Virus record (IMG/VR): IMGVR_UViG_3300030109_002859
Location: 1-64,000 of that record
From: a virus
DNA: 64,000 nt
Reading direction: 5' to 3' (one strand)
Notes under the pieces: model-generated
Database searches by the model: none
The model's input: the letters and a program-made list of their open reading frames with translations, nothing else
What the model was told of the DNA's origin: nothing
Translations under genes and position numbers: made by a program
Part shown: piece after piece, positions 1 to 64,000 of the stretch
Layout of the letters: each line of letters begins with the position of its first letter
Position numbering within the stretch: the stretch's first letter is position 1

Positions 1-606
1 TATCGTCCAATTACAGAACAACAATTAAAAGAGTGGGGAGTAAAATATCACGAGTTGTGTTTTAAAGGACACAACGGAGATTACTTCATAGATGATAGAG
101 GAATAAATGCAGAAGACTTTTTCGTTAATATAAAAAGAACATCTTTACAAACTTATGAAAATCCAATATGCATAGGTGAGAGTGGTGACGGAGTTCATAG
201 AGTTTTTAAAATTTCAGATAAATATTCTGCTAAATTAATTCGTCAAAATCGTGAACACCCAAGATGTAAAAATTATGGTGATGTATTTTATGAAATAAAA
301 ATAGCAATGTTGTTATATAAAAATAACATTTCTATACCTGAACCTATAACTTGTGATTACATTGAAGTTGATGGGAAATTAGAAATGGCATTTATTATGG
401 AATACATAGACGGAACATCTTTTGATTTAACTGATGATAAAGAAACAATAGAATTAGGGGAAAAGTTAGCAGAAGAAGAGTCAAAAAAAATAAACGAATT
501 GGGGATATTTAAAAATGTATCTGGTCCACAATGGATTTTAACTAACGATAAACAAATTAAACTAATTGATTTTGAAAAATGGGAACTAAAAAATGAAACA
601 AGTTAA
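1..606 (+). CDS. HAD-like / kinase-fold fusion protein (5' partial)
   Basis: The frame is open from base 1 with no start, so the gene begins upstream; 201 residues are visible. The first ~40 residues carry the end of a HAD-like phosphohydrolase domain (GDYFIDD, residues ~27-33, looks like HAD motif IV). The rest resembles a choline/aminoglycoside kinase-like fold: a nucleotide-binding segment (RVFKISDKYSAKLIR), an interlobe MEYIDG motif and a terminal LIDFEKW resembling the metal-binding DFx motif. No HGDxxxxN catalytic loop is evident; SGPQWI occupies its place. The last 14 bases overlap the CMP-Kdo synthetase gene. A role in phosphorylating or dephosphorylating a sugar precursor is inferred from the neighbours. 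Confidence 0.6.
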   Translation, partial: YRPITEQQLKEWGVKYHELCFKGHNGDYFIDDRGINAEDFFVNIKRTSLQTYENPICIGESGDGVHRVFKISDKYSAKLIRQNREHPRCKNYGDVFYEIKIAMLLYKNNISIPEPITCDYIEVDGKLEMAFIMEYIDGTSFDLTDDKETIELGEKLAEEESKKINELGIFKNVSGPQWILTNDKQIKLIDFEKWELKNETS

Positions 607-1303
607 AATTATTATTCCTGCCAGATACAACTCAACGAGATTTGTTGGAAAACCTTTGACTGACATAAATGGGAAACCTATGATAATTAGGGTAGTGGAA
701 ATAGCTTGTGAAACATTAGGTAAGGAAAATGTATTCGTAGCGACTGATGATGAGAGAATATCAGATGTTGTTGAGGACTATGGATACCAATATATTATGA
801 CAACAGATTGTTCAACAGGAACAGATAGAGTAGCTCAAGCTTCAAGACTATTGGAAGCAGATATAATTGTAAATGTTCAAGGTGATGAACCATTGTTGGA
901 CCCAAACGATATACAAAAAGTTATTGATTGTAAATTAGAAAATATGGATAGTGTTGTTAATTGTATGAGTCGTTTTGATTCAGCAGAAGCTACAAATAGA
1001 AATATACCAAAAGTAGTCGTTAATACTAAAAATGATTTAATTTATATGTCAAGAAGTCCAATACCAGGAACAAAGTTGGGAGTATCTAAAAATACATACA
1101 AACAAGTTTGTATTTACGCATTTACGAAACAAGAATTAAATAAATTTTACGAACTAAAAAAGACACCATTAGAGTTAGATGAGGATATTGAAATACTAAG
1201 GTTTTTAGAATTAGGAATAAATGTAAAGATGGTAGAAACATTTGGAACAACACAAGCAGTTGATATGCCAGATGATGTAGATAAAGTGTTGGAACTACTA
1301 TGA
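593..1303 (+). CDS. kdsB: 3-deoxy-manno-octulosonate cytidylyltransferase (CMP-Kdo synthetase)
   Basis: 236 residues, close to the bacterial KdsB length of about 245-250. It shows the N-terminal nucleotide-binding signature PARYNSTRFVGKPL (residues ~9-22), the metal and nucleotide loop NVQGDEPLLDP (~97-107) and MSRSPIPG (~150). The family couples CTP and Kdo to make CMP-Kdo, the activated donor for the LPS inner core, in the cytoplasm. Related 8- or 9-carbon acid cytidylyltransferases are possible alternatives. It overlaps the previous gene by 14 bases and the next by 4 (ATGA). Presence of this gene suggests a Gram-negative host or a virion glycan containing Kdo-like sugars (inference). Confidence 0.85.
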   Translation: MKQVKIIIPARYNSTRFVGKPLTDINGKPMIIRVVEIACETLGKENVFVATDDERISDVVEDYGYQYIMTTDCSTGTDRVAQASRLLEADIIVNVQGDEPLLDPNDIQKVIDCKLENMDSVVNCMSRFDSAEATNRNIPKVVVNTKNDLIYMSRSPIPGTKLGVSKNTYKQVCIYAFTKQELNKFYELKKTPLELDEDIEILRFLELGINVKMVETFGTTQAVDMPDDVDKVLELL

Positions 1304-1731
1304 TACTAATATCACACAGAGGAAATATCAATGGTCCAGATATAGAAAAGGAAAATCATCCAGACTACATTCAAAAAGCATTAGACTTAGGATACAATGT
1401 AGAGGTAGATATTTGGGGTTACAAAAGTGGTATGTTAGCATTAGGACACGACCAACCACAATATGACATTGATTATGAGTTTTTAAGACAAGACGGAATA
1501 TGGTGTCACGCAAAAGATATGATATCATTTTATAATATGAGTGAAGACAAAGACATACATTGTTTTTCACACGACCAAGACAAAGTAGCTTTAACAACAA
1601 AGGGATACTTTTGGTCAAGTTGGGGAAACCGATTAACAAAGAAAAGTATATGTGTTATGCCACCACAAGATGAAGAATTACCAAGTTATATAGCAGGAGT
1701 ATGTAGTGATTACATTGAACATTACAAATAA
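1300..1731 (+). CDS. Short glycerophosphodiester phosphodiesterase-like protein
   Basis: 143 residues. The N-terminus has the GDPD/PI-PLC-like layout: SHRG (residues 5-8), a downstream EVD (~35-37) and HDQ (~50-52), matching the HRG...ExD...HD catalytic pattern of a TIM-barrel phosphodiesterase. The protein is much shorter than usual GDPDs (about 240 residues), so it is either a minimal barrel or altered in function. Small GDPD-like proteins of this kind occur in polysaccharide clusters, where their substrate is unknown. ATG overlaps the kdsB stop. Its end overlaps the next gene by 26 bases. Confidence 0.6.
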   Translation: MILISHRGNINGPDIEKENHPDYIQKALDLGYNVEVDIWGYKSGMLALGHDQPQYDIDYEFLRQDGIWCHAKDMISFYNMSEDKDIHCFSHDQDKVALTTKGYFWSSWGNRLTKKSICVMPPQDEELPSYIAGVCSDYIEHYK

Positions 1732-2209
1732 TTGGGAACTGATTGATGTTGATAATGGTATTGGGGGTAGACTCAATGTTATGTGGTTATCACCAGATGG
1801 AATTGGGATATCTACAAGAGAATACTCTCATATGATAATATTGAATATGATATTAGAAAAATCAAGTATAACAGACTTTTGGGATATAGAAAAAATAAAA
1901 AAACACAATGTTGATGATGTGATACAATTAGGAAAAAATAAAAAAGATTTTAAAAATAATAACTTAGAGTTAGCAGAATTAATGGAAAATTTTATGATAA
2001 AAACAAACTTTGTAAGAATATCAGGACCTTATCGTGAAGTTGAGTTTGGTGGTTCTAATTTTGGACACGCTTCCAAGTTGTTAGAAAATAGACACTTTGT
2101 CTATGAATATTGTAAAAGTATGACAAAGAAACAAAAAGATTTTGTTGACAAAGTTATAGATGTTTATAATTTATCAGATGATGAAATACAGGAAGTTAAG
2201 CATGATTAA
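1706..2209 (+). CDS. Hypothetical protein
   Basis: 167 residues starting at GTG, preceded by AGGAGT at 1694-1699, which supports the start. I do not recognise the family. The protein is charged and mostly alpha/beta in character, with no signal peptide or membrane segment. A conserved-looking SGPYREVEFGGSNFGH segment sits near residues 105-120. It lies between the GDPD-like gene and a glycosyltransferase-like gene with overlaps on both sides, so it probably belongs to the same glycan pathway (inference). Confidence 0.55.
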   Translation: MITLNITNNWELIDVDNGIGGRLNVMWLSPDGIGISTREYSHMIILNMILEKSSITDFWDIEKIKKHNVDDVIQLGKNKKDFKNNNLELAELMENFMIKTNFVRISGPYREVEFGGSNFGHASKLLENRHFVYEYCKSMTKKQKDFVDKVIDVYNLSDDEIQEVKHD

Positions 2210-3569
2210 CTTTTACTACGATAGAGTTGTGGACGGAATACATATACCAAACGGAATACCAGAAAAATTTGTAAAGTATTATACACCAAATTTTAATGAT
2301 ACTAAATTTAGGGTAGAGATTAATATGGAGCCAGCAGTTTATCCAAGTGATATGAGACATACTGAATACTCATCACTAAAAAGTGTTGATACTATAAAAG
2401 ATGATACAGAAACATTTAGTGGATACTATCTGATTGAGGGATTTGGTTCTGCTCAAAATGCTACGGCAGTCAATCCAGAAACCAATGATAAATATGAATC
2501 AGTTTTTGAATATATAGGGGAAAAAAGTTTAAAGTTTTTACAAAATGGAGTGTTGAATTTATGTATTTGCTATTTACAAGAGTCGTTTATTACTGACAAT
2601 ATTATACATGCGATACATTATAATATCAAGAGATTAAATATACGAAATTCTATTGTAATTGTCAATGATTTTTTAGTAGAAAAACGATATAATGATTGGT
2701 GTAAAGAAATCGCTGAAACCCCACAGTTTAAAACAATAGTATTTTGTCACTCGTTGTATGAAAAGTCAAATGAAATTAATGGACTTCTCAATAGTAATCA
2801 GATTTATACTATGGCAAACGATTATAAAGAATATGTGGGTTCTGCAATTTCATTAAAAGAGTTTAAAGGTTCCAAATCAACTTTAAGAAAAAATACAATA
2901 TTATCAATGAACAGACGACAACGAGAACATAGATTAGCGACACTGTGTGTTTTAAATAGTTGTGGATTATTAAAGGGAAATGGTGTTAGTTATCAATTAA
3001 CTTTTGACGGCCCAACCACACCTTATTATGTTGATAAATTATTAAATGAAAATAAACAAAAAAAGTATTACAAGGATTATAGAGAATTAAAAGAAATGAA
3101 ATATCAATGGGTAGATTATCCAATAGCTATGGAGGCAAAAGATGGAGTCACTCACGGATATGGTTGGGAAAACAAACAACCATACTTAGATTCATATCTA
3201 AACATTACAACAGAAACAGATTTCCTAAATCCAACAGGATACGCTTCTGAGAAAGTATGGAAACCATTTGGTTTTTTTCAGCCGGTATTATTAGTTGGTA
3301 GTCCAAATACATTAGAGTTTGTTAAATCATTTGGATTCAAAACCTTTGACGGATTTATTGATGAAAGTTATGACAAGGAAACAGATAATGCAAAAAGATT
3401 TGAATTGATAGAGAAGGAAATAATCAAATTCAGTAAAATGTCCAAACAAGAAGTTCACGATTGGTATTGGAGTATGGAAGATATATTAGTTCATAACTTT
3501 AATTTGTTTATGAAGTATGGAAAAAATAGAGAACAAAATTATAAAAACTTATTTGAGGAGTTAAAATGA
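2202..3569 (+). CDS. Glycosyltransferase-like protein with SEKxxKP / FGFKTF C-terminal module
   Basis: 455 residues from ATG 2202, preceded by AGGAAG at 2190-2195; an upstream in-frame ATG at 2160 lacks such a site and lies inside the previous gene. The C-terminal ~120 residues contain SEKVWKPFGFFQPV, FVKSFGFKTFDGFIDESYD and a final helical stretch. The same module occurs in the proteins at 5738-7240 and 11136-12359. The S/T-E-K-x-x-x-P pattern resembles the nucleotide-sugar-binding C-lobe of GT10-like fucosyltransferases, hence the call. The N-terminal ~300 residues are not recognised. The stop overlaps the next start (ATGA). Confidence 0.5.
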   Translation: MINFYYDRVVDGIHIPNGIPEKFVKYYTPNFNDTKFRVEINMEPAVYPSDMRHTEYSSLKSVDTIKDDTETFSGYYLIEGFGSAQNATAVNPETNDKYESVFEYIGEKSLKFLQNGVLNLCICYLQESFITDNIIHAIHYNIKRLNIRNSIVIVNDFLVEKRYNDWCKEIAETPQFKTIVFCHSLYEKSNEINGLLNSNQIYTMANDYKEYVGSAISLKEFKGSKSTLRKNTILSMNRRQREHRLATLCVLNSCGLLKGNGVSYQLTFDGPTTPYYVDKLLNENKQKKYYKDYRELKEMKYQWVDYPIAMEAKDGVTHGYGWENKQPYLDSYLNITTETDFLNPTGYASEKVWKPFGFFQPVLLVGSPNTLEFVKSFGFKTFDGFIDESYDKETDNAKRFELIEKEIIKFSKMSKQEVHDWYWSMEDILVHNFNLFMKYGKNREQNYKNLFEELK

Positions 3570-4528
3570 AAATATTAATAACAGGCGGAGCAGGATACTT
3601 AGGTTCAGTCATAACAAGAAATCTACTAAAGAAACACGAAGTAATCGTATATGATAATTTGATGTATAACCAAACATCATTAGTTGACTTATGTCATCAC
3701 GAGAACTTTACATATCATTATGGTGATGTTCGTGAGTGGGATAGACTAAAATACATTGTAGAACAATGTGATGTGATTATTCCATTAGCAGCATTAGTAG
3801 GGTTTCCGAGTTGTGAACAAGATAAAGAATTGGCAACAAGTATCAATACTACACAAATCCAAAATATAGTTAATACATTGACACCAGACCAAAAGATTTT
3901 ATATCCAAACACTAATAGTGGTTATGGAAGTAGAGTGGATGGTATGGTAGATGAAACAAATGAATTGACACCAATCAGTCACTATGGAGTTACGAAGTGT
4001 GAAGCAGAAGATTACATACTACGAGAAAGTAATGGGATAGTTTTCAGATTAGCAACGGTGTTTGGAACATCAAGTCGTATGAGATTAGACTTACTAGCGA
4101 ATGAATTTGTATATAAATTACTAACAGATAAATACATTACATTATTTGAGCACGAGTTTGTTCGTAATTTTATTCATATACAAGATGTAAGTAGTGCATT
4201 TGAATTTATGATTGAAAATTATGATAAATATCAAGGTGAGATATTCAATGTAGGATTATCGGATACTAATATCAATAAAAAAGAATTAGTAGAAAGAATA
4301 CAAAAACAAATACCAAATACATCAATTACTTATTCAGATTATTTTGAAGACCCTGATAAAAGAAATTATGTCGTTAGTAATGAAAAGATAGAAGCAACAG
4401 GTTGGAAACCAAAATATAGTATTGATGATGGAATTGCAGAATTGATACAAGCATACAAAATGATAGTTCCACAAGAAAGTTCAAGATATAGAAATGCATT
4501 CCCACTAAGTTATGGACATTCAGTATGA
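3566..4528 (+). CDS. NAD-dependent sugar epimerase/dehydratase (extended SDR)
   Basis: 320 residues. The N-terminus holds a Rossmann GGAGYLGS (TGGxGxxG-type, residues 7-14) and the short acidic turn VYDN (~31-34). The active-site region NTNSGYGS and YGVTK (~141-145) gives the canonical YxxxK pair with an upstream Ser. Members of this family convert nucleotide sugars by 4-keto chemistry; the sugar cannot be told from sequence. It is followed, with a 4-base overlap, by an RmlC-like 3,5-epimerase, suggesting successive steps on one nucleotide sugar. Confidence 0.8.
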   Translation: MKILITGGAGYLGSVITRNLLKKHEVIVYDNLMYNQTSLVDLCHHENFTYHYGDVREWDRLKYIVEQCDVIIPLAALVGFPSCEQDKELATSINTTQIQNIVNTLTPDQKILYPNTNSGYGSRVDGMVDETNELTPISHYGVTKCEAEDYILRESNGIVFRLATVFGTSSRMRLDLLANEFVYKLLTDKYITLFEHEFVRNFIHIQDVSSAFEFMIENYDKYQGEIFNVGLSDTNINKKELVERIQKQIPNTSITYSDYFEDPDKRNYVVSNEKIEATGWKPKYSIDDGIAELIQAYKMIVPQESSRYRNAFPLSYGHSV

Positions 4529-5028
4529 GCTTTAATTATAAGATAGAAGAATCAAAATTAGAGGGTGTAGAGATTTATACGCCTGAACCACATACGGACT
4601 ATCGTGGAACAATGTGGACACATTGGGAACACTCAATGAATACACCAGAAAATAAAATATCAAAGTTTACACGTTCTCGTAAAAATGTTTTACGAGGATT
4701 ACACGGAGACAATGAAACTTGGAAACACATTACTTGTGTGTATGGTGCATTTTATTTAGTTGTGGTGGATTATGATAAAGATAGTCCAACTTATCTACAA
4801 TGGGATAGTTTTACACTTGACGACAAAAATATGAAAAGCGTTTTAGTTCCACCAGGTTTTCTAAATGGACATTTATGCTTATCAAAAAAGTGTGTATTTC
4901 ATTATACACAATCCTATCCAAACGACTATGTAGATTGGCAAGACCAAATATCAGTCAAGTGGAACGACCCAATGTTAAAAATAAATTGGCCAATAAATAA
5001 CCCAATATTATCGGAGAGAGATAAATGA
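4525..5028 (+). CDS. dTDP-4-dehydrorhamnose 3,5-epimerase-like protein (RmlC family cupin)
   Basis: 167 residues, slightly short of RmlC (~180). Family landmarks visible are the TDYRG near residue 25, LRGLHGD (~56-62) with the catalytic-region histidine, VPPGFLNGHL (~112-121) and the aromatic FHYTQSY (~130-136). The family epimerises C3 and C5 of 4-keto-6-deoxy nucleotide sugars as a cupin dimer. Position directly after an SDR epimerase supports a deoxysugar pathway. The exact substrate is not established. Confidence 0.75.
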   Translation: MSFNYKIEESKLEGVEIYTPEPHTDYRGTMWTHWEHSMNTPENKISKFTRSRKNVLRGLHGDNETWKHITCVYGAFYLVVVDYDKDSPTYLQWDSFTLDDKNMKSVLVPPGFLNGHLCLSKKCVFHYTQSYPNDYVDWQDQISVKWNDPMLKINWPINNPILSERDK

Positions 5029-5738
5029 GTAAATTACTAAAAGATTACAATTACACTAAATTTGAATACAATGAAATACAAGAGCATATTGATGCCGCTT
5101 TGACTGATTGTTCGTGGGCAAAAGATGACTACAACAAGATACAGATGAAAAGTTGGGAAGATGTTCCAGGTTGGATAAATGACGCCCAATGGATTTTTAA
5201 AGAAGTGGTTGAAAATTGCAAAGACGGAGATAAGGTTGTTGAGTTAGGAACTTACTTCGGACAATCAGCTTGTTATATGGGTGAGTTAATTAAAAATAGT
5301 GGTAAAGATATAAAATTTGATACATTTGATACATTTGAACAACTTGAACCTTCTATGAGAGCAGGTATGCAACCAAAAGCAATTGTTGATTACAGATTTC
5401 ACAAAGGTAGACACACGGCACCTATGTCAATGATAGTCCAATCACACTTTGAAGCGTGTGGTGTTGATGACTATGTTAATTTAATTATTTGTGATGCTTT
5501 TTACTCACACCATTTTTACGAAGATAATAGTTTGATGATGTTTTATAATGACGGAATAAATGAACAAAATGCATTATATGAACTGATGAACAATTTCTGG
5601 CCAAAAATAAAAAAAGGTGGAATGATGGCAGGAGATGATATTAATTTTGATGATGTGAAATCAGCGGTAAATAAATTTTGTAAAGAAAATGGTTTAAAGT
5701 ATGAAGAAACACCATTGAGTTGGGCAATAAGAAAATAA
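5025..5738 (+). CDS. Class I SAM-dependent methyltransferase
   Basis: 237 residues. The glycine-rich SAM motif I appears as VVELGTYFGQSACYMGE (residues ~70-86), followed by an acidic FDTFDTFE (~101-108) and a post-motif GGMMAGDD (~200-207), as in small-molecule and sugar methyltransferases. Overlaps at both ends (ATGA upstream, TAATG downstream) tie it to the glycan cassette, where O-methylation of a sugar is the likely job (inference). Confidence 0.7.
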   Translation: MSKLLKDYNYTKFEYNEIQEHIDAALTDCSWAKDDYNKIQMKSWEDVPGWINDAQWIFKEVVENCKDGDKVVELGTYFGQSACYMGELIKNSGKDIKFDTFDTFEQLEPSMRAGMQPKAIVDYRFHKGRHTAPMSMIVQSHFEACGVDDYVNLIICDAFYSHHFYEDNSLMMFYNDGINEQNALYELMNNFWPKIKKGGMMAGDDINFDDVKSAVNKFCKENGLKYEETPLSWAIRK

Positions 5739-7240
5739 TGAAATATATACATATACTAAAAGACTTAATAGATAACTTCTACATAACAACTTATCCAAAG
5801 GATTTTACATTAGAATCTAATACTTTCGGATATGATAAAGTTATTGAGGGAGATGCGCAAATTGTTTGCGGTAGAGGTCGTGTTTTAAAGGACGAGTGGC
5901 TAAATCCTGACTTTTATAAGTTTGGTCCTAATCACATACAAACAGATAAGACTTTTCACAGAAAAGATGTCGTAGACTTCCTAAAAAGTTATAAAAGACT
6001 GAATACAGGAAGCTTCCAAAATGCGATGAAAAGCAATAAAAAAGTAATAATGGAAATGGAAATGCACGGAGTGTCTGAACACCCAAACTCTTACTCAATA
6101 TTTAGAATTAACTTTTTTGACAAACTTTTTAGAAACAAAGAGGTATTAAGAAAAATGCAAGAGGGTAAATTCTTTATATTTTTGTATTTTGGTTGGGAAG
6201 CAGATGACTTTAGAAAAGATGAAAAACCTGCGGATAAATATAGAAATTGGTATGAAATGTTTAGAAGTGTTCTGATAGATTACAAATTACCAACAAACTC
6301 GGTTATAATTGCACAAAGTAATTTACTTGGATACGAAAATGAAAAAAAATATGATTTTAAAGGTGTGAAACCAAATGTTATTTTTGATAACATAACAGAA
6401 TTTCAACCATTTAAATCAGTAGCCCGAAATGATAAATTAAACATTGATTATCCGATTGAAGAACATTTTAAAAATTTAAGAAAATCAAAACATACTCTAT
6501 TAAGAATTCATAGAACTTGGCATCCATATAGAGATAATATGCTATATTATTTGTATAAAAAAAATTATATCAATGATTCGTTAGTCCAACATAGAGTATT
6601 TGAAAAAGAGGGAATACCAGAAGCACATAACTTTTTTGATTATAGAGGAAGAGTAGAGGACTTATCTAAAAAGTCAAAGGATGTTGTTTTAACACATTAT
6701 GATATGATAGAAAGAATAACAAAAGATATACCAATTAAATCATCTGAATATGAAAAGAGTTTAGTCATAGGTTCAAATGACCATATAGTATATAACAAAG
6801 GAGAACACCATATATCAAATGAACCGATAGATAATTCAGTTTATGAAGATAGTTTGTTTTCTTGGGTAAACCCTTCTTTGCCAGACAAAAAAAATTATAT
6901 CTTTATAAATCAATCAACATTTAGTCCAGTCTTACATTATCACCCGATATTGTGGTTTGGCCACACACACTTAATAAAGTATTTCAAAAAATATGGTTAT
7001 AAATCCTTTGATTGGTTGTTTGATGAAAGTTATGACGAACTAACATCAGATTTAGATAAGTTTAAGGCAAATGCTAAACAAATAGACAAAGTTATGAATA
7101 TGGATAAAGATTATCTAATTGATTTAATGTGGGACAATAGAGATACTTTACAACACAATAGAGATTTATTTATTGAGTGTAAAAGTATAGAAAGAATAAT
7201 AACAAAATTTTACGGAATAATAAATGAAACAACAATTTAA
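5738..7240 (+). CDS. Glycosyltransferase-like protein with FGFKTF-type C-terminal module
   Basis: 500 residues from ATG 5738, which overlaps the upstream TAA as TAATG; a TTG six codons earlier is less likely. The C-terminal part (residues ~400-480) repeats the shared module: a histidine- and proline-rich VLHYHPILWFGHTHLIKYF, then FKKYGYKSFDWLFDESYD and a closing helix ending in HNRDLF. Here the SEKxxKP signature seen in the two relatives is replaced by the HPILWFGHTH segment. The remainder is unrecognised. It is best described as a divergent third member of a small glycosyltransferase-like family. Confidence 0.45.
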   Translation: MKYIHILKDLIDNFYITTYPKDFTLESNTFGYDKVIEGDAQIVCGRGRVLKDEWLNPDFYKFGPNHIQTDKTFHRKDVVDFLKSYKRLNTGSFQNAMKSNKKVIMEMEMHGVSEHPNSYSIFRINFFDKLFRNKEVLRKMQEGKFFIFLYFGWEADDFRKDEKPADKYRNWYEMFRSVLIDYKLPTNSVIIAQSNLLGYENEKKYDFKGVKPNVIFDNITEFQPFKSVARNDKLNIDYPIEEHFKNLRKSKHTLLRIHRTWHPYRDNMLYYLYKKNYINDSLVQHRVFEKEGIPEAHNFFDYRGRVEDLSKKSKDVVLTHYDMIERITKDIPIKSSEYEKSLVIGSNDHIVYNKGEHHISNEPIDNSVYEDSLFSWVNPSLPDKKNYIFINQSTFSPVLHYHPILWFGHTHLIKYFKKYGYKSFDWLFDESYDELTSDLDKFKANAKQIDKVMNMDKDYLIDLMWDNRDTLQHNRDLFIECKSIERIITKFYGIINETTI

Positions 7241-7949
7241 TATAGTAGTCCCAATGGCAGGACGAGGTTCACGATTCACGGAACAAGGATACACGGACTC
7301 AAAACCATTTATAGATGTAAATGGAAAACCAATGATACAACGAGTAATTGAAAATCTTAATATAGAATTTGATAGTAATTATGAATTTATATTGATTTGT
7401 TTACAAGAGGACTTTGATAAGTATGATTTCAGAATATTTGATGACATTATTGGACATACAGAATATAAAGTTATTTGTTTAGAAGATGTAACAGAGGGAG
7501 CAGCACAAACATTATTGGAAGCAAAAGATATCATAGACAACGATACACCAATGCTAAGTTTCAATACAGACCAAATGATAGATTACAATCCAGAGGAAAT
7601 GTGGGAAATAGCAGAACATTTTGACGGATACATACCTTGTTTTTGGGGTGATAGTGAAGATTGGAGTTATGCCAGAACACTTGACAACGGATATGTCCAA
7701 GAAGTAGCAGAAAAGAAAGTTATATCAAACAACGCAACAGCAGGATATTACTATTGGAAACGAGGTAGTGACTTTGTAAAGTATGCAGAAAAAATGATAG
7801 AACAAAACAGTAGAACAAACAATGAGTTTTATGTAGCACCAGTTTATAATTGGGCGATTAGTGACGGAAAAAAAGTTGGAATTTGTATGGTAGATAAGAT
7901 TTATGAATTAGGAACACCAGAATATTTAGAGGAATATCTTAGTGGATAA
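7224..7949 (+). CDS. Sugar-phosphate nucleotidyltransferase
   Basis: 241 residues, the usual size for a compact NTP_transferase-fold enzyme. The signature PMAGRGSRF (residues ~9-17) and SKPFIDVNGKPMIQRV (~26-41) bind the NTP; FNTDQMIDY (~111-119) is the metal-binding aspartate region. The enzyme should couple an NTP with a sugar 1-phosphate or related phosphate. The specific base and sugar are not evident. It overlaps the preceding gene by 17 bases and the radical SAM gene by 8. Confidence 0.8.
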   Translation: MKQQFNIVVPMAGRGSRFTEQGYTDSKPFIDVNGKPMIQRVIENLNIEFDSNYEFILICLQEDFDKYDFRIFDDIIGHTEYKVICLEDVTEGAAQTLLEAKDIIDNDTPMLSFNTDQMIDYNPEEMWEIAEHFDGYIPCFWGDSEDWSYARTLDNGYVQEVAEKKVISNNATAGYYYWKRGSDFVKYAEKMIEQNSRTNNEFYVAPVYNWAISDGKKVGICMVDKIYELGTPEYLEEYLSG

Positions 7950-8898
7950 GATTACATATGCATATTTAGAAACAACAAACTATTGTAATTTAGATTGTAG
8001 TTTTTGTAATCGTAGTGATGTGATTGGTCCACTTAAACATATGTCATTGGAGAATTGGGGTAAGTTATTAGATGGAATAAAACACCACCCAATCAAAGAA
8101 GCAAAACTTATGGGTATGGGCGAACCAATGTTGCACCCACAATTTGATGAAGTGTGTAGAATGTTCAAAGAAACTTTTCCAGATTGTTTTTTAATCGTAG
8201 CAACGAATTGTCAATATAAGATAAAGGATAAATTTCGTGAGTGTATGAAATATGTTGATATGTTGTATTTGTCTATTGATGGATATAAAGAACATTACGA
8301 AAGAGATAGAGCACCAGCAAAGTGGAGTAAGTTGATGAGATTTCTTGAAGAATTTAAATCAGTAGATAGACTTGATTGTAATGTAGTTGTAAATTATGTT
8401 GTAAATGCTTACAATGTTCACGACATACCTAAGATAGATAAATTAAGAAAAGAACATAACTTAGGTGAATTAAGATTAAACATAGCGACTATTTGGAGTG
8501 GAGATGAATTAATGGCAGATGATATAGCTACATCAGGTTATAAAGAAAAAGATTTACAATACTTGAAAGAGAATTGGAGTGAACAAATAATGGGTAAATC
8601 TAAATGGGATTTTCCTGATTGTTATTGGGTTCAGAATGGATTATACACTACGGTAGAAGGACACGTTAAAATGTGTTGTATGAATACAGGTGCCAGACCA
8701 TTTGGTAACTTATTTGCAAACACAATAGATGAAATTAGAGAAATGGAAGATTATCAAAATGTAAAAAAAGGTTGCGAAACAAACAATCCAACATCACATT
8801 GTAAAAATTGTTCTTATAAAGAAATTACACCAATGTTGACTTACTTACAAGTAGAACCTGACTCGGATATCAAAAAGGGAACAAGAGTAAGACTATGA
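7942..8898 (+). CDS. Radical SAM enzyme with SPASM-like C-terminus
   Basis: 318 residues starting at GTG 7942. C15, C19 and C22 form the CxxxCxxC motif that ligates the SAM-cleaving [4Fe-4S] cluster, followed by MGMGEP (~57-62), the GGE-like SAM contact. The C-terminal third has a further cysteine set (MCCMNTG near 245, then CETNNPTSHCKNC) fitting a SPASM/Twitch auxiliary cluster. Such proteins occur in polysaccharide and natural-product clusters. The substrate is unknown. An aminotransferase follows with a 4-base overlap. Confidence 0.8.
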   Translation: MDKITYAYLETTNYCNLDCSFCNRSDVIGPLKHMSLENWGKLLDGIKHHPIKEAKLMGMGEPMLHPQFDEVCRMFKETFPDCFLIVATNCQYKIKDKFRECMKYVDMLYLSIDGYKEHYERDRAPAKWSKLMRFLEEFKSVDRLDCNVVVNYVVNAYNVHDIPKIDKLRKEHNLGELRLNIATIWSGDELMADDIATSGYKEKDLQYLKENWSEQIMGKSKWDFPDCYWVQNGLYTTVEGHVKMCCMNTGARPFGNLFANTIDEIREMEDYQNVKKGCETNNPTSHCKNCSYKEITPMLTYLQVEPDSDIKKGTRVRL

Positions 8899-9923
8899 AA
8901 CCACACCTACATAGAGTAAATAGAATCTTTGATTATACTGATAAATCTGAATATGATTTTATTTTAAATCAATCAGAGCGTTCACAACCAATTCCAGAAC
9001 CTTATTATACAGAATTTATAAGAAGTTTAAAACAAGAGGATTTTGCATATTATCCAAATACAAAAAACTTCAAAGAAAAAATATGTGAATTTTATAATGT
9101 CAACACAGAAAATTTATTTTTAAGTGATGGCTCGGATGTCGGTATCAAGTCTATATTTGAAACCTTCACAACTTGTGGCAATATCGTTACATCTGAGCCT
9201 TCATTTCCTATGTATGGAGTTTACGCATCTTTATACAATTGTCCTTATAGAGGAATAAACTATGATGTAGATACATTAGAGTTTTCAATAGAGAATATGT
9301 TAAGTTTTGTAGATGATGATACTGATTTGATTGTATTGGCAAATCCGAATAGTCCAATTGGTGATTACAAAACATTTGAAGAAATAAAACCACTATTGGA
9401 TACAGGTAAAATGGTATTGATTGATGAGGCATATATAGAGTTTAGTGGTAAGGAAAGTATGATACAATATATTGACGAGTATCCAAACCTAATAGTAACC
9501 AGAACTTTTTCAAAGGGGTTTGGTGCAGCAGGTTGTAGAGTTGGTATGACATTTGCACATAAAGATACAATAGAACCTATATCAAAATTTAGACAAATGT
9601 ATGAAATCACAGGCGTATCTTTGAAGTATTGCGAATTTTTATTGAATAATCATCACTTGGTTGATACTTATATTAAAGAAGTTGTGGAAGAAAAAAAGAA
9701 AGTGGTTTCAATGTTAAAACATTATGAGGTTGTAGATTCAAATTGTAATTGGATACATTTCAATAACCAAGACGATAACAAAAAAACAAAAGAAATTTTT
9801 GATAAACACAAAGTGTTAGTCAAGTATTGTAAATTACATCAGTATGGATTCAGAAAAAATTGGTGTCGAATGACAATTCAACCAGGACTTTCAGAACAAG
9901 AATTTTTTAAGGAGATATTATGA
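8895..9923 (+). CDS. PLP-dependent class I/II aminotransferase (histidinol-phosphate aminotransferase-like)
   Basis: 342 residues with fold-type I landmarks: SDGSDVGIKSIF (~77), the cofactor-stacking SEPSFPMYG (~100), ANPNSPIG (~143), DEAYIEF (~178) and the Schiff-base lysine in RTFSKGFGAAGCRVG (~203). The closest family layout is HisC-like/threonine-phosphate decarboxylase-like. In this setting it more likely aminates a keto intermediate of a glycan or headgroup precursor than makes histidine, since no other histidine genes are near (inference). Confidence 0.75.
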   Translation: MKPHLHRVNRIFDYTDKSEYDFILNQSERSQPIPEPYYTEFIRSLKQEDFAYYPNTKNFKEKICEFYNVNTENLFLSDGSDVGIKSIFETFTTCGNIVTSEPSFPMYGVYASLYNCPYRGINYDVDTLEFSIENMLSFVDDDTDLIVLANPNSPIGDYKTFEEIKPLLDTGKMVLIDEAYIEFSGKESMIQYIDEYPNLIVTRTFSKGFGAAGCRVGMTFAHKDTIEPISKFRQMYEITGVSLKYCEFLLNNHHLVDTYIKEVVEEKKKVVSMLKHYEVVDSNCNWIHFNNQDDNKKTKEIFDKHKVLVKYCKLHQYGFRKNWCRMTIQPGLSEQEFFKEIL

Positions 9924-10333
9924 AAAGAAAATGGTTGCCAACATTAGGCGAATTAATTGATAGATTAAGTATTCATCAATTAAAAGAGGTATTTATACCT
10001 GAAAATAAAAAGAATTATGCAAGTGAAATGCAAGATATGGTTCACGATATCGATATGATTTTAAAAGAACATAAAGGTGAGATTACAGGTGATGTCATTA
10101 GAGCAATCGTAGTATTGTCACAAATGAATGCACACATTTGGTATAATGAATCACAAGTTCGTAAAGGTGAAAAGGGTAGTGATAATCTGATGTTGACACA
10201 CGGACTTAATGGAATCAGAAATACAGCTATCAATAAAATTATGGAAGTGGTCGGTGGTAGAAAAGATTACAAAGTAGATTGTATCGCAGCAGAGTTTAAA
10301 GATTGGGAAGTAAGTTGGGAAGATGAAGTTTAG
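9920..10333 (+). CDS. Conserved hypothetical protein
   Basis: 137 residues, soluble, largely helical. The N-terminus LPTLGELIDRLSIHQLKE and central AIVVLSQMNAHIWYNESQVR look like a conserved small protein found in surface-polysaccharide clusters of aquatic bacteria and phages, but I know no assigned activity. It overlaps the aminotransferase by 4 bases and the membrane protein gene by 11, so co-translation is likely. Confidence 0.55.
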   Translation: MKRKWLPTLGELIDRLSIHQLKEVFIPENKKNYASEMQDMVHDIDMILKEHKGEITGDVIRAIVVLSQMNAHIWYNESQVRKGEKGSDNLMLTHGLNGIRNTAINKIMEVVGGRKDYKVDCIAAEFKDWEVSWEDEV

Positions 10334-10541
10334 AGAAACAAAAAAACGCTCAACATCAAAGTCAGTCAGTTGGAGAGTTATTGCTTTTCTAAATTCTTGG
10401 TTTATATTGGCAGTAAGTTTAACTGAAATACCACTTTGGAATGCAATAATAATGAATTTAACAGGTATATTGTTTTTCTATATACACGAAAGAGTTTGGG
10501 ATAATGTAGATTATGGGAGATATATTGAAAAATCTAAATAA
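10323..10541 (+). CDS. Small DUF2061-type membrane protein
   Basis: 72 residues. It begins with a basic RETKKRSTSKSVSWRVIAF, followed by two hydrophobic segments (~22-38 and ~43-55) and an ending YIHERVWDNVDYGR. This basic start, paired membrane spans and HERVW ending are the DUF2061 signature. The function of the family is unknown; it is often next to sulfur- or sugar-metabolism genes. It overlaps the next gene by 29 bases. Confidence 0.7.
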   Translation: MKFRETKKRSTSKSVSWRVIAFLNSWFILAVSLTEIPLWNAIIMNLTGILFFYIHERVWDNVDYGRYIEKSK

Positions 10542-11151
10542 CTATAAAAAAGTTAGAGATATAAATTTTACAAAACAAGACTTAATTGACTTTGAAGAAA
10601 AGATTGTATCTTTGTGGGAAGACGGACAAATACGAGCGCCAGTTCATTTGTCAAATGGTAATGAAGATGAATTGATAGAAATATTTTCAGTCATTGATAA
10701 AGATGATTATGTGTTCTCTACTTGGAGAAGTCATTACCACGCTCTACTTCACGGATTAACACCCGAGTGGATAGAGAATAAAATATTAGAGGGTAAGTCA
10801 ATATCATTGTGTAATCTTGACCACAACTTTTATTCATCAGCAATCGTTACAGGTGTATTACCTATCGCACTTGGAACTGCTATCGGATTAAAGAAACAAA
10901 AGTCAAAGCAGAAAGTATGGTGTTTCGTTGGTGATATGACTTTTGAAACAGGTATATTTTATGAAGTCCATAAATATGCCAGAAACTTTAATTTACCATT
11001 GTATTTTGTAGTAGAAAATAATGGAGTTTCAACACAAACACCAACAAAAGCAACTTGGAATAAATCAAAGGATGTTCCTGATGATGTAGTTTATTATGAA
11101 TACAGGTCAAAATATCCACATTACGGAACAGGTAAATGGGTAATATTTTAA
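10513..11151 (+). CDS. Thiamine-diphosphate enzyme, E1-alpha-like subunit (short)
   Basis: 212 residues, much shorter than the usual 320-360 for E1-alpha. It has WRSHYHALLHG (~70-80) and the ThDP/metal motif GDMTFETGIF...VENN (~138-170), a variant of GDG-x(~26)-NN with Met at the third position. The partner beta-like subunit is encoded at 14202-14726, separated by three other genes. Together they should form a two-subunit ThDP enzyme acting on a 2-keto acid or performing a transketolase-like reaction; the substrate is unknown. Confidence 0.65.
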   Translation: MGDILKNLNNYKKVRDINFTKQDLIDFEEKIVSLWEDGQIRAPVHLSNGNEDELIEIFSVIDKDDYVFSTWRSHYHALLHGLTPEWIENKILEGKSISLCNLDHNFYSSAIVTGVLPIALGTAIGLKKQKSKQKVWCFVGDMTFETGIFYEVHKYARNFNLPLYFVVENNGVSTQTPTKATWNKSKDVPDDVVYYEYRSKYPHYGTGKWVIF

Positions 11152-12359
11152 ACATTATAAATAGTGATAAAGATTTTTACGACACTCACAACGGACATTA
11201 TATGAGATGTGTAAAAGGTGCATTTTATAGTAGTGAGTTAAAAGAAAACTTTAAAGTGAACGAAGTTGATATTGACAATATAGATGAAAACACAAACTAC
11301 ATTTACTTAGTAGAGTGTGTAACACAAGACGCCATATATAGTGGTTTTTTCAAACTACCACAGAAAGTATCAGATTTAGTTAATCAGAATAGGTGCAAAG
11401 TTATCTTTAGTTATGAAGCAGAGGGAGATTTAGATATAGAGTTTTTTAATGAGTGGTATAGTTTAACTTGTAAACTAAGAGAAGATGAAATTAAATTTTC
11501 TAATTTTTACATTTTACATTGTGAATTAACTTGTGAAAAAAATAATAAGACACCAATTAATTTTTTTAATTCTACACACCATTTTGATTCGTTGTCTTTT
11601 GAACTAAATAAAATAATAGAAAATGACAATCACAGAAAATTAGATAAGTTTGATTATGATTTCTATCGTAGAGAAAGTAAAGATATTGATATTGATAATA
11701 AGTCAAAGCATTTTTTGTGTTATTTGAGAAATTGTGGTAGACCACACAGAAATGCGATAGCTTCATATTTTCAACACAATAATTTATGGGATAAAAATAA
11801 TTTAAGTTTCTTAAAAAATTCTTTTCGTGGTGATATACCGAAAGATATTTTACCAAAACAATATTGGAATAGTAGTGTAGAGTTAAATGGTTTACCAAAG
11901 ATAGAATTGGATACAAAAAATTTACAAGACACACAAGGATTTGATACTTCATTTTCATCTAATTGGAAACATTATCAAGAAACATTTTTAAGTATAGTTT
12001 CTGAAACAATATATGATGGAAGATTGAATTTTTTTAGTGAAAAGATATGTAAACCATTAATAAATTTGCATCCATTTATTATAATGTCCACACCATATAG
12101 TTTGAAGTTTTTGAAAAAATTTGGGTTTAAAACATTTCACCCGTTTATTAATGAACAATACGATACAGAAGAAGATGATTTAAAAAGAATGCAAATGATA
12201 TTTGATGAATTAGATAAATTTAGAAATAAATCAGATAAAGAATTGAAAGATTGGTGGGAAGAAATATTACCCGTATTAGAACACAATCAAAAAGTATTTA
12301 TAAATATGGGAAAACAAAAAACAAAAAAGATAAAACTATTGGAGAGATTATATGACTAA
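11136..12359 (+). CDS. Glycosyltransferase-like protein with SEKxxKP / FGFKTF C-terminal module
   Basis: 407 residues. The C-terminal region (residues ~285-390) reads FSEKICKPLINLHPFI, then FLKKFGFKTFHPFINEQYD, then a helix ending in EHNQKVF, the same order as in the proteins at 2202-3569 and 5738-7240. The N-terminal ~280 residues are unlike those relatives, so the module has been joined to different N-terminal parts. The GT10-like SEKxxxP signature supports a sugar-transfer role. The start ATG 11136 lies 16 bases inside the E1-alpha-like gene. Confidence 0.5.
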   Translation: MGNILNIINSDKDFYDTHNGHYMRCVKGAFYSSELKENFKVNEVDIDNIDENTNYIYLVECVTQDAIYSGFFKLPQKVSDLVNQNRCKVIFSYEAEGDLDIEFFNEWYSLTCKLREDEIKFSNFYILHCELTCEKNNKTPINFFNSTHHFDSLSFELNKIIENDNHRKLDKFDYDFYRRESKDIDIDNKSKHFLCYLRNCGRPHRNAIASYFQHNNLWDKNNLSFLKNSFRGDIPKDILPKQYWNSSVELNGLPKIELDTKNLQDTQGFDTSFSSNWKHYQETFLSIVSETIYDGRLNFFSEKICKPLINLHPFIIMSTPYSLKFLKKFGFKTFHPFINEQYDTEEDDLKRMQMIFDELDKFRNKSDKELKDWWEEILPVLEHNQKVFINMGKQKTKKIKLLERLYD

Positions 12360-13287
12360 AATATTAATTACAGGCGCATCAGGTATGGTAGGAAAACATT
12401 TAGTGGATATGTGTTTAGAAAAGGGATATTATGTTAGAGGGACTGATATCAGATTAGACGATAGATACTTAGAAGAAAAGTATTGGGGAGATAACTTTGA
12501 CTTCTTTCAAGTTGATTTAAGAGATTTCGATAGATGTAAAGTTTTAGTTGATGACATTGATGTAGTGTTTCAAGTAGCAGGAGTAAAAGGTTCACCAAAG
12601 AGAGCGGCAGAACAACCAAACGATTACTTTACACCAATGTTACAAATGAATACCAATATGGCAGAAGCTGCAAGACTTCAAGGAGTTGATTGGTATGTTT
12701 ACACTTCTACGGTTGGAGTTTATCAGCCAGCAAAAGTTTTCAAAGAAGATGATGTATGGAAAACATTTCCAAGTGAAAACGATAAATATGCCGGTTGGGT
12801 AAAACGATTAGGTGAATTACAATTAGATTGTTTTGAAACTCACTATGGATTGAAAAATTATTCAATAGTCAGACCAGCAAACATTTATGGTGAGTATGAT
12901 GAGTTCGGTGAAGAATCTACGGTAATCGCATCGTTAGTCAAGAAAGGATGTAATGATAAACTATTATCAGTATGGGGAGACGGAACACCAATAAGGGATT
13001 TTATACACGCAGAAGATGTAGCAAGAGGTATATTGATGTCTTATGAAAACAAAATTACAGAACCTATCAATTTAGGTAGTGGTGACGGAGTTCGCATTAG
13101 AGATATCGCAAGTATCGTAGCAACACATTACGGAAAAGAAATAGAATACGATATGGAAAAACCAAACGGAGATAACAAAAGACTTATGGATATGACACGA
13201 GCAAATAGTTATGGGTTTTATCCAGAAGTAGATTTAGAAACAGGAATAAAAAGGGTAATAAAATATTATGAGTCTTTACAAAAATAA
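12352..13287 (+). CDS. NAD-dependent sugar epimerase/dehydratase (SDR), variant active site
   Basis: 311 residues. The Rossmann motif is TGASGMVG (~7-14), with VFQVAGVKG (~71-79) and the serine segment STVGVYQP (~118-125). The expected YxxxK reads YAGWVKRLGE, with the lysine one residue further away (Y-x4-K); either the tyrosine or the register is unusual. The C-terminal NIYGEYDEFGEE and GDGTPIRDFIHAEDVARG are typical of GDP-fucose synthase-like and UDP-sugar epimerases. The 8-base overlap with the upstream gene and 20-base overlap with a second SDR suggest consecutive steps. Confidence 0.75.
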   Translation: MTKILITGASGMVGKHLVDMCLEKGYYVRGTDIRLDDRYLEEKYWGDNFDFFQVDLRDFDRCKVLVDDIDVVFQVAGVKGSPKRAAEQPNDYFTPMLQMNTNMAEAARLQGVDWYVYTSTVGVYQPAKVFKEDDVWKTFPSENDKYAGWVKRLGELQLDCFETHYGLKNYSIVRPANIYGEYDEFGEESTVIASLVKKGCNDKLLSVWGDGTPIRDFIHAEDVARGILMSYENKITEPINLGSGDGVRIRDIASIVATHYGKEIEYDMEKPNGDNKRLMDMTRANSYGFYPEVDLETGIKRVIKYYESLQK

Positions 13288-14215
13288 GAAAGTAGTCGTA
13301 ACAGGTGGTAGTGGTTTCGTAGGAACCAATATGATATTAGAACTATTGAATAGAGGTGCTAATGTCAGAACATCAACACATAAAAGACCTATGCAAATAC
13401 AAGATGATAGAATAGAACTATTAGAAAACATTGACTTGACAAAGTTTGATGATGCTATGACATTGATTGGCGGAGCAGATATCGTTATACATTGTGCAGG
13501 TGATATTTTACATCCATCTACCGTAGCAACAGACTTTCAAGTTGGATTGAGTCACATAAATATCATTACCAATATATTAGAGGCAAGTTACAAACACAAG
13601 GTAAAACACTTTTTAGAAATAAATAGTTCTACGGTTTATCCACATAGAGAATATCCAGTTTCAGAAGATGAGTTTTGGTTAGAAGAACCATTTCTTTCTT
13701 ATTATGGTTATGGGTGGATGAGAAGATATAGAGAAAAAGTAATTGAACATACTTCACACTTATCAGATATGCACATTGGAATTGCTCGTGGGACTGCACC
13801 ATTTGGTCCTTATGATAATTTTGATTTAAAAAGTTGTCACGTTGTTCCAGCATTGATTAAAAGATGTTTGAGTGGAGAAGACCCATTTGTAATTTGGGGA
13901 AGTCCAGATGTAACGAGAGATTTTATGTATGTAAAAGATATGATAAAAGGTTGTTTATTAGTATTGGAAAAGGGTGAATCAATGAAACCTTATAATGTTG
14001 GTAGTGGAACAGGTGTAGAAATTGGTGAATTACTTTTTGCGGTCTTAAACGCATCAGAAAGAAATCCATTAATAAAGTGGGATAATTCCAAACCAACAAC
14101 AATACCTTACAAAGTATCAAGTATAGAAAGATTGGAAAAAGAGTTAGGGTTTAAACCTGACTATACTTTTGAACAAGGAATAAAAGAAACAATGGAGTGG
14201 TATGAAAACCTATAA
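13268..14215 (+). CDS. NAD-dependent sugar epimerase/dehydratase (SDR), Lys-to-Arg variant
   Basis: 315 residues. The Rossmann motif is TGGSGFVG (~12-19); the serine segment is NSSTVYPHREYP (~118-129). The catalytic segment reads YGYGWMRRYREK, so the position of the YxxxK lysine is an arginine if the second tyrosine is the acid/base. The C-terminal WGSPDVTRDFMYVKDM (~210) and the last substrate-binding region are normal for the family. The protein is otherwise complete, so a changed rather than lost activity is likely (inference). Confidence 0.75.
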   Translation: MSLYKNKKVVVTGGSGFVGTNMILELLNRGANVRTSTHKRPMQIQDDRIELLENIDLTKFDDAMTLIGGADIVIHCAGDILHPSTVATDFQVGLSHINIITNILEASYKHKVKHFLEINSSTVYPHREYPVSEDEFWLEEPFLSYYGYGWMRRYREKVIEHTSHLSDMHIGIARGTAPFGPYDNFDLKSCHVVPALIKRCLSGEDPFVIWGSPDVTRDFMYVKDMIKGCLLVLEKGESMKPYNVGSGTGVEIGELLFAVLNASERNPLIKWDNSKPTTIPYKVSSIERLEKELGFKPDYTFEQGIKETMEWYENL

Positions 14216-14726
14216 AGATGAACTAATCAAATCAATGAACTATTTGGCAGAAAAACCAAATACAATATTCATAGGACAACAAACAGCTTACGCTGGAAAC
14301 CCAATGTCCACAACAATATTAGATGTGCCAATGGAAAAGATGATTGAAACACCAGTATTTGAAGAAGTTCAAATGGGTATGTCAGTCGGATTGGGTATGT
14401 CAAATATGTGTGTAGTGACATTTTATCCAAGGTGGGATTTTGTAATTTGCGCAGCAAACCAATTGATTAATCACTTGGATAAATTCAAACATATGACAGG
14501 TTATGATTCACACGTTATCATTAGAGTTGGTAAAGGTAGTGATGACCCATTAGACCCTGGTGTTCAACACAAAGCAGATTATTCAGAAGAATTTAAAAGT
14601 ATGTTAGATTATGTAGATATAATTAACTTTTATGATAAGTCTAATATCTATGAAACTTACAAAAAAGCATACGAAAACAAAAAGCCAGTTATATTGGTGG
14701 AGTATCCTGAAAGGTATGGAAAGTGA
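14202..14726 (+). CDS. Thiamine-diphosphate enzyme, E1-beta-like subunit (pyrimidine domain only)
   Basis: 174 residues that cover only the transketolase-like pyrimidine-binding domain: IGQQTAYAGN (~24-33), the catalytic-glutamate region TPVFEEVQMGMSVGLGMSN (~49-67) and the YPRWDF loop (~73). The C-terminal transketolase domain that normally completes E1-beta (~330 residues) is absent. It pairs with the alpha-like subunit at 10513-11151. Overlaps at both ends (14 and 4 bases). Confidence 0.65.
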   Translation: MKTYKDELIKSMNYLAEKPNTIFIGQQTAYAGNPMSTTILDVPMEKMIETPVFEEVQMGMSVGLGMSNMCVVTFYPRWDFVICAANQLINHLDKFKHMTGYDSHVIIRVGKGSDDPLDPGVQHKADYSEEFKSMLDYVDIINFYDKSNIYETYKKAYENKKPVILVEYPERYGK

Positions 14727-15472
14727 TATTATTCGTAGGGTGTAGTTATACTTGGGGTTCAGGTCTACAATATGAATATCTTTACGATAAGGGTTGGAGT
14801 GTCGATGAAATAAATAAAGTTTTGCCAGATAATTACCATTTAGAGAATTTAAATTATAAAGCAGATGAATATAGAAAACAAAATAACTTCCCTAATTTAG
14901 TTTCAAAGGAATTAGATAAAGCATTTGTCATTGGAACATACACAAATGGTGGTTCACAATTAACAACAATTAAACAATCACTTGAATATACTAAAAAAAT
15001 TGCAAGAAGTAATTCCATTACAACGGTAGTAGTTCAATTTTCAGATTGGTTGAGAGATATCAATGATGAAAAGCTTACAAAATATCCTGGACAAATTTCA
15101 GATGTTACTACACAAGAGTTTATAGATAACACTATATTGAATCAAATAAAACAGGTTACAAGTATTTGTAATGAATTAAGAACCATACACGACCCAAATT
15201 TAAAAGACCACACATATCCAGAGAATCCATATCCTGCTTGGGTTGGATTATCTTGGCAGAAAGATGTTGGTGATGTATTGAAAAGACATTATCCAGAAAA
15301 CTTTATACCGATATATCGTGACGGAAAAGAATACAATTCTTTTGCACCGAACATAGACGAAGGATTGAGATTGTGTGATAGTATTCCAGGTGTTCAAGAT
15401 GAACACTTGAACTCAGAGGGTAATAAAATGATTGCAAACTCAATATTAAAAAAATTAAAGTCCTATGAATAA
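14723..15472 (+). CDS. SGNH-like hydrolase
   Basis: 249 residues from GTG 14723, overlapping the previous stop. Block I is FVGCSYTWGSG (~4-14), giving the nucleophile serine of the SGNH/GDSL type; a YTNGGSQ (~74-80) fits the oxyanion Gly/Asn blocks; DEHLNSEGN near the C-terminus supplies the D-x-x-H pair. Such enzymes add or remove acyl groups on glycans or peptidoglycan. No signal peptide is present, so it acts in the cytoplasm or in the virion. A second relative follows directly. Confidence 0.6.
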   Translation: MILFVGCSYTWGSGLQYEYLYDKGWSVDEINKVLPDNYHLENLNYKADEYRKQNNFPNLVSKELDKAFVIGTYTNGGSQLTTIKQSLEYTKKIARSNSITTVVVQFSDWLRDINDEKLTKYPGQISDVTTQEFIDNTILNQIKQVTSICNELRTIHDPNLKDHTYPENPYPAWVGLSWQKDVGDVLKRHYPENFIPIYRDGKEYNSFAPNIDEGLRLCDSIPGVQDEHLNSEGNKMIANSILKKLKSYE

Positions 15473-16232
15473 AAGATTTTTTTCATTCGGTTGTAGTTTT
15501 ACAAATTGGAAATGGCCAACTTGGAACGATTATATTGGATTGAACTTTGATGAATATTATACATTAGGTTGTGGTGGAGCAGACAATAAAAATATTCTAT
15601 ACAGACTTTTAAAAGCAGACAAAAAATACAAATTCACATCAGATGATACAATCATAGTTATGTTTACGAGTTTTAACAGATTGTCTTATGTTGATAAATA
15701 TTACTATATAAATAACATTGGAGATTTAGTTCATCATAATATAAAATTACATCCGATAGGAAAAAATTATAATTTTCAGACAGCAGTTTATGATAGTTAT
15801 ATCGCAATACAATCCATTAAATCTATATTAGATTCAAAAAATATTAAATACAAGTTATTACAATCTATGAAACATAACTTTTATCACGACAATTTTGAAG
15901 CTCGTGGAGAAATAAAGAAACCTTTAGATTATTGCTTAGGTTTATTCAAATATCCGGTAATGGAAAATTGGGTTTATGAAAACTATGACTTTGATAAAGA
16001 AAAAGTAATTTGGCAAGATGAGGGTAGTCAAGACGGACACCCAACAATGAAACATCATTTTGATTTTGTTAAAGAATTTTTTCCACAATACATCACAGAT
16101 AAAGTAATTAAATACCACGATATTCAACAAGAAAATTTTAGTGATGAAAACACAGAACAACAAGAAAAAATATATAGAAATATACGAAAGGAGTTTTTTG
16201 AAAATGAAAAAATTAAGATTAATACGGAATAA
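15465..16232 (+). CDS. SGNH-like protein
   Basis: 255 residues. The N-terminus FFSFGCSFTNWKWPTW repeats the GCSxT block-I layout of its neighbour, GCGGADNKNI (~36-45) fits block II, and DGHPTMKHH (~188-196) fits the D-x-H block V. Sequence between the blocks differs strongly from the neighbouring SGNH-like protein, so the two are distant relatives rather than a recent duplication. The C-terminal 30 residues are acidic and poorly structured. Confidence 0.5.
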   Translation: MNKRFFSFGCSFTNWKWPTWNDYIGLNFDEYYTLGCGGADNKNILYRLLKADKKYKFTSDDTIIVMFTSFNRLSYVDKYYYINNIGDLVHHNIKLHPIGKNYNFQTAVYDSYIAIQSIKSILDSKNIKYKLLQSMKHNFYHDNFEARGEIKKPLDYCLGLFKYPVMENWVYENYDFDKEKVIWQDEGSQDGHPTMKHHFDFVKEFFPQYITDKVIKYHDIQQENFSDENTEQQEKIYRNIRKEFFENEKIKINTE

Positions 16233-16776
16233 TTCTTTTGATACAATTACAGCTCCAACTCTTGAGGAACTGAATCACGAAAAAAATAAACTTGAATTAG
16301 AAAATGGGTATTTGTATGATGTTTGTTGTTTTAGTATTGATGATTATGATTTACCATTACCTACGACTTACTACAAAATGGCATCTAAAACTATTAGGGT
16401 ATTTAAAACAAAAGTAATTCAAGTCAGAAATGATGATGAACAATGGAATGATGTTAGAATTTTAAATGATACGGGCGGTAAAGATAAAGAAACAAGTACA
16501 GTTTTACCACAATCTAATATACAAAAAAATAACGACATTGTCAAGGATTATTTAACATTTCAACCAATGACTATTTTTACTCCTGACTATTGGTATTGCA
16601 ATTCAGTTGAATTTAATGCGATAGCACAATACTATAAATGTGGTTATGATGTATTTGCAAAAGAAGATTGGGATTCTTGGTATGAATCACAAGGACAAGA
16701 TATGATATCAACTGAAGAGAGAAAATATCTACCATTTGTAAATTATATAAAAATGTTAGGATATAATTATGAATAA
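16204..16776 (+). CDS. Hypothetical protein
   Basis: 190 residues from ATG 16204, chosen because AAGGAG lies at 16189-16194; an upstream ATG at 16141 has no such site and falls deep in the previous gene. No family recognised. The protein is soluble, with an acidic middle and an aromatic WYCNSVEFNAIAQYYKCGYDVF segment near residues 137-158. Its position between an SGNH-like gene and a glycosyltransferase-like gene suggests a glycan-related role (inference). Confidence 0.5.
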   Translation: MKKLRLIRNNSFDTITAPTLEELNHEKNKLELENGYLYDVCCFSIDDYDLPLPTTYYKMASKTIRVFKTKVIQVRNDDEQWNDVRILNDTGGKDKETSTVLPQSNIQKNNDIVKDYLTFQPMTIFTPDYWYCNSVEFNAIAQYYKCGYDVFAKEDWDSWYESQGQDMISTEERKYLPFVNYIKMLGYNYE

Positions 16777-17467
16777 GAGAATAGCAGTTTGTCTATCAGG
16801 TGAGATGAGATATTGGGAGATAACAAAACATATTTTTAAAGATTGGGAAGTTGATTTCTTTGTATCTACTTGGGATACCACTAATCGTAAAGAAGATAAT
16901 TATCCATATAAGTTCCACGGAAATTCAGATATCAATGATGATATATTAGAAACTTTAAGTCCAAAAGGATATGAATTTTTATCAAGAGAAGCAGAGAATA
17001 AAATTAAGTTTCATATGCCAAAGTATTATTACTTAGTTCACAGAAGTAATTTGTTAAAAACACAATATGAATTAGATAATAATTTTAAATATGATTGTGT
17101 CATAATGACAAGACCAGATGTTTATTATGATAGAAATCCAATCAAAAGAATTAAATTACAAAAGCTTGATGAATTAGTTCTTTATTCAGGCCCAATAAAT
17201 CGTGGAGCAGAGTATTTTGGATTAGGAATGATGGATTGTGCAGCATACGGAACATCAGCCACAATGGATATATTTTCATCAATATATAAACACCAATATT
17301 TAAGTGGTAATCACAATATGTTACCTATTGGACACTCAATAATTCCACACTACTTAAAATATATTGGTTTAGATTTGGGCAAAAGAACAGAAATATCACA
17401 ATATCTTATCAATAAAGTTAGAAAACCAAAAGAATATGAAAAACTAAAAGGAGAGTATGATGTTTAA
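16769..17467 (+). CDS. Glycosyltransferase-like protein
   Basis: 232 residues. It starts with IAVCLSGEMRYWE, a pattern of small alpha/beta proteins from glycan clusters, and has VIMTRPDVYYDRNP (~110-123), where the acidic residue after the hydrophobic strand resembles the DxD-type metal site of GT-A enzymes. No membrane segment. It is the last gene of the glycan cassette. Confidence 0.45.
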   Translation: MNKRIAVCLSGEMRYWEITKHIFKDWEVDFFVSTWDTTNRKEDNYPYKFHGNSDINDDILETLSPKGYEFLSREAENKIKFHMPKYYYLVHRSNLLKTQYELDNNFKYDCVIMTRPDVYYDRNPIKRIKLQKLDELVLYSGPINRGAEYFGLGMMDCAAYGTSATMDIFSSIYKHQYLSGNHNMLPIGHSIIPHYLKYIGLDLGKRTEISQYLINKVRKPKEYEKLKGEYDV

Positions 17468-17564
17468 AAAGATAAAAAAGTGGTTTCAAGATTGGAAACA
17501 AAAAAGAAAACTAAAGAAAAAACTTGAAGCATTAAAGAAACGAGACCCGTTCATTTATAAATAA
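17460..17564 (+). CDS. Very small basic protein (34 aa)
   Basis: A short frame, MFKKIKKWFQDWKQK... ending DPFIYK, begins at ATG 17460 (an adjacent in-frame ATG is at 17457). AAAGGAG at 17447-17453 is a strong ribosome-binding site with good spacing. It overlaps the previous gene by 8 bases. The basic amphipathic helix with a terminal xxPFIYK/IYE-like motif is a pattern I associate with tiny conserved genes of large aquatic phages. Function unknown. Confidence 0.55.
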   Translation: MFKKIKKWFQDWKQKRKLKKKLEALKKRDPFIYK

Positions 17565-17578
17565 AACTTTCAAACTTT

Positions 17579-17586
17579 ATATTTAT
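17579..17586 (+). promoter_or_regulatory. Candidate late promoter motif (ATATTTAT)
   Basis: ATATTTAT in the gap before the P-loop kinase gene, 33 bases upstream of its ATG. It is one of twelve ATAYTTAT copies found in gaps on the coding strand of the morphogenesis region. Confidence 0.4.
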
Positions 17587-17619
17587 AGTTGTATAGATTT
17601 ATATAAATATAGGAATAAT

Positions 17620-18486
17620 ATGCTAAAACTAAAAAAATTACTATTTGAATCCAGCGTTACAGGCCAACAAGCAAATACTGAAAGTCTTGGTGGATTTAAA
17701 GGTTTCTTCAAGTTATCTGAAATAGAAGCTTACAAGAAATGGATAAAGAAAACACTTCGTGTAGAATTAGTTGAAGGATATAAAGACCCAGGTATATTCA
17801 AAGCAGTATTCTTAGCAGGTGGACCAGGTTCAGGTAAAACCTATATAGCAAAAGGATTATTTGGAATACCAGATAAGGTAAATGTATCTCAGACTGGTAT
17901 GAAAATGGTTAATTCAGATAAAGAATTAAAGTATTTACTAAACAAGTTTGGATTCGGAACTGATTTAGATTCATTACCAGATGAAGTATTCCAAAATCTA
18001 ACAGGCGATGGACCAGATTCAAGTGGGTTAAGAAACTTTGCAAAAGATTTGACAGCAGAACGAAGAAGATTATATCAAAACGGAAGACTCGGTATGATTA
18101 TTGACGGAACCGGAGATGATTATCAAAAGATTGCAGGTGAAAAGGCAGAATTAGAAAAAATCGGATATCAAACATATATGATTTTTGTCAACACTACATT
18201 AGAAGTAGCACTACAAAGAAACGAACTCAGAGATAGAGTTCTACCACAGAGTATAGTTTCACAATCACATAAAGAGGTGAATAGAAACATTGGCGCATTT
18301 CAAGGATTGTTTGGTTCAAGTAACTTTATGATTGTTGATAACAATGAACAAAAAACAGAAAACCAAGCAAAGAAAAGATTCAAGATGTTGGTAAAGCAAG
18401 GATTGGGTAAATTCGTAAAAGCACCAATCAAAAGTAAAAAAGCATTAAGTTGGATTAGAAAACAAAAAATATTAAGGGGAAAATAA
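17620..18486 (+). CDS. P-loop kinase (zeta-toxin/AAA-like) with N-terminal capsid-targeting-like peptide
   Basis: 288 residues. A Walker A motif GGPGSGKT lies at residues 67-74 and a hydrophobic strand IIDGTGDD near 163-170 could be Walker B/substrate loop; NTTLEVALQRNELRDR near 190-205 resembles the lid arginines of zeta-toxin-like or polynucleotide-type kinases. The substrate is unknown. The protein begins MLKLKKLLFE, the short amphipathic tag shared with many proteins in this window and ending in an [L/I]xE sequence after which a T4-type prohead protease would cut. It may therefore be an enzyme carried inside the capsid (inference). Confidence 0.65.
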   Translation: MLKLKKLLFESSVTGQQANTESLGGFKGFFKLSEIEAYKKWIKKTLRVELVEGYKDPGIFKAVFLAGGPGSGKTYIAKGLFGIPDKVNVSQTGMKMVNSDKELKYLLNKFGFGTDLDSLPDEVFQNLTGDGPDSSGLRNFAKDLTAERRRLYQNGRLGMIIDGTGDDYQKIAGEKAELEKIGYQTYMIFVNTTLEVALQRNELRDRVLPQSIVSQSHKEVNRNIGAFQGLFGSSNFMIVDNNEQKTENQAKKRFKMLVKQGLGKFVKAPIKSKKALSWIRKQKILRGK

Positions 18487-18968
18487 TGTTAATATCATTT
18501 GACGAAATTATAGAAGTAACTTTACACCACGAGGGTGGATATGTTCACGACCCAAAAGATTTAGGCGGAGAAACTAACTTCGGTATAGCAAAAAGATTTT
18601 ACCCAGACGTAGATATCAAAAACCTTACAGAAGAGAAAGCAACAGATATTTACAGAGCAGATTACTGGGACAAGAATAGAGTAGAGGAACTACCAGAGCA
18701 ATTAAGACATATCTTTTTTGATATGTGTGTTAATCAAGGTAGAGGAACAGCAGTAAAGATTTTACAACGAGCGTGTAATGCAAAGGGAGCAGACTTAGCA
18801 ATAGATGGAGGTTTAGGACCAGGAACTATGAATGCAATAGAAATCTATAAACCTTCAATAGAAAGAGTTCGTTGTTACAGATTAAAATTTTATTACGATT
18901 TAGTAAATAAAAAACCCGAACAGGAACGATTCTTGTTTGGATGGTTTAAACGAGCAATATCAATTTAG
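18486..18968 (+). CDS. Endolysin, GH108-type N-acetylmuramidase
   Basis: 160 residues, normal for the family. The catalytic glutamate is in HHEGGYVHDPKDLGGETNFG (E16), the GH108 signature, and the second half (DGGLGPGTMNAI, ~118-129) is the PG_binding_3-type domain with the conserved G-x-GP-T core. It should cleave the N-acetylmuramic acid linkage of peptidoglycan at lysis. No signal peptide, so export needs a holin; a candidate is encoded far away at 53108. ATG overlaps the upstream stop (TAATG). Confidence 0.88.
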   Translation: MLISFDEIIEVTLHHEGGYVHDPKDLGGETNFGIAKRFYPDVDIKNLTEEKATDIYRADYWDKNRVEELPEQLRHIFFDMCVNQGRGTAVKILQRACNAKGADLAIDGGLGPGTMNAIEIYKPSIERVRCYRLKFYYDLVNKKPEQERFLFGWFKRAISI

Positions 18969-18978
18969 GAGAAATTAA

Positions 18979-19278
18979 ATGGCATTTTCAGATGTAACAA
19001 GAGGACAAGGTTCTTTTGTTAGTAGAACAAAAAAAGCTTTTGATGAAGGACTTCACGCATTCACAAGTGCATACGAAGTATCAGCAAGCACAACTTATGA
19101 ACCAACAAGTTCATTCAAACCAACTGCATTTTACATTCAAGAAGGAACTAATTACACATTATCACCAGTAGGTGGTGGTAGTAATTTAACCAAAGGATTT
19201 GTCACTGGACAAATTTATAGTATTGCATTGAAAAAAGTTGTAACGGTAGCATCAACAAAAGTAATATTGTTAAGGTAA
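18979..19278 (+). CDS. Hypothetical small beta-rich protein
   Basis: 99 residues, starting 10 bases after the endolysin with GGAG at 18969-18972. It is rich in Thr, Ser and Val with a Gly turn (VGGGSNLTKG), so mainly beta. No known motif. A virion accessory protein is possible from its composition and position. Confidence 0.5.
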   Translation: MAFSDVTRGQGSFVSRTKKAFDEGLHAFTSAYEVSASTTYEPTSSFKPTAFYIQEGTNYTLSPVGGGSNLTKGFVTGQIYSIALKKVVTVASTKVILLR

Positions 19279-19634
19279 TGAGTAAAGTATCACAAATCAT
19301 TAGAGAAGCAATCACAGATTTGATTGACGAGGGAACTATCACCCAAGAAGACCTAAGACAATGGTTCAAAAAAGGTGGAGCAGGTGGAACAACCAAAGGT
19401 GGTTGGGACAGATATGGTTCATCAGGACAAAAATTAGGTAAATGCGGTGGTGGAAAAGAAGGTGGTGCTTATGCCGCTTGTTTAAGTGCCGAGAAAGCTC
19501 GTAAACTCGGTCCAGACGGAAGAGCGTCATTTGTTCGTAGAAAGAGAGCAGCGCAGAAAAAAGGTGGTGATGCGAAGAAAGGTAAACAAAGAAGTAAAGG
19601 TAAGAAACCAACATACACAAAGACAGGCGCATAA
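19278..19634 (+). CDS. DUF5872-like basic protein with capsid-targeting-like N-terminus
   Basis: 118 residues. It starts MSKVSQIIREA, whose IRE-A fits the prohead-protease cut consensus. The rest is a Gly/Lys/Arg-rich segment: GGWDRYGSSGQKLGKCGG, YAACLSAEKARKLG and FVRRKRAAQKKGG. This GWDRY...GQKLGKC...CLS...KARKLG order matches what I recall of DUF5872, a domain of unknown function from large viruses. A basic, DNA-associated internal head protein is plausible. Confidence 0.6.
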   Translation: MSKVSQIIREAITDLIDEGTITQEDLRQWFKKGGAGGTTKGGWDRYGSSGQKLGKCGGGKEGGAYAACLSAEKARKLGPDGRASFVRRKRAAQKKGGDAKKGKQRSKGKKPTYTKTGA

Positions 19635-19951
19635 TGGCAGGAGATTGTTATCAAGCAAATGGTAATTACATTATTACTAAAATGGGAGACAATGATTTTA
19701 AGTTGTGTCACGGAGTCGCCATATTGAGAGGTGACAGAAGACCATTTGGTCATTGTTGGATAGAAAAGGGTGGTGGAGTATTAGATTTTTCAAATGGAAA
19801 AGCAATCGCTACCACTAAAAGAAGATATTATGAATTGGGTGAAATACCAGTTAAGGGGTATAAGACTTATACTTACACACCTGCGGAAGCAGCAAAGAAA
19901 ATGGTAGACACAGGACATTGGGGGCCTTGGGATTCCAAACCACCGAGATAG
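19634..19951 (+). CDS. Small protein with papain/NlpC-like residue pattern
   Basis: 105 residues. An early cysteine (C5), then LCHGVAIL (~30-37) and GHCWIE...VLDFSNG (~45-60) follow the Cys...HG...H-x-W-x-E...D-x-S arrangement of minimal cysteine peptidase- or transglutaminase-like folds. The evidence is only the order of residues, so the activity is uncertain. ATG overlaps the upstream stop. The spacing to the next gene is 2 bases. Confidence 0.5.
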   Translation: MAGDCYQANGNYIITKMGDNDFKLCHGVAILRGDRRPFGHCWIEKGGGVLDFSNGKAIATTKRRYYELGEIPVKGYKTYTYTPAEAAKKMVDTGHWGPWDSKPPR

Positions 19952-19953
19952 AT

Positions 19954-20394
19954 ATGAAGATACAAGAATTTGCAAAACACTTGGACGAACCAAGAGAGAT
20001 TGGTAAAAAGAAAAAAAGATTATCGTCAAGTGAAATGAAAAAATTAAAAAATAAAGCGTTTGAAGTTTACCGAGAGGGTTGGTCAGACAAGTATAAAAAA
20101 AGTATTGATTGTAATAATCCGAAAGGATTTTCACAAAAAGCACATTGTGCAGGACGAAGTAAGAAGGAGACAATAATGAACTTAAAATCATTAGTAAAAG
20201 AAACAATAAAAGAAGTAGTTACAGAAAGAAAATTACAAATGTTCTTTGAAAAGAATGTTCCAACAAATCCATCAAAGTGGTCTTATTATAAGGCACAGGC
20301 AAAGAAAAAGTTTGATGTTTATCCAAGTGCATATGCAAATGGTTGGGCAGCAAAAAAATATAAAGCCGCTGGTGGTAGTTGGAAAAAAGGATAA
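19954..20394 (+). CDS. Putative capsid-internal protein with Cys/basic motifs; second start inside
   Basis: 146 residues from ATG 19954 (the 12 upstream in-frame residues read back over the previous gene). It begins MKIQEFAKHLDE, strikingly like the MKTYQEFIAE capsid-targeting peptide of T4 internal protein III. Residues ~48-60 have CNNPKGFSQKAHCAGR. A second ATG at 20176, preceded by AAGGAG at 20163-20168, would start MNLKSLVKE, another such tag, followed by FDVYPSAYANGWAAKKYK, a motif I know from other large aquatic phages. One polypeptide cut in two, or two nested products, are both possible. Confidence 0.55.
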   Translation: MKIQEFAKHLDEPREIGKKKKRLSSSEMKKLKNKAFEVYREGWSDKYKKSIDCNNPKGFSQKAHCAGRSKKETIMNLKSLVKETIKEVVTERKLQMFFEKNVPTNPSKWSYYKAQAKKKFDVYPSAYANGWAAKKYKAAGGSWKKG

Positions 20395-20398
20395 GACT

Positions 20399-20833
20399 AT
20401 GAATGAAGCAAGAGGAACTTGTTGGGTAGGATACAAACAAGTCGGTATGAAAGACAAGGGTGGTAGAAAAGTCCCTAATTGTGTAAAAGAAGAAATGGAA
20501 ATCTTTTATGAAGTGGATGGAAAAGGACACGGATACACTTTTGAATATCTGAGATTGCCAGAAGATATCAATGAAGCAGAATATCAAGGAAGAAAAGTTA
20601 AACTTGGTAAACCAATGCAAGGTGATGTAAAGAAATTTAAAGTTTATGTTAAGAATCCTGCAGGTAATGTTGTTAAAGTAAATTTTGGACACGGTGGAAC
20701 ATCAGCAAAAGGTAAGACTATGAAAATTAGAAAATCCAACCCTAAAGCTCGTAAATCTTTTAGAGCAAGACACAATTGTGATACACCAGGCCCAAGACAT
20801 AAAGCTCGATACTGGTCTTGTCGCAAATGGTAA
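20399..20833 (+). CDS. Small protein with GTCWVGYKQVGMK and ARHNCDTPGP motifs
   Basis: 144 residues from ATG 20399; the frame is open further upstream but that part overlaps the preceding gene. The N-terminus GTCWVGYKQVGMKDKGG..VPNCVKE and the C-terminus FRARHNCDTPGPRHKARYWSC are two short cysteine-containing modules seen repeatedly in large aquatic phage proteins, with no known function. A DINEAE sequence between them matches the prohead-protease consensus, which would separate the modules (inference). Confidence 0.55.
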   Translation: MNEARGTCWVGYKQVGMKDKGGRKVPNCVKEEMEIFYEVDGKGHGYTFEYLRLPEDINEAEYQGRKVKLGKPMQGDVKKFKVYVKNPAGNVVKVNFGHGGTSAKGKTMKIRKSNPKARKSFRARHNCDTPGPRHKARYWSCRKW

Positions 20834-21192
20834 AATTAAAAAACTTACTGAAAGAAGATTTAAAAATACAATCATCAGGTAAATCTGATGGTTATATCTA
20901 CAATTGGAAAGAAGAAATGAAAGAGGGCAAGTTTGACCCTAAAAATCCTACCGTTGTAGTAAGTGGATTGGGTTCATATAGTTTGGACATACTAAAAAAG
21001 AGTGTTTCATCTCAATTATTAGACTTATCAAAAAGATTAAAGGGTGGTTCTGAAATGGATGTTGATAATGTATATAGTTTATTAATAAAGAACGAGTCAT
21101 TATTATATAAAGTAAAAGCTATAAAAGATGTTCAAGACGAATTAAAAACATCAGTATGGAAACGAAGAATCACAATCTACAAAAGAAAATGA
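20827..21192 (+). CDS. Putative capsid-internal protein
   Basis: 121 residues from ATG 20827, overlapping the previous gene by 7 bases. It begins MVKLKNLLKED, a clear copy of the MxKLKxLLxE tag. The rest is charged, mostly helical and lysine-rich at the end (KRRITIYKRK), without a recognised domain. The tag is the main evidence for a virion location. Confidence 0.5.
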   Translation: MVKLKNLLKEDLKIQSSGKSDGYIYNWKEEMKEGKFDPKNPTVVVSGLGSYSLDILKKSVSSQLLDLSKRLKGGSEMDVDNVYSLLIKNESLLYKVKAIKDVQDELKTSVWKRRITIYKRK

Positions 21193-24100
21193 AAAATAAA
21201 TTAACAGAATGGTTAGTTAAACCACTTATCAATGAAGTAGAATTGCCGATTGAAATTGGTGATGTTGTATTGATGGGTAGGTTTAAAAACAAGAAAGTAA
21301 AAGTTAAGTCAATCACTTACAATGAGAAAGGTGATTTACAAATCAATGGCAGACCTGCACTTAAATTCAGAATACAAAAATCAGATAAAAAGTTATTACC
21401 GACAAAAACTACAAACAAAAAATCAGCAGAACCAGACTCAGATAGAAAAGGTGTTGATGATGAATATCCACATCACAAAACAGAAAATATAAAATATATC
21501 AAAAAGTATCGATACGATATAAGTAAGTTTAGTGATGCGAAAAAAGTCAAACTTGTAGATTTGTTGATAAAAAAATATAAGTTAGTAAAATTAAGAGATT
21601 TTATTGGTGGAAGCTTAAGTCATAATGATATTGAAATATCTCAAAGAGCTCTCTCATCAAAAGCAAAAAAAGATATTGAAAAACGATTTAATCTGAAAAC
21701 AGAAGCAAAAAGAATTCCAAGAAAAAAAGGACAACATAGAGGTTCATCAAGTCATTCAGATTTATACACGGACGAAAATCCAAAAGGAACAATCAAAGGA
21801 TTAAAGTTCGCTACCACAGATGACGCAAAAAAATCAGTAAGTAAAATTAGAAATAGTGGTAAAACCCACGCTCACAAAATACAAGCAGCAGTCGCTATGG
21901 AACAACGAGCAAAAGAAATGGGTAAAACAGCTCAAGCAGGTGTTTATCGTAGTTATATAAATTCTATGAAAAAGAAAACCAAGAAGAAAAATGAATCATT
22001 CTTTGGATTAGGGCCAGGTGACATTCCTTCACCAAGTCGTAAGATGGTTAAGAAAATGAAAAAGAAAGGTAATACATCAGTTCCTTATGGTAGTGGATAT
22101 AAAAAAATTGATGAAAGAGCAAAAGGGGCAGTATCGGGTAGAAAAGTTCACAAAAACATTACAGGATTTAATCTACCATACAAAGGTAAAAAATATAAAG
22201 AAATAGATATGGAAGTTAAAAAAGTCGACAACAAAACAGAAAAAGTTTTGTTAAGAATTTTAACACCTAAAAAATTATTCGGACAACAAGTCGAGGTAAC
22301 ATTTAAAGAACTTCGTAGAGGTCCATTTATGAAAACCGATACGAGTAAAAAAGTAAACGAACAAAAATCGAAGGTTAAAAAAGTAATAGCAATTTATCCA
22401 GGTAGATTTCAACCATTTGGTCCACACCACAAAAAAGTATTTGACGCACTACAAAGTAAGTTTGGTGAAGCATACATCACAACATCAGATATAAAACAAC
22501 CACCAAGACACCCAATGAATTATAATGAAAAAGTTCGTCATATGGTTAAAATGGGAGTTCCAAAGAATCGTATCATTAAAGAAAAAGTTCCTTATGTGGC
22601 AAATAACTTATTGAGAAAATTTAATAAAGATACCACAGCGGTAGTTTATGTATTCGGTGCAAAAGACGCCGGTAGATTAAAAGGTGGTAAAAAGAAATCA
22701 GGTGGATTGACTTACTATCAAGATTTAAAGTCTAATCAAAATAATTTAAAAGGATTTGAAGAACACGGATACATTTATACTGCACCAACGGTAAAAGTTA
22801 GTGGTATATCAAGTGGAACAGAAATTCGTAATCTATTAGGTAGTCCAAAGTTTGACGACAAAAAAAGAGAACAAATATTTAAAAAAACATTTGGTTATTT
22901 TGATAAAGGTGTTTACACTATGATGACTAACAAGTTTAAAAAACTATTTGAATTCTACCAACAACCACAGGTAAAAAAAATTTTAAAGGAAGTTAGTGGT
23001 TTTGGAACAAGTGTAAATGCAAGTGATATGTCAGATGAAGGTATGTATGATTTTTTTGGTTCATTAGATGATTATTTTAGAGTATCAAAAGAACACGCAG
23101 ATGTTATTGGATATGAGTTGATAGGGTTTCCAATCAAAGACTCGGCAGATATGGCATTTACCATTATGGCAGATGACTATGAACAAGATAGAGCAAAAAC
23201 CGTAACATACGGAAAGACAATTAATCAAAATAGAAAAAACACAGAAAGTGTAAAAAACCCATACCCAAAATACAAAGAAAGATTAAATAAAATACTTTCC
23301 AATCTAAATTGGCAAGTAGTTAAGTTTTTTGGTGAAGAGCATGTAGAACCTAAATTATCAGATTCACCATTGATAAAGAAACCAGATGTTGAAAAAGGTA
23401 TCAAACATACGAAAAGTATTCAAGAGAGTTTTCAACAAGATGTTGATTTATTGATAGAAGCAATGTGTGGTGTTGGACAAAACCCAGCAGACACAGGTTG
23501 CACACCAAAAGGTAAAGCAAAAACAAAAGTAAAAATGAAACCATTTGAAATACCAAAATTTAAAGTGCCAAAATTTAACATACCAAAATTTGAAATAGAC
23601 CCAGAAAAAATGAAAAAGGTTGCAGCAAAAAGGAAAAAAAGAAAAGAAAAAGCTTTAGTAAGACCAGATAGAAAACCAAATATGAAAGATGGTGTTGACA
23701 TTATTAGAGATAAAAAAGACACACAACATTTTATTGATGATTTTTTATTTAAAGCAGATAAAGGTGTTGATTTAGATGAACTTACTAAAGAAATGGGCAA
23801 TCAATATCAAGAACAAAAAAAGAAATTATCAAAAAAAGAACAAAAACAATTAGAAACAGATATTGAAAGTTGGAAAAAATATGGCGGGTTTGAAGCGATT
23901 CAAAATGCTATTGAGGACGGAGACACAACAGAACAAGAAATCCGAAATAGAAATGAAAGAATAAGTGATTTGGCCCACAAGACCACTAACAATATTGATA
24001 AAGCTATTGAACGAGGTATAGAAGTTCCTAATGATGTTGCAAATGCAATATTAAACGAATTTAAAATTGGAGAAATGGTTGAAATACCAGATGAATCTGG

Positions 24101-25730
24101 ACACGGTTCAAGTGGTTTTAGTTTAAGTGGTGAAACAGCAAGAGAATTCTCAAGAGTTGATGGTGATGGCGATAAAACATCAATTTTGTTTAGAATAGAA
24201 CCAAATTCAAAAGGACAACTTAGAGGTTTATATATTGACGGAGATGAATCAAGCACTATATCAAGAGAAAGGGAAATAACTCGTAGTTCTAAGTCAAAAG
24301 CAAAAGTGATATCAGTAGAAACTAAAAAATTACCAAATGGTAAAGAAGTTAAAATAATCACGTTACAAGAACCAGACGATTTAACAGAAACAATAATCAA
24401 AGAAGTAAGTAAAAAATATAGTGAAATATCAAGAAGATATTTAGAAGGTCCATTAAATCCAAGATTAAAAAAGAAAGAATTACAAAAAGAACATCTTATA
24501 TTAGAGGGTGGAGCATACGGGCATATGAATCATCCATTTGATGATAATAATTTGACGTTTTCAGACTTGAAGAACATAATTATTATAGGGTTAAGTGGAA
24601 ACCTTAATCGTGAAGATAAGGTATCTGAAAAACTTGACGGACAAAACCTAATGATAAGTTGGGTTGGTGGACAATTAAAAGCAGCCCGAAACAAAGGTCA
24701 TCTGAAAAATGGTGGTAAAACTGCACCAACTACCGCAGGTATCGCTAATATGTTTAGTGGTAGAGGTAATATTAAAAAAGCATTTGTAGGTGCGATGAGA
24801 GATTTAGAAAAATCAATAGGTGGTTTATCTAATGCACAAAAGAAAAAGATTTTTGGTAATGGAACCAAATGGATGAATTTAGAGGTTATATATCCACAAA
24901 CAGCAAATATTATTGACTATGATGTCGCAGAGATTGTATTCCACGGAACTACCGAATACGATAGAACAGGTAGAGCAAAGGGATACTCAAAAGAATCAGC
25001 TCGTATGTTACAAGGTATGATTAAACAAGTAAATCAAAATATACAAAAAACATTTAAAATTAGTAAACCTAATTTCTTAAAGACGAGTAAAGTTCAAAAC
25101 TATGGAGCAAAGAAAAATTCTTTCTTAGGTAAATTGAATAAATTACAAGGACAATATGGATTGAAAGATACTGATAAATTAGGTGTGTATCATCAGTCTT
25201 TCTGGCAAGAATACATTTTTAATGCAGTAAAACAATTCAACACATCTATAACCCAAAGTCAATTAGTAAATCTAACTAATCGTTGGGCATTTTTTGATAA
25301 GTCATATAGTATAGGACAAATTAAAAAAGACTTTAAAGATAGTCCAAAGTTTGTTGATTGGATTTTAAAAACTGATAAACTTGACCATAACAAAATGTTC
25401 AAACAAAACATTAAACCATTTGAAGTATTGTTCTTTCAAGTCGGAGCAGAAATATTAAAAAATATGTCAGGTTTCTTAGCAGTATCACCAGACGCAGCAG
25501 TCAAAAAAATTAAACAAGATGTTGATAAAGCGTTGAGAGATTTACAAAAACCAGACAATGTTAGTAAATTAGAAAAATTAAAGATACAAATAGAGAAATT
25601 AGAAGCTATTGGTGGTTCAAGTGCAATTGTACCGAGTGAAGGCTTGGTATTTAAATACAAAGGTAATATATACAAGTTCACAGGAGCATTTGCACCAATC
25701 AACCAAATATTAGGTAGTTTAAGATTTTAA
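21189..25730 (+). CDS. Giant multidomain protein: nucleotidylyltransferase + ADP-ribosyltransferase-like + ligase-like domains
   Basis: 1,513 residues from ATG 21189 (ATGA overlap with the previous stop). It begins MKNKLTEWLVKPLINE, a tag-like start. Residues ~398-545: IYPGRFQPFGPHHKKV and SGISSGTEIR, the (H/x)xxH and ISSTxIR motifs of NMN/cytidylyltransferases. Residues ~780-800: tandem PKF repeats. Residues ~940-1040: ERGIEVP, SGFSLSGETAREFS, ILFRIE and ISREREITR, the R / S-x-S / ExE order of ADP-ribosyltransferases. Residues ~1103-1513: EKLDGQN (KxDG lysine, ~1146), NLEVIYP (~1229), EGLVFKYKG (~1483), the motif I, III and IV order of ATP-dependent RNA/DNA ligases. [L/I/V]xE sequences (KKVNE-Q, KILKE-V, LILE-G) lie at domain borders. 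All activities are inferred from motifs. Confidence 0.7.
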   Translation: MKNKLTEWLVKPLINEVELPIEIGDVVLMGRFKNKKVKVKSITYNEKGDLQINGRPALKFRIQKSDKKLLPTKTTNKKSAEPDSDRKGVDDEYPHHKTENIKYIKKYRYDISKFSDAKKVKLVDLLIKKYKLVKLRDFIGGSLSHNDIEISQRALSSKAKKDIEKRFNLKTEAKRIPRKKGQHRGSSSHSDLYTDENPKGTIKGLKFATTDDAKKSVSKIRNSGKTHAHKIQAAVAMEQRAKEMGKTAQAGVYRSYINSMKKKTKKKNESFFGLGPGDIPSPSRKMVKKMKKKGNTSVPYGSGYKKIDERAKGAVSGRKVHKNITGFNLPYKGKKYKEIDMEVKKVDNKTEKVLLRILTPKKLFGQQVEVTFKELRRGPFMKTDTSKKVNEQKSKVKKVIAIYPGRFQPFGPHHKKVFDALQSKFGEAYITTSDIKQPPRHPMNYNEKVRHMVKMGVPKNRIIKEKVPYVANNLLRKFNKDTTAVVYVFGAKDAGRLKGGKKKSGGLTYYQDLKSNQNNLKGFEEHGYIYTAPTVKVSGISSGTEIRNLLGSPKFDDKKREQIFKKTFGYFDKGVYTMMTNKFKKLFEFYQQPQVKKILKEVSGFGTSVNASDMSDEGMYDFFGSLDDYFRVSKEHADVIGYELIGFPIKDSADMAFTIMADDYEQDRAKTVTYGKTINQNRKNTESVKNPYPKYKERLNKILSNLNWQVVKFFGEEHVEPKLSDSPLIKKPDVEKGIKHTKSIQESFQQDVDLLIEAMCGVGQNPADTGCTPKGKAKTKVKMKPFEIPKFKVPKFNIPKFEIDPEKMKKVAAKRKKRKEKALVRPDRKPNMKDGVDIIRDKKDTQHFIDDFLFKADKGVDLDELTKEMGNQYQEQKKKLSKKEQKQLETDIESWKKYGGFEAIQNAIEDGDTTEQEIRNRNERISDLAHKTTNNIDKAIERGIEVPNDVANAILNEFKIGEMVEIPDESGHGSSGFSLSGETAREFSRVDGDGDKTSILFRIEPNSKGQLRGLYIDGDESSTISREREITRSSKSKAKVISVETKKLPNGKEVKIITLQEPDDLTETIIKEVSKKYSEISRRYLEGPLNPRLKKKELQKEHLILEGGAYGHMNHPFDDNNLTFSDLKNIIIIGLSGNLNREDKVSEKLDGQNLMISWVGGQLKAARNKGHLKNGGKTAPTTAGIANMFSGRGNIKKAFVGAMRDLEKSIGGLSNAQKKKIFGNGTKWMNLEVIYPQTANIIDYDVAEIVFHGTTEYDRTGRAKGYSKESARMLQGMIKQVNQNIQKTFKISKPNFLKTSKVQNYGAKKNSFLGKLNKLQGQYGLKDTDKLGVYHQSFWQEYIFNAVKQFNTSITQSQLVNLTNRWAFFDKSYSIGQIKKDFKDSPKFVDWILKTDKLDHNKMFKQNIKPFEVLFFQVGAEILKNMSGFLAVSPDAAVKKIKQDVDKALRDLQKPDNVSKLEKLKIQIEKLEAIGGSSAIVPSEGLVFKYKGNIYKFTGAFAPINQILGSLRF

Positions 25731-25739
25731 GGAGTTATA

Positions 25740-26309
25740 ATGGCAAATAAATCAAAAGAAGCAGAAAGACAGAATAAAGCATTACAAGACATAATTAGTG
25801 GAAGAGAGCACGAAAAAGATTATATCCAAGTAGGATACGAGGGTAAAACACCAGAAAATAAAGGTGGTGAGACAAGAAAGTCGAAACATAGTGATATTAT
25901 GGCATCAGTTAGAATGCCTTGGTTTTGTCCTAAATGTGATAAAGCAATGAAGAAACAACTCGATAATAAATTTTGGAGAATGATGGGACATTGTTTTGAT
26001 TGTCAAATAGATTATGAAAACAAATTAAAAATTAAAGGTGAGTTTAAAGAATATGCTTATCAAAAAATGTTAGAGAATCAGAAGTCACAATTGAAAGATT
26101 TAGAACAAAGTATAGATGATTACGAAAAAACAGATGGTAAAAAAACTTGGTATAATAACGTAGGTGTAAATACACCAATGTTAGAGGAAGACAAGTGGGA
26201 AATGGGTAAAGAAAAATTTGATGAAACAATTCAAGAAGCAAGAGATTTCATAAAAGAAAAACGAGAAATCGTAGAAAAAGCACAACAACAACTAACAGGA
26301 GCAAAATAA
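25740..26309 (+). CDS. Zinc-ribbon protein upstream of terminase
   Basis: 189 residues with TAAGGAG at 25729-25735 as ribosome-binding site. WFCPKCDKAMK and HCFDCQIDY (residues ~59-90) form a CxxC...CxxC zinc site; the second half is a long charged helical region (~100-189). The gene lies two places before the terminase. A DNA-binding packaging or head-assembly role is possible but not shown. Confidence 0.55.
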   Translation: MANKSKEAERQNKALQDIISGREHEKDYIQVGYEGKTPENKGGETRKSKHSDIMASVRMPWFCPKCDKAMKKQLDNKFWRMMGHCFDCQIDYENKLKIKGEFKEYAYQKMLENQKSQLKDLEQSIDDYEKTDGKKTWYNNVGVNTPMLEEDKWEMGKEKFDETIQEARDFIKEKREIVEKAQQQLTGAK

Positions 26310-26590
26310 TGGGAATTATTAATGCAATACTAAATCTATTTTTTGGCGGAAATAAAAAGAAAGAAGTTAAAGAATTAGATAAGCAGATTAAAGTAAAAGA
26401 CCAAGAAGTTAAAGAACTTGAAAAAGAGGTCGTAAAACTTGAATCAAAGAAAAAAGTTAACAAAAAAGAAGTAGCTAAATTAAAAAGAAAAGTAACCACT
26501 ACTAAAAAACAACTTGAGAAAGCATCAGAAGCAGTAAAAGAAGACAATGCTGATGACGCAGTAAAATTTTTAAAGAAATTTAGTAAGTAG
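26309..26590 (+). CDS. Small coiled-coil protein
   Basis: 93 residues: a hydrophobic start (MGIINAILNLFFGG) then about 60 residues of Lys/Glu-rich heptads forming a clear coiled coil. A small terminase subunit (T4 gp16 has a central coiled coil) is one candidate given that the large subunit lies nearby, but size and sequence do not establish it; a membrane-anchored accessory protein is another. Confidence 0.5.
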   Translation: MGIINAILNLFFGGNKKKEVKELDKQIKVKDQEVKELEKEVVKLESKKKVNKKEVAKLKRKVTTTKKQLEKASEAVKEDNADDAVKFLKKFSK

Positions 26591-26593
26591 TAT

Positions 26594-26601
26594 ATATTTA
26601 T
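26594..26601 (+). promoter_or_regulatory. ATATTTAT motif, candidate late promoter
   Basis: Copy of the recurrent motif within an alternating TA run. It lies only 5 bases before ATG 26606, so it could serve the terminase further down or be a chance match in AT-rich DNA. Confidence 0.25.
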
Positions 26602-26605
26602 ATAT

Positions 26606-26992
26606 ATGAGATATATTATATACATATTATTACTTGGGGGACTATTCGCTCAAGAAGTTGATACAACTAAAACCTATACCTTTACAGAGGAAGAAGTTTT
26701 AGGATTCACCAACACTATTATGGAATTAGAACTAAAAGATAGTTTGAATGTTTCCTTAGTGGGAGATTTGGAATCACAATTACAACTCTTTGAAGAAAAC
26801 TCTGCAATAGATTCTATGTTGATTGCAAATAAAACTCTACAACTTAATCTACTAAAAGACACTAATAAACTACTTGAACAAAAAGTAAAACTTGTCCAAC
26901 CTAAATGGTATGAAAACAAGTGGTTATACTTTACATATGGAGTAGTGTTGACTGCTACATCAGTTAAATTAGCAGGTCAAATAGTAGACTAA
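26606..26992 (+). CDS. Secreted/membrane protein, possible lysis accessory
   Basis: 128 residues. The N-terminus MRYIIYILLLGGLFAQ is a signal peptide or anchor with a cleavage-like LFAQ ending; the middle (~25-100) is an acidic coiled coil; WLYFTYGVVLTATSVKLA near the C-terminus is a second hydrophobic segment. No clear Shine-Dalgarno sequence precedes ATG 26606. The two-ended membrane topology with a periplasmic coiled coil would suit a spanin-like role, but this is inference. Confidence 0.45.
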   Translation: MRYIIYILLLGGLFAQEVDTTKTYTFTEEEVLGFTNTIMELELKDSLNVSLVGDLESQLQLFEENSAIDSMLIANKTLQLNLLKDTNKLLEQKVKLVQPKWYENKWLYFTYGVVLTATSVKLAGQIVD

Positions 26993-28569
26993 TGGCAGAA
27001 CAAATAAAAGAAGTAATCAAAAAAGAATATGTAAAATGTGCACAAGACCCGGCATATTTTATGAAAAAGTATTGTATGATACAACACCCGATTCGAGGTA
27101 AGATTCCTTTTGAATTGTATGAGTTTCAAGATAAAGTTGTTAATGAATTTCAAGAACATCGTATGAATGTTATTTTGAAAGCTCGTCAGTTAGGTATTTC
27201 AACATTAACAGCTGGATATAGTTTGTGGATGATGACATTCCAACAAGATAAAAACATCTTGGTAATTGCAACCAAACAAGAAGTAGCAAAGAACTTGGTA
27301 ACGAAAGTTCGTGTTATGCACGCAAATCTACCGAGTTGGTTGAAACAAAGATGTGTTGAGGATAACAAATTAAATCTGAGATATCGTAATGGTTCACAGA
27401 TTAAAGCAGTATCATCAGGTCCAGAAGCAGCTCGTTCAGAAGCTCTATCATTATTGATATTGGATGAGGCGGCATTCATTGATAAAATTGATGACATTTG
27501 GACAGCAGCACAATCTACCTTAACGACTGGTGGACAATGTATAGCATTGTCAACACCAAACGGAGTTGGTAATTGGTTTCACAAAACTTGGGTAGACGCT
27601 GAAGAGGGAAGAGGACTATTTAATCCAATTAAATTACATTGGACGGTTCATCCAGACAGAGGTGATGAGTGGAGAAAAGAACAAGATACATTACTTGGAA
27701 TTGGAAGTGCAGCACAAGAGTGTGATTGTGACTTCTTAACATCTGGAACAGGTGTAATTGACGCAACACTATTGGAAAACTTACGAAAAAACCATTGTAA
27801 AGACCCAATGGAAAGAAGAGGAATTGATAGTAATTGTTGGGTATGGGAACCACCAAATTACACAAAGAGTTATATCGTATGTGCAGATGTTAGTAGAGGG
27901 GATGGGACAGATTATTCTGCCTTTCACGTCATTGAGTTAGAAACTTTAACACAAGTAGCAGAATACAAAGGTAGAATAAATACAAAAGATTTTGGAAATA
28001 TGTTGGTAAGTGTAGCAACAGAATATAATGATGCGATACTTATTATAGAGAATAATAATATTGGTTGGGCAACAATCCAACAAGTAATAGATAGGGATTA
28101 TCCTAATCTATTTTATACAAGTAAAGACTTACAATATGTTGATGTTCAACACCAAATGAACAATAAAATCAACAGACAAGAAAGGAATATGGTTGCTGGT
28201 TTTTCAACGACTTCCAAGACCAGACCACTAATTATTAGTAAGTTAGAAGAATTTTTTAGAGAGGAGAGTGTAGTGGTTCATAGTAATCGTTTGATTGATG
28301 AATTACAGACTTTCGTTTATATAAATAACAGAGCAGAAGCAATGCGAGGATACAATGATGACCTTGTAATGTCTTTTGCTATTGGACTTTGGGTTCGTGA
28401 TACTGCATTACGATTAAAAACCGAAGGTATTGAATTAACAAAAAAGACATTGACCAGAATGATGGACAATGAGGGTTTATACACCAACGAAGATATAAAT
28501 AAAAATGATAGTTGGGAGTGGGAACCAGGAAAAACAAAAGATAAAGAGTCATTAGAGTGGCTCTTATAA
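26992..28569 (+). CDS. terL: Terminase large subunit (gp17-like)
   Basis: 525 residues. The ATPase half has LKARQLGIST (residues ~62-71, Walker A variant), SLLILDEAAFID (~152-163, Walker B plus catalytic Glu) and an STPNGVGNW coupling motif (~189-197). The RNase H-like nuclease half has CADVSRGDGTDYSA (~298-311), IIENNN and NDDLVMSFA (~463-471), the three acidic clusters. It packages DNA into the prohead through the portal, encoded 13 bases downstream. It is shorter than T4 gp17 (610 residues). Confidence 0.95.
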   Translation: MAEQIKEVIKKEYVKCAQDPAYFMKKYCMIQHPIRGKIPFELYEFQDKVVNEFQEHRMNVILKARQLGISTLTAGYSLWMMTFQQDKNILVIATKQEVAKNLVTKVRVMHANLPSWLKQRCVEDNKLNLRYRNGSQIKAVSSGPEAARSEALSLLILDEAAFIDKIDDIWTAAQSTLTTGGQCIALSTPNGVGNWFHKTWVDAEEGRGLFNPIKLHWTVHPDRGDEWRKEQDTLLGIGSAAQECDCDFLTSGTGVIDATLLENLRKNHCKDPMERRGIDSNCWVWEPPNYTKSYIVCADVSRGDGTDYSAFHVIELETLTQVAEYKGRINTKDFGNMLVSVATEYNDAILIIENNNIGWATIQQVIDRDYPNLFYTSKDLQYVDVQHQMNNKINRQERNMVAGFSTTSKTRPLIISKLEEFFREESVVVHSNRLIDELQTFVYINNRAEAMRGYNDDLVMSFAIGLWVRDTALRLKTEGIELTKKTLTRMMDNEGLYTNEDINKNDSWEWEPGKTKDKESLEWLL

Positions 28570-28582
28570 AGTGAGGTAAAAA

Positions 28583-30454
28583 ATGGCAGATACAACATTA
28601 TTTGGAAGACTGAGACGATTATTCAGTACAAATGTAATCGTGAGAAATGTCGGTGGTAAAAAATTAAAGATAGCCGATACAGACCAAATACAACATCAAG
28701 TCAAGAGTCATCTTGTAGATAGATATTCCAAACTACATACTAATTTAGATTTAGTTGGAACAGGATACTCAACTGTACATCAGGTTATGGCAGCAAGATT
28801 GGGATTATTTAAAGATTATGAATCAATGGATTCAGACCCAATCATTTCAAGTGCATTAGATATCTATTCAGACGAATCAACTATGAAAGGTGAGTATGGT
28901 GAAGTAATTGATATCAAAACTGACAATGAAAATATAAAAGAAATATTACATAATTTATTCTATGACATTATGAACATTGAGTTCAATCTATGGCCTTGGG
29001 TTCGTAATATGGTTAAGTATGGTGATTTTTATCTATACTTAGATGTAAGTGAAAAGTATGGTATTACGAATGTAGTTCCATTATCACCTTACGAAGTTGT
29101 AAGAGCAGAAGGAGAAGACCCTGAAAATCCTTACTATACTAAATTCTACTTAGAAAGTATTGAAGGTGCACATCCTTATTTTGGCCAAAGGTTAACAAGT
29201 TCTCAACAAAAGATAGAATTTGAAAACTTTCAAGTTGCTCACTTCAGATTAGCAAGTGATAGTAACTTCTTACCTTATGGTAAATCTATGATTGAATCTA
29301 CAAGAAAGATTTGGAAACAATTAACACTTATGGAAGACGCTATGTTAATTCATAGAATTATGAGAGCACCTTCTAAACGAGTATTCAAGATTGATATCGG
29401 AAACATTCCACCTGCAGAGGTTGATAACTATATGCAAAGAATTATCAACAAGATGAAGAAAACACCATTTATGGATGAGGCAACAGGTGAGTATAACTTA
29501 AGATATAATATGCAGAACCTAACAGAAGACTTCTTTATGCCAGTTCGTGGTGGGGATAATGGGACTGAAATATCAGAGTTGGGTGGTATTGATTATGATT
29601 CAACAGAAGACATTGAATATTTGAAAAACAAATTATTAGCATCACTAAGAGTTCCAAAAGCATTCTTAGGGTTTGATGAAAATGTCGGTGGTAAAGCAAC
29701 ATTAGCAGCAGAAGATGTTAGATTTGCAAGAACCATTGAAAGAATACAAAGAATTATAATATCAGAGTTAACAAAGATTGCAGTTGTTCACTTATATTCA
29801 CAAGGATATACAGATGAAGACTTAGTAAACTTTGAGTTAAACTTAGCAAGTCCTTCAACAATGTATGAACAAGAAAAAATTGAATTGTTCGGACAAAAAG
29901 TAAACTTAGCTCGTGATATGATACAAGATAAAATTTTACCTTACGAATGGATATATGATAATATATTTAATTTCTCAGATAAACAAAAAGTAGAAATTGA
30001 AAATCAAATCATTGATGACCAAAAACAGAAATTCAGACATTCACAGATTGAAATGGAAGGTAATGACCCACAAGCTTCTGGAGAAGCAATCGGAACACCA
30101 AGTGATATGGCAGCCGTTGGTATCGGTGCAGATGATACTGCAACACCACCCGACACCGTAGCAGGCTCTATCTTTGACCCATTTGACGATGGAGAAAAGG
30201 AAGATGAAAGACCAGAAGATGAACAAGGTGGAAGACCAAAAGAGATGAACAAACCATTCAAAGATAGTGGAGCAAGAGGTCGTGACCCATTAGGGAAGCA
30301 AACCAAGAACAGAAGACCACTTGCATTAGCACACTTTGATGCTTTGAAAAAAACAATGGGTAAAAAGTCAAAAACTATACTTAAAGAAACTAATCAAGTA
30401 GATGAAATGAACAAGGAATATGATGAATATAAGGAAGAAAAAGGTAAGGATTAA
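28583..30454 (+). CDS. gp20: Portal protein (gp20-like)
   Basis: 623 residues, longer than T4 gp20 (524). T4-like portal landmarks are SDPIISSALDIYSDEST (~90-106), the wing and stem region with EDAMLIHRIMRAPSKRVFKID (~250-271) and the crown-side LLASLRVPKAFLGFDENVGGKA (~350). The C-terminal ~110 residues are Gly/Pro/Asp-rich and disordered, then lysine-rich, an extension beyond the conserved fold. It forms the dodecameric channel for DNA at the head vertex. AGTGAGG lies just upstream. Confidence 0.92.
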   Translation: MADTTLFGRLRRLFSTNVIVRNVGGKKLKIADTDQIQHQVKSHLVDRYSKLHTNLDLVGTGYSTVHQVMAARLGLFKDYESMDSDPIISSALDIYSDESTMKGEYGEVIDIKTDNENIKEILHNLFYDIMNIEFNLWPWVRNMVKYGDFYLYLDVSEKYGITNVVPLSPYEVVRAEGEDPENPYYTKFYLESIEGAHPYFGQRLTSSQQKIEFENFQVAHFRLASDSNFLPYGKSMIESTRKIWKQLTLMEDAMLIHRIMRAPSKRVFKIDIGNIPPAEVDNYMQRIINKMKKTPFMDEATGEYNLRYNMQNLTEDFFMPVRGGDNGTEISELGGIDYDSTEDIEYLKNKLLASLRVPKAFLGFDENVGGKATLAAEDVRFARTIERIQRIIISELTKIAVVHLYSQGYTDEDLVNFELNLASPSTMYEQEKIELFGQKVNLARDMIQDKILPYEWIYDNIFNFSDKQKVEIENQIIDDQKQKFRHSQIEMEGNDPQASGEAIGTPSDMAAVGIGADDTATPPDTVAGSIFDPFDDGEKEDERPEDEQGGRPKEMNKPFKDSGARGRDPLGKQTKNRRPLALAHFDALKKTMGKKSKTILKETNQVDEMNKEYDEYKEEKGKD

Positions 30455-30475
30455 TACCGATTTCTTGAAAGTTTT

Positions 30476-30483
30476 ATATTTAT
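30476..30483 (+). promoter_or_regulatory. Candidate late promoter motif (ATATTTAT)
   Basis: ATATTTAT in TTTTATATTTATTATTGA, in the 65-base gap after the portal gene and 37 bases before ATG 30520. Confidence 0.4.
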
Positions 30484-30519
30484 TATTGATAAAATACACA
30501 GAAATACTTTGGAGCTCAA

Positions 30520-31398
30520 ATGTCTTTATATGTTAAACATAACAAGATAAAGAATACTTCTATTCTTTATGAACTTTTATCTCGTCAAATTACAGTTGAC
30601 GTGTTAAATGACACAAAAAGCCCTAAATCAGTTAAAATATTTAAAGAATTCTTTAATAAAAATACTGAATTAGGTAAAGAATACGAATTATATTCAATTT
30701 TGTTAGAAAAAAAATACAAAAGCGATTCACACGCTAGTCAATTAGTCGAAGCAGTTGTTAAGAGTCGTAGAAAGTTATCTAATCGTAGATTAAATAATGA
30801 AAAATACAATTTAATTAAAACTATAAAAGAAAATTACGATATAAAAGAGTTTTTTAATACTCGTATCCCTAATTTTAAAATTATGGCTTCAATTTATAAA
30901 GTATTCGGAACGGAAACTGGTAAAGAAGACTTCGGTCCAGTTCAAAAAACTGATTCAGTTATCACTATAACTGAACATATCGTTCACCACACTACTAAAG
31001 TAGATAGAAAATCTCAGATAATAGAAGAGTTTGGGGAACAAGAAAAAGATTTAAGGTTATTAAGTTATCAATTGTTAGTTGATAAATTTAATTCAAAATA
31101 TAAATCTCTTAATGAAAATCAAAAGAACTTATTGAAAGAATATATCAATAATGTGTCTAATACAAATTCATTAAAAGGTTTCATAGACAATGAAGTAGTT
31201 AAAATCAAAAAAGCTCTAAAGGCATTACTACCTAAAGTCAATGATGATATTACAAAAATCAAACTAACAGAAGCTATCAGTCATACTGATACAGCAGTAA
31301 AGGGAAGTGTTGTGAAAGATAAACACGTGGTTGCTTTGATGAGATATTATGAATTGATAAAGGAGTTAAAGAATGTCCAAGTCCGACAAGATAGCTAA
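30520..31398 (+). CDS. Conserved head-region protein between portal and prohead protease
   Basis: 292 residues, helical and basic. No domain recognised. In T4 the small core proteins gp67 and gp68 occupy this position between genes 20 and 21, and aquatic T4-like phages have a larger conserved gene here, so a prohead core role is inferred from position only. It overlaps the next gene by 26 bases. Confidence 0.55.
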   Translation: MSLYVKHNKIKNTSILYELLSRQITVDVLNDTKSPKSVKIFKEFFNKNTELGKEYELYSILLEKKYKSDSHASQLVEAVVKSRRKLSNRRLNNEKYNLIKTIKENYDIKEFFNTRIPNFKIMASIYKVFGTETGKEDFGPVQKTDSVITITEHIVHHTTKVDRKSQIIEEFGEQEKDLRLLSYQLLVDKFNSKYKSLNENQKNLLKEYINNVSNTNSLKGFIDNEVVKIKKALKALLPKVNDDITKIKLTEAISHTDTAVKGSVVKDKHVVALMRYYELIKELKNVQVRQDS

Positions 31399-32302
31399 AC
31401 TAAAAGAATACATTAAAAATTTAGTTGTTCAAGAATTAAAAAAAGATGAAGAACTTGATGAAGTATCTACAACTGCAACTGCCGGTATAGACGGAACAGG
31501 AACAGGACATTACGATACACCAAGAGCATTCGCTAGTGGTTCAAGCGCATCAAAAGGTGGACATCCAAAGCCAGATGTTATGGGATATAAAAAAGTAAAC
31601 GAAGGTTATGGTGAAATGATGGACGAACTTGAAAAAATATATAGACCATCAGGCGCACCACCAATTGCAAAAGAAGCATTAAAAGATTTAGCAGACGAAT
31701 ATGATATCGGTAGAGTATTATATGCAGCGAGAACAAACGAGAAATCATTTAGGGAAGTTTTGGATATGAAAATAGACCAACTTCAATCTCAATATGTAAA
31801 TAAAAAACATATCAATACTATCAAACGAGGTAAAAAATTAAGAGAAGCTACTAAACAAGAAGTCAATGCATTAAAAAAATTCATAAGAGATTTTGATAAA
31901 ATGCAAAAACAATATTGGAACATCGCTAAAATGGGTGACAAAGAATTGACAAATACAAAATACAATAAACATTACGAAACTATTTTAGCAGCTCAAAAAT
32001 CAATCGTTCAACTTGCAAGAGAAATACAAAATAAACAAATGATGGGTGAAGGTTTAAACGAAGGTCGTTACCACGATTGGAGAAACGACGAATCAATGAC
32101 ACCAAAACAAAAAGTTGGTCGTTCAATGAGAGAAATTAGAGACGCATTAAACGAATTAGACAAAACCGTAAAGATGAATCTTAAATTAAAAACAGAATTA
32201 AATATGAAGTCAGAAGACTATTGGAAAAACACACATAAAGCATTAACAAAAATTTCAGAAAGATTAGTTAAGATGGCGAATAAAATAGGAAATTTAAAAT
32301 GA
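31373..32302 (+). CDS. Putative prohead core/internal protein with VNE and LNE linkers
   Basis: 309 residues; AAGGAG at 31360-31365 supports ATG 31373. The N-terminal helix MSKSDKIAKLKEYIKNLVVQE is tag-like. Next comes a Gly/Ser/Thr-rich STTATAGIDGTGTGHYDTPRAFA (~31-53), a low-complexity motif seen in aquatic T4-like phages. Two further sequences, KKVNE-GYGE (~76) and EGLNE-GRYHDW (~226), match the prohead-protease consensus and split the protein into three blocks. It sits immediately before the protease gene. Confidence 0.55.
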   Translation: MSKSDKIAKLKEYIKNLVVQELKKDEELDEVSTTATAGIDGTGTGHYDTPRAFASGSSASKGGHPKPDVMGYKKVNEGYGEMMDELEKIYRPSGAPPIAKEALKDLADEYDIGRVLYAARTNEKSFREVLDMKIDQLQSQYVNKKHINTIKRGKKLREATKQEVNALKKFIRDFDKMQKQYWNIAKMGDKELTNTKYNKHYETILAAQKSIVQLAREIQNKQMMGEGLNEGRYHDWRNDESMTPKQKVGRSMREIRDALNELDKTVKMNLKLKTELNMKSEDYWKNTHKALTKISERLVKMANKIGNLK

Positions 32303-32913
32303 AACAAGTTATTGTAGATTATATACCATTCAGTATAACACCACAACAGATTACTGAAGCGATGAAAGAAAACAACGGAAAGTTAGTTGTTAAAGGTGTA
32401 TTACAAAGAGCAGAAGCAAAAAATCAAAACGGAAGAGTGTATCCAAGAGATGTGTTAGTTCGTGAGTCAAAAAAGTATGACCAAAATTTTGTAAAACAAA
32501 ACAGAGCACTCGGAGAACTTGACCATCCAGATTCGTCAGTAGTGAATTTAGCAAATGTATCTCATAACATTACAGAAATGCATTTTGAAGGTGATAATTT
32601 ATTAGGAACAGTTGAAATACTAACGACACCAAGTGGAAACATTTTAAAAGAATTATTCCAAAACGGAATTAAATTAGGTATCAGTTCAAGAGGATTAGGT
32701 AGTGTTGAAATGGTTCAAGAAGCCAACGGAGACCAAGTAACTAAAGTAGGAGATGACTTTGAGTTAATCGCATTTGACTTTGTATCAAATCCATCAACAC
32801 ACGGAGCATTTTTATATCCGATGAACGAGTCAGTAGAAAAACAGCAAGGTAGAACTTGTGGTGATTATTGTAAAGCAGAAGATATAATTAACCATATTAT
32901 AAGGGGTGAATAA
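32299..32913 (+). CDS. gp21: Prohead core protease (gp21-like)
   Basis: 204 residues, close to T4 gp21 (212). The herpesvirus/T4-type serine protease residues are visible: GELDHPD with H76 and LGISSRGLGS with the nucleophile serine at 129-130. The NQNGRVYPRDVL segment (~42-54) is typical. The enzyme digests the scaffold and trims capsid and internal proteins, in T4 after Glu in [L/I]xE. The many such sequences in neighbouring proteins fit that specificity. Confidence 0.92.
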   Translation: MKQVIVDYIPFSITPQQITEAMKENNGKLVVKGVLQRAEAKNQNGRVYPRDVLVRESKKYDQNFVKQNRALGELDHPDSSVVNLANVSHNITEMHFEGDNLLGTVEILTTPSGNILKELFQNGIKLGISSRGLGSVEMVQEANGDQVTKVGDDFELIAFDFVSNPSTHGAFLYPMNESVEKQQGRTCGDYCKAEDIINHIIRGE

Positions 32914-33668
32914 TGAAGGATTTAAAAATATTATCAGAAATGACAACAAGATTTGGAAATCGTAATATCAACGAATTGGATTTTAAAACTTCAGCAGAGT
33001 TTGCGGCATACAAGAAAAAGCACAAAATGAGACCAGGCACGGTTGTTAAAGTAGCCGGTAAAGATAAAGTTGTTGACGCACCAAAGGGTAAAAAGGGTAA
33101 AGCAAGTGGTGTAGAGTTCTCTACTTTCGGTAAAAAAGATATCAAAAGATTTGCGGATAGATATGGTGTAGAAGTTAAAAACATTAGAAGTGGTCAACAA
33201 GGTAACTTAGCAGACTTTGAAGGAGACCCTGAAAAAATTAAAAAGATGTTAACAAGCACACAGTATGGAATGGAGCCAGAAGACGCTAATGATTTACTTG
33301 GAATCAAAGATAAACCAAAAGTAGACAAGAAAACAGATAAAGAAATGTCATCAGCTGCAGACAAAGCAAATATGAAAATGGATAGAGATGAAATTATGGG
33401 TGTGTTAAATGCTAAAAACGAACCTTTTGCAGAAGAAGTTTACGATATTCTTGATGATAAATTTAAAAAGATGGGTTCACTTGGTAAAGAACTTAAACAA
33501 AAAGTAGACACATTAGCATCATATGAATCGGGTATTTATGATATGAGTGAAAAAGAATATGAACAAGGAAGAAAAGAAATAAAGAAAAAACTTGGTGATT
33601 ATTATAAAAAAGAATTAGATGAAGGCATAGAAGAATTATCTAAAATCAAAACAAGATACAATAGATAA
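32913..33668 (+). CDS. Putative capsid-internal protein
   Basis: 251 residues. It begins MKDLKILSEM, with a second candidate cut at NINE-L (~22). A lysine-rich block VVKVAGKDKVVDAPKGKKGKA... follows, then an alpha/beta part (GVEFSTFGKKDIKRFADRYG) and a helical C-terminus. No known domain. ATG overlaps the protease stop (TAATG), so synthesis is coupled to the protease. Confidence 0.5.
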   Translation: MKDLKILSEMTTRFGNRNINELDFKTSAEFAAYKKKHKMRPGTVVKVAGKDKVVDAPKGKKGKASGVEFSTFGKKDIKRFADRYGVEVKNIRSGQQGNLADFEGDPEKIKKMLTSTQYGMEPEDANDLLGIKDKPKVDKKTDKEMSSAADKANMKMDRDEIMGVLNAKNEPFAEEVYDILDDKFKKMGSLGKELKQKVDTLASYESGIYDMSEKEYEQGRKEIKKKLGDYYKKELDEGIEELSKIKTRYNR

Positions 33669-35290
33669 TGCCAGCACTTAGTAAAAAGCAACAAAAATTT
33701 ATGGGGATTGTTAGGTCAATCCAAAAAGGTGAACAACCAGCATCTAAGTTTACTAAAAAGGCACAAGATGTAGCCAAGGATATGGAAAAGAAAAGTGTGA
33801 AGAAATTCGCATCAACTAAGCACAAGGGACTACCTATGAAAAAAGAACAGCAATATGGAACAGGTGATATCGTTAAGGATGTCAATCCTACTTGTCCACA
33901 CTACGGCGCTATGGGTAAAGTCAAAAAAGTAAAACCAAATTCAGTTGTGTTTGTTGTGAAGAACAAAGGTGATAACTTTGAACCAGGTCAAGAATTAGAA
34001 AAATCACACGACCAAATGAAAAAAGTAAACGAGATGTCAGCAAAATCTAAAAAGATTATCAACAAACTAAACAAAAAAGAAAAGGATATGTTTATGGATA
34101 TGGTTGATATGATGGGGTTTGACCAGGTAATGGCAGACTACAAAAGAGATAAGAAAGCATTTAAACAAGCATTAAAGGATATGACTGAAAATGTCAATGA
34201 GTCAGTAATCAAAGAACGTGTTGGCGCACAACAATTCAATAAAAATTTTGAAATGGCTATGAACTTACTCATCAAACAAGCAAATAACTTAAAAGGTTCA
34301 TTAGCCAAACATCCAATCAAACAAAATGTCAATAAATTAAAAGCATTCCTAAAACTATACAAAAAATTTATAGCACCATCAGTTGTGGAAAAAGATAGAA
34401 GTTTAGACCAAGACTTTGACTTTACTGAAATAAAAAAGAAGTTAGCAGACGGAAAATTTAAATCTACACTTGAATATTCTATTATGAGTAAACTTGGTGG
34501 AAGTAGTTATCGTAGCAATTCATTCTACTTCTTAGATGACAAAGAACAGAAATTATTAGACAGGATATATGGTGGGTTAAGAAAGATAGTAAATGTTATG
34601 GACAAAGCACAATTAGAAAACATCAACGAAGACGGACACACAGATGTCGCATCATCAAAAAGAAAAGTAATGATTATGGTTCAAGATTCAAATAAACTAT
34701 TGAATAAACTAAACGGAATGAACAAAGAAGATTCATTACCGAGTTGGTGGACAGATAAAATAACTTTATCACAGAATTATTTAGCAAAAGCAACAGACTA
34801 CATAACTAATCCAGTTGAATCAGTAAATGAAGCAAGTGTATCACAAGTTCGTTCAACTTTATCAAGAGTTAAAAAACAATTGATGAAAAAATGGGCTAAA
34901 AAAGGTGGATACGAAAACTTTGGTCAAAAAGAACTTCGTGCATTAAAAAGTAAGTTTAAAGAAAATCCTTATGGTAGTCCACAAGAAAGACAGATTTCAA
35001 AGATGTTAGATGCATTTGATAATTGGGCTATGAATTATAGTGGTGATATGAAAGAATCAGTAAATGAAGGTAAGGGTGTAGAAAAAGTCTTAAAAATGGC
35101 AAATGACCAATCATTTGGAAAACTCGGTGGTAGAACCGTAGACGCTTTAAGTGCAGGTTTATTTAAAGGAGTGTATGATAAAGCACCACAAAACGCAAAA
35201 GATAAAATTAACAAAATGAACGAAAAACAATTATATGTATTTATGACTAAATTGTGGAGTAAGTTTGGTAATCAAGTTAGGATAGGTTAA
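33668..35290 (+). CDS. Internal polyprotein: DUF3008-like start plus repeated VNE-linked domains
   Basis: 540 residues. Residues 1-57 (MPALSKKQQKFMGIV... to ...KHKGLPMKKE) resemble the small DUF3008 family. Four short linkers then divide the rest: KKVNE-M (~120), ENVNE-S (~178), ENINE-D (~320) and ESVNE-A / ESVNE-G (~389, ~462). The block after residue 321 (HTDVASSKRKV...LPSWWTDKITLSQNYL) is a helical module I know from other aquatic phage head-region proteins. The linkers fit the gp21 consensus, so the product is probably cut into several internal peptides. Confidence 0.55.
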   Translation: MPALSKKQQKFMGIVRSIQKGEQPASKFTKKAQDVAKDMEKKSVKKFASTKHKGLPMKKEQQYGTGDIVKDVNPTCPHYGAMGKVKKVKPNSVVFVVKNKGDNFEPGQELEKSHDQMKKVNEMSAKSKKIINKLNKKEKDMFMDMVDMMGFDQVMADYKRDKKAFKQALKDMTENVNESVIKERVGAQQFNKNFEMAMNLLIKQANNLKGSLAKHPIKQNVNKLKAFLKLYKKFIAPSVVEKDRSLDQDFDFTEIKKKLADGKFKSTLEYSIMSKLGGSSYRSNSFYFLDDKEQKLLDRIYGGLRKIVNVMDKAQLENINEDGHTDVASSKRKVMIMVQDSNKLLNKLNGMNKEDSLPSWWTDKITLSQNYLAKATDYITNPVESVNEASVSQVRSTLSRVKKQLMKKWAKKGGYENFGQKELRALKSKFKENPYGSPQERQISKMLDAFDNWAMNYSGDMKESVNEGKGVEKVLKMANDQSFGKLGGRTVDALSAGLFKGVYDKAPQNAKDKINKMNEKQLYVFMTKLWSKFGNQVRIG

Positions 35291-35680
35291 ATGGATAAAA
35301 AAACTATAAAAGATATGAACGCCAAATGGAAAGACTTTCGTTTAACAGAACGAACAGCAAAACACGGATTTGATTTAGCAGGTTTTAAACCAGGCGGATA
35401 TAAAAAAGTATTAAAGGCATTAGGTATTCCTATGAAATCAAAGATTGGTAAACCTGACAAAGGATTTCAATGGAAAGGTCGTAACATTTTAATCGTGACA
35501 GGTAATGACCCAATCACAGGAAAGTTTCGTAATCCAGAAAATCGTGACCCGGAAAGAAATTACGCATCCTATATTGGAATTGAGGGGGATGAGAAGAAAG
35601 TAGAACAGGCAGTAAAGTTGATAAAACAAAATCTTCAATACTACAAAGAAGAATCAAAAGGTAAAAGGGACTTTATATAA
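35291..35680 (+). CDS. Hypothetical small head-region protein
   Basis: 129 residues beginning one base after the polyprotein stop. Residues 1-21 end in FRLTE-R, a possible protease site. The remainder is a small alpha/beta domain (FQWKGRNILIVTGNDPITG, then a helix EKKVEQAVKLIKQNL). Not recognised. The site and location suggest an internal virion protein. Confidence 0.45.
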   Translation: MDKKTIKDMNAKWKDFRLTERTAKHGFDLAGFKPGGYKKVLKALGIPMKSKIGKPDKGFQWKGRNILIVTGNDPITGKFRNPENRDPERNYASYIGIEGDEKKVEQAVKLIKQNLQYYKEESKGKRDFI

Positions 35681-36738
35681 TGATTAAGATTAAAAGTATC
35701 ATAAGAGAACACTCAATTATAATGACTGAAGCATTTTCATCAGGTAAACTTCGTGTGTTAGCAAATGATTGGAGAGGTTTAGATTCAGACTTTTGGAATT
35801 ATGGAGCAAAACTTGGTGTTCAATGGGATAAAATTACAGATAAAGAAATAGAAACCAATACTAAACCAAAGAAAAAAGGTATTGAGATTGCATATGTGGA
35901 TAAAGATGTTACGGTGCCGGGTAAAGGTCGTGAAACAAGATACTCTCGTAATTATGATTTCGGTATAGATAAATTTACAGCAATTACAGTATTGAAAGAC
36001 GGAAAACCACTTTGGTATACAAAAAGTTGGAAACCATTAACCAATGTAATGACCGCAACAGGTAAAAGAACCACAGGAAATCGTTATGGTGGTAGAAGAA
36101 GTAATGTGCCAGATGTGGACGCAGGTTCAAAAAGTTATTCAAGAGGTAAACAATTCGGTGCAAACATTTATGGGTATCAATCATTAGGAGCAATAATGAA
36201 AATACCAGGTATTAAATTTCACCACATTAATTTAGAAGAAGACCAACCTTATATGGGCGCTGGAATCAAACGACAAATGAGACAAGCAGCTCAATTCGGA
36301 GCAGCAAAGTTCACAACTAATGATGAATTCAAAAGAATTAATGACCAATACTTTGATGAATTGTTAAGACAAAGACTTAACGACCCTAAAAAATTAGACA
36401 AAAAAGTTAAACAAGCAGCTAACTTTTGTCAATCAATTATTGATTCAGCGCTTGGTGGTAAGAAAGCAACAGGTAAAGTTAAAAGTTTTATTGATAAATA
36501 TCAATCTAATAGAACCGCAAAGACTGGTGAATCAGAAGCATATCAGTTAGCAGCAACCGTAGGTTCACAATTAAATCGTTTATATGAATACTATGGATAT
36601 TACTTGGGTTCAATTCAAAAAGAAAAAGAAGACAAAATTAAATACGGAACAACAGACTTTACCAGAAGTGATACTGAGGGATATGCAAAAGATGTTCAAA
36701 GTAAATACAATACAATTATGACGATGAATTTTAGATAA
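35680..36738 (+). CDS. Putative capsid-internal protein
   Basis: 352 residues starting MIKIKSIIREHSIIMTEAF, with two consecutive candidate cut sites (IRE-H and MTE-A). The body has an alpha/beta first half with a KDGKPLWYTKSWKPLT segment and a helical second half. No enzyme motif seen. Overlaps of one base (TAATG) on both sides tie it to the surrounding set. Confidence 0.5.
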   Translation: MIKIKSIIREHSIIMTEAFSSGKLRVLANDWRGLDSDFWNYGAKLGVQWDKITDKEIETNTKPKKKGIEIAYVDKDVTVPGKGRETRYSRNYDFGIDKFTAITVLKDGKPLWYTKSWKPLTNVMTATGKRTTGNRYGGRRSNVPDVDAGSKSYSRGKQFGANIYGYQSLGAIMKIPGIKFHHINLEEDQPYMGAGIKRQMRQAAQFGAAKFTTNDEFKRINDQYFDELLRQRLNDPKKLDKKVKQAANFCQSIIDSALGGKKATGKVKSFIDKYQSNRTAKTGESEAYQLAATVGSQLNRLYEYYGYYLGSIQKEKEDKIKYGTTDFTRSDTEGYAKDVQSKYNTIMTMNFR

Positions 36739-37280
36739 TGATTAAGTTAAAAAACATATTAAACGAAAAATTTGAAATGCCTGACAATGAAAAGCGTCAG
36801 TTAAAGACTGCTATCAAAGCATTCAACAAGAAGAAAAAAGAATTCTTCGGTCTAAATAGTTCCATAGTGATAATGGCAAAAGTTTTGAAAAAAAATAAAT
36901 TTCCAGGCACGGCAAGAGAATTAGAGAATGCTTTAGTAACTCTTAGAAAAGCGGTAGAAAATGTTGAATCACAACATATGAATGAAGCATTTTCTGGAAT
37001 TACTAATGTGGGTCCTGGATATTCAAATCCAGAAGCTCAAAAGTTTTCAGTAGATGCGGTGAACAAAGCAGGAAAAGAAATTGGAAAAGCTCAACAAAGA
37101 GCAGTTAGTATTTTTACATCAGATATGAAAAACAAGAAGTATGACAAAATGGACTTGGCAAGAAGTATTAAACAAGGAAACATTAGAGACGCAAGTAATT
37201 CTAAAAGAGAAGTATTGTCCAGATTATTCTATGATGTAAGAGATAGATTTAACAAATACAATAGACGAAAAAAGAATTAA
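36738..37280 (+). CDS. Putative capsid-internal protein
   Basis: 180 residues starting MIKLKNILNEKF, a textbook copy of the tag. The rest is helical and lysine-rich, with an additional HMNE-A site near residue 84 that separates two ~85-residue blocks. No recognised domain. Last gene before a 29-base gap with a promoter motif. Confidence 0.5.
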   Translation: MIKLKNILNEKFEMPDNEKRQLKTAIKAFNKKKKEFFGLNSSIVIMAKVLKKNKFPGTARELENALVTLRKAVENVESQHMNEAFSGITNVGPGYSNPEAQKFSVDAVNKAGKEIGKAQQRAVSIFTSDMKNKKYDKMDLARSIKQGNIRDASNSKREVLSRLFYDVRDRFNKYNRRKKN

Positions 37281-37283
37281 CTT

Positions 37284-37291
37284 ATATTTAT
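37284..37291 (+). promoter_or_regulatory. Candidate late promoter motif (ATATTTAT)
   Basis: ATATTTAT within CTTATATTTATATAC, 19 bases before ATG 37310 and followed by a strong AAGGAG at 37297-37302. Confidence 0.4.
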
Positions 37292-37309
37292 ATACAAGGA
37301 GAACATAAA

Positions 37310-37951
37310 ATGGCAAAGTTAAAAGATTTAGTAAAAGAGAATTTCTCATTAGTGGGTGGTGTAGTTTCTACACCGGCAGTTAATGCAGGATATGGTTCTT
37401 TATCACAAATCGTTAAAGAAAAATATGGTGAACAAACACAAAAAGTATCATCAAACCAAGTTAAAGAAGCTTTACAAAACTATAACAAGTTAGGGGAAGC
37501 TCTTTATCAACAACAATCATTAAAAGAAACTGCAAAATCTCTATCTAAGATAGCAGAAATGGCAGCAACACACACGGTTCAAGAAACTGAAAGTTGGTTT
37601 GATAAAGTTACGGTAACTCGTAATATGAAAGAATTAACCAATCATTCAAAATCATTTTCAAAGATTGCAGAAGAAGCATCATCAGTTCAACAAAGATTAG
37701 CTGGACTATATGAAGATATGGGTAGTATCTTAAATCGTTACTACGATATTCCAGAAGGTGCAGAACAAGTCAACAAAGATGAAGAAGAAAAAGATGAACT
37801 TCAAGAAGGTGATTACGAAGCATTCTTCCAAAAAGCAATGAAAAAATTTGGAATATCTTCACCAGACGAATTAGGTTCTGATGAAAAGAAGAAAAAGTTT
37901 TTCAACTATGTAGACAAAAATTACAAAGCAAAAGCTGAAGGAATAAGATAA
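37310..37951 (+). CDS. Putative capsid-internal protein
   Basis: 213 residues starting MAKLKDLVKENF. A helical central region (~50-150, Ser/Ala/Glu-rich) is followed by DELQE-GDYEAFFQKAMKKFG (~165), a possible cut site before a compact C-terminal module (GISSPDELGSDEKKKKFFNYVD). That last module looks like a recurrent small helical domain of phage head-region proteins. Function unknown. Confidence 0.5.
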   Translation: MAKLKDLVKENFSLVGGVVSTPAVNAGYGSLSQIVKEKYGEQTQKVSSNQVKEALQNYNKLGEALYQQQSLKETAKSLSKIAEMAATHTVQETESWFDKVTVTRNMKELTNHSKSFSKIAEEASSVQQRLAGLYEDMGSILNRYYDIPEGAEQVNKDEEEKDELQEGDYEAFFQKAMKKFGISSPDELGSDEKKKKFFNYVDKNYKAKAEGIR

Positions 37952-38310
37952 TGAAATTAAAAGACTTATTATCAGAGTCAAGTTTAAAAGTATTGGACAG
38001 AAAGTTTGGTGAGCCATTACCAACACTTGCTGACACTACAAGAGCATACAAGTTAAAACAAGAAGAATTAAATGAGAAAGCAGCTACAGCTGGAGACAAA
38101 GATGTTAAAACAGTAGCAGCAATGATTGGTAAGTCACCATTAGATGTTAGAGATTTTGTCAACCAGTATGACGACCTTGACGCAGATGATTTGATAGATG
38201 TTTTAGACTCTGGTGCAGATAGAAGAAGAAATGCATTGATGGTTATGGCTGCTATGAAAGGTAATCGTAGAGCATTAAAAGAATTAGACAAACTATTTGG
38301 TATTTTATAA
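37951..38310 (+). CDS. Putative capsid-internal protein
   Basis: 119 residues starting MKLKDLLSESS, the shortest form of the shared tag. An ELNEKA site lies near residue 43. The rest is helical, with an acidic DDLDADDLIDVLD segment. ATG overlaps the preceding stop (TAATG). Confidence 0.5.
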   Translation: MKLKDLLSESSLKVLDRKFGEPLPTLADTTRAYKLKQEELNEKAATAGDKDVKTVAAMIGKSPLDVRDFVNQYDDLDADDLIDVLDSGADRRRNALMVMAAMKGNRRALKELDKLFGIL

Positions 38311-38331
38311 ACAAAAGAAAGAGAGTAAAGG

Positions 38332-38532
38332 TTGTTAAAAGTAGAGATTCGTAAGGGTCAATCAGTAGAAAAAGCACTTAAAATATTTAAACGAAAAGTC
38401 AAAGATTCTGGCATTATGTTTGAATTAAAAGAGCGTTCCTTTTACAAAAAGCCATCGGCTATTAAAAGAGAACAAAGAAATAAAGCAAAGTTAAGAGCAA
38501 AATACGAAAAATTAAAAAATCAAGACGATTAA
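38332..38532 (+). CDS. rpsU: 30S ribosomal protein bS21
   Basis: 66 residues from TTG 38332, preceded by GTAAAGG at 38325-38331. The sequence VEIRKGQSVEKALKIFKRKV...RSFYKKPSAIKREQ aligns along its length with bS21 (V-K-R-x-E/Q-x-x-E-x-A-L-x-x-F-K-R-K, F-Y-E/K-K-P-S). bS21 binds the 30S subunit near the anti-Shine-Dalgarno helix and helps initiation. Phage copies are known from aquatic tailed phages, where replacement of the host protein to favour phage mRNAs has been proposed. A short hairpin follows. Confidence 0.9.
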   Translation: MLKVEIRKGQSVEKALKIFKRKVKDSGIMFELKERSFYKKPSAIKREQRNKAKLRAKYEKLKNQDD

Positions 38533-38539
38533 AATAAAT

Positions 38540-38562
38540 CACACAAAGTGTGTATATTTTTC
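38540..38562 (+). terminator. Possible weak terminator after rpsU
   Basis: CACAC-AAA-GTGTG forms a perfect 5-bp stem (38540-38552), followed by TATATTTTTC. The stem is short, so termination may be partial. Confidence 0.35.
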
Positions 38563-38571
38563 ACAAACTTG

Positions 38572-38579
38572 ATACTTAT
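38572..38579 (+). promoter_or_regulatory. Candidate late promoter motif (ATACTTAT)
   Basis: GATACTTATT upstream of a structured leader and the scaffold gene. Of the twelve motif copies it has the longest distance (117 bases) to the next ATG. Confidence 0.4.
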
Positions 38580-38590
38580 TACTAAATAAA

Positions 38591-38664
38591 TACACTATCG
38601 TGCATTCGCACAACATATAGTGTAACCGATTAAAACTAATCTTATTATAGTTCCCAATAACTAT
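38591..38664 (+). promoter_or_regulatory. Structured leader of scaffold/capsid transcript: three hairpins
   Basis: Three perfect inverted repeats follow one another. First: TACACTAT (38591-38598) with ATAGTGTA (38617-38624), enclosing an inner GTGC-ATTC-GCAC. Second: GATTA-AAAC-TAATC (38628-38641). Third: ATAGTT-CCCAAT-AACTAT (38647-38664). They fall between the promoter motif and the scaffold start. Possible roles are mRNA stabilisation or translational control of the highly expressed capsid genes (inference). Confidence 0.5.
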
Positions 38665-38696
38665 ATTGAATCCAAATAAAATTATGGAGATTAATA

Positions 38697-39917
38697 ATGG
38701 ATGATTTACTAAAAGACGCTATTGCGGATGCTAAGGCAGTTAGAGAAACTGCACTTGCAAACGCTAAAATAGCACTTGAGGAAGCATTCACACCACGTTT
38801 GCAATCTATGTTGTCAAAGAAAATCGCTACAGAAATGGAAGACGCTGATGAAACTGAAGATGCTGAAGAAAGAGGCATGGACGAAGAAGAAGCTGAAGAA
38901 ATGATGGACAAAGACGAGATGGAAGCTGAGGAAATGATGGACAAGGATGAAATGGAAGCTGAAGAAGAAATGGACGCAGAAGAAATGAAAGACGCTGAAG
39001 AAATGGAAAAAGAAGAAGAAATGGATGCCGAGGAAATGATGGACAAGGACGAAACAGAAGACGCAGAAGAAGAAGAAGAAATGGACGAATCTGAGGATAA
39101 AGAAGAAACTGAGGACAAAGACGAAGAGGAAATGGACGAAGTTGAAGATAAAGACGAAGAAGAGAAAATGGACGAATCTGAAGATGCGGAAGAAGAAGAC
39201 GAACTTGACCTTGAATCAGTATTAGCTGAGTTGGAAAAAGACCTTGATGACGAAGACCAAATGGATGAAATCGAAGACAAAGACGAAGAAGAAAAAGTCG
39301 ATGAAAACGATGTATCATCTGATATTGGTAAATCTGATAACAAAGTCAATCCAGAAGCAAATGACTCTTCAAAGACAGGTGCACAAGGACCAGAAGGCGA
39401 AGGTAAAGACGAGCCAGCAGGTAACGAACTTGACGACCACGATGTTGTTAAGGAAGCTGAAGACAAGGACGAAGAAGACTTAGACCTTGACGAAGTTCTT
39501 AGAGCACTTACTGAAGAAGACAAAGAAGAGCAAGACGCGGAAGAGAATGAAAAACTCAAAAAAGAAATACAGGAAACTCGTACTGTAGTAAAATTCATGC
39601 GAGCAAAATTAAACGAAGTTAATTTATTGAACGCTAAACTATTGTTCTCGAACAAATTGTTTAGAGCATTTGGACTTAACAACAACCAGAAACTAAAAGT
39701 TGTAGAAAACTTTGACAGAACTAAAAACTTAAGAGAAGTTAAATTGGTATACGCTACATTAGCAGAATCATTTAAGAAACCTTCTAAGATTAGTGAGTCA
39801 GTTTCTAAAGGTTCAAGTTCAAAACCAGTTCGTTCTACAAAACCAGCGAAAGCACAGGTATTGGCAGAAGGAAATGAGTTAAAAGCAAGATTCAAGAAAT
39901 TAGCAAACATACTTTAA
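38697..39917 (+). CDS. gp22: Prohead scaffolding core protein (gp22-like)
   Basis: 406 residues, with GGAG at 38685-38688. The N-terminal ~45 residues are helical (MDDLLKDAIADAKAVRETA...), residues ~45-285 are an extreme Glu/Asp-rich low-complexity region with repeated MDKDEMEAEE- and EDKDEEE-type units, and the last ~120 residues form a helical, basic-ended domain. The C-terminal part contains KLNE-V, TLAE-S, KISE-S and VLAE-G, fitting destruction by gp21. T4 gp22 (269 residues) lies at the same position between 21 and 23; this one is lengthened by the acidic repeats. Confidence 0.85.
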   Translation: MDDLLKDAIADAKAVRETALANAKIALEEAFTPRLQSMLSKKIATEMEDADETEDAEERGMDEEEAEEMMDKDEMEAEEMMDKDEMEAEEEMDAEEMKDAEEMEKEEEMDAEEMMDKDETEDAEEEEEMDESEDKEETEDKDEEEMDEVEDKDEEEKMDESEDAEEEDELDLESVLAELEKDLDDEDQMDEIEDKDEEEKVDENDVSSDIGKSDNKVNPEANDSSKTGAQGPEGEGKDEPAGNELDDHDVVKEAEDKDEEDLDLDEVLRALTEEDKEEQDAEENEKLKKEIQETRTVVKFMRAKLNEVNLLNAKLLFSNKLFRAFGLNNNQKLKVVENFDRTKNLREVKLVYATLAESFKKPSKISESVSKGSSSKPVRSTKPAKAQVLAEGNELKARFKKLANIL

Positions 39918-39928
39918 GGAGATTAACC

Positions 39929-41575
39929 GTGAGTAAATTAAATTCAATAGAATCTTTGATGGATGGATATAATCCACAAAGACAGCTACTTGAGCAGACT
40001 CGTCAGTTAGTCAAGAAATGGGAGCCAACAGGACTTTTAGAAGGTCTTGAGGACGAAACCAAAGTTCACGGAATGGCAGTATTGCTTGAAAACCAAGCAG
40101 GACAGCTAATCCAAGAAGCTTCTATTACAGGTGGTCAAAACGCAGAAGAATGGAGTGGCGTAGCCCTTCCATTAGTTCGTAGAATTTTTGGTGAACTTGC
40201 AGCACAAGAATTTGTGTCAGTTCAACCAATGAATCTACCTTCTGGTCTGATTTTCTATCTTGACTTCAAATATGGTACAGCCCAAACAGGTAACCATACT
40301 GAAAACTCTGATGTATATGGTAACACATCAGCATCTGACGTAGACGCCGCAGGCGGTCTATATGGCGCAGGTAAGTTCGGATACTCAATCAACGATAAAG
40401 AAACTGCAGTCCAATTAATTGGTACAGCAGCTTCAGCATCAACTTTCTCAACTGGCTCAGTCACTTGGAAAGATGTTGATTTTGAACCAGACCTATCAGC
40501 ATCAGCAGCTATCGCCGATACTGCAGATAATGCATTATTAAAAATTGTAACTGCGAAAGCATCATACACAAACCTAGACGAAGATGGAGTGAGAGCATTC
40601 TCAATTTCAGGTTCTGGTTTTGATGAGTTTTTCCCAGCTTACACAGAGTGGTCAGATTCAGCTTCAACAGTAACATTTATTGTTAGAAAGTCTGGAACAG
40701 CCGCTCCAGTAAACGCAGTTGTGAAATATCACAAACAACCAGCAACTAATTACAGCAGAACAGATTTCGAACCTTCAGCATCACAAGTTGACGCTAATCC
40801 AGAAGGTGACATTGATATTCCTGAATTAGACATTGCGTTAAAGAGCATACCAATCATCGCTAAAACTCGTAAGTTAAAAGCAGTCTGGACTCCAGAACTT
40901 GCTCAAGACTTAAACGCTTACCATTCAGTAGACGCAGAAGCAGAGTTAACATCACTATTATCAGAATACATTTCAATGGAAATTGATTTAGAAATTCTTG
41001 ATATGTTGATGGCTAACGCTTCAGCAAAAACAGAATTCTGGTCAGCAAGAGTTGGATACGAATATGATGGAACTGATTCATTTGTTGAATCAAGTGGTGC
41101 TTCAAACGCTTACACTAAAGGTGACTGGTTCCAAACACTTGGAAACAAAATCCAAAGCGTAAGTAACGCAATTCACCAGAAGACACTAAGAGGTGGAGCA
41201 AACTTCATCGTAGTTTCTCCTGAAACTGCAACAATCCTTGAATCAATTCCTGGATACGCAACTTCAGCAGATGGTGACGCTAACACAAATCAATTCGCTA
41301 TGGGTGTTCAAAAGGTAGGGGCAATTAATAACAGATACACTGTTTACAAAAACCCTTATATGTTAGAAAACCAAATCCTTGTAGGATTTAGAGGTGCTAA
41401 CTTCCTTGAAACAGGTGCGGTGTATTCACCATATGTGCCGTTAATTATGACACCATTAGTATACGACCCTAAAAACTTCACGCCAAGAAAAGGTGTGATG
41501 ACAAGATACGCTAAGAAGATGGTTCGTCCTGAATTCTATGGTAAAGTCGTAGTTGCAGATGTTAACTATGTATAA
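39929..41575 (+). CDS. gp23: Major capsid protein (gp23-like)
   Basis: 548 residues from GTG 39929, with AAGGAG at 39916-39921. The N-terminal propeptide ends at QLIQE-ASITGG (cut after E63), comparable with the cleavage of T4 gp23 after Glu65. The typical start of the mature protein, EWSGVALPLVRRIFGELAAQEFVSVQPMNLPSGLIFYLDFKYG, follows (~73-115). FEP...IPELDIALKSIPIIAKTRKLKAVWTPELAQDLNAYHSVDAE (~277-330) is the HK97-type core. It builds the hexamers of the icosahedral shell. Confidence 0.95.
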   Translation: MSKLNSIESLMDGYNPQRQLLEQTRQLVKKWEPTGLLEGLEDETKVHGMAVLLENQAGQLIQEASITGGQNAEEWSGVALPLVRRIFGELAAQEFVSVQPMNLPSGLIFYLDFKYGTAQTGNHTENSDVYGNTSASDVDAAGGLYGAGKFGYSINDKETAVQLIGTAASASTFSTGSVTWKDVDFEPDLSASAAIADTADNALLKIVTAKASYTNLDEDGVRAFSISGSGFDEFFPAYTEWSDSASTVTFIVRKSGTAAPVNAVVKYHKQPATNYSRTDFEPSASQVDANPEGDIDIPELDIALKSIPIIAKTRKLKAVWTPELAQDLNAYHSVDAEAELTSLLSEYISMEIDLEILDMLMANASAKTEFWSARVGYEYDGTDSFVESSGASNAYTKGDWFQTLGNKIQSVSNAIHQKTLRGGANFIVVSPETATILESIPGYATSADGDANTNQFAMGVQKVGAINNRYTVYKNPYMLENQILVGFRGANFLETGAVYSPYVPLIMTPLVYDPKNFTPRKGVMTRYAKKMVRPEFYGKVVVADVNYV

Positions 41576-41617
41576 TAGTTAGTATTTCAACACATACTAA
41601 TAGCTGATTAAGCATAC

Positions 41618-41656
41618 AGAAGCCCCCAATTTATTTTGGGGGTTTTTGTTTTTTTA
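41618..41656 (+). terminator. Rho-independent terminator after major capsid gene
   Basis: CCCCCAA (41623-41629) pairs with TTGGGGG (41636-41642), followed by a T-rich tract to 41655. The GC-only core in an AT-rich background makes this strong. Confidence 0.85.
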
Positions 41657-41668
41657 TATAAAAATTCA

Positions 41669-41676
41669 ATACTTAT
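41669..41676 (+). promoter_or_regulatory. Candidate late promoter motif (ATACTTAT)
   Basis: CAATACTTATATACG directly after the capsid terminator, at the head of the structured leader of the next gene. Confidence 0.45.
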
Positions 41677-41684
41677 ATACGAGA

Positions 41685-41763
41685 GATTATTTCCAGCCCT
41701 GGCGACGGATGTCGTGGGTATTGTAATCTAACAATTAAAGGTTGAGGGAAGCAGGAAATCCCC
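41685..41763 (+). ncRNA. Candidate structured RNA / 5' leader
   Basis: Two hairpins are visible. GATTA (41685-41689) pairs with TAATC (41724-41728) around an inner CCC...GGG and CGAC-GGAT-GTCG (41703-41714). Then GGGA (41746-41749) pairs with TCCC (41759-41762). The stretch is far richer in G and C than other gaps. It could be an attenuator, a regulatory leader or a small RNA. An in-frame TTG at 41742 would extend the downstream protein by 14 residues (REAGNPLDAWRER...), so part may instead be coding. Confidence 0.35.
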
Positions 41764-41783
41764 TTGACGCATGGAGAGAAAGA

Positions 41784-42431
41784 ATGGCAGATACAGCAAA
41801 AGTAACTCTGAAAAGTAAACTAAGAGAATCTCACGCAAATTATTTCGATAACTTATGTGACTCTATTGTTACTTTATCAGACGACCAAACACTATCAGGA
41901 GCAACAACAATTGCAGTAGATTCATCATTTAAATCACCAGGAAAACTATTGGTAGATATCGATAACGATACATCAATCTACACATTAGTAAGTGGTCACA
42001 CTTATTTCTGGGGAACAGCAACTGGTTTACCAGGCGCAACTGATAACGCTAACGCAATCACATTTGCTCTACCAACACCAAGTCAAGCAGGTGAATACAT
42101 TTGTATTTTACCACAAAATGCAGCAGCAATTTCAAAACTTGTAGGTATTACAGTCGTTGAGGAATCAACAGACACAATTACATATCAAGTATATGAACCA
42201 ACTGCAAACAACACAGCATTGATTGAAACTGGTACGACAGCAACTGGAACACACGGTACACAAAATACTATGGTTAAATTAAACAATTCTCACCTATTAG
42301 TAGGTGATGAGATTCATTGTTATTCATTATCAGCAACTCAATGGTTGGTAAGAATAGTAGGAAGAAACAATCTAATCGCAGCTGGTGATATCGCAATAGA
42401 CCCAGGTAATGTTGGTGGATACATTGACTAA
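41784..42431 (+). CDS. Beta-rich structural protein following major capsid protein
   Basis: 215 residues from ATG 41784, behind GGAGAG at 41773-41778. After a helical start (MADTAKVTLKSKLRESHANYFDNL) the protein is Thr/Ala/Gly-rich and mostly beta, with the regular hydrophobic/polar alternation of virion surface proteins. It has its own terminator on each side, so it is expressed as a single-gene unit right after the capsid gene. A capsid decoration protein is the likely role (inference). Confidence 0.55.
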   Translation: MADTAKVTLKSKLRESHANYFDNLCDSIVTLSDDQTLSGATTIAVDSSFKSPGKLLVDIDNDTSIYTLVSGHTYFWGTATGLPGATDNANAITFALPTPSQAGEYICILPQNAAAISKLVGITVVEESTDTITYQVYEPTANNTALIETGTTATGTHGTQNTMVKLNNSHLLVGDEIHCYSLSATQWLVRIVGRNNLIAAGDIAIDPGNVGGYID

Positions 42432-42471
42432 TAACTAATTAATCAGTCCTGAAGCTGATTATATAGTGATA

Positions 42472-42501
42472 AAAAGCCCCCTATTTATAGGGGGTTTTTT
42501 T
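42472..42501 (+). terminator. Rho-independent terminator
   Basis: CCCCCTA (42477-42483) pairs with TAGGGGG (42488-42494), with a TTTTTTTAT tail. Confidence 0.85.
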
Positions 42502-42521
42502 ATACAAAAATTTAATTATTG

Positions 42522-42529
42522 ATATTTAT
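42522..42529 (+). promoter_or_regulatory. Candidate late promoter motif (ATATTTAT)
   Basis: TTGATATTTATTAATG just after a terminator and 36 bases before ATG 42566, the cleanest promoter context in the window. Confidence 0.5.
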
Positions 42530-42565
42530 TAATGTATATACAATTACTATTAATAGGAGATTTTA

Positions 42566-43735
42566 ATGGCTACAGAAGCAATATGGCCCGGTAGCGGTTC
42601 AGGAATACATCCTGATAGCGGTTCTACACCATTCGCAATATATGATTCAGACTCGGACTTTCAATCAGAAGGCCCAAAATTCGCAAAATGGTGTGCTCAA
42701 AGACTTGGATACCCAATAACAGCGGTTGAGTTACAAGATACTCAATTTTACGCTTGTTTTGAGGAAGCTATTTCTGAATATAGTGCGCAAGTCAATCAAT
42801 TTAACATTCGTGATAACTTATTACATTTAAAGGGACAATCAACGAGTTCAAACTTTACACAACAAAGAATAAGACCAACATTAGCAGAAACTATCTTTAT
42901 ATCAGAAACTTATGGTAGTGAGGCACACGTTGGTGGTAATGTAGAGTTTAAAAGAACTGCAGTCTCAATAAATTCAGGTAGTCAAGTTTATGACTTAAAT
43001 GAGTTAGTTAGTGAAGCGAGTGAAAGTGGAGCAAGTATTGAGGTAAAAAGAGTTCACTATGAGGCAAGTCCAGCGGTGACTCGTTATTATGACCCATATG
43101 CTTCAACGGGTATGGGAACTTACAATATGTTAGATGGATTTGGATTCGGTAATATGTCACCAGCCATTACATTTGTTTTACAACCAATGTATGCAGACTT
43201 ATTAAGAATGCAAGCAATCGAGTTTAATGACCAAATCAGAAAATCAGCATACTCTTTTGAAATAAAGAATAATAAATTAAGAGTATTTCCAGTTCCAACA
43301 GAATCAGGTTCAATGTGGATTGAATATATCAAAACAGAAGATAGAGATAATCCATTAAGAACAAGATATCCATATTCAGGTTCTGAAGGTACGGTATCTG
43401 ATTACTCAAATGCAAGATATGATTTTATTACTTATTCACAAATTAACGATGTGGGTAAACAATGGATTCGTAAGTATGGATTGGCATTATCAAAAGAGTT
43501 ATTAGGTATTGTTCGTAGTAAATACGGGTCAATCCCTATCCCAAATGCAGAGGTTTCATTAGACGGAGATACACTAAGAGCTGAAGCAACTGCCGAAAAA
43601 GAACAATTAGTAGAACAATTAAGAGAAACACTTGAACAAACAAGTCGTAAGGCATTAATGGAAGCTTCAAAGGACGAAAGTGAATTTGAACAAGAGAAGT
43701 TAAGAAAAGTGCCTTATCCACTCTACATAGGATAA
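42566..43735 (+). CDS. gp13: Neck protein (gp13-like)
   Basis: 389 residues, longer than T4 gp13 (309). The conserved region FAKWCAQRLGYPITAVELQDTQFYACFEEAISEYS (residues ~38-72) is the hallmark of the T4-like head-completion protein, and LQPMYADLLRMQAIEFNDQIRKSAYSF (~210-236) fits as well. The C-terminal ~50 residues form an acidic helix. It closes the head and connects to the tail. GGAG at 42557-42560 supports the start. Confidence 0.75.
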   Translation: MATEAIWPGSGSGIHPDSGSTPFAIYDSDSDFQSEGPKFAKWCAQRLGYPITAVELQDTQFYACFEEAISEYSAQVNQFNIRDNLLHLKGQSTSSNFTQQRIRPTLAETIFISETYGSEAHVGGNVEFKRTAVSINSGSQVYDLNELVSEASESGASIEVKRVHYEASPAVTRYYDPYASTGMGTYNMLDGFGFGNMSPAITFVLQPMYADLLRMQAIEFNDQIRKSAYSFEIKNNKLRVFPVPTESGSMWIEYIKTEDRDNPLRTRYPYSGSEGTVSDYSNARYDFITYSQINDVGKQWIRKYGLALSKELLGIVRSKYGSIPIPNAEVSLDGDTLRAEATAEKEQLVEQLRETLEQTSRKALMEASKDESEFEQEKLRKVPYPLYIG

Positions 43736-43739
43736 GAAA

Positions 43740-44222
43740 ATGCCAAGATACTATCCAAAAAAGGATTTGGACACAATAGAAAAGTTTAATAGAGAATTAC
43801 TCGGTGAACCGAATATTTCTAAAGATGGAATTATAGACCAATTTGTTATTCTATACAGAGTATCAGTTTATGAAACTGAATCAAATATGTATGGAGAAGC
43901 ATCTGAAGGAAAAGTCTATCAACAACCAGTTAAACTACCTTGTATTGTAAACGCAGAGGGTTTTGACTTTAATACAGATGACTTTGGTGTAGATAATCGT
44001 CAAAGTGTTTCATTTGCATTTCAAAGAGCATACTTAGTAGAAGTAGACTTGAAGCCAGAAATTGGTGACATTTGTCAATGGAATAGTGGTTATTTTGAAA
44101 TTATATCATTTGATGAGAATCAACTCGTAGGTGGAGATGTAGATAATAGTCACTCAATAGTTGCACAAGCACGACTAACAAGAATGCCAACCACAAACTT
44201 AGAAGAATATAGAGGATATTAA
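43740..44222 (+). CDS. Neck/head-completion protein (gp14-like by position)
   Basis: 160 residues. It is beta-rich, with VSVYETESNMYGEASEGKVYQQPVKLPCIV (~34-63) and DICQWNSGYFEIISFDENQLVGG (~115-137), which resembles the small head-tail connector proteins of T4-like phages. T4 gp14 is 256 residues, so this would be a short form. Adjacency to gp13-like (4 bases) is the main support. Confidence 0.5.
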   Translation: MPRYYPKKDLDTIEKFNRELLGEPNISKDGIIDQFVILYRVSVYETESNMYGEASEGKVYQQPVKLPCIVNAEGFDFNTDDFGVDNRQSVSFAFQRAYLVEVDLKPEIGDICQWNSGYFEIISFDENQLVGGDVDNSHSIVAQARLTRMPTTNLEEYRGY

Positions 44223-45904
44223 TGGCAAGAAGAAATAAACCGATACCAAGAAGTCAACGATTAATCTTTAATCGTGGGACAAAAGTTAGTCGTAATTCTC
44301 CTGGAGCAAAAGATGATGTAAAAAACTTTTCAGTAGGTTTGATGGATATGGACTCTGCTATTATGTATTACTTCAATGAAGTAATCAAACCAGAAGTAGA
44401 AGTCAATAAAGAAAAAGTTAAAGTTCCTTGCATTTACGCATCACCAGAACGTTGGTTTCAAATTCAAAGACAAGGATATTTAAGGGATAAGAAAAAGCAA
44501 GTTATTGTTCCTTTGATTGCATATAAAAGAACAGGAATAGCAAAAAATACAGATATACCTATTGATAAGTTGGATGCGAACAAACCAACACAATTTTATA
44601 GTTTTGAAAAGAAGTTCTCACATACAAATCGTTATGACAAATTTAGTGTTCTACAAGACCTAACACCCAATAAAGAGTTTTACAATGTAACAATGCCAGA
44701 CTATATAACATTGACATATGAGTTTACAATATGGACAAGTTATATAGAGCAAATGAACACCATTGTTGAAAAGGTTAATTATTCAGACGGAGCATATTGG
44801 GGTGAACCTGGTAAAATGCGATTTAGAAGTTCAATTGAAAGTTTTTCCGACGCGACAGAAATAGAGGGTGAAAAATTAATTAAGACCACATTTACTGTTA
44901 CGATGTATGGGTATATTTTACCTGAACAATTTGATAATCAGAACACAACACAAAAGTATTTAACACCTAAAAAAATTATTATGAGAGAGGATGTAGATAC
45001 GGATGTTTTTAAGCCAGAGGTAGTTCCAACAGGAGTAGGAGTTGGTGGAGTTTCTACTGATAAAAGTATTTTTGGGATTTCAGTTGCAAATCAATTTATT
45101 TTAACACAAGGTACAGGTGTAACAATATCAAATACCGGAGTTGGATTTAATGGTGCAAGTGCACTAACACAGGCAATATCTATCGGTCAACCGGTGGGAA
45201 CTACTGATAGTGTTCTATTCAATCAAGTAACAGCAAGTAATTCAATACAAGTTGGTGATTCATCTACATTATATACTTCAACAGGTATAAGTGGTAGTAT
45301 TGATATTACAGGTTCATTAGAAACCACGGGTAATTTTAATGTTCAAGGTGATACAACAATTACAGGAACATTAACAGCAAATGAATTTCATACAACATTT
45401 ACTTCAGCATCAATTATATTTGCAAGTGGTTCTACAAAGTTTGGTGATTCTCAAGACGACACACACCAATTTACAGGTAGTGTTGACATCACGGGTTCAT
45501 TTGAATTAATGGGACATTCGGTAAATGAAATATCAAATGATACAACATTGGCAGGTTCAAGTGCAACTGCATTAGTAACTGAAAATGCAGTAAAATCATA
45601 TGTTGACGCCGAAGTGGGAGATGTTCAAACTTATTTAAGAAAGAATTTTTATAAATCATCAGCAAGTATAACTAATGCCACAACAGCAAGTTTTACTGCG
45701 GTGACAGCGTCCGCTCCAAGTGGATACACTGCAACAAGTGAAAATGATTTTGTATTCTTTATCAATGGACAATTTATGGAAAATAATGCCATAGGAATAC
45801 AACAAAAAGGAAGTTCATTGGAATTACACGTTGATACGGGTAGTATTGGATATATTTTAGAAAGTGATGACGAGATATTTGGATTTGGTAAATTTAATTC
45901 ATAG
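44222..45904 (+). CDS. Tail-terminator-like N-domain fused to a fibre domain
   Basis: 560 residues. The first ~265 resemble gp15-like tail completion proteins: VPCIYASPERWFQIQRQGYL (~65-84), KVIVPLIAYKRTGI, and MPDYITLTYEFTIWTSYIEQMNTIVEKV (~157-184), the layout of tail terminators. From ~270 on the protein is a Ser/Thr/Gly fibre: GTGVTISNTG, ITGSLETTGNFNVQGDT, FGDSQDDTHQFTGS, then a 110-residue tip ending DEIFGFGKFNS that recurs in the next gene. A connector and fibre in one chain would be unusual for T4-like phages. Confidence 0.55.
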   Translation: MARRNKPIPRSQRLIFNRGTKVSRNSPGAKDDVKNFSVGLMDMDSAIMYYFNEVIKPEVEVNKEKVKVPCIYASPERWFQIQRQGYLRDKKKQVIVPLIAYKRTGIAKNTDIPIDKLDANKPTQFYSFEKKFSHTNRYDKFSVLQDLTPNKEFYNVTMPDYITLTYEFTIWTSYIEQMNTIVEKVNYSDGAYWGEPGKMRFRSSIESFSDATEIEGEKLIKTTFTVTMYGYILPEQFDNQNTTQKYLTPKKIIMREDVDTDVFKPEVVPTGVGVGGVSTDKSIFGISVANQFILTQGTGVTISNTGVGFNGASALTQAISIGQPVGTTDSVLFNQVTASNSIQVGDSSTLYTSTGISGSIDITGSLETTGNFNVQGDTTITGTLTANEFHTTFTSASIIFASGSTKFGDSQDDTHQFTGSVDITGSFELMGHSVNEISNDTTLAGSSATALVTENAVKSYVDAEVGDVQTYLRKNFYKSSASITNATTASFTAVTASAPSGYTATSENDFVFFINGQFMENNAIGIQQKGSSLELHVDTGSIGYILESDDEIFGFGKFNS

Positions 45905-45912
45905 GAGTAACA

Positions 45913-46767
45913 ATGGCTGAATTAAAATATAAAAATCCATTAAAGATTAAAATAGAGACTGGAGTATTGGGAAATGTCAATGGAACTGAGTTTTCGGTTC
46001 TTGATGTGGAAGGTATTCTTGATGAAAACATAACCATTAGTATTGGACAAAGTGTTGCAACAAGTTCTAATGTTGTGTTTGGAGCAGTAACAAGTTCTGA
46101 TGTCGTAAAGATAGGTAATCTATTTTTAGGTGATGGATTTATAAGTAGTTCAAATAATGTAATGGCACATACGGGTAGTATCGTCGTTACAGAAAACGCT
46201 ACATTTCCATCAATGGAAACAATTGGACAATTGAACTATGATAAACTCGAAGTAAGTGTAACGGGTTCATCTACGATATTTAAAAGTGGTTCAACGATAT
46301 ATGGTGATAGTTTAGATGATATTCATCAACAATCAGGTAGCGCAGATATAACTGGCTCATTTAAGTTAGAGAATTATAGTATTAATGAGATATCAAATGA
46401 TACTTCGTTAGCTGATAGTAGCACAACTTCATTACCGACTGAGAATGCTACCAAGGGATACTTGACAACACTAAATGTTCCAAACAAATTGGCATATTTA
46501 AGAAAGTCATTTGCTCACACAGGTAGTTATACAGCAGCAGAAACTTCAAGTTTCACAGCGGTAACCGCATCTGCACCAAGTGGAGTGACTACTACGACTG
46601 AAAATGATTTTATATTTTTTATAAATGGTATGATGATTGAAAACGATGCCTTTACGATAACACAAAAGACATCAACAAATTTAGAATTAAGGTTAGATAC
46701 AAGTGCATTAGGATACTCATTGGAAAATGATGATGAGGTCGTAGGATTTGGTAAATTTAATAGTTAG
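45913..46767 (+). CDS. Fibre protein, paralogue of preceding fibre domain
   Basis: 284 residues. From about residue 115 it matches the C-terminal half of the upstream protein nearly position by position: SGSTIYGDSLDDIHQQSGS.DITGSF, NEISNDTSLA, YLRKSFAHTGSYTAAETSSFTAVTASAPSG, ENDFIFFINGMMIEN and the ending DEVVGFGKFNS. The N-terminal 110 residues differ and are again fibre-like. This is a clear tandem duplication of the tip module, likely presenting related receptor-binding or capping tips near the neck (inference). Confidence 0.6.
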   Translation: MAELKYKNPLKIKIETGVLGNVNGTEFSVLDVEGILDENITISIGQSVATSSNVVFGAVTSSDVVKIGNLFLGDGFISSSNNVMAHTGSIVVTENATFPSMETIGQLNYDKLEVSVTGSSTIFKSGSTIYGDSLDDIHQQSGSADITGSFKLENYSINEISNDTSLADSSTTSLPTENATKGYLTTLNVPNKLAYLRKSFAHTGSYTAAETSSFTAVTASAPSGVTTTTENDFIFFINGMMIENDAFTITQKTSTNLELRLDTSALGYSLENDDEVVGFGKFNS

Positions 46768-46775
46768 ATATTTAT
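46768..46775 (+). promoter_or_regulatory. Candidate late promoter motif (ATATTTAT)
   Basis: TAGATATTTATAAGTAAGG, overlapping the previous stop region and 26 bases before ATG 46802. Confidence 0.4.
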
Positions 46776-46801
46776 AAGTAAGGAAAAAATAAAAGAGAAA
46801 A

Positions 46802-48832
46802 ATGGCAGATTTAAAATCAAAACAAATTAAATTCCCTTTAACAGGGACGAGTGTAGTATCAAGTTCAGCACAAATAGCTACTGACATTAGTGGTTCTTTT
46901 ACTGCCGCAAGTTCAAGTTTTTCTACAAGAGTAACAACTGCAGAAACGGAATTAGGAAATACACTACTATCAAGTTCAGCACAAATAGCTACTGATATTA
47001 GTGGTTCTTTTGTCGCTGATAGTGGTAGTTTCTCAACAAGAATTACAACCGCAGAGTCGGAGTTAGGTAATACTATATTATCAAGTTCAGCACAAATAGC
47101 TACTGACATTAGTGGTTCTTTTGTAGCACCAAGTGCAAGTTTTTCTACAAGAGTAACGACTGCTGAGACAGAATTAGGTAATACTTTATTTAGTAGTTCA
47201 GCACAAGTTGACCACGATTCTACAACAAATTTCGTAGCAAACGAACACATTAATCACACAAGTGTTGACATAACAGCTGGAGCAGGTCTAACAGGTGGTG
47301 GAGATATTTCATCAACAAGAACATTGGCAGTCGGAGCCGGAACAGGAGTTACTGTAAACGCTGATGATGTTGCTATTGGACAGGCAGTTGCAACAACTTC
47401 AAAACCATTATTTGCAGCAATATCTGCAAGTGGTGATGTTAGTGCAAGTGCAAGTGGTTCTTTTTTAAATATATTTGCAACAAATAATGTAAAGGGAACT
47501 AATGTATATGGTAATCTAATCGGTACGGTTGGAACAGCAACACAAGGAACGATAGACCACGACTCATTGGCAAACTTCGTAGCAGACGAACACGTTGCTC
47601 ACGGAGATGTAAGTGTTATAGCTGGAACAGGACTGACTGGTGGTGGAACAATCGCATCAAACAGAACTTTAAATGTTATCGGTGGAACAGGTGTTACTGC
47701 AAATGCAGACGACATCGCTATTGGGCAGGATGTAGCAACAACTGCAAATGTAACATTCGCATCCGTGACCACAACAGGAAATATTGAAGCAGAGGGTGAT
47801 GTTATAGCGAGAAACTATATTGTAAGTTCATCAGTAACTCATATGACTTCATCAATTATGAGTGGTTCTACAAGATTTGGTGATACACCAGCAGATGATA
47901 CACATCAATTTACAGGTTCGTTATTTGTAACTGGTTCATCATTCAATATCGATTCAATTGGTAGTGTAAGTTCAAGTAATAGTGGTTCTTTCTTGAATGT
48001 TTTTGCAACAAACAATATGAAAGCTACCAATGTATATGGTAACTTGGTTGGTACGGTTGGAACGGCTACTCAAGGGACTATTGACCACGATTCATTAGCT
48101 AATTTTGTGGCGAATGAACATATAGACCATAGTGGTGTGACAATCACAGCTGGTGATGGATTAAGTGGTGGTGGAACAATCGCATCTACAAGAACATTAG
48201 CAGTTGAAGCAGCACAAACAACAATTACTTCGTTATTTGCAACTGATATTAAAATTGGTGAAGACGACCAAACAAAAATAGATTTTGAAGATGATAATCA
48301 GATTAACTTTTATGGAAATAATGTAAAATTATTAGAATTATCAAACGCTAATAGTGGAGATGCGGTTTTTAATGTCGCAACCGCTGATAAAAACTTTACA
48401 ATTAAAGGAACAGATGGTTCAACAGCCATTACCGCTCTCGATATTGATATGGCGGCAGCTGGTAATGCACAATTCAACGCAAATATATCAGGTTCTCAAA
48501 TAGAAGCAAGTGGTGATGTAATCGCATTTGGTTCATCAGACAAAAGATTAAAAGACAACATTACACCAATTGAAAATCCATTAGAAAAGATGGACAAAAT
48601 CGGTGGTTACACATTTGATTGGAATGAAAAACAAGATACATACAAAGGACACGATGTTGGTGTTATTGCACAAGAAATTGAGGAAATTTTACCAGAAGTC
48701 GTAACCACAAGAGGTACAGGTTATAAAGCGGTCAAGTATGAAAAAATTGTCCCACTATTGATAGAATCAATAAAAGAATTACAGAAAAAAGTTCAACAAA
48801 TAGAACAAAATTGTGATTGTTTGAACAAATAG
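46802..48832 (+). CDS. Tail/neck fibre with repeats and C-terminal S74 chaperone
   Basis: 676 residues. Residues ~15-140 hold about three and a half copies of a 37-residue repeat built on SSAQIATDISGSF and STRVTTAETELGNT. Residues ~150-480 alternate ITAGxGLTGGGxIxSxRTL blocks with NVYGNLIGTVGTATQGTIDHDSLANF blocks (three rounds). From ~580 comes the Peptidase_S74 intramolecular chaperone: SDKRLKDNI (the Ser at the self-cleavage site), YTFDWNEK, VGVIAQEIEEILPE and a trimeric coiled coil to the end. The chaperone guides trimerisation and is cut off. It is probably a host-binding fibre. Confidence 0.85.
   Translation: MADLKSKQIKFPLTGTSVVSSSAQIATDISGSFTAASSSFSTRVTTAETELGNTLLSSSAQIATDISGSFVADSGSFSTRITTAESELGNTILSSSAQIATDISGSFVAPSASFSTRVTTAETELGNTLFSSSAQVDHDSTTNFVANEHINHTSVDITAGAGLTGGGDISSTRTLAVGAGTGVTVNADDVAIGQAVATTSKPLFAAISASGDVSASASGSFLNIFATNNVKGTNVYGNLIGTVGTATQGTIDHDSLANFVADEHVAHGDVSVIAGTGLTGGGTIASNRTLNVIGGTGVTANADDIAIGQDVATTANVTFASVTTTGNIEAEGDVIARNYIVSSSVTHMTSSIMSGSTRFGDTPADDTHQFTGSLFVTGSSFNIDSIGSVSSSNSGSFLNVFATNNMKATNVYGNLVGTVGTATQGTIDHDSLANFVANEHIDHSGVTITAGDGLSGGGTIASTRTLAVEAAQTTITSLFATDIKIGEDDQTKIDFEDDNQINFYGNNVKLLELSNANSGDAVFNVATADKNFTIKGTDGSTAITALDIDMAAAGNAQFNANISGSQIEASGDVIAFGSSDKRLKDNITPIENPLEKMDKIGGYTFDWNEKQDTYKGHDVGVIAQEIEEILPEVVTTRGTGYKAVKYEKIVPLLIESIKELQKKVQQIEQNCDCLNK
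46855..47225 (+). repeat. 111-bp tandem coding repeat in fibre gene
   Basis: Units start at about 46861, 46972 and 47083, with a degenerate fourth at about 47194, each beginning AAGTTCAGCACAAATAGC or close to it. The spacing is 111 bases (37 codons). The units are nearly identical at the nucleotide level over ~40 bases, which points to recent duplication or ongoing recombination. Confidence 0.85.
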
Positions 48833-48836
48833 TTTT

Positions 48837-48844
48837 ATATTTAT
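48837..48844 (+). promoter_or_regulatory. Candidate late promoter motif (ATATTTAT)
   Basis: TTTTATATTTATATATAAC, 30 bases before ATG 48875, in a 42-base gap that also has AAGGAG at 48864-48869. Confidence 0.4.
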
Positions 48845-48874
48845 ATATAACTTTAAGTATATTAAGGAGTTACA

Positions 48875-49165
48875 ATGGCAAAGAAAACAACAAAAAAAGA
48901 AATAAAATTCACACAAGAAGAATTAACTTCATTAGAAAATCTTAAACAAGGGTATGATAGTATAGAGAAAGCATTAGGAAGTTTAGAAATATCTCGAATG
49001 CAAACAGAACAAACACTTGAAAAGATTGTAAATGAAAAAGTTCGTGTAGAAACTAATTATGATGAACTCAAAAAGAGTGAGGCACAATTACTTAGTACAT
49101 TGAATGAAAAGTATGGTAGAGGGAATCTCGACCCAACAACAGGTGTGTTCACACCAGCAAAATAA
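48875..49165 (+). CDS. Small coiled-coil protein
   Basis: 96 residues, with an almost continuous heptad pattern from residue ~12 to 80 and a flexible NLDPTTGVFTPAK tail. It follows the fibre and precedes the sheath, with its own promoter motif. Small coiled-coil proteins of this size in phages can be fibre-assembly chaperones or whisker-like parts; the sequence does not decide. Confidence 0.5.
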   Translation: MAKKTTKKEIKFTQEELTSLENLKQGYDSIEKALGSLEISRMQTEQTLEKIVNEKVRVETNYDELKKSEAQLLSTLNEKYGRGNLDPTTGVFTPAK

Positions 49166-49200
49166 TTACCCTTGTAGATGAGTTTTGAGAATTTACTTTG

Positions 49201-49208
49201 ATACTTAT
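49201..49208 (+). promoter_or_regulatory. Candidate late promoter motif (ATACTTAT)
   Basis: TTTGATACTTATTCATAG, 36 bases before the sheath ATG 49245. Confidence 0.45.
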
Positions 49209-49244
49209 TCATAGTAAATAATTTCAATCTTTAGGAGAAAGATA

Positions 49245-51644
49245 ATGGCCGAGAGAATAGTAAGTCCTGGTGTTTTTACCAGAGAAAAAGATTTATCATT
49301 CTTACCACAAGGAATTAGTGATATTGGAGCAGCTTTAATTGGCCCGACAGAAATGGGCCCGGCATTCGTTCCAACACAAATTCGTAATATGGGTGAGTTT
49401 GAAACAATCTTTGGTAAAGAAAACCAAGACTTTTATGTTCCTTTTACTGCGAAGCAATACCTTCGTAGTGCAGGAACAGTAACAATAGTTCGTGTGATGG
49501 GATTAGGTGGATACGCCAATGATACAGTAGTATTAGGTATTAGTGGTTCATTTGGACACTTAGTCGCAGCAACACTTAAACCTTCAAGAGGCGCAACAAC
49601 CCCTGACTCAACAGAAATAGCAGGGCCAACAAGTGCTTCAATCGTAATGGGAGTACCTTCAGCAAGTACATTTACATTGAATCTTGATACAAATAATGCA
49701 GGAGAAACATCAGCATTTGCACTATCATTTGATTCAAGTTCAGCTAACTATATTACAAAAGTATTTAGTGAAGACCCACAAGACGCAAACCAAGCAGTTT
49801 ATGTGTATTCTAATTTCCAACACACACAAAATAGAGCAGGTGCAAATGACGCAGTTACTGTCCAAAGTGGTAGTGACGAGGCATTTTCATTTGATTACAA
49901 CGAAGCGACTACACCAGCAGTTCAATCACAATTAGTGAATTCCGCAAGAACAGATTTATTCAAAGTAAAGACTCGTTCACACGGAAGTAATTTGAATTCC
50001 AAATACAAAATTGGTATTTCAAATATTAAAAGACCAGTTGATGTAGCAGGTAGTGATTATGGTTCATTCAGTTTACAGGTGATGATTAACAATCCTGGTG
50101 AATTAGATGATGGAACTATATTGGAAAGCTTCGATAATCTATCATTTGATGAAGATAGTGTAAACTACTTACCAAGAGCAATTGGTGATAAATACACTAC
50201 AATCGATTCAAATGGTAAATTAACCAACAATGGAGATTATGTAAACCAATCACAATACATTTACATTAGTAATTACGGTAATCTTACAGGAATAAATGAA
50301 GAATTAGTTCCTATGGGATTCGGAAAAGTATTACAACCACACAACACTACACTTGGAACACCAAGTGGTAGTACAATCGCAGTAACATTCCCATCAGCAT
50401 CATTTGTTGGAACATCAGTTTCAAGTGGACAAAAGAATAATCGTGGAACATTTGACCAAAATGTTTTCTATGGATTTGACTTTAATAATGTTGACAATCA
50501 ACAATATTTAGCACCACTACCAACAAGTGCAGCAGTTGGAAGCAACCTAACAATGAGTTTAGAGGACGCATATGGAAATGATGACGCATCAACATTAGGA
50601 ACACAATACTCAGCAGGTGATAATAAACTATCATTGAGTGGTTCAGATTTCAGACAATTGAAATTCCAAGTTCCTTTCCAAGGCGGATTTGATGGTGTTA
50701 ATCCAGCAACAGATAGAAAAACTGGAACTAACATATCAACAGCTAACTCACAAGGGTTTGACTTTACAGACGCAAATGCAAGTGGTTCAGTTGCCTTTAA
50801 AAGAGCGATTAACGCAGTTTCTAATCCAGACGAATTTGATATCAACTTGTTATCAACACCAGGTATCATTCACGGATTAGGTGGAGGACACTCTGCAGTA
50901 ACAAATCACGCAATCGATAAGGTTGAGGATAGAGCAGATACATTCTACATTATGGATGGTTCAGTTTATGGAAGAACAATTCAAGGAGCAATCAACGATG
51001 TTAAAACAATAGACTCAAACTATGTAGGAACATATTACCCTTGGGTAAAAATCTTAGATAGTGTTAAAGGTAAACCAACTTGGGTGCCACCTTCAGTAGT
51101 TTTACCAGGTGTTTATGCAAACAACGATAGAGTAGGACAAGAGTGGTTCGCACCAGCAGGTCTAAATCGTGGTGGTTTAACAGAAGTATTAGAAGCACAA
51201 ACAAGACTAACCAACTTGGAAAGAGATGATTTATACGAAAATCGTATTAATCCTATCGCAACTTTCCCTGGTCAAGGTGTAGTAGTGTTTGGACAGAAAA
51301 CACTTCAAGGTAAACCAAGCGCATTAGATAGAATCAATGTAAGAAGATTATTGATTAACTTGAGAAAGTTCATCGCATCATCTTCAAGATTCTTAGTGTT
51401 TGAACAAAACAATAGTGCTTTAAGAAGTCGTTTCTTGAACATTGTAAATCCATATATGGAACAAGTTCAAGCAAATGCAGGACTAACAGCATTCAGAGTA
51501 GTAATGGACGAAACAAACAACACACCAGATGTTGTAGATAGAAACCAATTAGTTGGTCAAATCTTTATCCAACCTACAAGAACAGCTGAGTTCATCGTAT
51601 TGGACTTTGTAGTTCAACCAACAGGCGCAACTTTTCCTGAATAA
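49245..51644 (+). CDS. gp18: Contractile tail sheath protein (gp18-like)
   Basis: 799 residues (T4 gp18 is 659). The N-terminal SPGVFTREKDLSFLPQGISDIGAALIGPTEMGPAFVPTQIRNMGEFETIFG is the sheath signature. The C-terminal domain VLEAQTRLTNLERDDLYENRINPIATFPGQGVVVFGQKTLQ...RINVRRLLINLRKFI...FEQNN...LRSRF (~640-730) is the conserved handshake and core region. The central ~400 residues are a variable surface insertion. Contraction drives the tube through the host envelope. AGGAG is at 49234-49238. Confidence 0.95.
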   Translation: MAERIVSPGVFTREKDLSFLPQGISDIGAALIGPTEMGPAFVPTQIRNMGEFETIFGKENQDFYVPFTAKQYLRSAGTVTIVRVMGLGGYANDTVVLGISGSFGHLVAATLKPSRGATTPDSTEIAGPTSASIVMGVPSASTFTLNLDTNNAGETSAFALSFDSSSANYITKVFSEDPQDANQAVYVYSNFQHTQNRAGANDAVTVQSGSDEAFSFDYNEATTPAVQSQLVNSARTDLFKVKTRSHGSNLNSKYKIGISNIKRPVDVAGSDYGSFSLQVMINNPGELDDGTILESFDNLSFDEDSVNYLPRAIGDKYTTIDSNGKLTNNGDYVNQSQYIYISNYGNLTGINEELVPMGFGKVLQPHNTTLGTPSGSTIAVTFPSASFVGTSVSSGQKNNRGTFDQNVFYGFDFNNVDNQQYLAPLPTSAAVGSNLTMSLEDAYGNDDASTLGTQYSAGDNKLSLSGSDFRQLKFQVPFQGGFDGVNPATDRKTGTNISTANSQGFDFTDANASGSVAFKRAINAVSNPDEFDINLLSTPGIIHGLGGGHSAVTNHAIDKVEDRADTFYIMDGSVYGRTIQGAINDVKTIDSNYVGTYYPWVKILDSVKGKPTWVPPSVVLPGVYANNDRVGQEWFAPAGLNRGGLTEVLEAQTRLTNLERDDLYENRINPIATFPGQGVVVFGQKTLQGKPSALDRINVRRLLINLRKFIASSSRFLVFEQNNSALRSRFLNIVNPYMEQVQANAGLTAFRVVMDETNNTPDVVDRNQLVGQIFIQPTRTAEFIVLDFVVQPTGATFPE

Positions 51645-51660
51645 TAGGAAATGAAAAATA

Positions 51661-51692
51661 AAAAAAAACCCCCATTTATTTGGGGGTTTTTT
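51661..51692. terminator. Bidirectional terminator between sheath gene and minus-strand island
   Basis: AAAAAACCCCCA (to 51674) pairs with TGGGGGTTTTTT (51681-51692). The A-run before and the T-run after the same stem let it terminate transcription from both sides, as expected between convergent genes. Confidence 0.85.
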
Positions 51693-51724
51693 GTTTTAAC
51701 TGGATCGCGTTGATTGGAAATAAA

Positions 51725-52111
51725 TTATTTTGGATATATAGCAAAGGTATCGGCATATTCAGCCAAACAATAACCTTGGGCTCTTCTATACCCATATTGT
51801 GTTTTACTACAACCCCTATACCTAATTCTAAAATTACCCGTTCTCATCATATTCCTAATAGTCGGGTTCCACCTATACATCATAGGAATATCTTTATAAC
51901 AAGCTTGTTCAAGATAAGGAGCTTCATAATATTCTAACCTTAATTCAGGTTGATTCTGATTAGCTTCATATAATTCCATAGGATTGTGTGCATATTGATA
52001 GACATTCATAGTAAATGTCCTATTATCAAAACCAAAAGCTCTTGGAACTTTCGTATCAGCAAAATCTCTCATATAAATACCTTCAGTATCAGTTGTTATA
52101 ACTTCATTCAT
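51725..52111 (-). CDS. Hypothetical protein (minus-strand island)
   Basis: 128 residues. It starts at ATG complementary to 52109-52111, sharing one base with the upstream stop (TAATG), so it is co-transcribed with the gene at 52111-52335. It is rich in Tyr, Arg and Asn, with NVYQYAHNPMELYEANQNQPELRLEYYEAPYLEQ (~36-69). No family recognised. It faces the tail genes and ends at a bidirectional terminator, suggesting a separately timed gene, perhaps early. Confidence 0.55.
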   Translation of the reverse strand: MNEVITTDTEGIYMRDFADTKVPRAFGFDNRTFTMNVYQYAHNPMELYEANQNQPELRLEYYEAPYLEQACYKDIPMMYRWNPTIRNMMRTGNFRIRYRGCSKTQYGYRRAQGYCLAEYADTFAIYPK

Positions 52112-52335
52112 TACAAGTTTTCCTTTCCGTAAATTTCTATTAATCTTGTGTCGTTTAATCTTTTTTCTCTCAACATATCGTAGTAAGGTCTATCTTTTGC
52201 GGCATAATAGAATTTCATAGTCCCATACATAAACATAAATTCTTCTAATCTTTTCAGTTGTTCTATTAGAAATCTTAGAAAAGGAACAATACCTTTTCCA
52301 ATCACATACTTACCGATTATCATCCTAACTAACAT
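52111..52335 (-). CDS. Hypothetical small protein (minus-strand island)
   Basis: 74 residues beginning MLVRMIIGKYVIGKGIVPFLRFLIEQLKRLEEFMFMYGTMKFYY. A hydrophobic, basic first half could associate with membranes. The second half is charged. The ATG lies five bases after the -10 box of a sigma70-like promoter, implying a leaderless mRNA; an inner in-frame ATG at 52323 is the alternative start. Confidence 0.55.
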   Translation of the reverse strand: MLVRMIIGKYVIGKGIVPFLRFLIEQLKRLEEFMFMYGTMKFYYAAKDRPYYDMLREKRLNDTRLIEIYGKENL

Positions 52336-52340
52336 ACTAT

Positions 52341-52369
52341 AATATACCTATTCTTTTTGTAAAAGTCAA
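52341..52369 (-). promoter_or_regulatory. Sigma70-like promoter for minus-strand genes
   Basis: On the minus strand TTGACT (complement of 52364-52369), a 17-base spacer and TATATT (complement of 52341-52346) make a near-consensus promoter. The following ATAGT leads straight into ATG 52335. The -35 box overlaps the stop codon of the upstream mini-gene. Confidence 0.75.
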
Positions 52370-52464
52370 GCGTTTTCTTCAAATAATTCTTCTTCACAAT
52401 CATCACAAAGAAAGAAACCATCTATTTCAACGCCACATTCTTCACATATAATCTCATCAATCAT
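52366..52464 (-). CDS. Zinc-ribbon mini-protein (32 aa)
   Basis: A short minus-strand frame encodes MIDEIICEECGVEIDGFF...DCEEELFEENA, with CEEC (7-10) and CDDC (20-23) forming a compact CxxC-x9-CxxC zinc site on an acidic scaffold. Its start lies five bases beyond the -10 of a consensus sigma70-like promoter. Small acidic zinc-ribbon proteins of phages often bind host transcription or other enzymes; that role is speculative here. Confidence 0.6.
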   Translation of the reverse strand: MIDEIICEECGVEIDGFFLCDDCEEELFEENA

Positions 52465-52469
52465 ACTAT

Positions 52470-52498
52470 AATATACAATGAATAAATGACAATGTCAA
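52470..52498 (-). promoter_or_regulatory. Consensus sigma70-like promoter for zinc-ribbon mini-gene
   Basis: On the minus strand TTGACA (complement of 52493-52498), 17 bases, then TATATT (complement of 52470-52475), followed by ATAGT and ATG at 52464. The box layout and the 15 bases GTATATTATAGTATG are identical to the neighbouring promoter. Confidence 0.8.
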
Positions 52499-52563
52499 GT
52501 AAAAACTTCTAAAAAACTTCTAAAACTATATCATATTTAGTATTCACTTTTTTTGACTTTCTT

Positions 52564-52571
52564 ATATTTAT
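52564..52571 (+). promoter_or_regulatory. Candidate late promoter motif (ATATTTAT)
   Basis: CTTATATTTATTATTG, 36 bases before the tube ATG 52608 and divergent from the sigma70-like promoter on the other strand. Confidence 0.45.
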
Positions 52572-52607
52572 TATTGTAATAAGAAAATTCTTTATAGGAG
52601 AACAACA

Positions 52608-53096
52608 ATGGCTGAAATGCTTGACCCAAATGATATATTTTTTACGCCGTTTGAACCAAAAGTGGCAAATCGTTTCGTTATGGAAATTGACGGAATACCA
52701 GCATATCTTGTTAAAACAATGGCAAGACCTTCAATTCAATTTGAAACAATCACACTTGACCATATAAATGTCAAGAGATATGTGAAAGGTAAAGCAGCTT
52801 GGCAACCTATAACAGTGACCTTATACGACCCAATCGTTCCATCAGGAGCACAATCAGTTATGGAATGGGTAAGACAACACCACGAATCAGTAACAGGTCG
52901 TGATGGATACTCAGACCAATACAAAAAAGATATTACATTCAATGTATTAGGGCCAGTCGGTGATAAAGTTGAAGAGTGGACATTAAAAGGTGCATTCATT
53001 CAACAAGCAGATTTTAGTGATATGGACTATTCTGCAAATACACCAGCAGAAGTTTCATTAACACTTCAGTATGACTACGCAATACTACAATTCTAA
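52608..53096 (+). CDS. gp19: Tail tube protein (gp19-like)
   Basis: 162 residues, matching T4 gp19 (163). The N-terminal FTPFEPKVANRFVMEIDGIPAYLVKTMARPS (~12-42) and WQPITVTLYDPIVPSGAQSVMEWVRQHHES (~64-93) are the tube signature. The fold is a beta barrel that stacks as hexameric rings inside the sheath. AGGAG at 52596-52600 supports the start. Confidence 0.95.
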   Translation: MAEMLDPNDIFFTPFEPKVANRFVMEIDGIPAYLVKTMARPSIQFETITLDHINVKRYVKGKAAWQPITVTLYDPIVPSGAQSVMEWVRQHHESVTGRDGYSDQYKKDITFNVLGPVGDKVEEWTLKGAFIQQADFSDMDYSANTPAEVSLTLQYDYAILQF

Positions 53097-53107
53097 GGAG
53101 ATAAATT

Positions 53108-53323
53108 ATGTGGGCTATGTTTAAAGACGACAATGATATTAATGAAAAAGCAGTAATTGGTTTTTGTTCATTTGCAGTAATGACATTATTTGCAGTAGTT
53201 GATTTAACAACAGGAATTTGGGGAAAAGATTTAGTTATAAATGATATGGTATACAATTCATTTGTATTCGTAACATTAGGTTCTTTCGGTATCGCAGGTG
53301 CTGAAAAGATAATGAAAAAATAA
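53108..53323 (+). CDS. Small two-TM protein, candidate holin
   Basis: 71 residues with AAGGAG at 53096-53101. Two hydrophobic segments (VIGFCSFAVMTLFAVVDL, ~16-33, and FVFVTLGSFGIAGAE, ~52-66) are joined by a polar loop and end in a Lys-rich tail (KIMKK). That is the usual plan of a class II holin, which would release the GH108 endolysin encoded at 18486. Distance from the endolysin makes the assignment tentative. Confidence 0.5.
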   Translation: MWAMFKDDNDINEKAVIGFCSFAVMTLFAVVDLTTGIWGKDLVINDMVYNSFVFVTLGSFGIAGAEKIMKK

Positions 53324-53357
53324 TAAGTTATTAATCTTATATAATCAAGGAGTAAAA

Positions 53358-54131
53358 ATGGCTGAAAATCAGTATGGATTTCCTACTGAGGTTCTATCTT
53401 TACCATCACAGGGTTTATTGTATCCTGAAGATAGTCCTTTGCGTAGTGGAACAATAGATGTCAAATATATGACAGCAAAAGAGGAAGATATCTTAACTTC
53501 CGTAAATCTAATTAATCAAGGTATAGTGATTGACAAACTTTTAGAAAGTGTCATCGCAGATTCAAAAATTAAGTTAGATGATATGTTAGTTGGTGATAAA
53601 AATGCACTTATGGTTGGAACTCGTGTTTTAGGATATGGTAAAAACTATGAGATTTCAGTTTTAGACCCAGATACAAATGAACGAGTAGAATACACTATTG
53701 ACTTAACATCATTAAAACATAGAAAAATAAACGAAAAGGTTTACGAAAATGAAGACACTTTTTCATTTGAATTACCTAATTCTAAACGAGTAATTGGATT
53801 CAAATTACTAACTCATAAAGACGAAGACGAAATAAAACAAACTTTGAAAGACTATGAAAAAGTTGAAAAGCTTACAGGAATTTCTCAAGGTTTATCTATT
53901 CGTATGAAACAATCAATTTTATCAGTAGATGGAAATGACGACAGAAAATTTATTAATGATTTTGTTGATAATGAGTTTTTAGCACTTGATACAAGAGCAT
54001 ACAGACAATATGTAGATTCCATTACTCCCGACATTGAGTTGAAGTTTGACTATATGAGTCAAACAGGGAACCAACATAGGTTGGATGTCCCACTCGGGAT
54101 AGAATTTTTTTGGCCAGCCGCCGGAAAATAG
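53358..54131 (+). CDS. gp26: gp26-like baseplate/tail-assembly protein, pre-frameshift product
   Basis: 257 residues, near T4 gp26 (208). The conserved start is LPSQGLLYPEDSPLRSGTIDVKYMTAKEEDILTSVNLINQGIVIDKLL (~15-62), a pattern of T4-like gp26/tail-chaperone proteins. It ends at TAG 54129-54131, but a T7 run at 54105-54111 and a GC stem immediately after it precede a second open frame with gp51-like sequence. The gene therefore probably makes a short and a longer product. It lies upstream of the tape measure, the place of tail-assembly chaperones. Confidence 0.75.
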   Translation: MAENQYGFPTEVLSLPSQGLLYPEDSPLRSGTIDVKYMTAKEEDILTSVNLINQGIVIDKLLESVIADSKIKLDDMLVGDKNALMVGTRVLGYGKNYEISVLDPDTNERVEYTIDLTSLKHRKINEKVYENEDTFSFELPNSKRVIGFKLLTHKDEDEIKQTLKDYEKVEKLTGISQGLSIRMKQSILSVDGNDDRKFINDFVDNEFLALDTRAYRQYVDSITPDIELKFDYMSQTGNQHRLDVPLGIEFFWPAAGK

Positions 54132-54327
54132 GGCGGCCATACACGAAGAACTCTTTAACATTGCCTATTATGGTAATGGATTCAATCACAACGAACTCTA
54201 CAATATGCCAGTTCCTTTAAGACGATTTTATGGTAGGAAATTAATAGACGCAAAAAAGAAAGAAGCTGATTCATATAAGCAATCTCAAGATTCACAAATC
54301 TCTCGTCCAAACTTCCAAAAATCTTAA
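54103..54327 (+). CDS. gp51: gp51-like extension in the +1 frame, reached by frameshift
   Basis: The +1 frame is open from 54103 to TAA 54325-54327 and has no ATG, GTG or TTG before the conserved part. After the slippery run it reads GQPPENRAAIHEELFNIAYY..., then NELYNMPVPLRRFYGRKLID and a charged end, a plausible T4-like gp51/chaperone C-terminal domain. A +1 slip gives a protein of about 322 residues joined to the gp26-like part. Independent initiation, for instance at a rare ATA codon, would be the alternative. Confidence 0.65.
   Translation, partial: NFFGQPPENRAAIHEELFNIAYYGNGFNHNELYNMPVPLRRFYGRKLIDAKKKEADSYKQSQDSQISRPNFQKS
54105..54137 (+). promoter_or_regulatory. Candidate programmed frameshift site (T7 run plus stem-loop)
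   Basis: GAA TTT TTT TGG in the gp26 frame: the seven T (54105-54111) let two Phe tRNAs re-pair perfectly one base forward. Five bases later GCCGCC (54117-54122) pairs with GGCGGC (54132-54137), and the loop contains the gp26 stop codon. This is a rare GC-only stem in an AT-rich genome. Confidence 0.65.
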
Positions 54328-54333
54328 AACTTG

Positions 54334-54341
54334 ATATTTAT
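54334..54341 (+). promoter_or_regulatory. Candidate late promoter motif (ATATTTAT)
   Basis: TTGATATTTATTATTGAG, 7 bases after the gp51-like stop and 30 bases before ATG 54371. Confidence 0.45.
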
Positions 54342-54370
54342 TATTGAGTAATCACATTCGGAAGAAAACT

Positions 54371-54622
54371 ATGAACAGAAAATTTGTAAAAGAAAATAAA
54401 ACATTAGTTAAAGAATTTTTGTCAAACTTAATTATAAAAGTTTTAACAGGAAAAGCACATAAAGATATTCAGAGAAAGCTAGCAGCTGACCCAAAAATTC
54501 AACAACATAAAGCTAATATCAAAAAAATAGAGAAACAGATATTAGACAAGATTGCTCAAAAGCGAAAACAAGACCCTGATTTTGCTAAAAAGATGAACGC
54601 TATTGTTCGCAAATACGCATAA
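54371..54622 (+). CDS. Hypothetical small basic protein
   Basis: 83 residues from ATG 54371; the in-frame TTG at 54344 lies on the promoter motif and is unlikely. The protein is helical and Lys-rich, with EFLSNLIIKVLTG near residue 15-27 and a coiled C-terminal half. It lies between the gp51-like frame and the tape measure. Function unknown. Confidence 0.5.
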   Translation: MNRKFVKENKTLVKEFLSNLIIKVLTGKAHKDIQRKLAADPKIQQHKANIKKIEKQILDKIAQKRKQDPDFAKKMNAIVRKYA

Positions 54623-54645
54623 AAACAAACCCAAAAGAGAAATAA

Positions 54646-56031
54646 ATGCAAGATTTACTTAATGTCGACTTTACTGATATGACTCCCGCTCAGGTGCAGG
54701 GATTCTTAAATGATGTAAAAAAAGAAATCGCCCGTATTATAAAGCAAGGTGATGACGGAGATGCGGAAAGACTTAAAAAGCTTAAAGGTATAACCAGAGA
54801 AGCTACTGACTTTCTTAAAATTACGGACGAAACCAAAGATATACAGATGGAACTTGTAAGACTTCAGCAAGAGTCACTTACCATAGCTGATACGGCTGCA
54901 GACGCAGCTAAAAATTTTGTAAGCCAGATAAAGTCACAAATAGAGACTATCCCGATTATTGGCTCAGCCATAGCCGGTTTTATTGACTTTGACGCAGTGG
55001 GTGATAGAGTTAAATTAGCGGTATTGTCACCTTTCGCTAACATTGCGCCAGCATTAGATAGTTCAAAAGCTCCGTTAGAAAGATTTGGTCTCGCGTTTAA
55101 AGCCGCTTTAGGCCCAATAGTTGCAATCTTAGCAATAATTGCAGGAGCAATAACTGCAGCACTTCTTAAAGTCAGAAATTTATCAAAAGAATTGGGAACT
55201 TCATTTGCCCAAGCCAGTCGATTAGCCAAAGAAACTACAGTGGCCGGTTTTGGGTTGTTAGGGACAGGTCAAGACGCTAGTGCAATAGCAGGTGAAATAG
55301 TAGACACTTTCGGTTCATTATCAAATGTAACGGCAAACAACATTAAAGATATTGGAAGATTAGCAACAAGATTTGGTGCAGCATCTAAAGATATCGTTGC
55401 CTTCCAAAAGTCATTGACGGATACATTCGGAGTATCAGTTAATCAAAGTGAAGCGATTGTAGAAAATGTTGGTAAATTAGCAGAAGCAGAGGGTGTAGCA
55501 GCTGGTAAAGTTATCGCTGACATAGCAGCAAATACTGAAAAGTTTGCTGAGTTCGCAAAAGGTGGGGCAGATGGATTTGCAAATGCAGCTATTGAGGCAG
55601 CAAAAATTGGAAGTAATTTGTCAGCAGTGTTAGGAGCAGCAGATAAATTATTAGACTTCGAATCAAGTTTAACAAATGAATTCGAAGCACAAGTAATAAC
55701 AGGAAAGTCTTTCAATCTTGAACGAGCAAGACAACTTGCACTACAAGGTGAAATAGGACAACTATCTCAAGAACTCGCATCACAAGTTGGTTCATTAGGT
55801 GACATTCAAGCTATGAATGTAATAGAAAGACGTTCAATAGCTTCAGCGATTGGAGTTTCCGCTGATGACTTGATGAAGATAGCTCGTGGTGAAGCAGTGC
55901 AGGCAGAAGAAACAGTTCAAGATTTACAAAAGAAAACTAATGATATTTTAAAAGCTGGATTTAGTAAAGACGAAGAAAAATTAAATGAGTTGATTAATCA
56001 ACAAGCACAAAATCGAACTATATATGAGTAG
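54646..56031 (+). CDS. Tape measure protein (gp29-like)
   Basis: 461 residues. The composition is Ala/Ile/Glu-rich and helical, with a hydrophobic patch IVAILAIIAGAITAALL (~162-178) typical of tape measures and with long alanine-rich helical stretches to the end. It follows the gp26/gp51-like chaperone genes and precedes the tube-cap gene, the usual order. T4 gp29 has 590 residues, so the tail should be shorter than that of T4 if the length rule holds. No transglycosylase motif seen. Confidence 0.7.
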   Translation: MQDLLNVDFTDMTPAQVQGFLNDVKKEIARIIKQGDDGDAERLKKLKGITREATDFLKITDETKDIQMELVRLQQESLTIADTAADAAKNFVSQIKSQIETIPIIGSAIAGFIDFDAVGDRVKLAVLSPFANIAPALDSSKAPLERFGLAFKAALGPIVAILAIIAGAITAALLKVRNLSKELGTSFAQASRLAKETTVAGFGLLGTGQDASAIAGEIVDTFGSLSNVTANNIKDIGRLATRFGAASKDIVAFQKSLTDTFGVSVNQSEAIVENVGKLAEAEGVAAGKVIADIAANTEKFAEFAKGGADGFANAAIEAAKIGSNLSAVLGAADKLLDFESSLTNEFEAQVITGKSFNLERARQLALQGEIGQLSQELASQVGSLGDIQAMNVIERRSIASAIGVSADDLMKIARGEAVQAEETVQDLQKKTNDILKAGFSKDEEKLNELINQQAQNRTIYE

Positions 56032-56040
56032 GACAAACAA

Positions 56041-57318
56041 ATGGCATTAATAGATTTAAAAACAAACCTTGCAGATGTTAAATACGATAGGAAAGATTTA
56101 TCTATCGAACGAGAAAAGAGTGCGGATGCCAACTACACTAAATTTCAAACAGAGGACTTTGCCAGTAAAAAGAGAATAGGTGAAAGATATCGTGGAACAA
56201 ACAAAGATGGTGGTTTACTTAGAGGTGGTGCAGCTTTACAAATAGAGAGAACTGCGGAAGACGCGAGACGAACTGGTGAGTTTTTAACAGAATCAAAAGG
56301 TCAACTATTCGTAGCAAAACAATTCTTTTTACAAGCATTCAATGCAGATAGCAATACAAGAATTTATAATCCATTATCTTTAGTTACAAGTCTACCAAAC
56401 AATGTAAGTCAAAATAGACACGTAGACACAGGTGATGGAAGTATCGGAGGATTTCTCGGAGGAATCATTGGTCTTCCACGAAAAAAGAAAAATGGAAAGG
56501 GAGCGGTAACACTATTCAGTAAAGATAGGAAAAGAAAATTACAAGTAAATTATGGTGGAGAGATAGGTAATCTAATACACTATAAAGGTGAAGGAAAGGA
56601 AGCAATAGGATTACCAAAAGATTTTATAAAATTTAGAATTAGAGACGCTGTTAATGGTAGGTGGATAATCTTTCCAGCGTTAGTAAGTGGTATTACAGAT
56701 AACTCATCACAAACACCAACTGAAATTCAATACATTGGAAGACCCGATAAGGTTTACATCTACGGAACAACAGAAAGAAGCATTAGTTTTACTCTTAATG
56801 TTGTAGCACTAAACAAAGGTGAAATAGAAACTATATGGGATAAAGTAAATTATCTAAAAGGATTAGTCCATCCAGAATATAAACAATTCTTTACAGATAA
56901 TGACAATACAAATTTATTAAGAGAAAATGATTTACAAACAAGACCAGTAGCACCAATTATATATTTAACACTTGGTGATTTACTTCATAACACACCAGGA
57001 TTTTTCAAGTCAGTCAACATAACCATTCCTGACAATACTGCTTGGGAGTTAGAAGATGGAAGACAATTTCCACACTTGTGTCAAATAGCATTAGATTTCC
57101 AATACATCGGAAAAGAAACACCAACTATGACAGGTAAACAATTCGAAGGTGTTGTTGGTCAGAAAATAGATGCCGCAAGAGCGGCAGCAGCTGAAGCAGC
57201 AGCTTCTGCTTCTGCAGCACAACCAAAAGGACCTGATGGTGAAGAGGTAAAAACAAATTCAAAAGGACAAAACTACTACGTAGAAAATGATTCTGGTAAT
57301 GCAGTTATAGTGGTTTAG
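56041..57318 (+). CDS. Baseplate tail-tube cap protein (gp48/gp54-like)
   Basis: 425 residues. The middle contains FIKFRIRDAVNGRWIIFPALVSGITDNSSQTPTEIQYIGRPDKVYIYGTTERSISFTLNVVALNKGEI (~197-265), the tube-like barrel typical of baseplate-tube junction proteins, and YLTLGDLLHNTPGFFKSVNITIPDNTAWELEDGRQFPH (~309-346). An Ala-rich linker (~375-395) precedes a short C-terminus. T4 has two such proteins (gp48, gp54); only one is seen here. It caps the hub and starts tube polymerisation. Confidence 0.65.
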   Translation: MALIDLKTNLADVKYDRKDLSIEREKSADANYTKFQTEDFASKKRIGERYRGTNKDGGLLRGGAALQIERTAEDARRTGEFLTESKGQLFVAKQFFLQAFNADSNTRIYNPLSLVTSLPNNVSQNRHVDTGDGSIGGFLGGIIGLPRKKKNGKGAVTLFSKDRKRKLQVNYGGEIGNLIHYKGEGKEAIGLPKDFIKFRIRDAVNGRWIIFPALVSGITDNSSQTPTEIQYIGRPDKVYIYGTTERSISFTLNVVALNKGEIETIWDKVNYLKGLVHPEYKQFFTDNDNTNLLRENDLQTRPVAPIIYLTLGDLLHNTPGFFKSVNITIPDNTAWELEDGRQFPHLCQIALDFQYIGKETPTMTGKQFEGVVGQKIDAARAAAAEAAASASAAQPKGPDGEEVKTNSKGQNYYVENDSGNAVIVV

Positions 57319-57326
57319 TAATAAAA

Positions 57327-57620
57327 ATGAGATATAAAAATTCAAGAACATTCAAAGACGAAAATGGAACACGATATTTAAATCGTATAGAGTATCCATC
57401 TATACCTATTAGTGACTCTGATGTATTTATTCGTGGACAATTCGGAACAACATTCTCTAATTTGGCATTTGAACACTACGGAAAACAAGATTTGTGGTGG
57501 ATAATTTCAAGAGCAAACAATGAAAATAGAGGTTCTATGTATGTTACGCCAGGTAAAGAATATAGAATACCAAAAAATGTTACATCTATATTACAAGACT
57601 ATAACGAACTAAACAAGTAA
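57327..57620 (+). CDS. gp53: Baseplate wedge protein, gp53-like (LysM-type)
   Basis: 97 residues, half the size of T4 gp53 (196). FGTTFSNLAFEHYGKQDLWWIISRANN (~39-65) followed by GKEYRIPKN (~75-83) is the LysM-like fold common to gp53 and short tail X-type proteins. It is probably a wedge/hub connector. Spacing is 8 bases after the tube-cap gene and 3 before the next. Confidence 0.7.
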   Translation: MRYKNSRTFKDENGTRYLNRIEYPSIPISDSDVFIRGQFGTTFSNLAFEHYGKQDLWWIISRANNENRGSMYVTPGKEYRIPKNVTSILQDYNELNK

Positions 57621-57623
57621 AAA

Positions 57624-60600
57624 ATGATATCACAACGACCAATACATCCAGCGGTTCAAAGAGCATTGTTCAGAAGAATAGATGCGTTGAATAGGAATAG
57701 AGTGGGGGCAGGTGACCCTTTTTTTACTTCAACTGCATTAGAACCACAAGACTCATCCAATCCAATAGAACAACATCTATATAAAGCGATTTGGGCAAGG
57801 GTTACTGCAGCAATAACATCACCTGGAGTCAAAGGTCAAGAGGTTGCTGATAAACCAATTAGTTTTAGTGGTTACTTCGATACCAATAAAAACACACAAA
57901 TAAATCGTCCATTAACTTTTAACAAATACAATGATGAAGCAGAAAGAGAATTAGCTCAAGACCCTACATCAATGAGAGGTGAGGCCGGAATAACAAGTAT
58001 TTCAATAACACAAAAAAGTTTTTTTGTAAATCAAATTGAAATAGCTTGGTCTTGTCCAGACCCAATTGAATTTGAAGAAAGAATAGAACCAACATTTTTA
58101 AGACACGGTCAAGTAGTAGCGATTGAATTTGGATATGGATTAAATGATAAAGAATTAGACTACCAAGCTTCAGAAATAACAAGTGATGAAATGGCTGCTT
58201 TATTGTCGGATAACTACAAAAGAAATTTAGCCAGAGCAGGAAGTTATTGTTGTGAAGTTGGTACGGTTTCAAATTACAAATATGAATTAGGAGCTGATGG
58301 TAGTTATACAGGAACAATTACACTTCATTCAAGGGGACAGAATGTATTGAATGAAACAATACAAAATGAAGATGATGCGAGTGAAGAAACACCAGCTCAA
58401 CTCACACCGACCATAGCTTCAGAAGCGTTAAAAGTAAGAGAGGCAGCAAAAGGAACAAAAAATATAGACGGAACATTTGATAAATTACCAAAACCAGATG
58501 CCGCACGAACACTTCGTCAACTCAAGAAAACAGAAGCAACCTATAAATCAGTAGTAAGAAATCTTGATAAAGTTATCGACTATTATATACAAGCAGATAC
58601 TTATGTTGACCCAATAAATTGGGGACAACTTAATACAATGGCTGCAGTTGCAGCCGGTGGAGGAGCAGTAGTAGGTGGTGTAGCAGGAGCAGGTTTATTT
58701 TCAATTCCAGGAGCAGCGATTGGTGCAACAGTAGGAGCTGCCAGTATTTATTTAGGACGTTTTAACAAGTTGGCAAGGCAATCATTTGTAAAATATTGGC
58801 AAGATGGTGAACTAAGAGAACACTATGATATTTCTATGGCAGGATATTTAGAGGGATTAGGTGATTTTAACTTCTTGGATAGTCTTCCGACACAATTAGG
58901 AGGTGGAGGTATTGAAACTGGTAAAATCAGAACAAATGCAGGTGATATAAAACTTTGGGCTAAAAATGGAATTATGAAATTTACTGTTCACAATGATGCG
59001 ATATCTGCCAATGCACTTATGGAAGTTCCCGAAGGATTAAAAGATAGGTATCTTATCAGTTGGGGTTGGTTTGAAGACCACATATTAGGAAGTTATTTTA
59101 ATATTAAGTTTAAAACCCGAACAGGTCATCAAAAAAATAATGAAGAAGAATATTTTCAAGAAGTAAGAAGTGTAGATACTGTTGAATTTATTCAGAGATA
59201 TGCTAAGGAAACTAACAAACCAGAAGAATCAGATACAGGTCTTAAACCATCAGTAGAAGCAGACATCCCAAACATTTGTCACTTATCTAAAGATGTATAT
59301 ACATTAGGATTAGATAGTGTTGTATTGCCTGGAAGAACACATCCAAATGTTAAAAAGACTTTTGCTGAAATGCCTGATGATAAAAAATTATTGGCAAGTA
59401 TGATATATGATAAAAAAACAAGAATTGAATTAGCCAGAGTAAGAGCGGTATATGATTACATTGATAAATCTTTTCAACCATTTGTAGTTGCGCAAAATGG
59501 TTCAGATGAATATGGTTCTATAAGAAATATGGTATTTCCAATCGAGATGTTCCAAAAACATTTTGAAAATATGAATTCATTACAACAAGGTATGAGAAGT
59601 TTTTGGGCAGATGTAGGAAATATGTATGGTGGATTTTGGTCATTCAATATAGCACAAGACCCAAAGAAAACAGGTAGAGTGATGGTGTATGATAACTTAG
59701 TTCCACCACCAATACCAAAACCGGCAGAACCAAAGAAACACTCCAGAAGAGAAGATTTTATTGATTACAATGAATTGAAAAATGGGGAAGCAAGACCACA
59801 ATCTTTGTTTGTATTTCCATTATATTCAAAGAATTCAATTGTAAAATCTTTTGATTTATCGGTTAACATTAGTTCACAAGCAGCAACCATAGCAAATTAT
59901 GCGACCAATACATCAATAGCAGGTTCAGTTACAAAAGAGGGTAATCAAGATTTACAATTAAAAGCATATGCAGCATTATTAAGTAGTGATAAGAAAAACT
60001 CAAATACAGGTGGTAGTGGTAAAGGTGATAATGATAATGTGCCACTACTTAAAGAGTTTATATTTCCAATCGATAATGAAGATGGTATAGGTTTAGGAAC
60101 ACATCCAGATGACTATACAAGTGAAAATCTATGGCATGCAGGAAAAGCATTATCAGATTATGGTATTGCTTTTCCAGATGTTAAGTCAATAGGTGAAGAT
60201 TTAAAACAAATCGATGAAGATATAGAATTAGAAAGAAACGAATTCGTAGGTGGTATTGGGATTTATGATAAAAATGGAAACTTCTCTACATACTTCAAGA
60301 AAAGAATGAAGTATTTAATCAATAATGGATTGGAAGAAAATTCAGATTCTAATATAAAAAAGAGACAAGTAATTATACCGATTCAAATCTCAATGACATT
60401 AGATGGGGTAGGAGGTTTGTTGCCTGGTGATTTATTTAAAGTAGATTATCTACCAAAAATATACAGAAAACATACATACTTTCAAGTATCAAATGTTGGA
60501 CACACTGTAGGTACATCAGGTTGGGAAACGAAGATAGAAGCGATGATGAGATTAGATATGGCAACTTTTACAGAAGACCCTGATAACGAAGAAATAATAA

Positions 60601-61319
60601 AACCACCTTTAACAGAAGATGAAAAGTGGAATATAACTCAATTACTTACAGGAGAAGAATTTTTAATTCAATCTGCAATTGAAGTGGTTGAAGCAAAAAT
60701 AGATATGTTTGATAGAAAAATCAAAGCAGCAAAAGAAAGACTTAAGGTCAGAGACCCAGAACGAGCAAGAGACTTAGCAACAGAAAAGGGTAGTGATGAT
60801 TTTAAAATAGAGGTATCGGAAGCAGAAATTGAAAAGATGAAAGCAGATTTTGGTCTACAAGGTGAAGAATTCTTTAGTGCAGAGGGTTGGGCAGCAATAA
60901 AAGAAAGTTTACAAACTTCTTGGCAATATGTAAGATTTTGGATAAAAGAAGTTAAAGAAGAATATAAGAAATTGGAAGGTGAAACACTTACAGAAAAAAG
61001 ACAAAACGCTGGCGCATTTGTGGTGGATGATATTTATCGTAATTTTGATATGGATGATGTCGTAACTTCAGTTGAAGCAGAAAAGAAAGCGATTATCGAA
61101 AAAATAATACAAGAATTAGATGAACTGATTGTTAATAGAAATACATTAATGCAAGTTAAAGGTAATTATGTTGGCTTGGAATCAAATGATGATAAACCAA
61201 TAACTGACGGACACAAAAACAATAAAGATAAAAATTCAAATCCATCAGATAATAGTGGAAAGCCAGATAGTTTCAAAGGTGGATTCGACTTTAATCAAAG
61301 TAAAATGGATATGAGATAA
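57624..61319 (+). CDS. Large baseplate hub-like structural protein
   Basis: 1,231 residues. Residues ~120-165 (ITSISITQKSFFVNQIEIAWSCPDPIEF..., then FLRHGQVVAIEFGYG) follow the hub pattern, and ~925-980 (VIIPIQISMTLDGVGGLLPGDLFKVDYLPKIYR...HTVGTSGWETKIEAMMRLDM) match the C-terminal part of hub/late-control proteins. A Gly/Ala-rich hydrophobic stretch (~340-375) could insert in a membrane or form a flexible core. The last ~230 residues are helical and charged. It combines segments that in T4 would be spread over several baseplate proteins; no lysozyme motif seen. Confidence 0.55.
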   Translation: MISQRPIHPAVQRALFRRIDALNRNRVGAGDPFFTSTALEPQDSSNPIEQHLYKAIWARVTAAITSPGVKGQEVADKPISFSGYFDTNKNTQINRPLTFNKYNDEAERELAQDPTSMRGEAGITSISITQKSFFVNQIEIAWSCPDPIEFEERIEPTFLRHGQVVAIEFGYGLNDKELDYQASEITSDEMAALLSDNYKRNLARAGSYCCEVGTVSNYKYELGADGSYTGTITLHSRGQNVLNETIQNEDDASEETPAQLTPTIASEALKVREAAKGTKNIDGTFDKLPKPDAARTLRQLKKTEATYKSVVRNLDKVIDYYIQADTYVDPINWGQLNTMAAVAAGGGAVVGGVAGAGLFSIPGAAIGATVGAASIYLGRFNKLARQSFVKYWQDGELREHYDISMAGYLEGLGDFNFLDSLPTQLGGGGIETGKIRTNAGDIKLWAKNGIMKFTVHNDAISANALMEVPEGLKDRYLISWGWFEDHILGSYFNIKFKTRTGHQKNNEEEYFQEVRSVDTVEFIQRYAKETNKPEESDTGLKPSVEADIPNICHLSKDVYTLGLDSVVLPGRTHPNVKKTFAEMPDDKKLLASMIYDKKTRIELARVRAVYDYIDKSFQPFVVAQNGSDEYGSIRNMVFPIEMFQKHFENMNSLQQGMRSFWADVGNMYGGFWSFNIAQDPKKTGRVMVYDNLVPPPIPKPAEPKKHSRREDFIDYNELKNGEARPQSLFVFPLYSKNSIVKSFDLSVNISSQAATIANYATNTSIAGSVTKEGNQDLQLKAYAALLSSDKKNSNTGGSGKGDNDNVPLLKEFIFPIDNEDGIGLGTHPDDYTSENLWHAGKALSDYGIAFPDVKSIGEDLKQIDEDIELERNEFVGGIGIYDKNGNFSTYFKKRMKYLINNGLEENSDSNIKKRQVIIPIQISMTLDGVGGLLPGDLFKVDYLPKIYRKHTYFQVSNVGHTVGTSGWETKIEAMMRLDMATFTEDPDNEEIIKPPLTEDEKWNITQLLTGEEFLIQSAIEVVEAKIDMFDRKIKAAKERLKVRDPERARDLATEKGSDDFKIEVSEAEIEKMKADFGLQGEEFFSAEGWAAIKESLQTSWQYVRFWIKEVKEEYKKLEGETLTEKRQNAGAFVVDDIYRNFDMDDVVTSVEAEKKAIIEKIIQELDELIVNRNTLMQVKGNYVGLESNDDKPITDGHKNNKDKNSNPSDNSGKPDSFKGGFDFNQSKMDMR

Positions 61320-61343
61320 ATTACATTTTGATTAATTAAATCA

Positions 61344-61351
61344 ATACTTAT
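61344..61351 (+). promoter_or_regulatory. Candidate late promoter motif (ATACTTAT)
   Basis: TCAATACTTATAATAAAGG, 13 bases before ATG 61365, with AAAGG between them. Confidence 0.35.
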
Positions 61352-61364
61352 AATAAAGGTTATA

Positions 61365-62618
61365 ATGATTATAGTAAATACAAATACACTATTCAATCAA
61401 CTCAAACAATACATACAGAATAAACCATTTGTATTATTACAAATGTATTCCGATGTTAATGCACATCCACAAGAGAATCGTGTAAGTTGTTATTATGTTG
61501 ATTTTCAAGACGAACAATATATTGTTCCGATTCATCATACAGAAAAATATCAAGACGACTTCGAAATTATACAAACTGAGCAAACTATCTTTGTTCAAGA
61601 CTTAAAACAATACAAACACAATACTTTGGTAATCAGTAAAGATGTTCGTGATATGAATTGGTCATATTATTTACAACACAATAAATCATATGATATTGAA
61701 CAACACTTGACTTCTGCACATCATCACTATAATAGATTATATTACAACAACAAAAACACTAATGATTTGATTCCATTGGTAAAACATGCGGAATACTTAA
61801 AACCAATATCGAAAGCATTATACGAATCATATGAACAACAAGACCAAACAATATTAGATAACTTACACAAAATAGAAAAAAATGGATTGAGAACCTATGA
61901 AAAAATAGTATATTCAGAGTATAATCCTTACACATCAACAGGTCGTCCAAGTAATCGTTTTGGTGGTATGAACTTTGCAGCACTAAATAAATCAGACGGA
62001 AGTAGAAAACAATTCATCAGTAGATTTAACAATGGGGTATTAGTCGATATGGACTTTGATGCGTATCACTTACGATTAATTGGTGAAATCATAGGATATA
62101 AGTTTCCAAAAGGTTCAGTCCACGAACATATGGCAGAACTATATGGATTACCTTATGATGAGGCGAAAGCCCTATCATTTAAGTATTTGTATGGTGGAAT
62201 TTCAGACGAGGTATCAGATAATCCATTCTTTTCGAAAGTAAATGATTACATTAAGTTGCTTTGGCAGGACTACAAAACTAACAATTTTGTTAAATCTTAT
62301 ATTTATAATAGAACGATATATAAGAAAAATCTACAAGATATGAATCCAAATAAATTGTTCAATTATATGATACAATTAATGGAAACAGAAAACAATATCA
62401 AGATTTTGAATGAATTACAACCCAAGTTAGAAAACTATGAAAGTAAGTTAGTGTTGTATAATTATGATTCATTTTTATTCGACTTCGATACGAAAGACGG
62501 ATTAGAATTCTTAAATATGGTAAAAGAAACAATAGAGAGTGGTGGAAAATATCCAGTTAAAATTAGTAAAGGGGTAAACTATCACGATATGCAAGACATA
62601 ACGGAGAAATTTAAATGA
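61365..62618 (+). CDS. Compact family A DNA polymerase-like protein
   Basis: 417 residues. Palm and fingers motifs of family A polymerases are present: motif A VDMDFDAYHLRLIGEI (~227-242, equivalent to DYSQIELR), motif B DEAKALSFKYLYGG (~264-277, equivalent to K-x3-F-G-x2-YG) and motif C LYNYDSFLFDF (~363-373), where the usual HDE is YDS. NPYTSTGRPSNRFGGMNFAALNK (~187-209) is the primer-grip-side TGR...NLQN region. No 3'-5' exonuclease or 5' nuclease domain fits in the first 180 residues. It may be a specialised or virion-associated polymerase. Confidence 0.65.
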   Translation: MIIVNTNTLFNQLKQYIQNKPFVLLQMYSDVNAHPQENRVSCYYVDFQDEQYIVPIHHTEKYQDDFEIIQTEQTIFVQDLKQYKHNTLVISKDVRDMNWSYYLQHNKSYDIEQHLTSAHHHYNRLYYNNKNTNDLIPLVKHAEYLKPISKALYESYEQQDQTILDNLHKIEKNGLRTYEKIVYSEYNPYTSTGRPSNRFGGMNFAALNKSDGSRKQFISRFNNGVLVDMDFDAYHLRLIGEIIGYKFPKGSVHEHMAELYGLPYDEAKALSFKYLYGGISDEVSDNPFFSKVNDYIKLLWQDYKTNNFVKSYIYNRTIYKKNLQDMNPNKLFNYMIQLMETENNIKILNELQPKLENYESKLVLYNYDSFLFDFDTKDGLEFLNMVKETIESGGKYPVKISKGVNYHDMQDITEKFK

Positions 62619-62848
62619 AAAAACTATCAGACATAGTTATGGAGTTGGGTAAAGTTCAAACAGATAAAGACAACCCACCTTTTAAAACACCACAACAAAT
62701 TCAAAAAGAAAAAATAGCAAATCCAACCGTACAAAAAATAGATTTTAGAAAACCTACTGTGGTTCATTTGTCAAGAAAAGAATTAGAAATATTATATACC
62801 ACAGGTAGAATCGAAACAGACGGAATAACAGTCATTTATGAGCAATAA
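62615..62848 (+). CDS. Hypothetical small protein with tag-like start
   Basis: 77 residues starting MKKLSDIVMELGK, a possible but weaker copy of the capsid-targeting-like peptide (VME). The C-terminus KIDFRKPTVVHLSRKELEILYTTGRIETDGITVIY is a small ordered domain. It overlaps the polymerase gene by 4 bases and the next gene by 11. Confidence 0.5.
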   Translation: MKKLSDIVMELGKVQTDKDNPPFKTPQQIQKEKIANPTVQKIDFRKPTVVHLSRKELEILYTTGRIETDGITVIYEQ

Positions 62849-64000
62849 TTTTGACAAAATACTCAACGAGTTAAGTTATAAAGTTTCTTCTGGCATTCCA
62901 GATTTAACTAACGAACAACACTTAATGAAATTATGGGAAATTTTAAAAGAACATAATTGGAATATTGATGCGCGAGTAGAATTACTAAAAAATCTACAAG
63001 AAAAAGTCGGTAAAGTATACATTCAAAAAGGTAAAGGGCCAAGTGGTGTAAAACTACAAGTTGGACCCCGAGGTGGTAAATATTATATGGGTAATCCTAA
63101 AACAGGTGAACCAGCGCCCCAAGCAAAAGTAGACGAACCTGAAGTCTCAACAAAACAAACCAACACAGCAAAAGCATATCTTTCAAAATTAGACATAGAG
63201 ATACCAAAAGATATGACTGACAAACAAATCGTTAGTGCTACAAAAAGTGAATTTGAAAGAAGAAATTTTTTAAGTGATACAGTAGACCTGATGATAGAAG
63301 AGCTTAAGCAAACTAAAACTGGTGCAGGTGCTAGAGAAATGACAAAAGAACAATGGGGACAACTCAAAGATTTTGCTGAAGGTAATGGGCCAAAAATTCC
63401 ACAATATGAAGTTACTGAACAAGATATAGATGATGCTATTGATTTAATTAAATCTAGTGGTAAAAAGAAAGTTATGAGTTTTTTACAAACTAAAGGGGCA
63501 GCTGACCCAGATTCGATAAGAAAAGGAACTGAAGAAAATCCAGGTCCAGGTTGGAACAGAGATAGAAAAATGATAAAGTCATATTTGGCTTGTGGTGGTT
63601 TAAGCGCGGTAACGGGAAAACCTTTATCAATAGGGACATCAAATGTAGACCACAGACTATCACTTGATAATGGTGGTAAAGATGAACCTGAGAATTGGAT
63701 ATGGATGGAAACTGAAATGAATATGAATAAGTCATCTCTAACTGATGAACAATTAGTAGAGAGAGCAAAGAAAGCTCTATCAGCGACTGATGATGAAATA
63801 AAGAAAAAGCAAATGAAATCTTTTATCAAAAATGAATCTAAAAAGTTTGTCACAGAACACTACAAACAATTATTTGAAATAGGTGGAAATGGTGGAATTA
63901 CAGAGGATGACCTTAAAGCTATGGATGTTAAAGAGTTAAAGGGTATTACTTATGGTTGGAATAAAGTATATCCAAAGACGAGTGATTCATACATACAAAC
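62838..64000 (+). CDS. HNH-domain protein, putative capsid-internal (3' partial)
   Basis: 387 residues are visible from ATG 62838 with no stop before the window ends. It begins MSNNFDKILNELSYKV; the LNE at 9-11 fits the tag. Residues ~55-95 include a VGPRGGKYYMGNPKTGEP motif. An HNH/McrA-type nuclease core follows at ~250-300: LACGGLSAVTGKPL, SNVDHRLSLDNGGKDEPENW and NMNK, giving the D-H...N...N metal site with a single cysteine upstream. Function as a nuclease is inferred from this motif. Confidence 0.6.
   Translation, partial: MSNNFDKILNELSYKVSSGIPDLTNEQHLMKLWEILKEHNWNIDARVELLKNLQEKVGKVYIQKGKGPSGVKLQVGPRGGKYYMGNPKTGEPAPQAKVDEPEVSTKQTNTAKAYLSKLDIEIPKDMTDKQIVSATKSEFERRNFLSDTVDLMIEELKQTKTGAGAREMTKEQWGQLKDFAEGNGPKIPQYEVTEQDIDDAIDLIKSSGKKKVMSFLQTKGAADPDSIRKGTEENPGPGWNRDRKMIKSYLACGGLSAVTGKPLSIGTSNVDHRLSLDNGGKDEPENWIWMETEMNMNKSSLTDEQLVERAKKALSATDDEIKKKQMKSFIKNESKKFVTEHYKQLFEIGGNGGITEDDLKAMDVKELKGITYGWNKVYPKTSDSYIQ

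Follow-up and report, generated by a model that had tools for sequence, protein, structure and literature searches.

In bacteriophage T4, a short capsid targeting sequence (CTS) carries proteins into the prohead core, and the prohead protease gp21 cuts after L/I-x-E (PMC9026906). Mutational mapping of the internal protein IPIII assigned targeting to residues 4 and 7 and processing to residues 8 and 10 (PMC9026906); packaging and injection are established for the internal proteins (IPs) and for Alt (PMC9026906, PMC9391042), and the idea that the CTS allows T4-like phages to package various proteins has already been published (PMC9026906). Related systems share only part of this scheme. In the giant phages phiKZ and SPN3US, a Glu-directed relative of gp21 strips propeptides from head-internal (inner-body/ejection) proteins, but the motif is S/A-x-E, the propeptides are long and the papers covered report no exchangeable set of short tags. 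Polyvalent proteins, in the sections of Iyer et al. 2017 (PMC5512222) considered here, are mosaic multi-domain proteins whose ADP-ribosyltransferases (ARTs) and other enzymes are thought to travel with the DNA, but those sections describe neither a capsid targeting tag nor prohead-protease sites at domain borders, and they state that Alt-family ARTs are absent from genuine polyvalent proteins. Finally, the virions of cyanophages (S-CREM2, S-SCSM1, others) contain NMNAT, APH/ChoK kinase and SAM hydrolase, the same enzyme types as those described below, and these carry the tag; the corresponding papers, in the parts considered, make no reference to a targeting tag and offer co-purification as another explanation. 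Our literature search found no prior account of capsid targeting in cyanophages or of DUF3008, nor, in the literature covered, of cargo exchange at prohead-protease sites.

The window analysed here is a 64-kb stretch of a 65,884-base IMG/VR record. It belongs to a T4-like myovirus and encodes terminase (26992), portal (28583) and tail genes; the closest isolate identified, with 54% gp21 identity, was Microcystis phage Mel-JY01. All coordinate ranges below refer to the + strand, and an arrow marks the position behind the Glu of a site. The presumed processing enzyme, a gp21-like prohead protease of the S77 type (32299..32913; PF03420, E = 2e-29; PHROG head maturation protease, 1.6e-53), does lie among the tagged genes, as the original prediction held. 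Between it and the major capsid protein (MCP), an acidic scaffold-like core protein with many [LIV]xE sites (38697..39917) is, from its composition and placement, a candidate docking partner; profile search against Pfam and PHROG gave no match for it. The MCP itself (39929..41575; PHROG 2.3e-73) carries at residue 63 a site of the maturation type, QLIQE↓A, which is kept as QLI[QD]E↓[A/S]S in 15/15 relatives read and as QLISE↓A in Mel-JY01. The MCP site of the group thus appears to be of the T4 type and to fit an L/I-x-E protease specificity.

This phage group shares with T4 IPI-IPIII and Alt a 10-residue amphipathic N-terminal peptide with hydrophobic positions 4, 7 and 8 and Glu 10, a gp21-type protease, an ADP-ribosyltransferase cargo and an MCP site of the same type. 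By contrast, T4 has few, single-domain cargo proteins, whereas this group has many cargo families and no fewer than five module types; here, proteins as long as 1513 aa carry internal sites, and cargo is exchanged precisely at the site. Capsid targeting with gp21 cleavage, as originally proposed for the N-terminal peptides, remains the best explanation, backed by the T4 spacing, by conserved [LI]xE with swapped upstream parts and by virion mass spectrometry (MS) of tagged homologs or analogs from two cyanophages, but a set of N-terminal tags was too narrow a description. The tags are real and part of something larger, in which tags are of several types, polyproteins contain internal sites and cassettes are exchanged there. 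We consider it probable that this is a modular, gp21-processed system for loading cargo into the prohead that elaborates the T4 capsid targeting sequence. Exchangeable modules, N-terminal and sometimes internal or C-terminal, each terminating in a P3-P1 site [LIV]-x-E, would bind the scaffold core during prohead assembly. After prohead closure the gp21-like protease would cut behind Glu, releasing the cargo (kinase, NMNAT-like, ADP-ribosyltransferase, ligase-like, a possible HNH nuclease and small basic proteins) and splitting multi-domain proteins into separate parts. By analogy with T4, the cargo would then remain in the head with the genome, enter the host at infection and act early, while recombination at module/cargo boundaries would bring in new cargo.

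The peptides quoted in the original prediction are all present at their positions, although two placements need correction, and one of the proposed enzymes, a P-loop kinase (17620..18486), is supported by Pfam as zeta-toxin/AAA_33-like. Its tag MLKLKKLLFE↓ is followed by a second site, ELVE↓, at residue 52, abutting the kinase core GYKDPGIFKA; in 29/29 homologs the core is preceded by [LIVFM]xE, with unrelated upstream parts of 8 to ~115 residues (for example MIPFILKE↓G in HTVC008M and MKTFAELQE↓G in Melnitz). A small basic cargo (EDLR.WFGKG...KCGGGKEGGAYAACL; 19278..19634) follows the tag MSKVSQIIRE↓, and in most homologs [ILV]xE abuts DLRxWFGKG behind differing upstream parts, with T or M at P3 in some. 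The first misplaced peptide, MNLKSLVKE↓, had been taken as the start of a separate protein, but its ATG (20176) sits in-frame within the ORF 19954..20394, which opens with a MKIQEFAKHLDE↓PREIGKKK module and continues behind this peptide with a DUF5872-like cargo. Since that ATG is preceded by a Shine-Dalgarno (SD)-like AAGGAG, it may be an internal start or, alternatively, the peptide may be an internal site of one protein; in relatives, the DUF5872-like cargo lies behind KSLVKE, KENVNE and SEMIKE. The 121-aa protein at 20827..21192, of unknown function, has the tag MVKLKNLLKE↓ and a homolog tagged MIKLKELINE (43% identity), and it had no match in a phage collection.

A series of such genes surrounds the protease gene. 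Immediately 5' of it, the protein at 31373..32302 has a seam GYKKVNE↓ at residue 77, with different cargo behind it in relatives. The protein at 32913..33668 bears a type B module, LSEMTTRFGNRNINE↓, at its N-terminus and a partial one, LSKIKTRYNR, at its C-terminus, and its cargo is found in relatives behind NINE (type B) and behind KNLNE (the 55-residue module). Next, in the protein at 33668..35290, a DUF3008 module (Pfam PF11450, 1.1e-5) precedes segments split by VNE↓/INE↓ sites at residues 122, 178, 321, 388 and 467. The second peptide to be moved, FRLTE, closes a module ending WKDFRLTE↓ at residue 20 of the protein at 35291..35680 and not at the N-terminal start; FRL[TNQ]E is conserved in homologs. 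The protein at 35680..36738 has the tag MIKIKSIIRE↓ and a second site IMTE↓AF; homologs at 30-35% identity keep the tag, and others have LKELSxIKTRYG instead. Behind the tag MIKLKNILNE↓ (36738..37280) stands a cargo family found in relatives behind KNILNE, FESVNE or SNRVDE. A 213-aa core-like protein with 11 [LIVF]xE sites (37310..37951, tag MAKLKDLVKE↓) and a protein tagged MKLKDLLSE↓ (37951..38310) complete this series, and far downstream lie a 77-aa protein tagged MKKLSDIVME↓ (62615..62848) and an ORF at 62838..64000 that runs beyond the window end to a full length of 455 aa. The latter begins with a module of ~55 aa (MSNNFDKILNELSY...VELLKNLQE↓) that has 87% identity in relatives, the following 60 aa averaging 22%; its cargo, originally called an HNH protein, has an HNH/endonuclease VII-like part with a weak match only (PHROG endonuclease VII, E = 5e-4).

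The most elaborate case is a putative polyprotein of 1513 aa (21189..25730) that starts with the tag KLTEWLVKPLINE↓ and continues with modules, an NMNAT-like module, a linker, an ADP-ribosyltransferase cassette and a ligase-like domain, with [LIV]xE sites in between. Internal [LIV]xE sites had been overlooked by the original prediction. The NMNAT/cytidylyltransferase-like module (22362..22991; PF01467, 24.8 bits, cut-off 21) follows KKVNE↓, and in Mel-JY01 the NMNAT-like domain sits behind an N-terminal tag, MGKLINILLSE↓. The 349-aa ADP-ribosyltransferase cassette (23460..24506) is inserted exactly at DLLIE↓ and ends HLILE↓: in the alignment, cassette-free relatives read DxLLIE↓GGAYGHM, and the window and L109, among others, read DLLIE↓AMCGVGQ...HLILE↓GGAYGHM. 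Despite an AlphaFold model of low confidence (50.6), the 50 PDB fold matches listed are all ADP-ribosyltransferases (50/50, best E = 1.2e-7), and R185, S217/S218 and E270/E272, invariant in the alignment, fit the R-S-ExE of this fold, so that the cassette probably has an ART fold. The ligase-like nucleotidyltransferase domain that follows (24507..25727; KLDG, RNKG, SEGLVFK) is putative, recognised by motifs only: those of the KxDG and EGxVxK type are invariant in 24 sequences, the RNA_ligase Pfam family matched at E = 0.1 only, and a fold search with a poor AlphaFold model (pLDDT 52) gave no match. In the proposed ADP-ribosyltransferase/ligase fusion, the first part is supported by fold matches and the second is suggested by motifs. 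In every distinct readable upstream context, the ligase-like domain, GGAYGHMNHPFDD, stands behind LLIE, FLTE, ILQE, LILE or similar. As Glu-rich proteins often contain [LIV]xE, some of the internal sites may well stay uncut.

Could these proteins instead be parts of the head, core or minor capsid components which, in the manner of T4 gp67 and gp68, are cleaved and for the most part leave it again without being delivered as effectors? Some of them, such as the 37310 protein with its 11 sites, do look core-like, and T4 core proteins are fragmented and exit the head (PMC9026906). Nevertheless, the kinase, NMNAT-like, ART and SAM hydrolase proteins are enzyme domains whose cores are intact between sites, and T4 Alt and IPs stay in the head and are injected (PMC9026906, PMC9391042), making such an expelled set rather unlikely.

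Packaging of tagged enzymes as cargo is in line with published virion data. For S-CREM2, whose virion proteome is available with coordinates (PMC10665884), five of the six genes fitting the T4 spacing rule encode MS-detected virion proteins according to the table in that paper, and the association between tag and virion detection has a Fisher p = 0.003 across the whole gene set and 2e-4 when only non-structural genes are counted. The five are the SAM hydrolase gp6 (MKDFDSFLEE), gp13 (MKDLHSFLTE), the kinase gp14 (MKRFDAFLTE), the NMNAT-like cytidylyltransferase gp154 (MKNFSSFLTE) and gp136 (MQTFSMFFSE). Likewise detected is gp12, annotated as Cas9-like, which reads ..RFASFMAE↓AA at residue 25. 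The majority of virion-detected unassigned S-CREM2 proteins are without a strict tag. In S-SCSM1 (virion list in PMC9602691), the virion-detected NMNAT begins MKSFLQFLKE↓AA, and ORF93, flagged as a virion protein, has a DUF3008-type N-terminus (MPAVSKAQQRFMGMVHAVKKGD) of the same type that opens the 33668 protein of the window. The tags of NMNAT-like enzymes match that of T4 IPIII (MKTYQEFIAE↓A) in S-CREM2 (MKNFSSFLTE↓A), S-SCSM1 (MKSFLQFLKE↓A), P-SSM3 (MKKFSAFLKE↓A) and MC09 (MKGFSNFLIE↓A); among close relatives of the enzymes, some are without the signal (HTVC008M NMNAT, MKTLKELLRK; jumbo SP27). Both author groups, in the parts of their papers considered, allow that the MS lists may include co-purified proteins (PMC10665884, PMC9602691), and we therefore regard virion MS as supportive but not final.

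Relatives were surveyed for modules in 80 IMG/VR sequences around gp21 plus further sets. The IMG/VR relatives have five or more types of tag or module, each ending [L/I/V]xE, before ~48 cargo clusters. Type A is the N-terminal MIKLKxxLxE; type B, M-LKELSKITTRYTNR[LI][ND]E, is located also at C-termini and between domains; the third, KLTEWLVKPFL, is shared by the 1513-residue protein and kinases; the fourth is the 55-residue module ending VELLKNL[DNQ]E; and the fifth group gathers longer modules, such as that of the DUF3008 protein or GYKKVNE. A Pfam search with 46 representative cargo proteins could put a name to few families, which leaves most of the cargo without an assigned function.

As judged from these sequences, the tag behaves as a separable module on unrelated proteins. 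In an all-against-all comparison (distinct ends), homology ends exactly at [LIV]xE in 22.3% of cases versus a 2.8% background, an 8-fold excess, and control motifs ([^LIVMFYW]xE, [LIV]xK, [LIV]xD and others) reach 0.5-1.07 times background. When peptides common to proteins unrelated downstream were sought in an unbiased scan, KESVNE, KITTRY and KMIKLK ranked near the top. The occurrence of KESVNE and other repeated peptides exactly at homology breakpoints is also what mosaic recombination anywhere would predict, and the shared peptides might accordingly be DNA-level recombination seams or flexible acidic linkers devoid of protease function, the cargo being ordinary late cytoplasmic proteins. 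We hold this to be improbable: the seams vary (LLIE, FLTE, ILQE, LILE, NINE, VNE, LDE) and their constant part is only [LIV]xE, the T4 gp21 motif; the three control motifs named are not enriched at homology ends; and tagged enzymes are detected by virion MS.

Going beyond the group to a wider claim, held with less assurance than prohead loading itself, we lean towards the view that a broad group of T4-like phages uses prohead-protease sites as universal junctions for building head cargo, with precise recombination at [LIV]xE between interchangeable core-docking modules and enzyme cassettes by the dozen, and that polyproteins are cut in the capsid into injected effectors, including a combined NAD/nucleic-acid set (NMNAT-like, ADP-ribosyltransferase, ligase-like, kinase). 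If so, the first effectors injected by a T4-like phage could be read from sequence by locating the tag or seam and reading the cargo, and many unannotated late phage proteins would become testable candidates for anti-defence or host takeover. It would also explain the recurrent NMNAT-like enzymes, kinases and SAM hydrolase of cyanophage virions and supply natural capsid-loading tags for engineering laboratory phages.

The strength of the tag signal depends on how the tag is defined. The motif [L/I/V]xE, by which the tags had been recognised, does mark existing tags but is too loose: ending at residues 7-16, it occurs in 19/69 genes versus ~10 expected, a weak signal at ~2 times expectation, and it was dropped as a test on its own. 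A stricter amphipathic pattern, phi-x-x-phi-phi-x-E, occurs in 9/69 genes versus ~0.5 expected (maximum 4 in 5000 shuffles). The T4 spacing rule, which uses residues 4, 7, 8 and 10 as mapped in IPIII and is independent of the window, fits 7/69 genes versus 0.12 expected (maximum 3 in 20,000 shuffles). That the peptides are a chance product of AT-rich, Lys/Leu/Glu-rich starts, for which only the loose motif could speak, is hardly credible given this excess at strict spacing, the absence of the tag pattern (slightly looser than the T4 spacing) from all 23 genes before 17.6 kb, the presence of the tag in relatives on 6.2% of SD-preceded ATGs versus 0.93% of other ATGs, and the persistence of N-terminal tags in homologs at 30-35% identity. 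With a shift of one residue allowed, the T4 spacing fits 9 genes in the window, and the originally listed entries that fall outside the strict pattern (32913, 21189 and 62838) belong to other recurring module types.

The cargo of these proteins appears to be modular. Residues 175-271 of the 1513-aa putative polyprotein encoded from position 21189 (around 22 kb in the window) form a module that shares 72-74% identity with small hypothetical proteins of the Synechococcus and Prochlorococcus phages P-TIM68, Bellamy and S-SM2, and this similarity implies that cargo modules cross host groups. In the relative L246, the cargo behind the 55-aa N-terminal module of the 62838 family contains a stretch, CPICEAMCKHGETSKKTGCIPASGP, similar to CGVGQNPADTGCTPKG at the start of the ADP-ribosyltransferase (ART) cassette of the polyprotein, and the two may represent a common cargo leader. 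Another relative, L298, carries near its start MIDFINEIVNEILEENTIKNIVVIYGGRFQPFHSGH, an NMNAT-like protein with several tag-like sites, encoded close to a 19278-family gene.

The 23 consecutive genes at 1-17467, by appearance devoted to sugar and surface-polysaccharide metabolism, served as an internal negative set, and the strict tag occurs in none of them (0/23). The GH108 endolysin gene (18486-18968) is placed inside the tagged cluster and has no T4-spaced tag.

In the Microcystis phage Mel-JY01, a protein adjoining gp21 (L002:22429-23595) begins with MYEYVEYILE/K (slash, presumed cut) and has no Pfam match; its C-terminal part (IVYRAVSP..KSYVSTTL..ESEIILPR) looks ART-like by eye, which makes it a possible Alt analogue. 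A ribosomal protein bS21 gene also adjoins gp21 there (L002:22183-22410); that of the window (38332-38532; PF01165, 2e-12), untagged, lies between tagged genes and the scaffold gene.

Follow-up and report, generated by a model that had tools for sequence, protein, structure and literature searches.

Comparative evidence for probable +1 frameshifting in the tail-assembly chaperone gene of a large group of T4-like phages

Results

A gp26-like gene is overlapped by an open +1 frame

The window, the whole 64 kb stretch of DNA analysed here, belongs to a 65,884-base IMG/VR viral record. It carries a gp26-like gene between a tail tube gene (PF06841) and a long ORF that is a putative tape measure by position only, in the order gp19-like tube, 71-aa ORF, gp26-like gene, short lysine-rich ORF, long ORF. 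The features of the locus are as follows.

52608..53096, + strand: tail tube protein (gp19-like), the upstream neighbour (PF06841, E 7.8e-8; phrog_4542, E 3.2e-35)
53358..54131, + strand: gp26-like gene in frame 0, 257 aa, putative short tail-assembly chaperone (TAC-N; PF12322, phrog_150; AF2 model, mean pLDDT 91)
54100..54102, + strand: +1-frame stop TAG, the 5' bound of the possible shift region (from the sequence)
54105..54115, + strand: putative slip site TTTTTTTGGCC (TTT-YTT-T(GG/AC/AT)-CC in 155/155 +1 homologues, one starting TTC)
54112..54327, + strand: +1-frame continuation, 71 codons and stop, putative C-terminal domain (TAC-C, gp51-like; codon-position substitutions, weak phrog_634, helical model of pLDDT 84)
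54117..54122, + strand: hairpin 5' arm GCCGCC (covariation)
54123..54131, + strand: hairpin loop, containing the 0-frame stop TAG 54129-54131 (from the sequence)
54132..54137, + strand: hairpin 3' arm GGCGGC (covariation)
54646..56031, + strand: long ORF in tape-measure position, 461 aa (putative function, from position only)

Profile searches matched the gp26-like part to PF12322 (T4_baseplate) at 34.4 bits, above the curated cut-off of 24.5, and to phrog_150 at E 3.1e-10. For the long ORF the same kind of search found nothing in Pfam and nothing significant in PHROG; a tape measure is annotated after gp26 in Flavobacterium phage immuto, HTVC008M and Cr30. The 71-aa ORF (window 53108-53323) has a membrane-spanning look, and Cr30 has a similar-looking small ORF, but between gp51 and the tape measure. 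Just 5' of the tube gene, two minus-strand ORFs (128 and 74 aa; window 51725-52335) oppose the direction of the tail operon. No tRNA genes were found in the 64 kb window.

The 0-frame stop of the gp26-like gene (TAG, 54129-54131) lies 17 bases past the run TTTTTTT at 54105-54111, which is read in the register TTT TTT TGG. The +1 frame has no stop from 54103 until a TAA at 54325-54327 and encodes FFGQPPENRAAIHEELFNIAYYGNGFNHNELYNMPVPLRRFYGRKLIDAKKK... Two stops, at 54100-54102 in the +1 frame and at 54129-54131 in frame 0, confine any shift between the frames to 54103-54128 (~26 bases). A sequence-only reading of the window had described this junction, with a GCCGCC/GGCGGC stem five bases beyond the T run and the stop in its loop, and the sequence confirms that description. 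It had also held that the gp51-like +1 frame lacks a usable start codon, and this too was borne out: the first ATG/GTG/TTG of the frame is the ATG at 54207, which lies inside the conserved domain and would cut it. At the window's GC content of 33%, an open overlapping frame by itself is no rarity: when the ends of 108 long stop-to-stop frames were examined over an equal span, 25 open frames were counted. The weight of the argument therefore falls on conservation among homologues.

The +1 direction and the slip site are conserved

In all, 157 junctions with a stop came from the window, two isolate records and two sets of 80 viral contigs, one with close and one with more distant gp26 relatives. 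These are loci and not independent events, some contigs being present in both searches and many being related. The gene continued in +1 in 155 of the 157, supporting the earlier proposal that a programmed +1 shift joins the gp26-like and gp51-like parts. One exception is a contig that ends early (L022). The other is L198, where a -1 continuation and the site TTCTTCTGG, with YUU_U lost, are found close to where the gp26 match ends (about 3738); this is either a real switch or an assembly error. All 13 genome-bin contigs (mostly Flavobacteriales, down to 35% identity) also continued in +1. A sequencing error in the T run, which the sequence-only reading had raised as another source of the frame change, is thus excluded by recurrence of that change in metagenome contigs (44-87% protein identity), isolate phages and the genome-bin contigs.

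Comparison of the slip site across homologous phages showed that it was kept in all 155 +1 loci, as TTT-YTT-T (in one case TTC-TTT-T), starting 15-24 bases before the stop. The commonest form was TTT TTT TGG CC (110 loci), followed by TTT TTT TAC CC (34) and TTT CTT TGG CC (9); TTT TTT TAT CC and TTC TTT TAC CC (L189) occurred once each. Twelve of the 13 genome-bin loci had TTT TTT TGG CCT just before the stop, or TTT TTT TTC CCT (L285), and the thirteenth (L290) had TTT TGG CCT about ten codons before it. Among isolates, the site was TTT CTT TGG CCT in Flavobacterium phage immuto, TTT TTT TGG CCT in Microcystis phage Mel-JY01 and TTT TTT TGG in Rhodothermus phage RM378. None of the phage records inspected carries a frameshift annotation at the gp26 junction. 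The T7 run that had been taken as the slippery sequence is present in most loci but is not required, since TTTCTTTGG and TTCTTTTAC also occur; the constant element is YUU followed by U.

The second codon of the site was TTT in 146 of the 155 loci, CTT in nine and TTC in none. Seven other conserved Phe positions in the same homologues had TTC 10 to 42 times each, and 79% of the upstream Phe codons in the same genes were TTT. On the gp26 protein tree the second codon required a minimum of three changes, all between TTT and CTT, as against 12 to 34 at the seven other positions. At this codon, a non-synonymous change (CTT) is tolerated and a synonymous one (TTC) is not, which is the pattern predicted by a P-site slip from YUU to UUU.

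Three Firmicute phages (SP-15, vB_SagM-GXN1 and LIS04; L084, L085 and L087) also continue in +1. Their site is ambiguous: TTT TTT or TTC TTT, or NCC CGA a few codons later (an NCC_C slip before CGA).

The +1 continuation evolves as a protein-coding sequence

Substitutions 3' of the hairpin were counted at the three codon positions of the +1 frame in 56 distinct sequences of the window's clade. Summed over pairs, they numbered 10717, 5482 and 22608 at positions 1, 2 and 3. None of the 56 sequences had a stop in the +1 frame, and the other two frames were interrupted in 56/56 and 50/56. Mean amino acid identity was 77% in +1 and about 51% in the other two frames. This pattern indicates that the continuation is under protein-coding (purifying) selection.

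Profile matches of the +1 piece were few. Eight of 55 pieces matched phrog_634, the T4 gp51 C-terminal piece, weakly (best E 0.0083), and the window piece was unmatched. In an alignment of window 54106-54324 with its relatives (A6), seven of 55 matched Pfam DUF6760, a family of unknown function (best E 1.5e-4).

A covarying hairpin follows the site in the window's clade

Within the 64 kb window, the downstream stem is the sole 6-bp hairpin made up of GC pairs alone (loop 3-12). Among 26 distinct sequences, 94.9% of cells were paired and five of the six pairs had changed on both sides, with arms such as GCCGCC/GGCGGC, GCCGGT/ACCGGC, GCCGGC/GCCGGC and GCGGGC/GCCCGC. The covariation score of 0.377 was reached by none of 500 shuffles and fell to 0.11 or less when slid. 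Two of the 26 rows (L162 and L178) have a hairpin of their own in another register, and L079 has none. Folding of 54090-54160 as a single sequence was not significant alone (z -1.42), so support for the hairpin comes from covariation, and an Rfam search gave nothing above gathering score. Comparison of the homologues found no comparable hairpin in most distant relatives. The stem noticed earlier is therefore real and covarying within the window's clade but specific to it: the slip site is the core of the arrangement and the hairpin a lineage-specific accessory.

Relatives use the -1 frame or two genes

T4 gp26 and gp51 both gave strong matches to PF12322 and phrog_150, and the end of gp51 also matched phrog_634. 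By these profile matches T4 26 and 51 are paralogues, gp51 being a gp26-type domain with a C-terminal piece. They are separate genes, as the sequence-only reading had stated, yet not unrelated ones. The phrog_634 piece of P-SSM2, S-PM2, HTVC008M, KVP40 and Cr30 lies in the -1 frame and overlaps the gp26 end, where T TTT TTC or T TTT TTT stands directly before the stop. Cyanophage-type contigs had T TTT TTC in 80/80 cases, with -1 open in all but L209, whose contig ends soon after the stop.

Profile comparison matched the gp26 parts of the +1 and -1 groups at E 1.4e-7. The C-terminal pieces matched between the +1 and -1 groups (P 2e-4) and between the -1 group and the T4 gp51 end (P 7e-7); the +1 piece and the T4 gp51 end gave no direct match in this comparison (P 0.1). 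Since both the gp26 parts and the C-terminal pieces match, these are taken as one gene pair, expressed through a +1 shift, through a -1 shift or from two genes. Judged from their sites, the cyanophage relatives seem to move back by one base at the very point where the window's lineage would move forward.

The cyanophage-type pairs (L201-L280; L116, L117, L118, L119 and L120) are annotated as two genes, with gp51 in -1 at U_UUU_UUC/U, and mostly have a GGAGG-like element upstream. The ATG annotated as the gp51 start in P-SSM2 and S-PM2 is missing in several cyanophage-type loci (e.g. L237, L256 and L268).

Models of the two parts

The gp26 part (AF2) and the +1 piece were modelled separately. 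The gp26 model (mean pLDDT 91) matched viral T4-like baseplate hub assembly proteins and the SP-15 hub subunit. Among PDB chains re-aligned with VIA-align, its first-ranked match was 2ob9, a tail assembly chaperone of HK97 (79 residues, model 3-93; Z 5.0, rmsd 3.5), which in plain Foldseek ranked only 22 with a weak probability of 0.12; for this model, a link to the HK97 chaperone fold is suggestive only. The +1 piece was modelled as a small helical domain (pLDDT 84), and a PDB search with it gave low-Z helical matches only.

Discussion

The conserved frame and the rule at the second codon make it almost certain that, in a large T4-like phage group, the long chaperone form arises when the ribosome skips one base forward at a fixed sequence. 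Programmed +1 ribosomal frameshifting, with P-site YUU slipping to UUU, is on these comparisons a highly probable source of the long form. Most ribosomes would produce the 257-aa short form by staying in frame 0 until the stop at 54129, and a fraction would pause at UUU UUU UGG with UGG (54111-54113) in the A site. The P-site tRNA-Phe would then detach and re-pair one base forward, from UUU 54108-54110 to UUU 54109-54111, and reading would resume in +1 with GGC (54112-54114). In some relatives the slip would be from CUU to UUU, as at bacterial prfB. The predicted long form has about 322 aa, a helical domain at its C-terminus and the junction ...LDVPLGIEFFGQPPENR... Pausing is probably tuned, in this clade, by the 6-bp GC hairpin that lies five bases further on. 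Lambda G/GT suggests, by analogy, that the short form may coat the tape measure and the extension may recruit tube subunits. Rarity of the A-site codon was considered as a cause and rejected: the window uses UGG at 10.9 per 1000, which is not rare, against 2.8 per 1000 for the +1 codon GGC.

The same frame would be reached in a share of mRNAs if RNA polymerase dropped one T or added two, and the T7 run in most loci speaks for such slippage. We regard it as improbable. TTTCTTT is found in nine loci, including the isolate immuto, and TTCTTTT in L189, all of them still +1, and the conserved unit stands in codon register. The T runs in TTTCTTT and TTCTTTT are too short for transcriptional slippage. 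Because a C breaks the run in ten loci that keep the frame, a ribosomal +1 shift is preferred. A ribosomal shift of -2, as used by phage Mu (PMC5009743), would lead to the same frame with one extra residue (EFFFGQ in place of EFFGQ), and perfect re-pairing is also possible for it at UUU UUU UGG. There is little likelihood of this: in L189 (TTC TTT TAC) the P-site UUU would meet UCU after a -2 step and UUU after a +1 step, so that re-pairing there fits +1 alone, and a +1 step accounts for the constant U that follows YUU, which -2 would not need.

Production of gp51 as a separate protein, by re-initiation at the gp26 stop, would agree with annotation of the cyanophage gp51 piece as its own gene with an ATG adjoining that stop. 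It is very unlikely because the start is missing. The ATG at 54207 comes too late in the window, 66 of the 155 +1 loci have no ATG, GTG or TTG in the relevant part of the frame (118 have no ATG), and several cyanophage-type loci also lack the annotated ATG. Finally, a homopolymer at the junction could hint at decay of the +1 piece into a remnant or at a sequencing error behind the frame change, but with the same frame in many contigs and isolate genomes and purifying selection on the +1 protein, the chance of this is negligible.

A ribosomal +1 shift in a tail chaperone is not without precedent. G-T frameshifting is widely conserved except in T4, tailed phages show -1, -2 and +1 shifts, and a +1 shift is very likely in the tail chaperone of the haloarchaeal myovirus HSTV-2 (PMC5009743). 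The earlier view that +1 would be unusual here thus holds in that such shifts are uncommon, though they are precedented. HSTV-2 and the structural genes of Listeria phage PSA share +1 frameshifting in tail or capsid genes with the window, but the genes are other ones and the PSA sites are proline codons (PMC5009743). Like lambda G/GT (Levin 1993; Xu 2004; reviewed in PMC5009743), the locus would encode a short form and a frameshift-extended long form just 5' of the tape measure, with the shift a few codons before the stop. It differs in that lambda uses -1 and the window's lineage +1, and no sequence relation was found, the HK97 chaperone fold providing a weak link. E. coli prfB (CUU UGA) shares P-site YUU followed by U and a +1 slip to UUU; there, unlike here, a stop codon and an upstream SD-like element are involved, the A-site codon in the window's lineage being UGG, UAC or UAU.

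The closest comparisons are with T4-like phages. T4 26 and 51 share PF12322 with the window and correspond to the short form and to a gp26-type domain with a C-terminal piece, but as two separate genes in place of one gene with a +1 shift. The gp26/gp51 of P-SSM2, S-PM2, HTVC008M, KVP40 and Cr30 have the same gene pair, with the shift point at the FF ending gp26, and differ in using the -1 frame at U_UUU_UUY. As cited in PMC12846349 and PMC10885494, the T4-like chaperone genes were identified by Vladimirov, Gautam and Davidson (2022, Virology 566:9-15); that work is cited for distinct genes encoding the short and the long copy in some T4-like phages (PMC10885494) and for poly-T -1 signals in T4-like phages (PMC12846349). 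As far as these citations convey, the general short/long chaperone identity of the T4-like genes is already published. A literature search of limited extent did not find the +1 direction, the site rule or the covarying hairpin described for this lineage, and these are apparently new.

With slightly more doubt than conviction, we propose that one T4-superfamily lineage uses a YUU_U +1 shift aided by a downstream hairpin while sister lineages use -1 at the same codons, that direction has switched within one homologous gene, and that a 3' hairpin may act as a +1 stimulator in bacteria. The chaperone gene of the superfamily would keep its two-product output as the means change, by +1 here, by -1 in cyanophage-type phages and by two genes in T4. 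Such a set would be a natural series for asking what sets the direction of frameshifting. Annotations of isolates, among them Flavobacterium phage immuto and Microcystis phage Mel-JY01, omit the long form and should merge gp26 with the piece that follows it.
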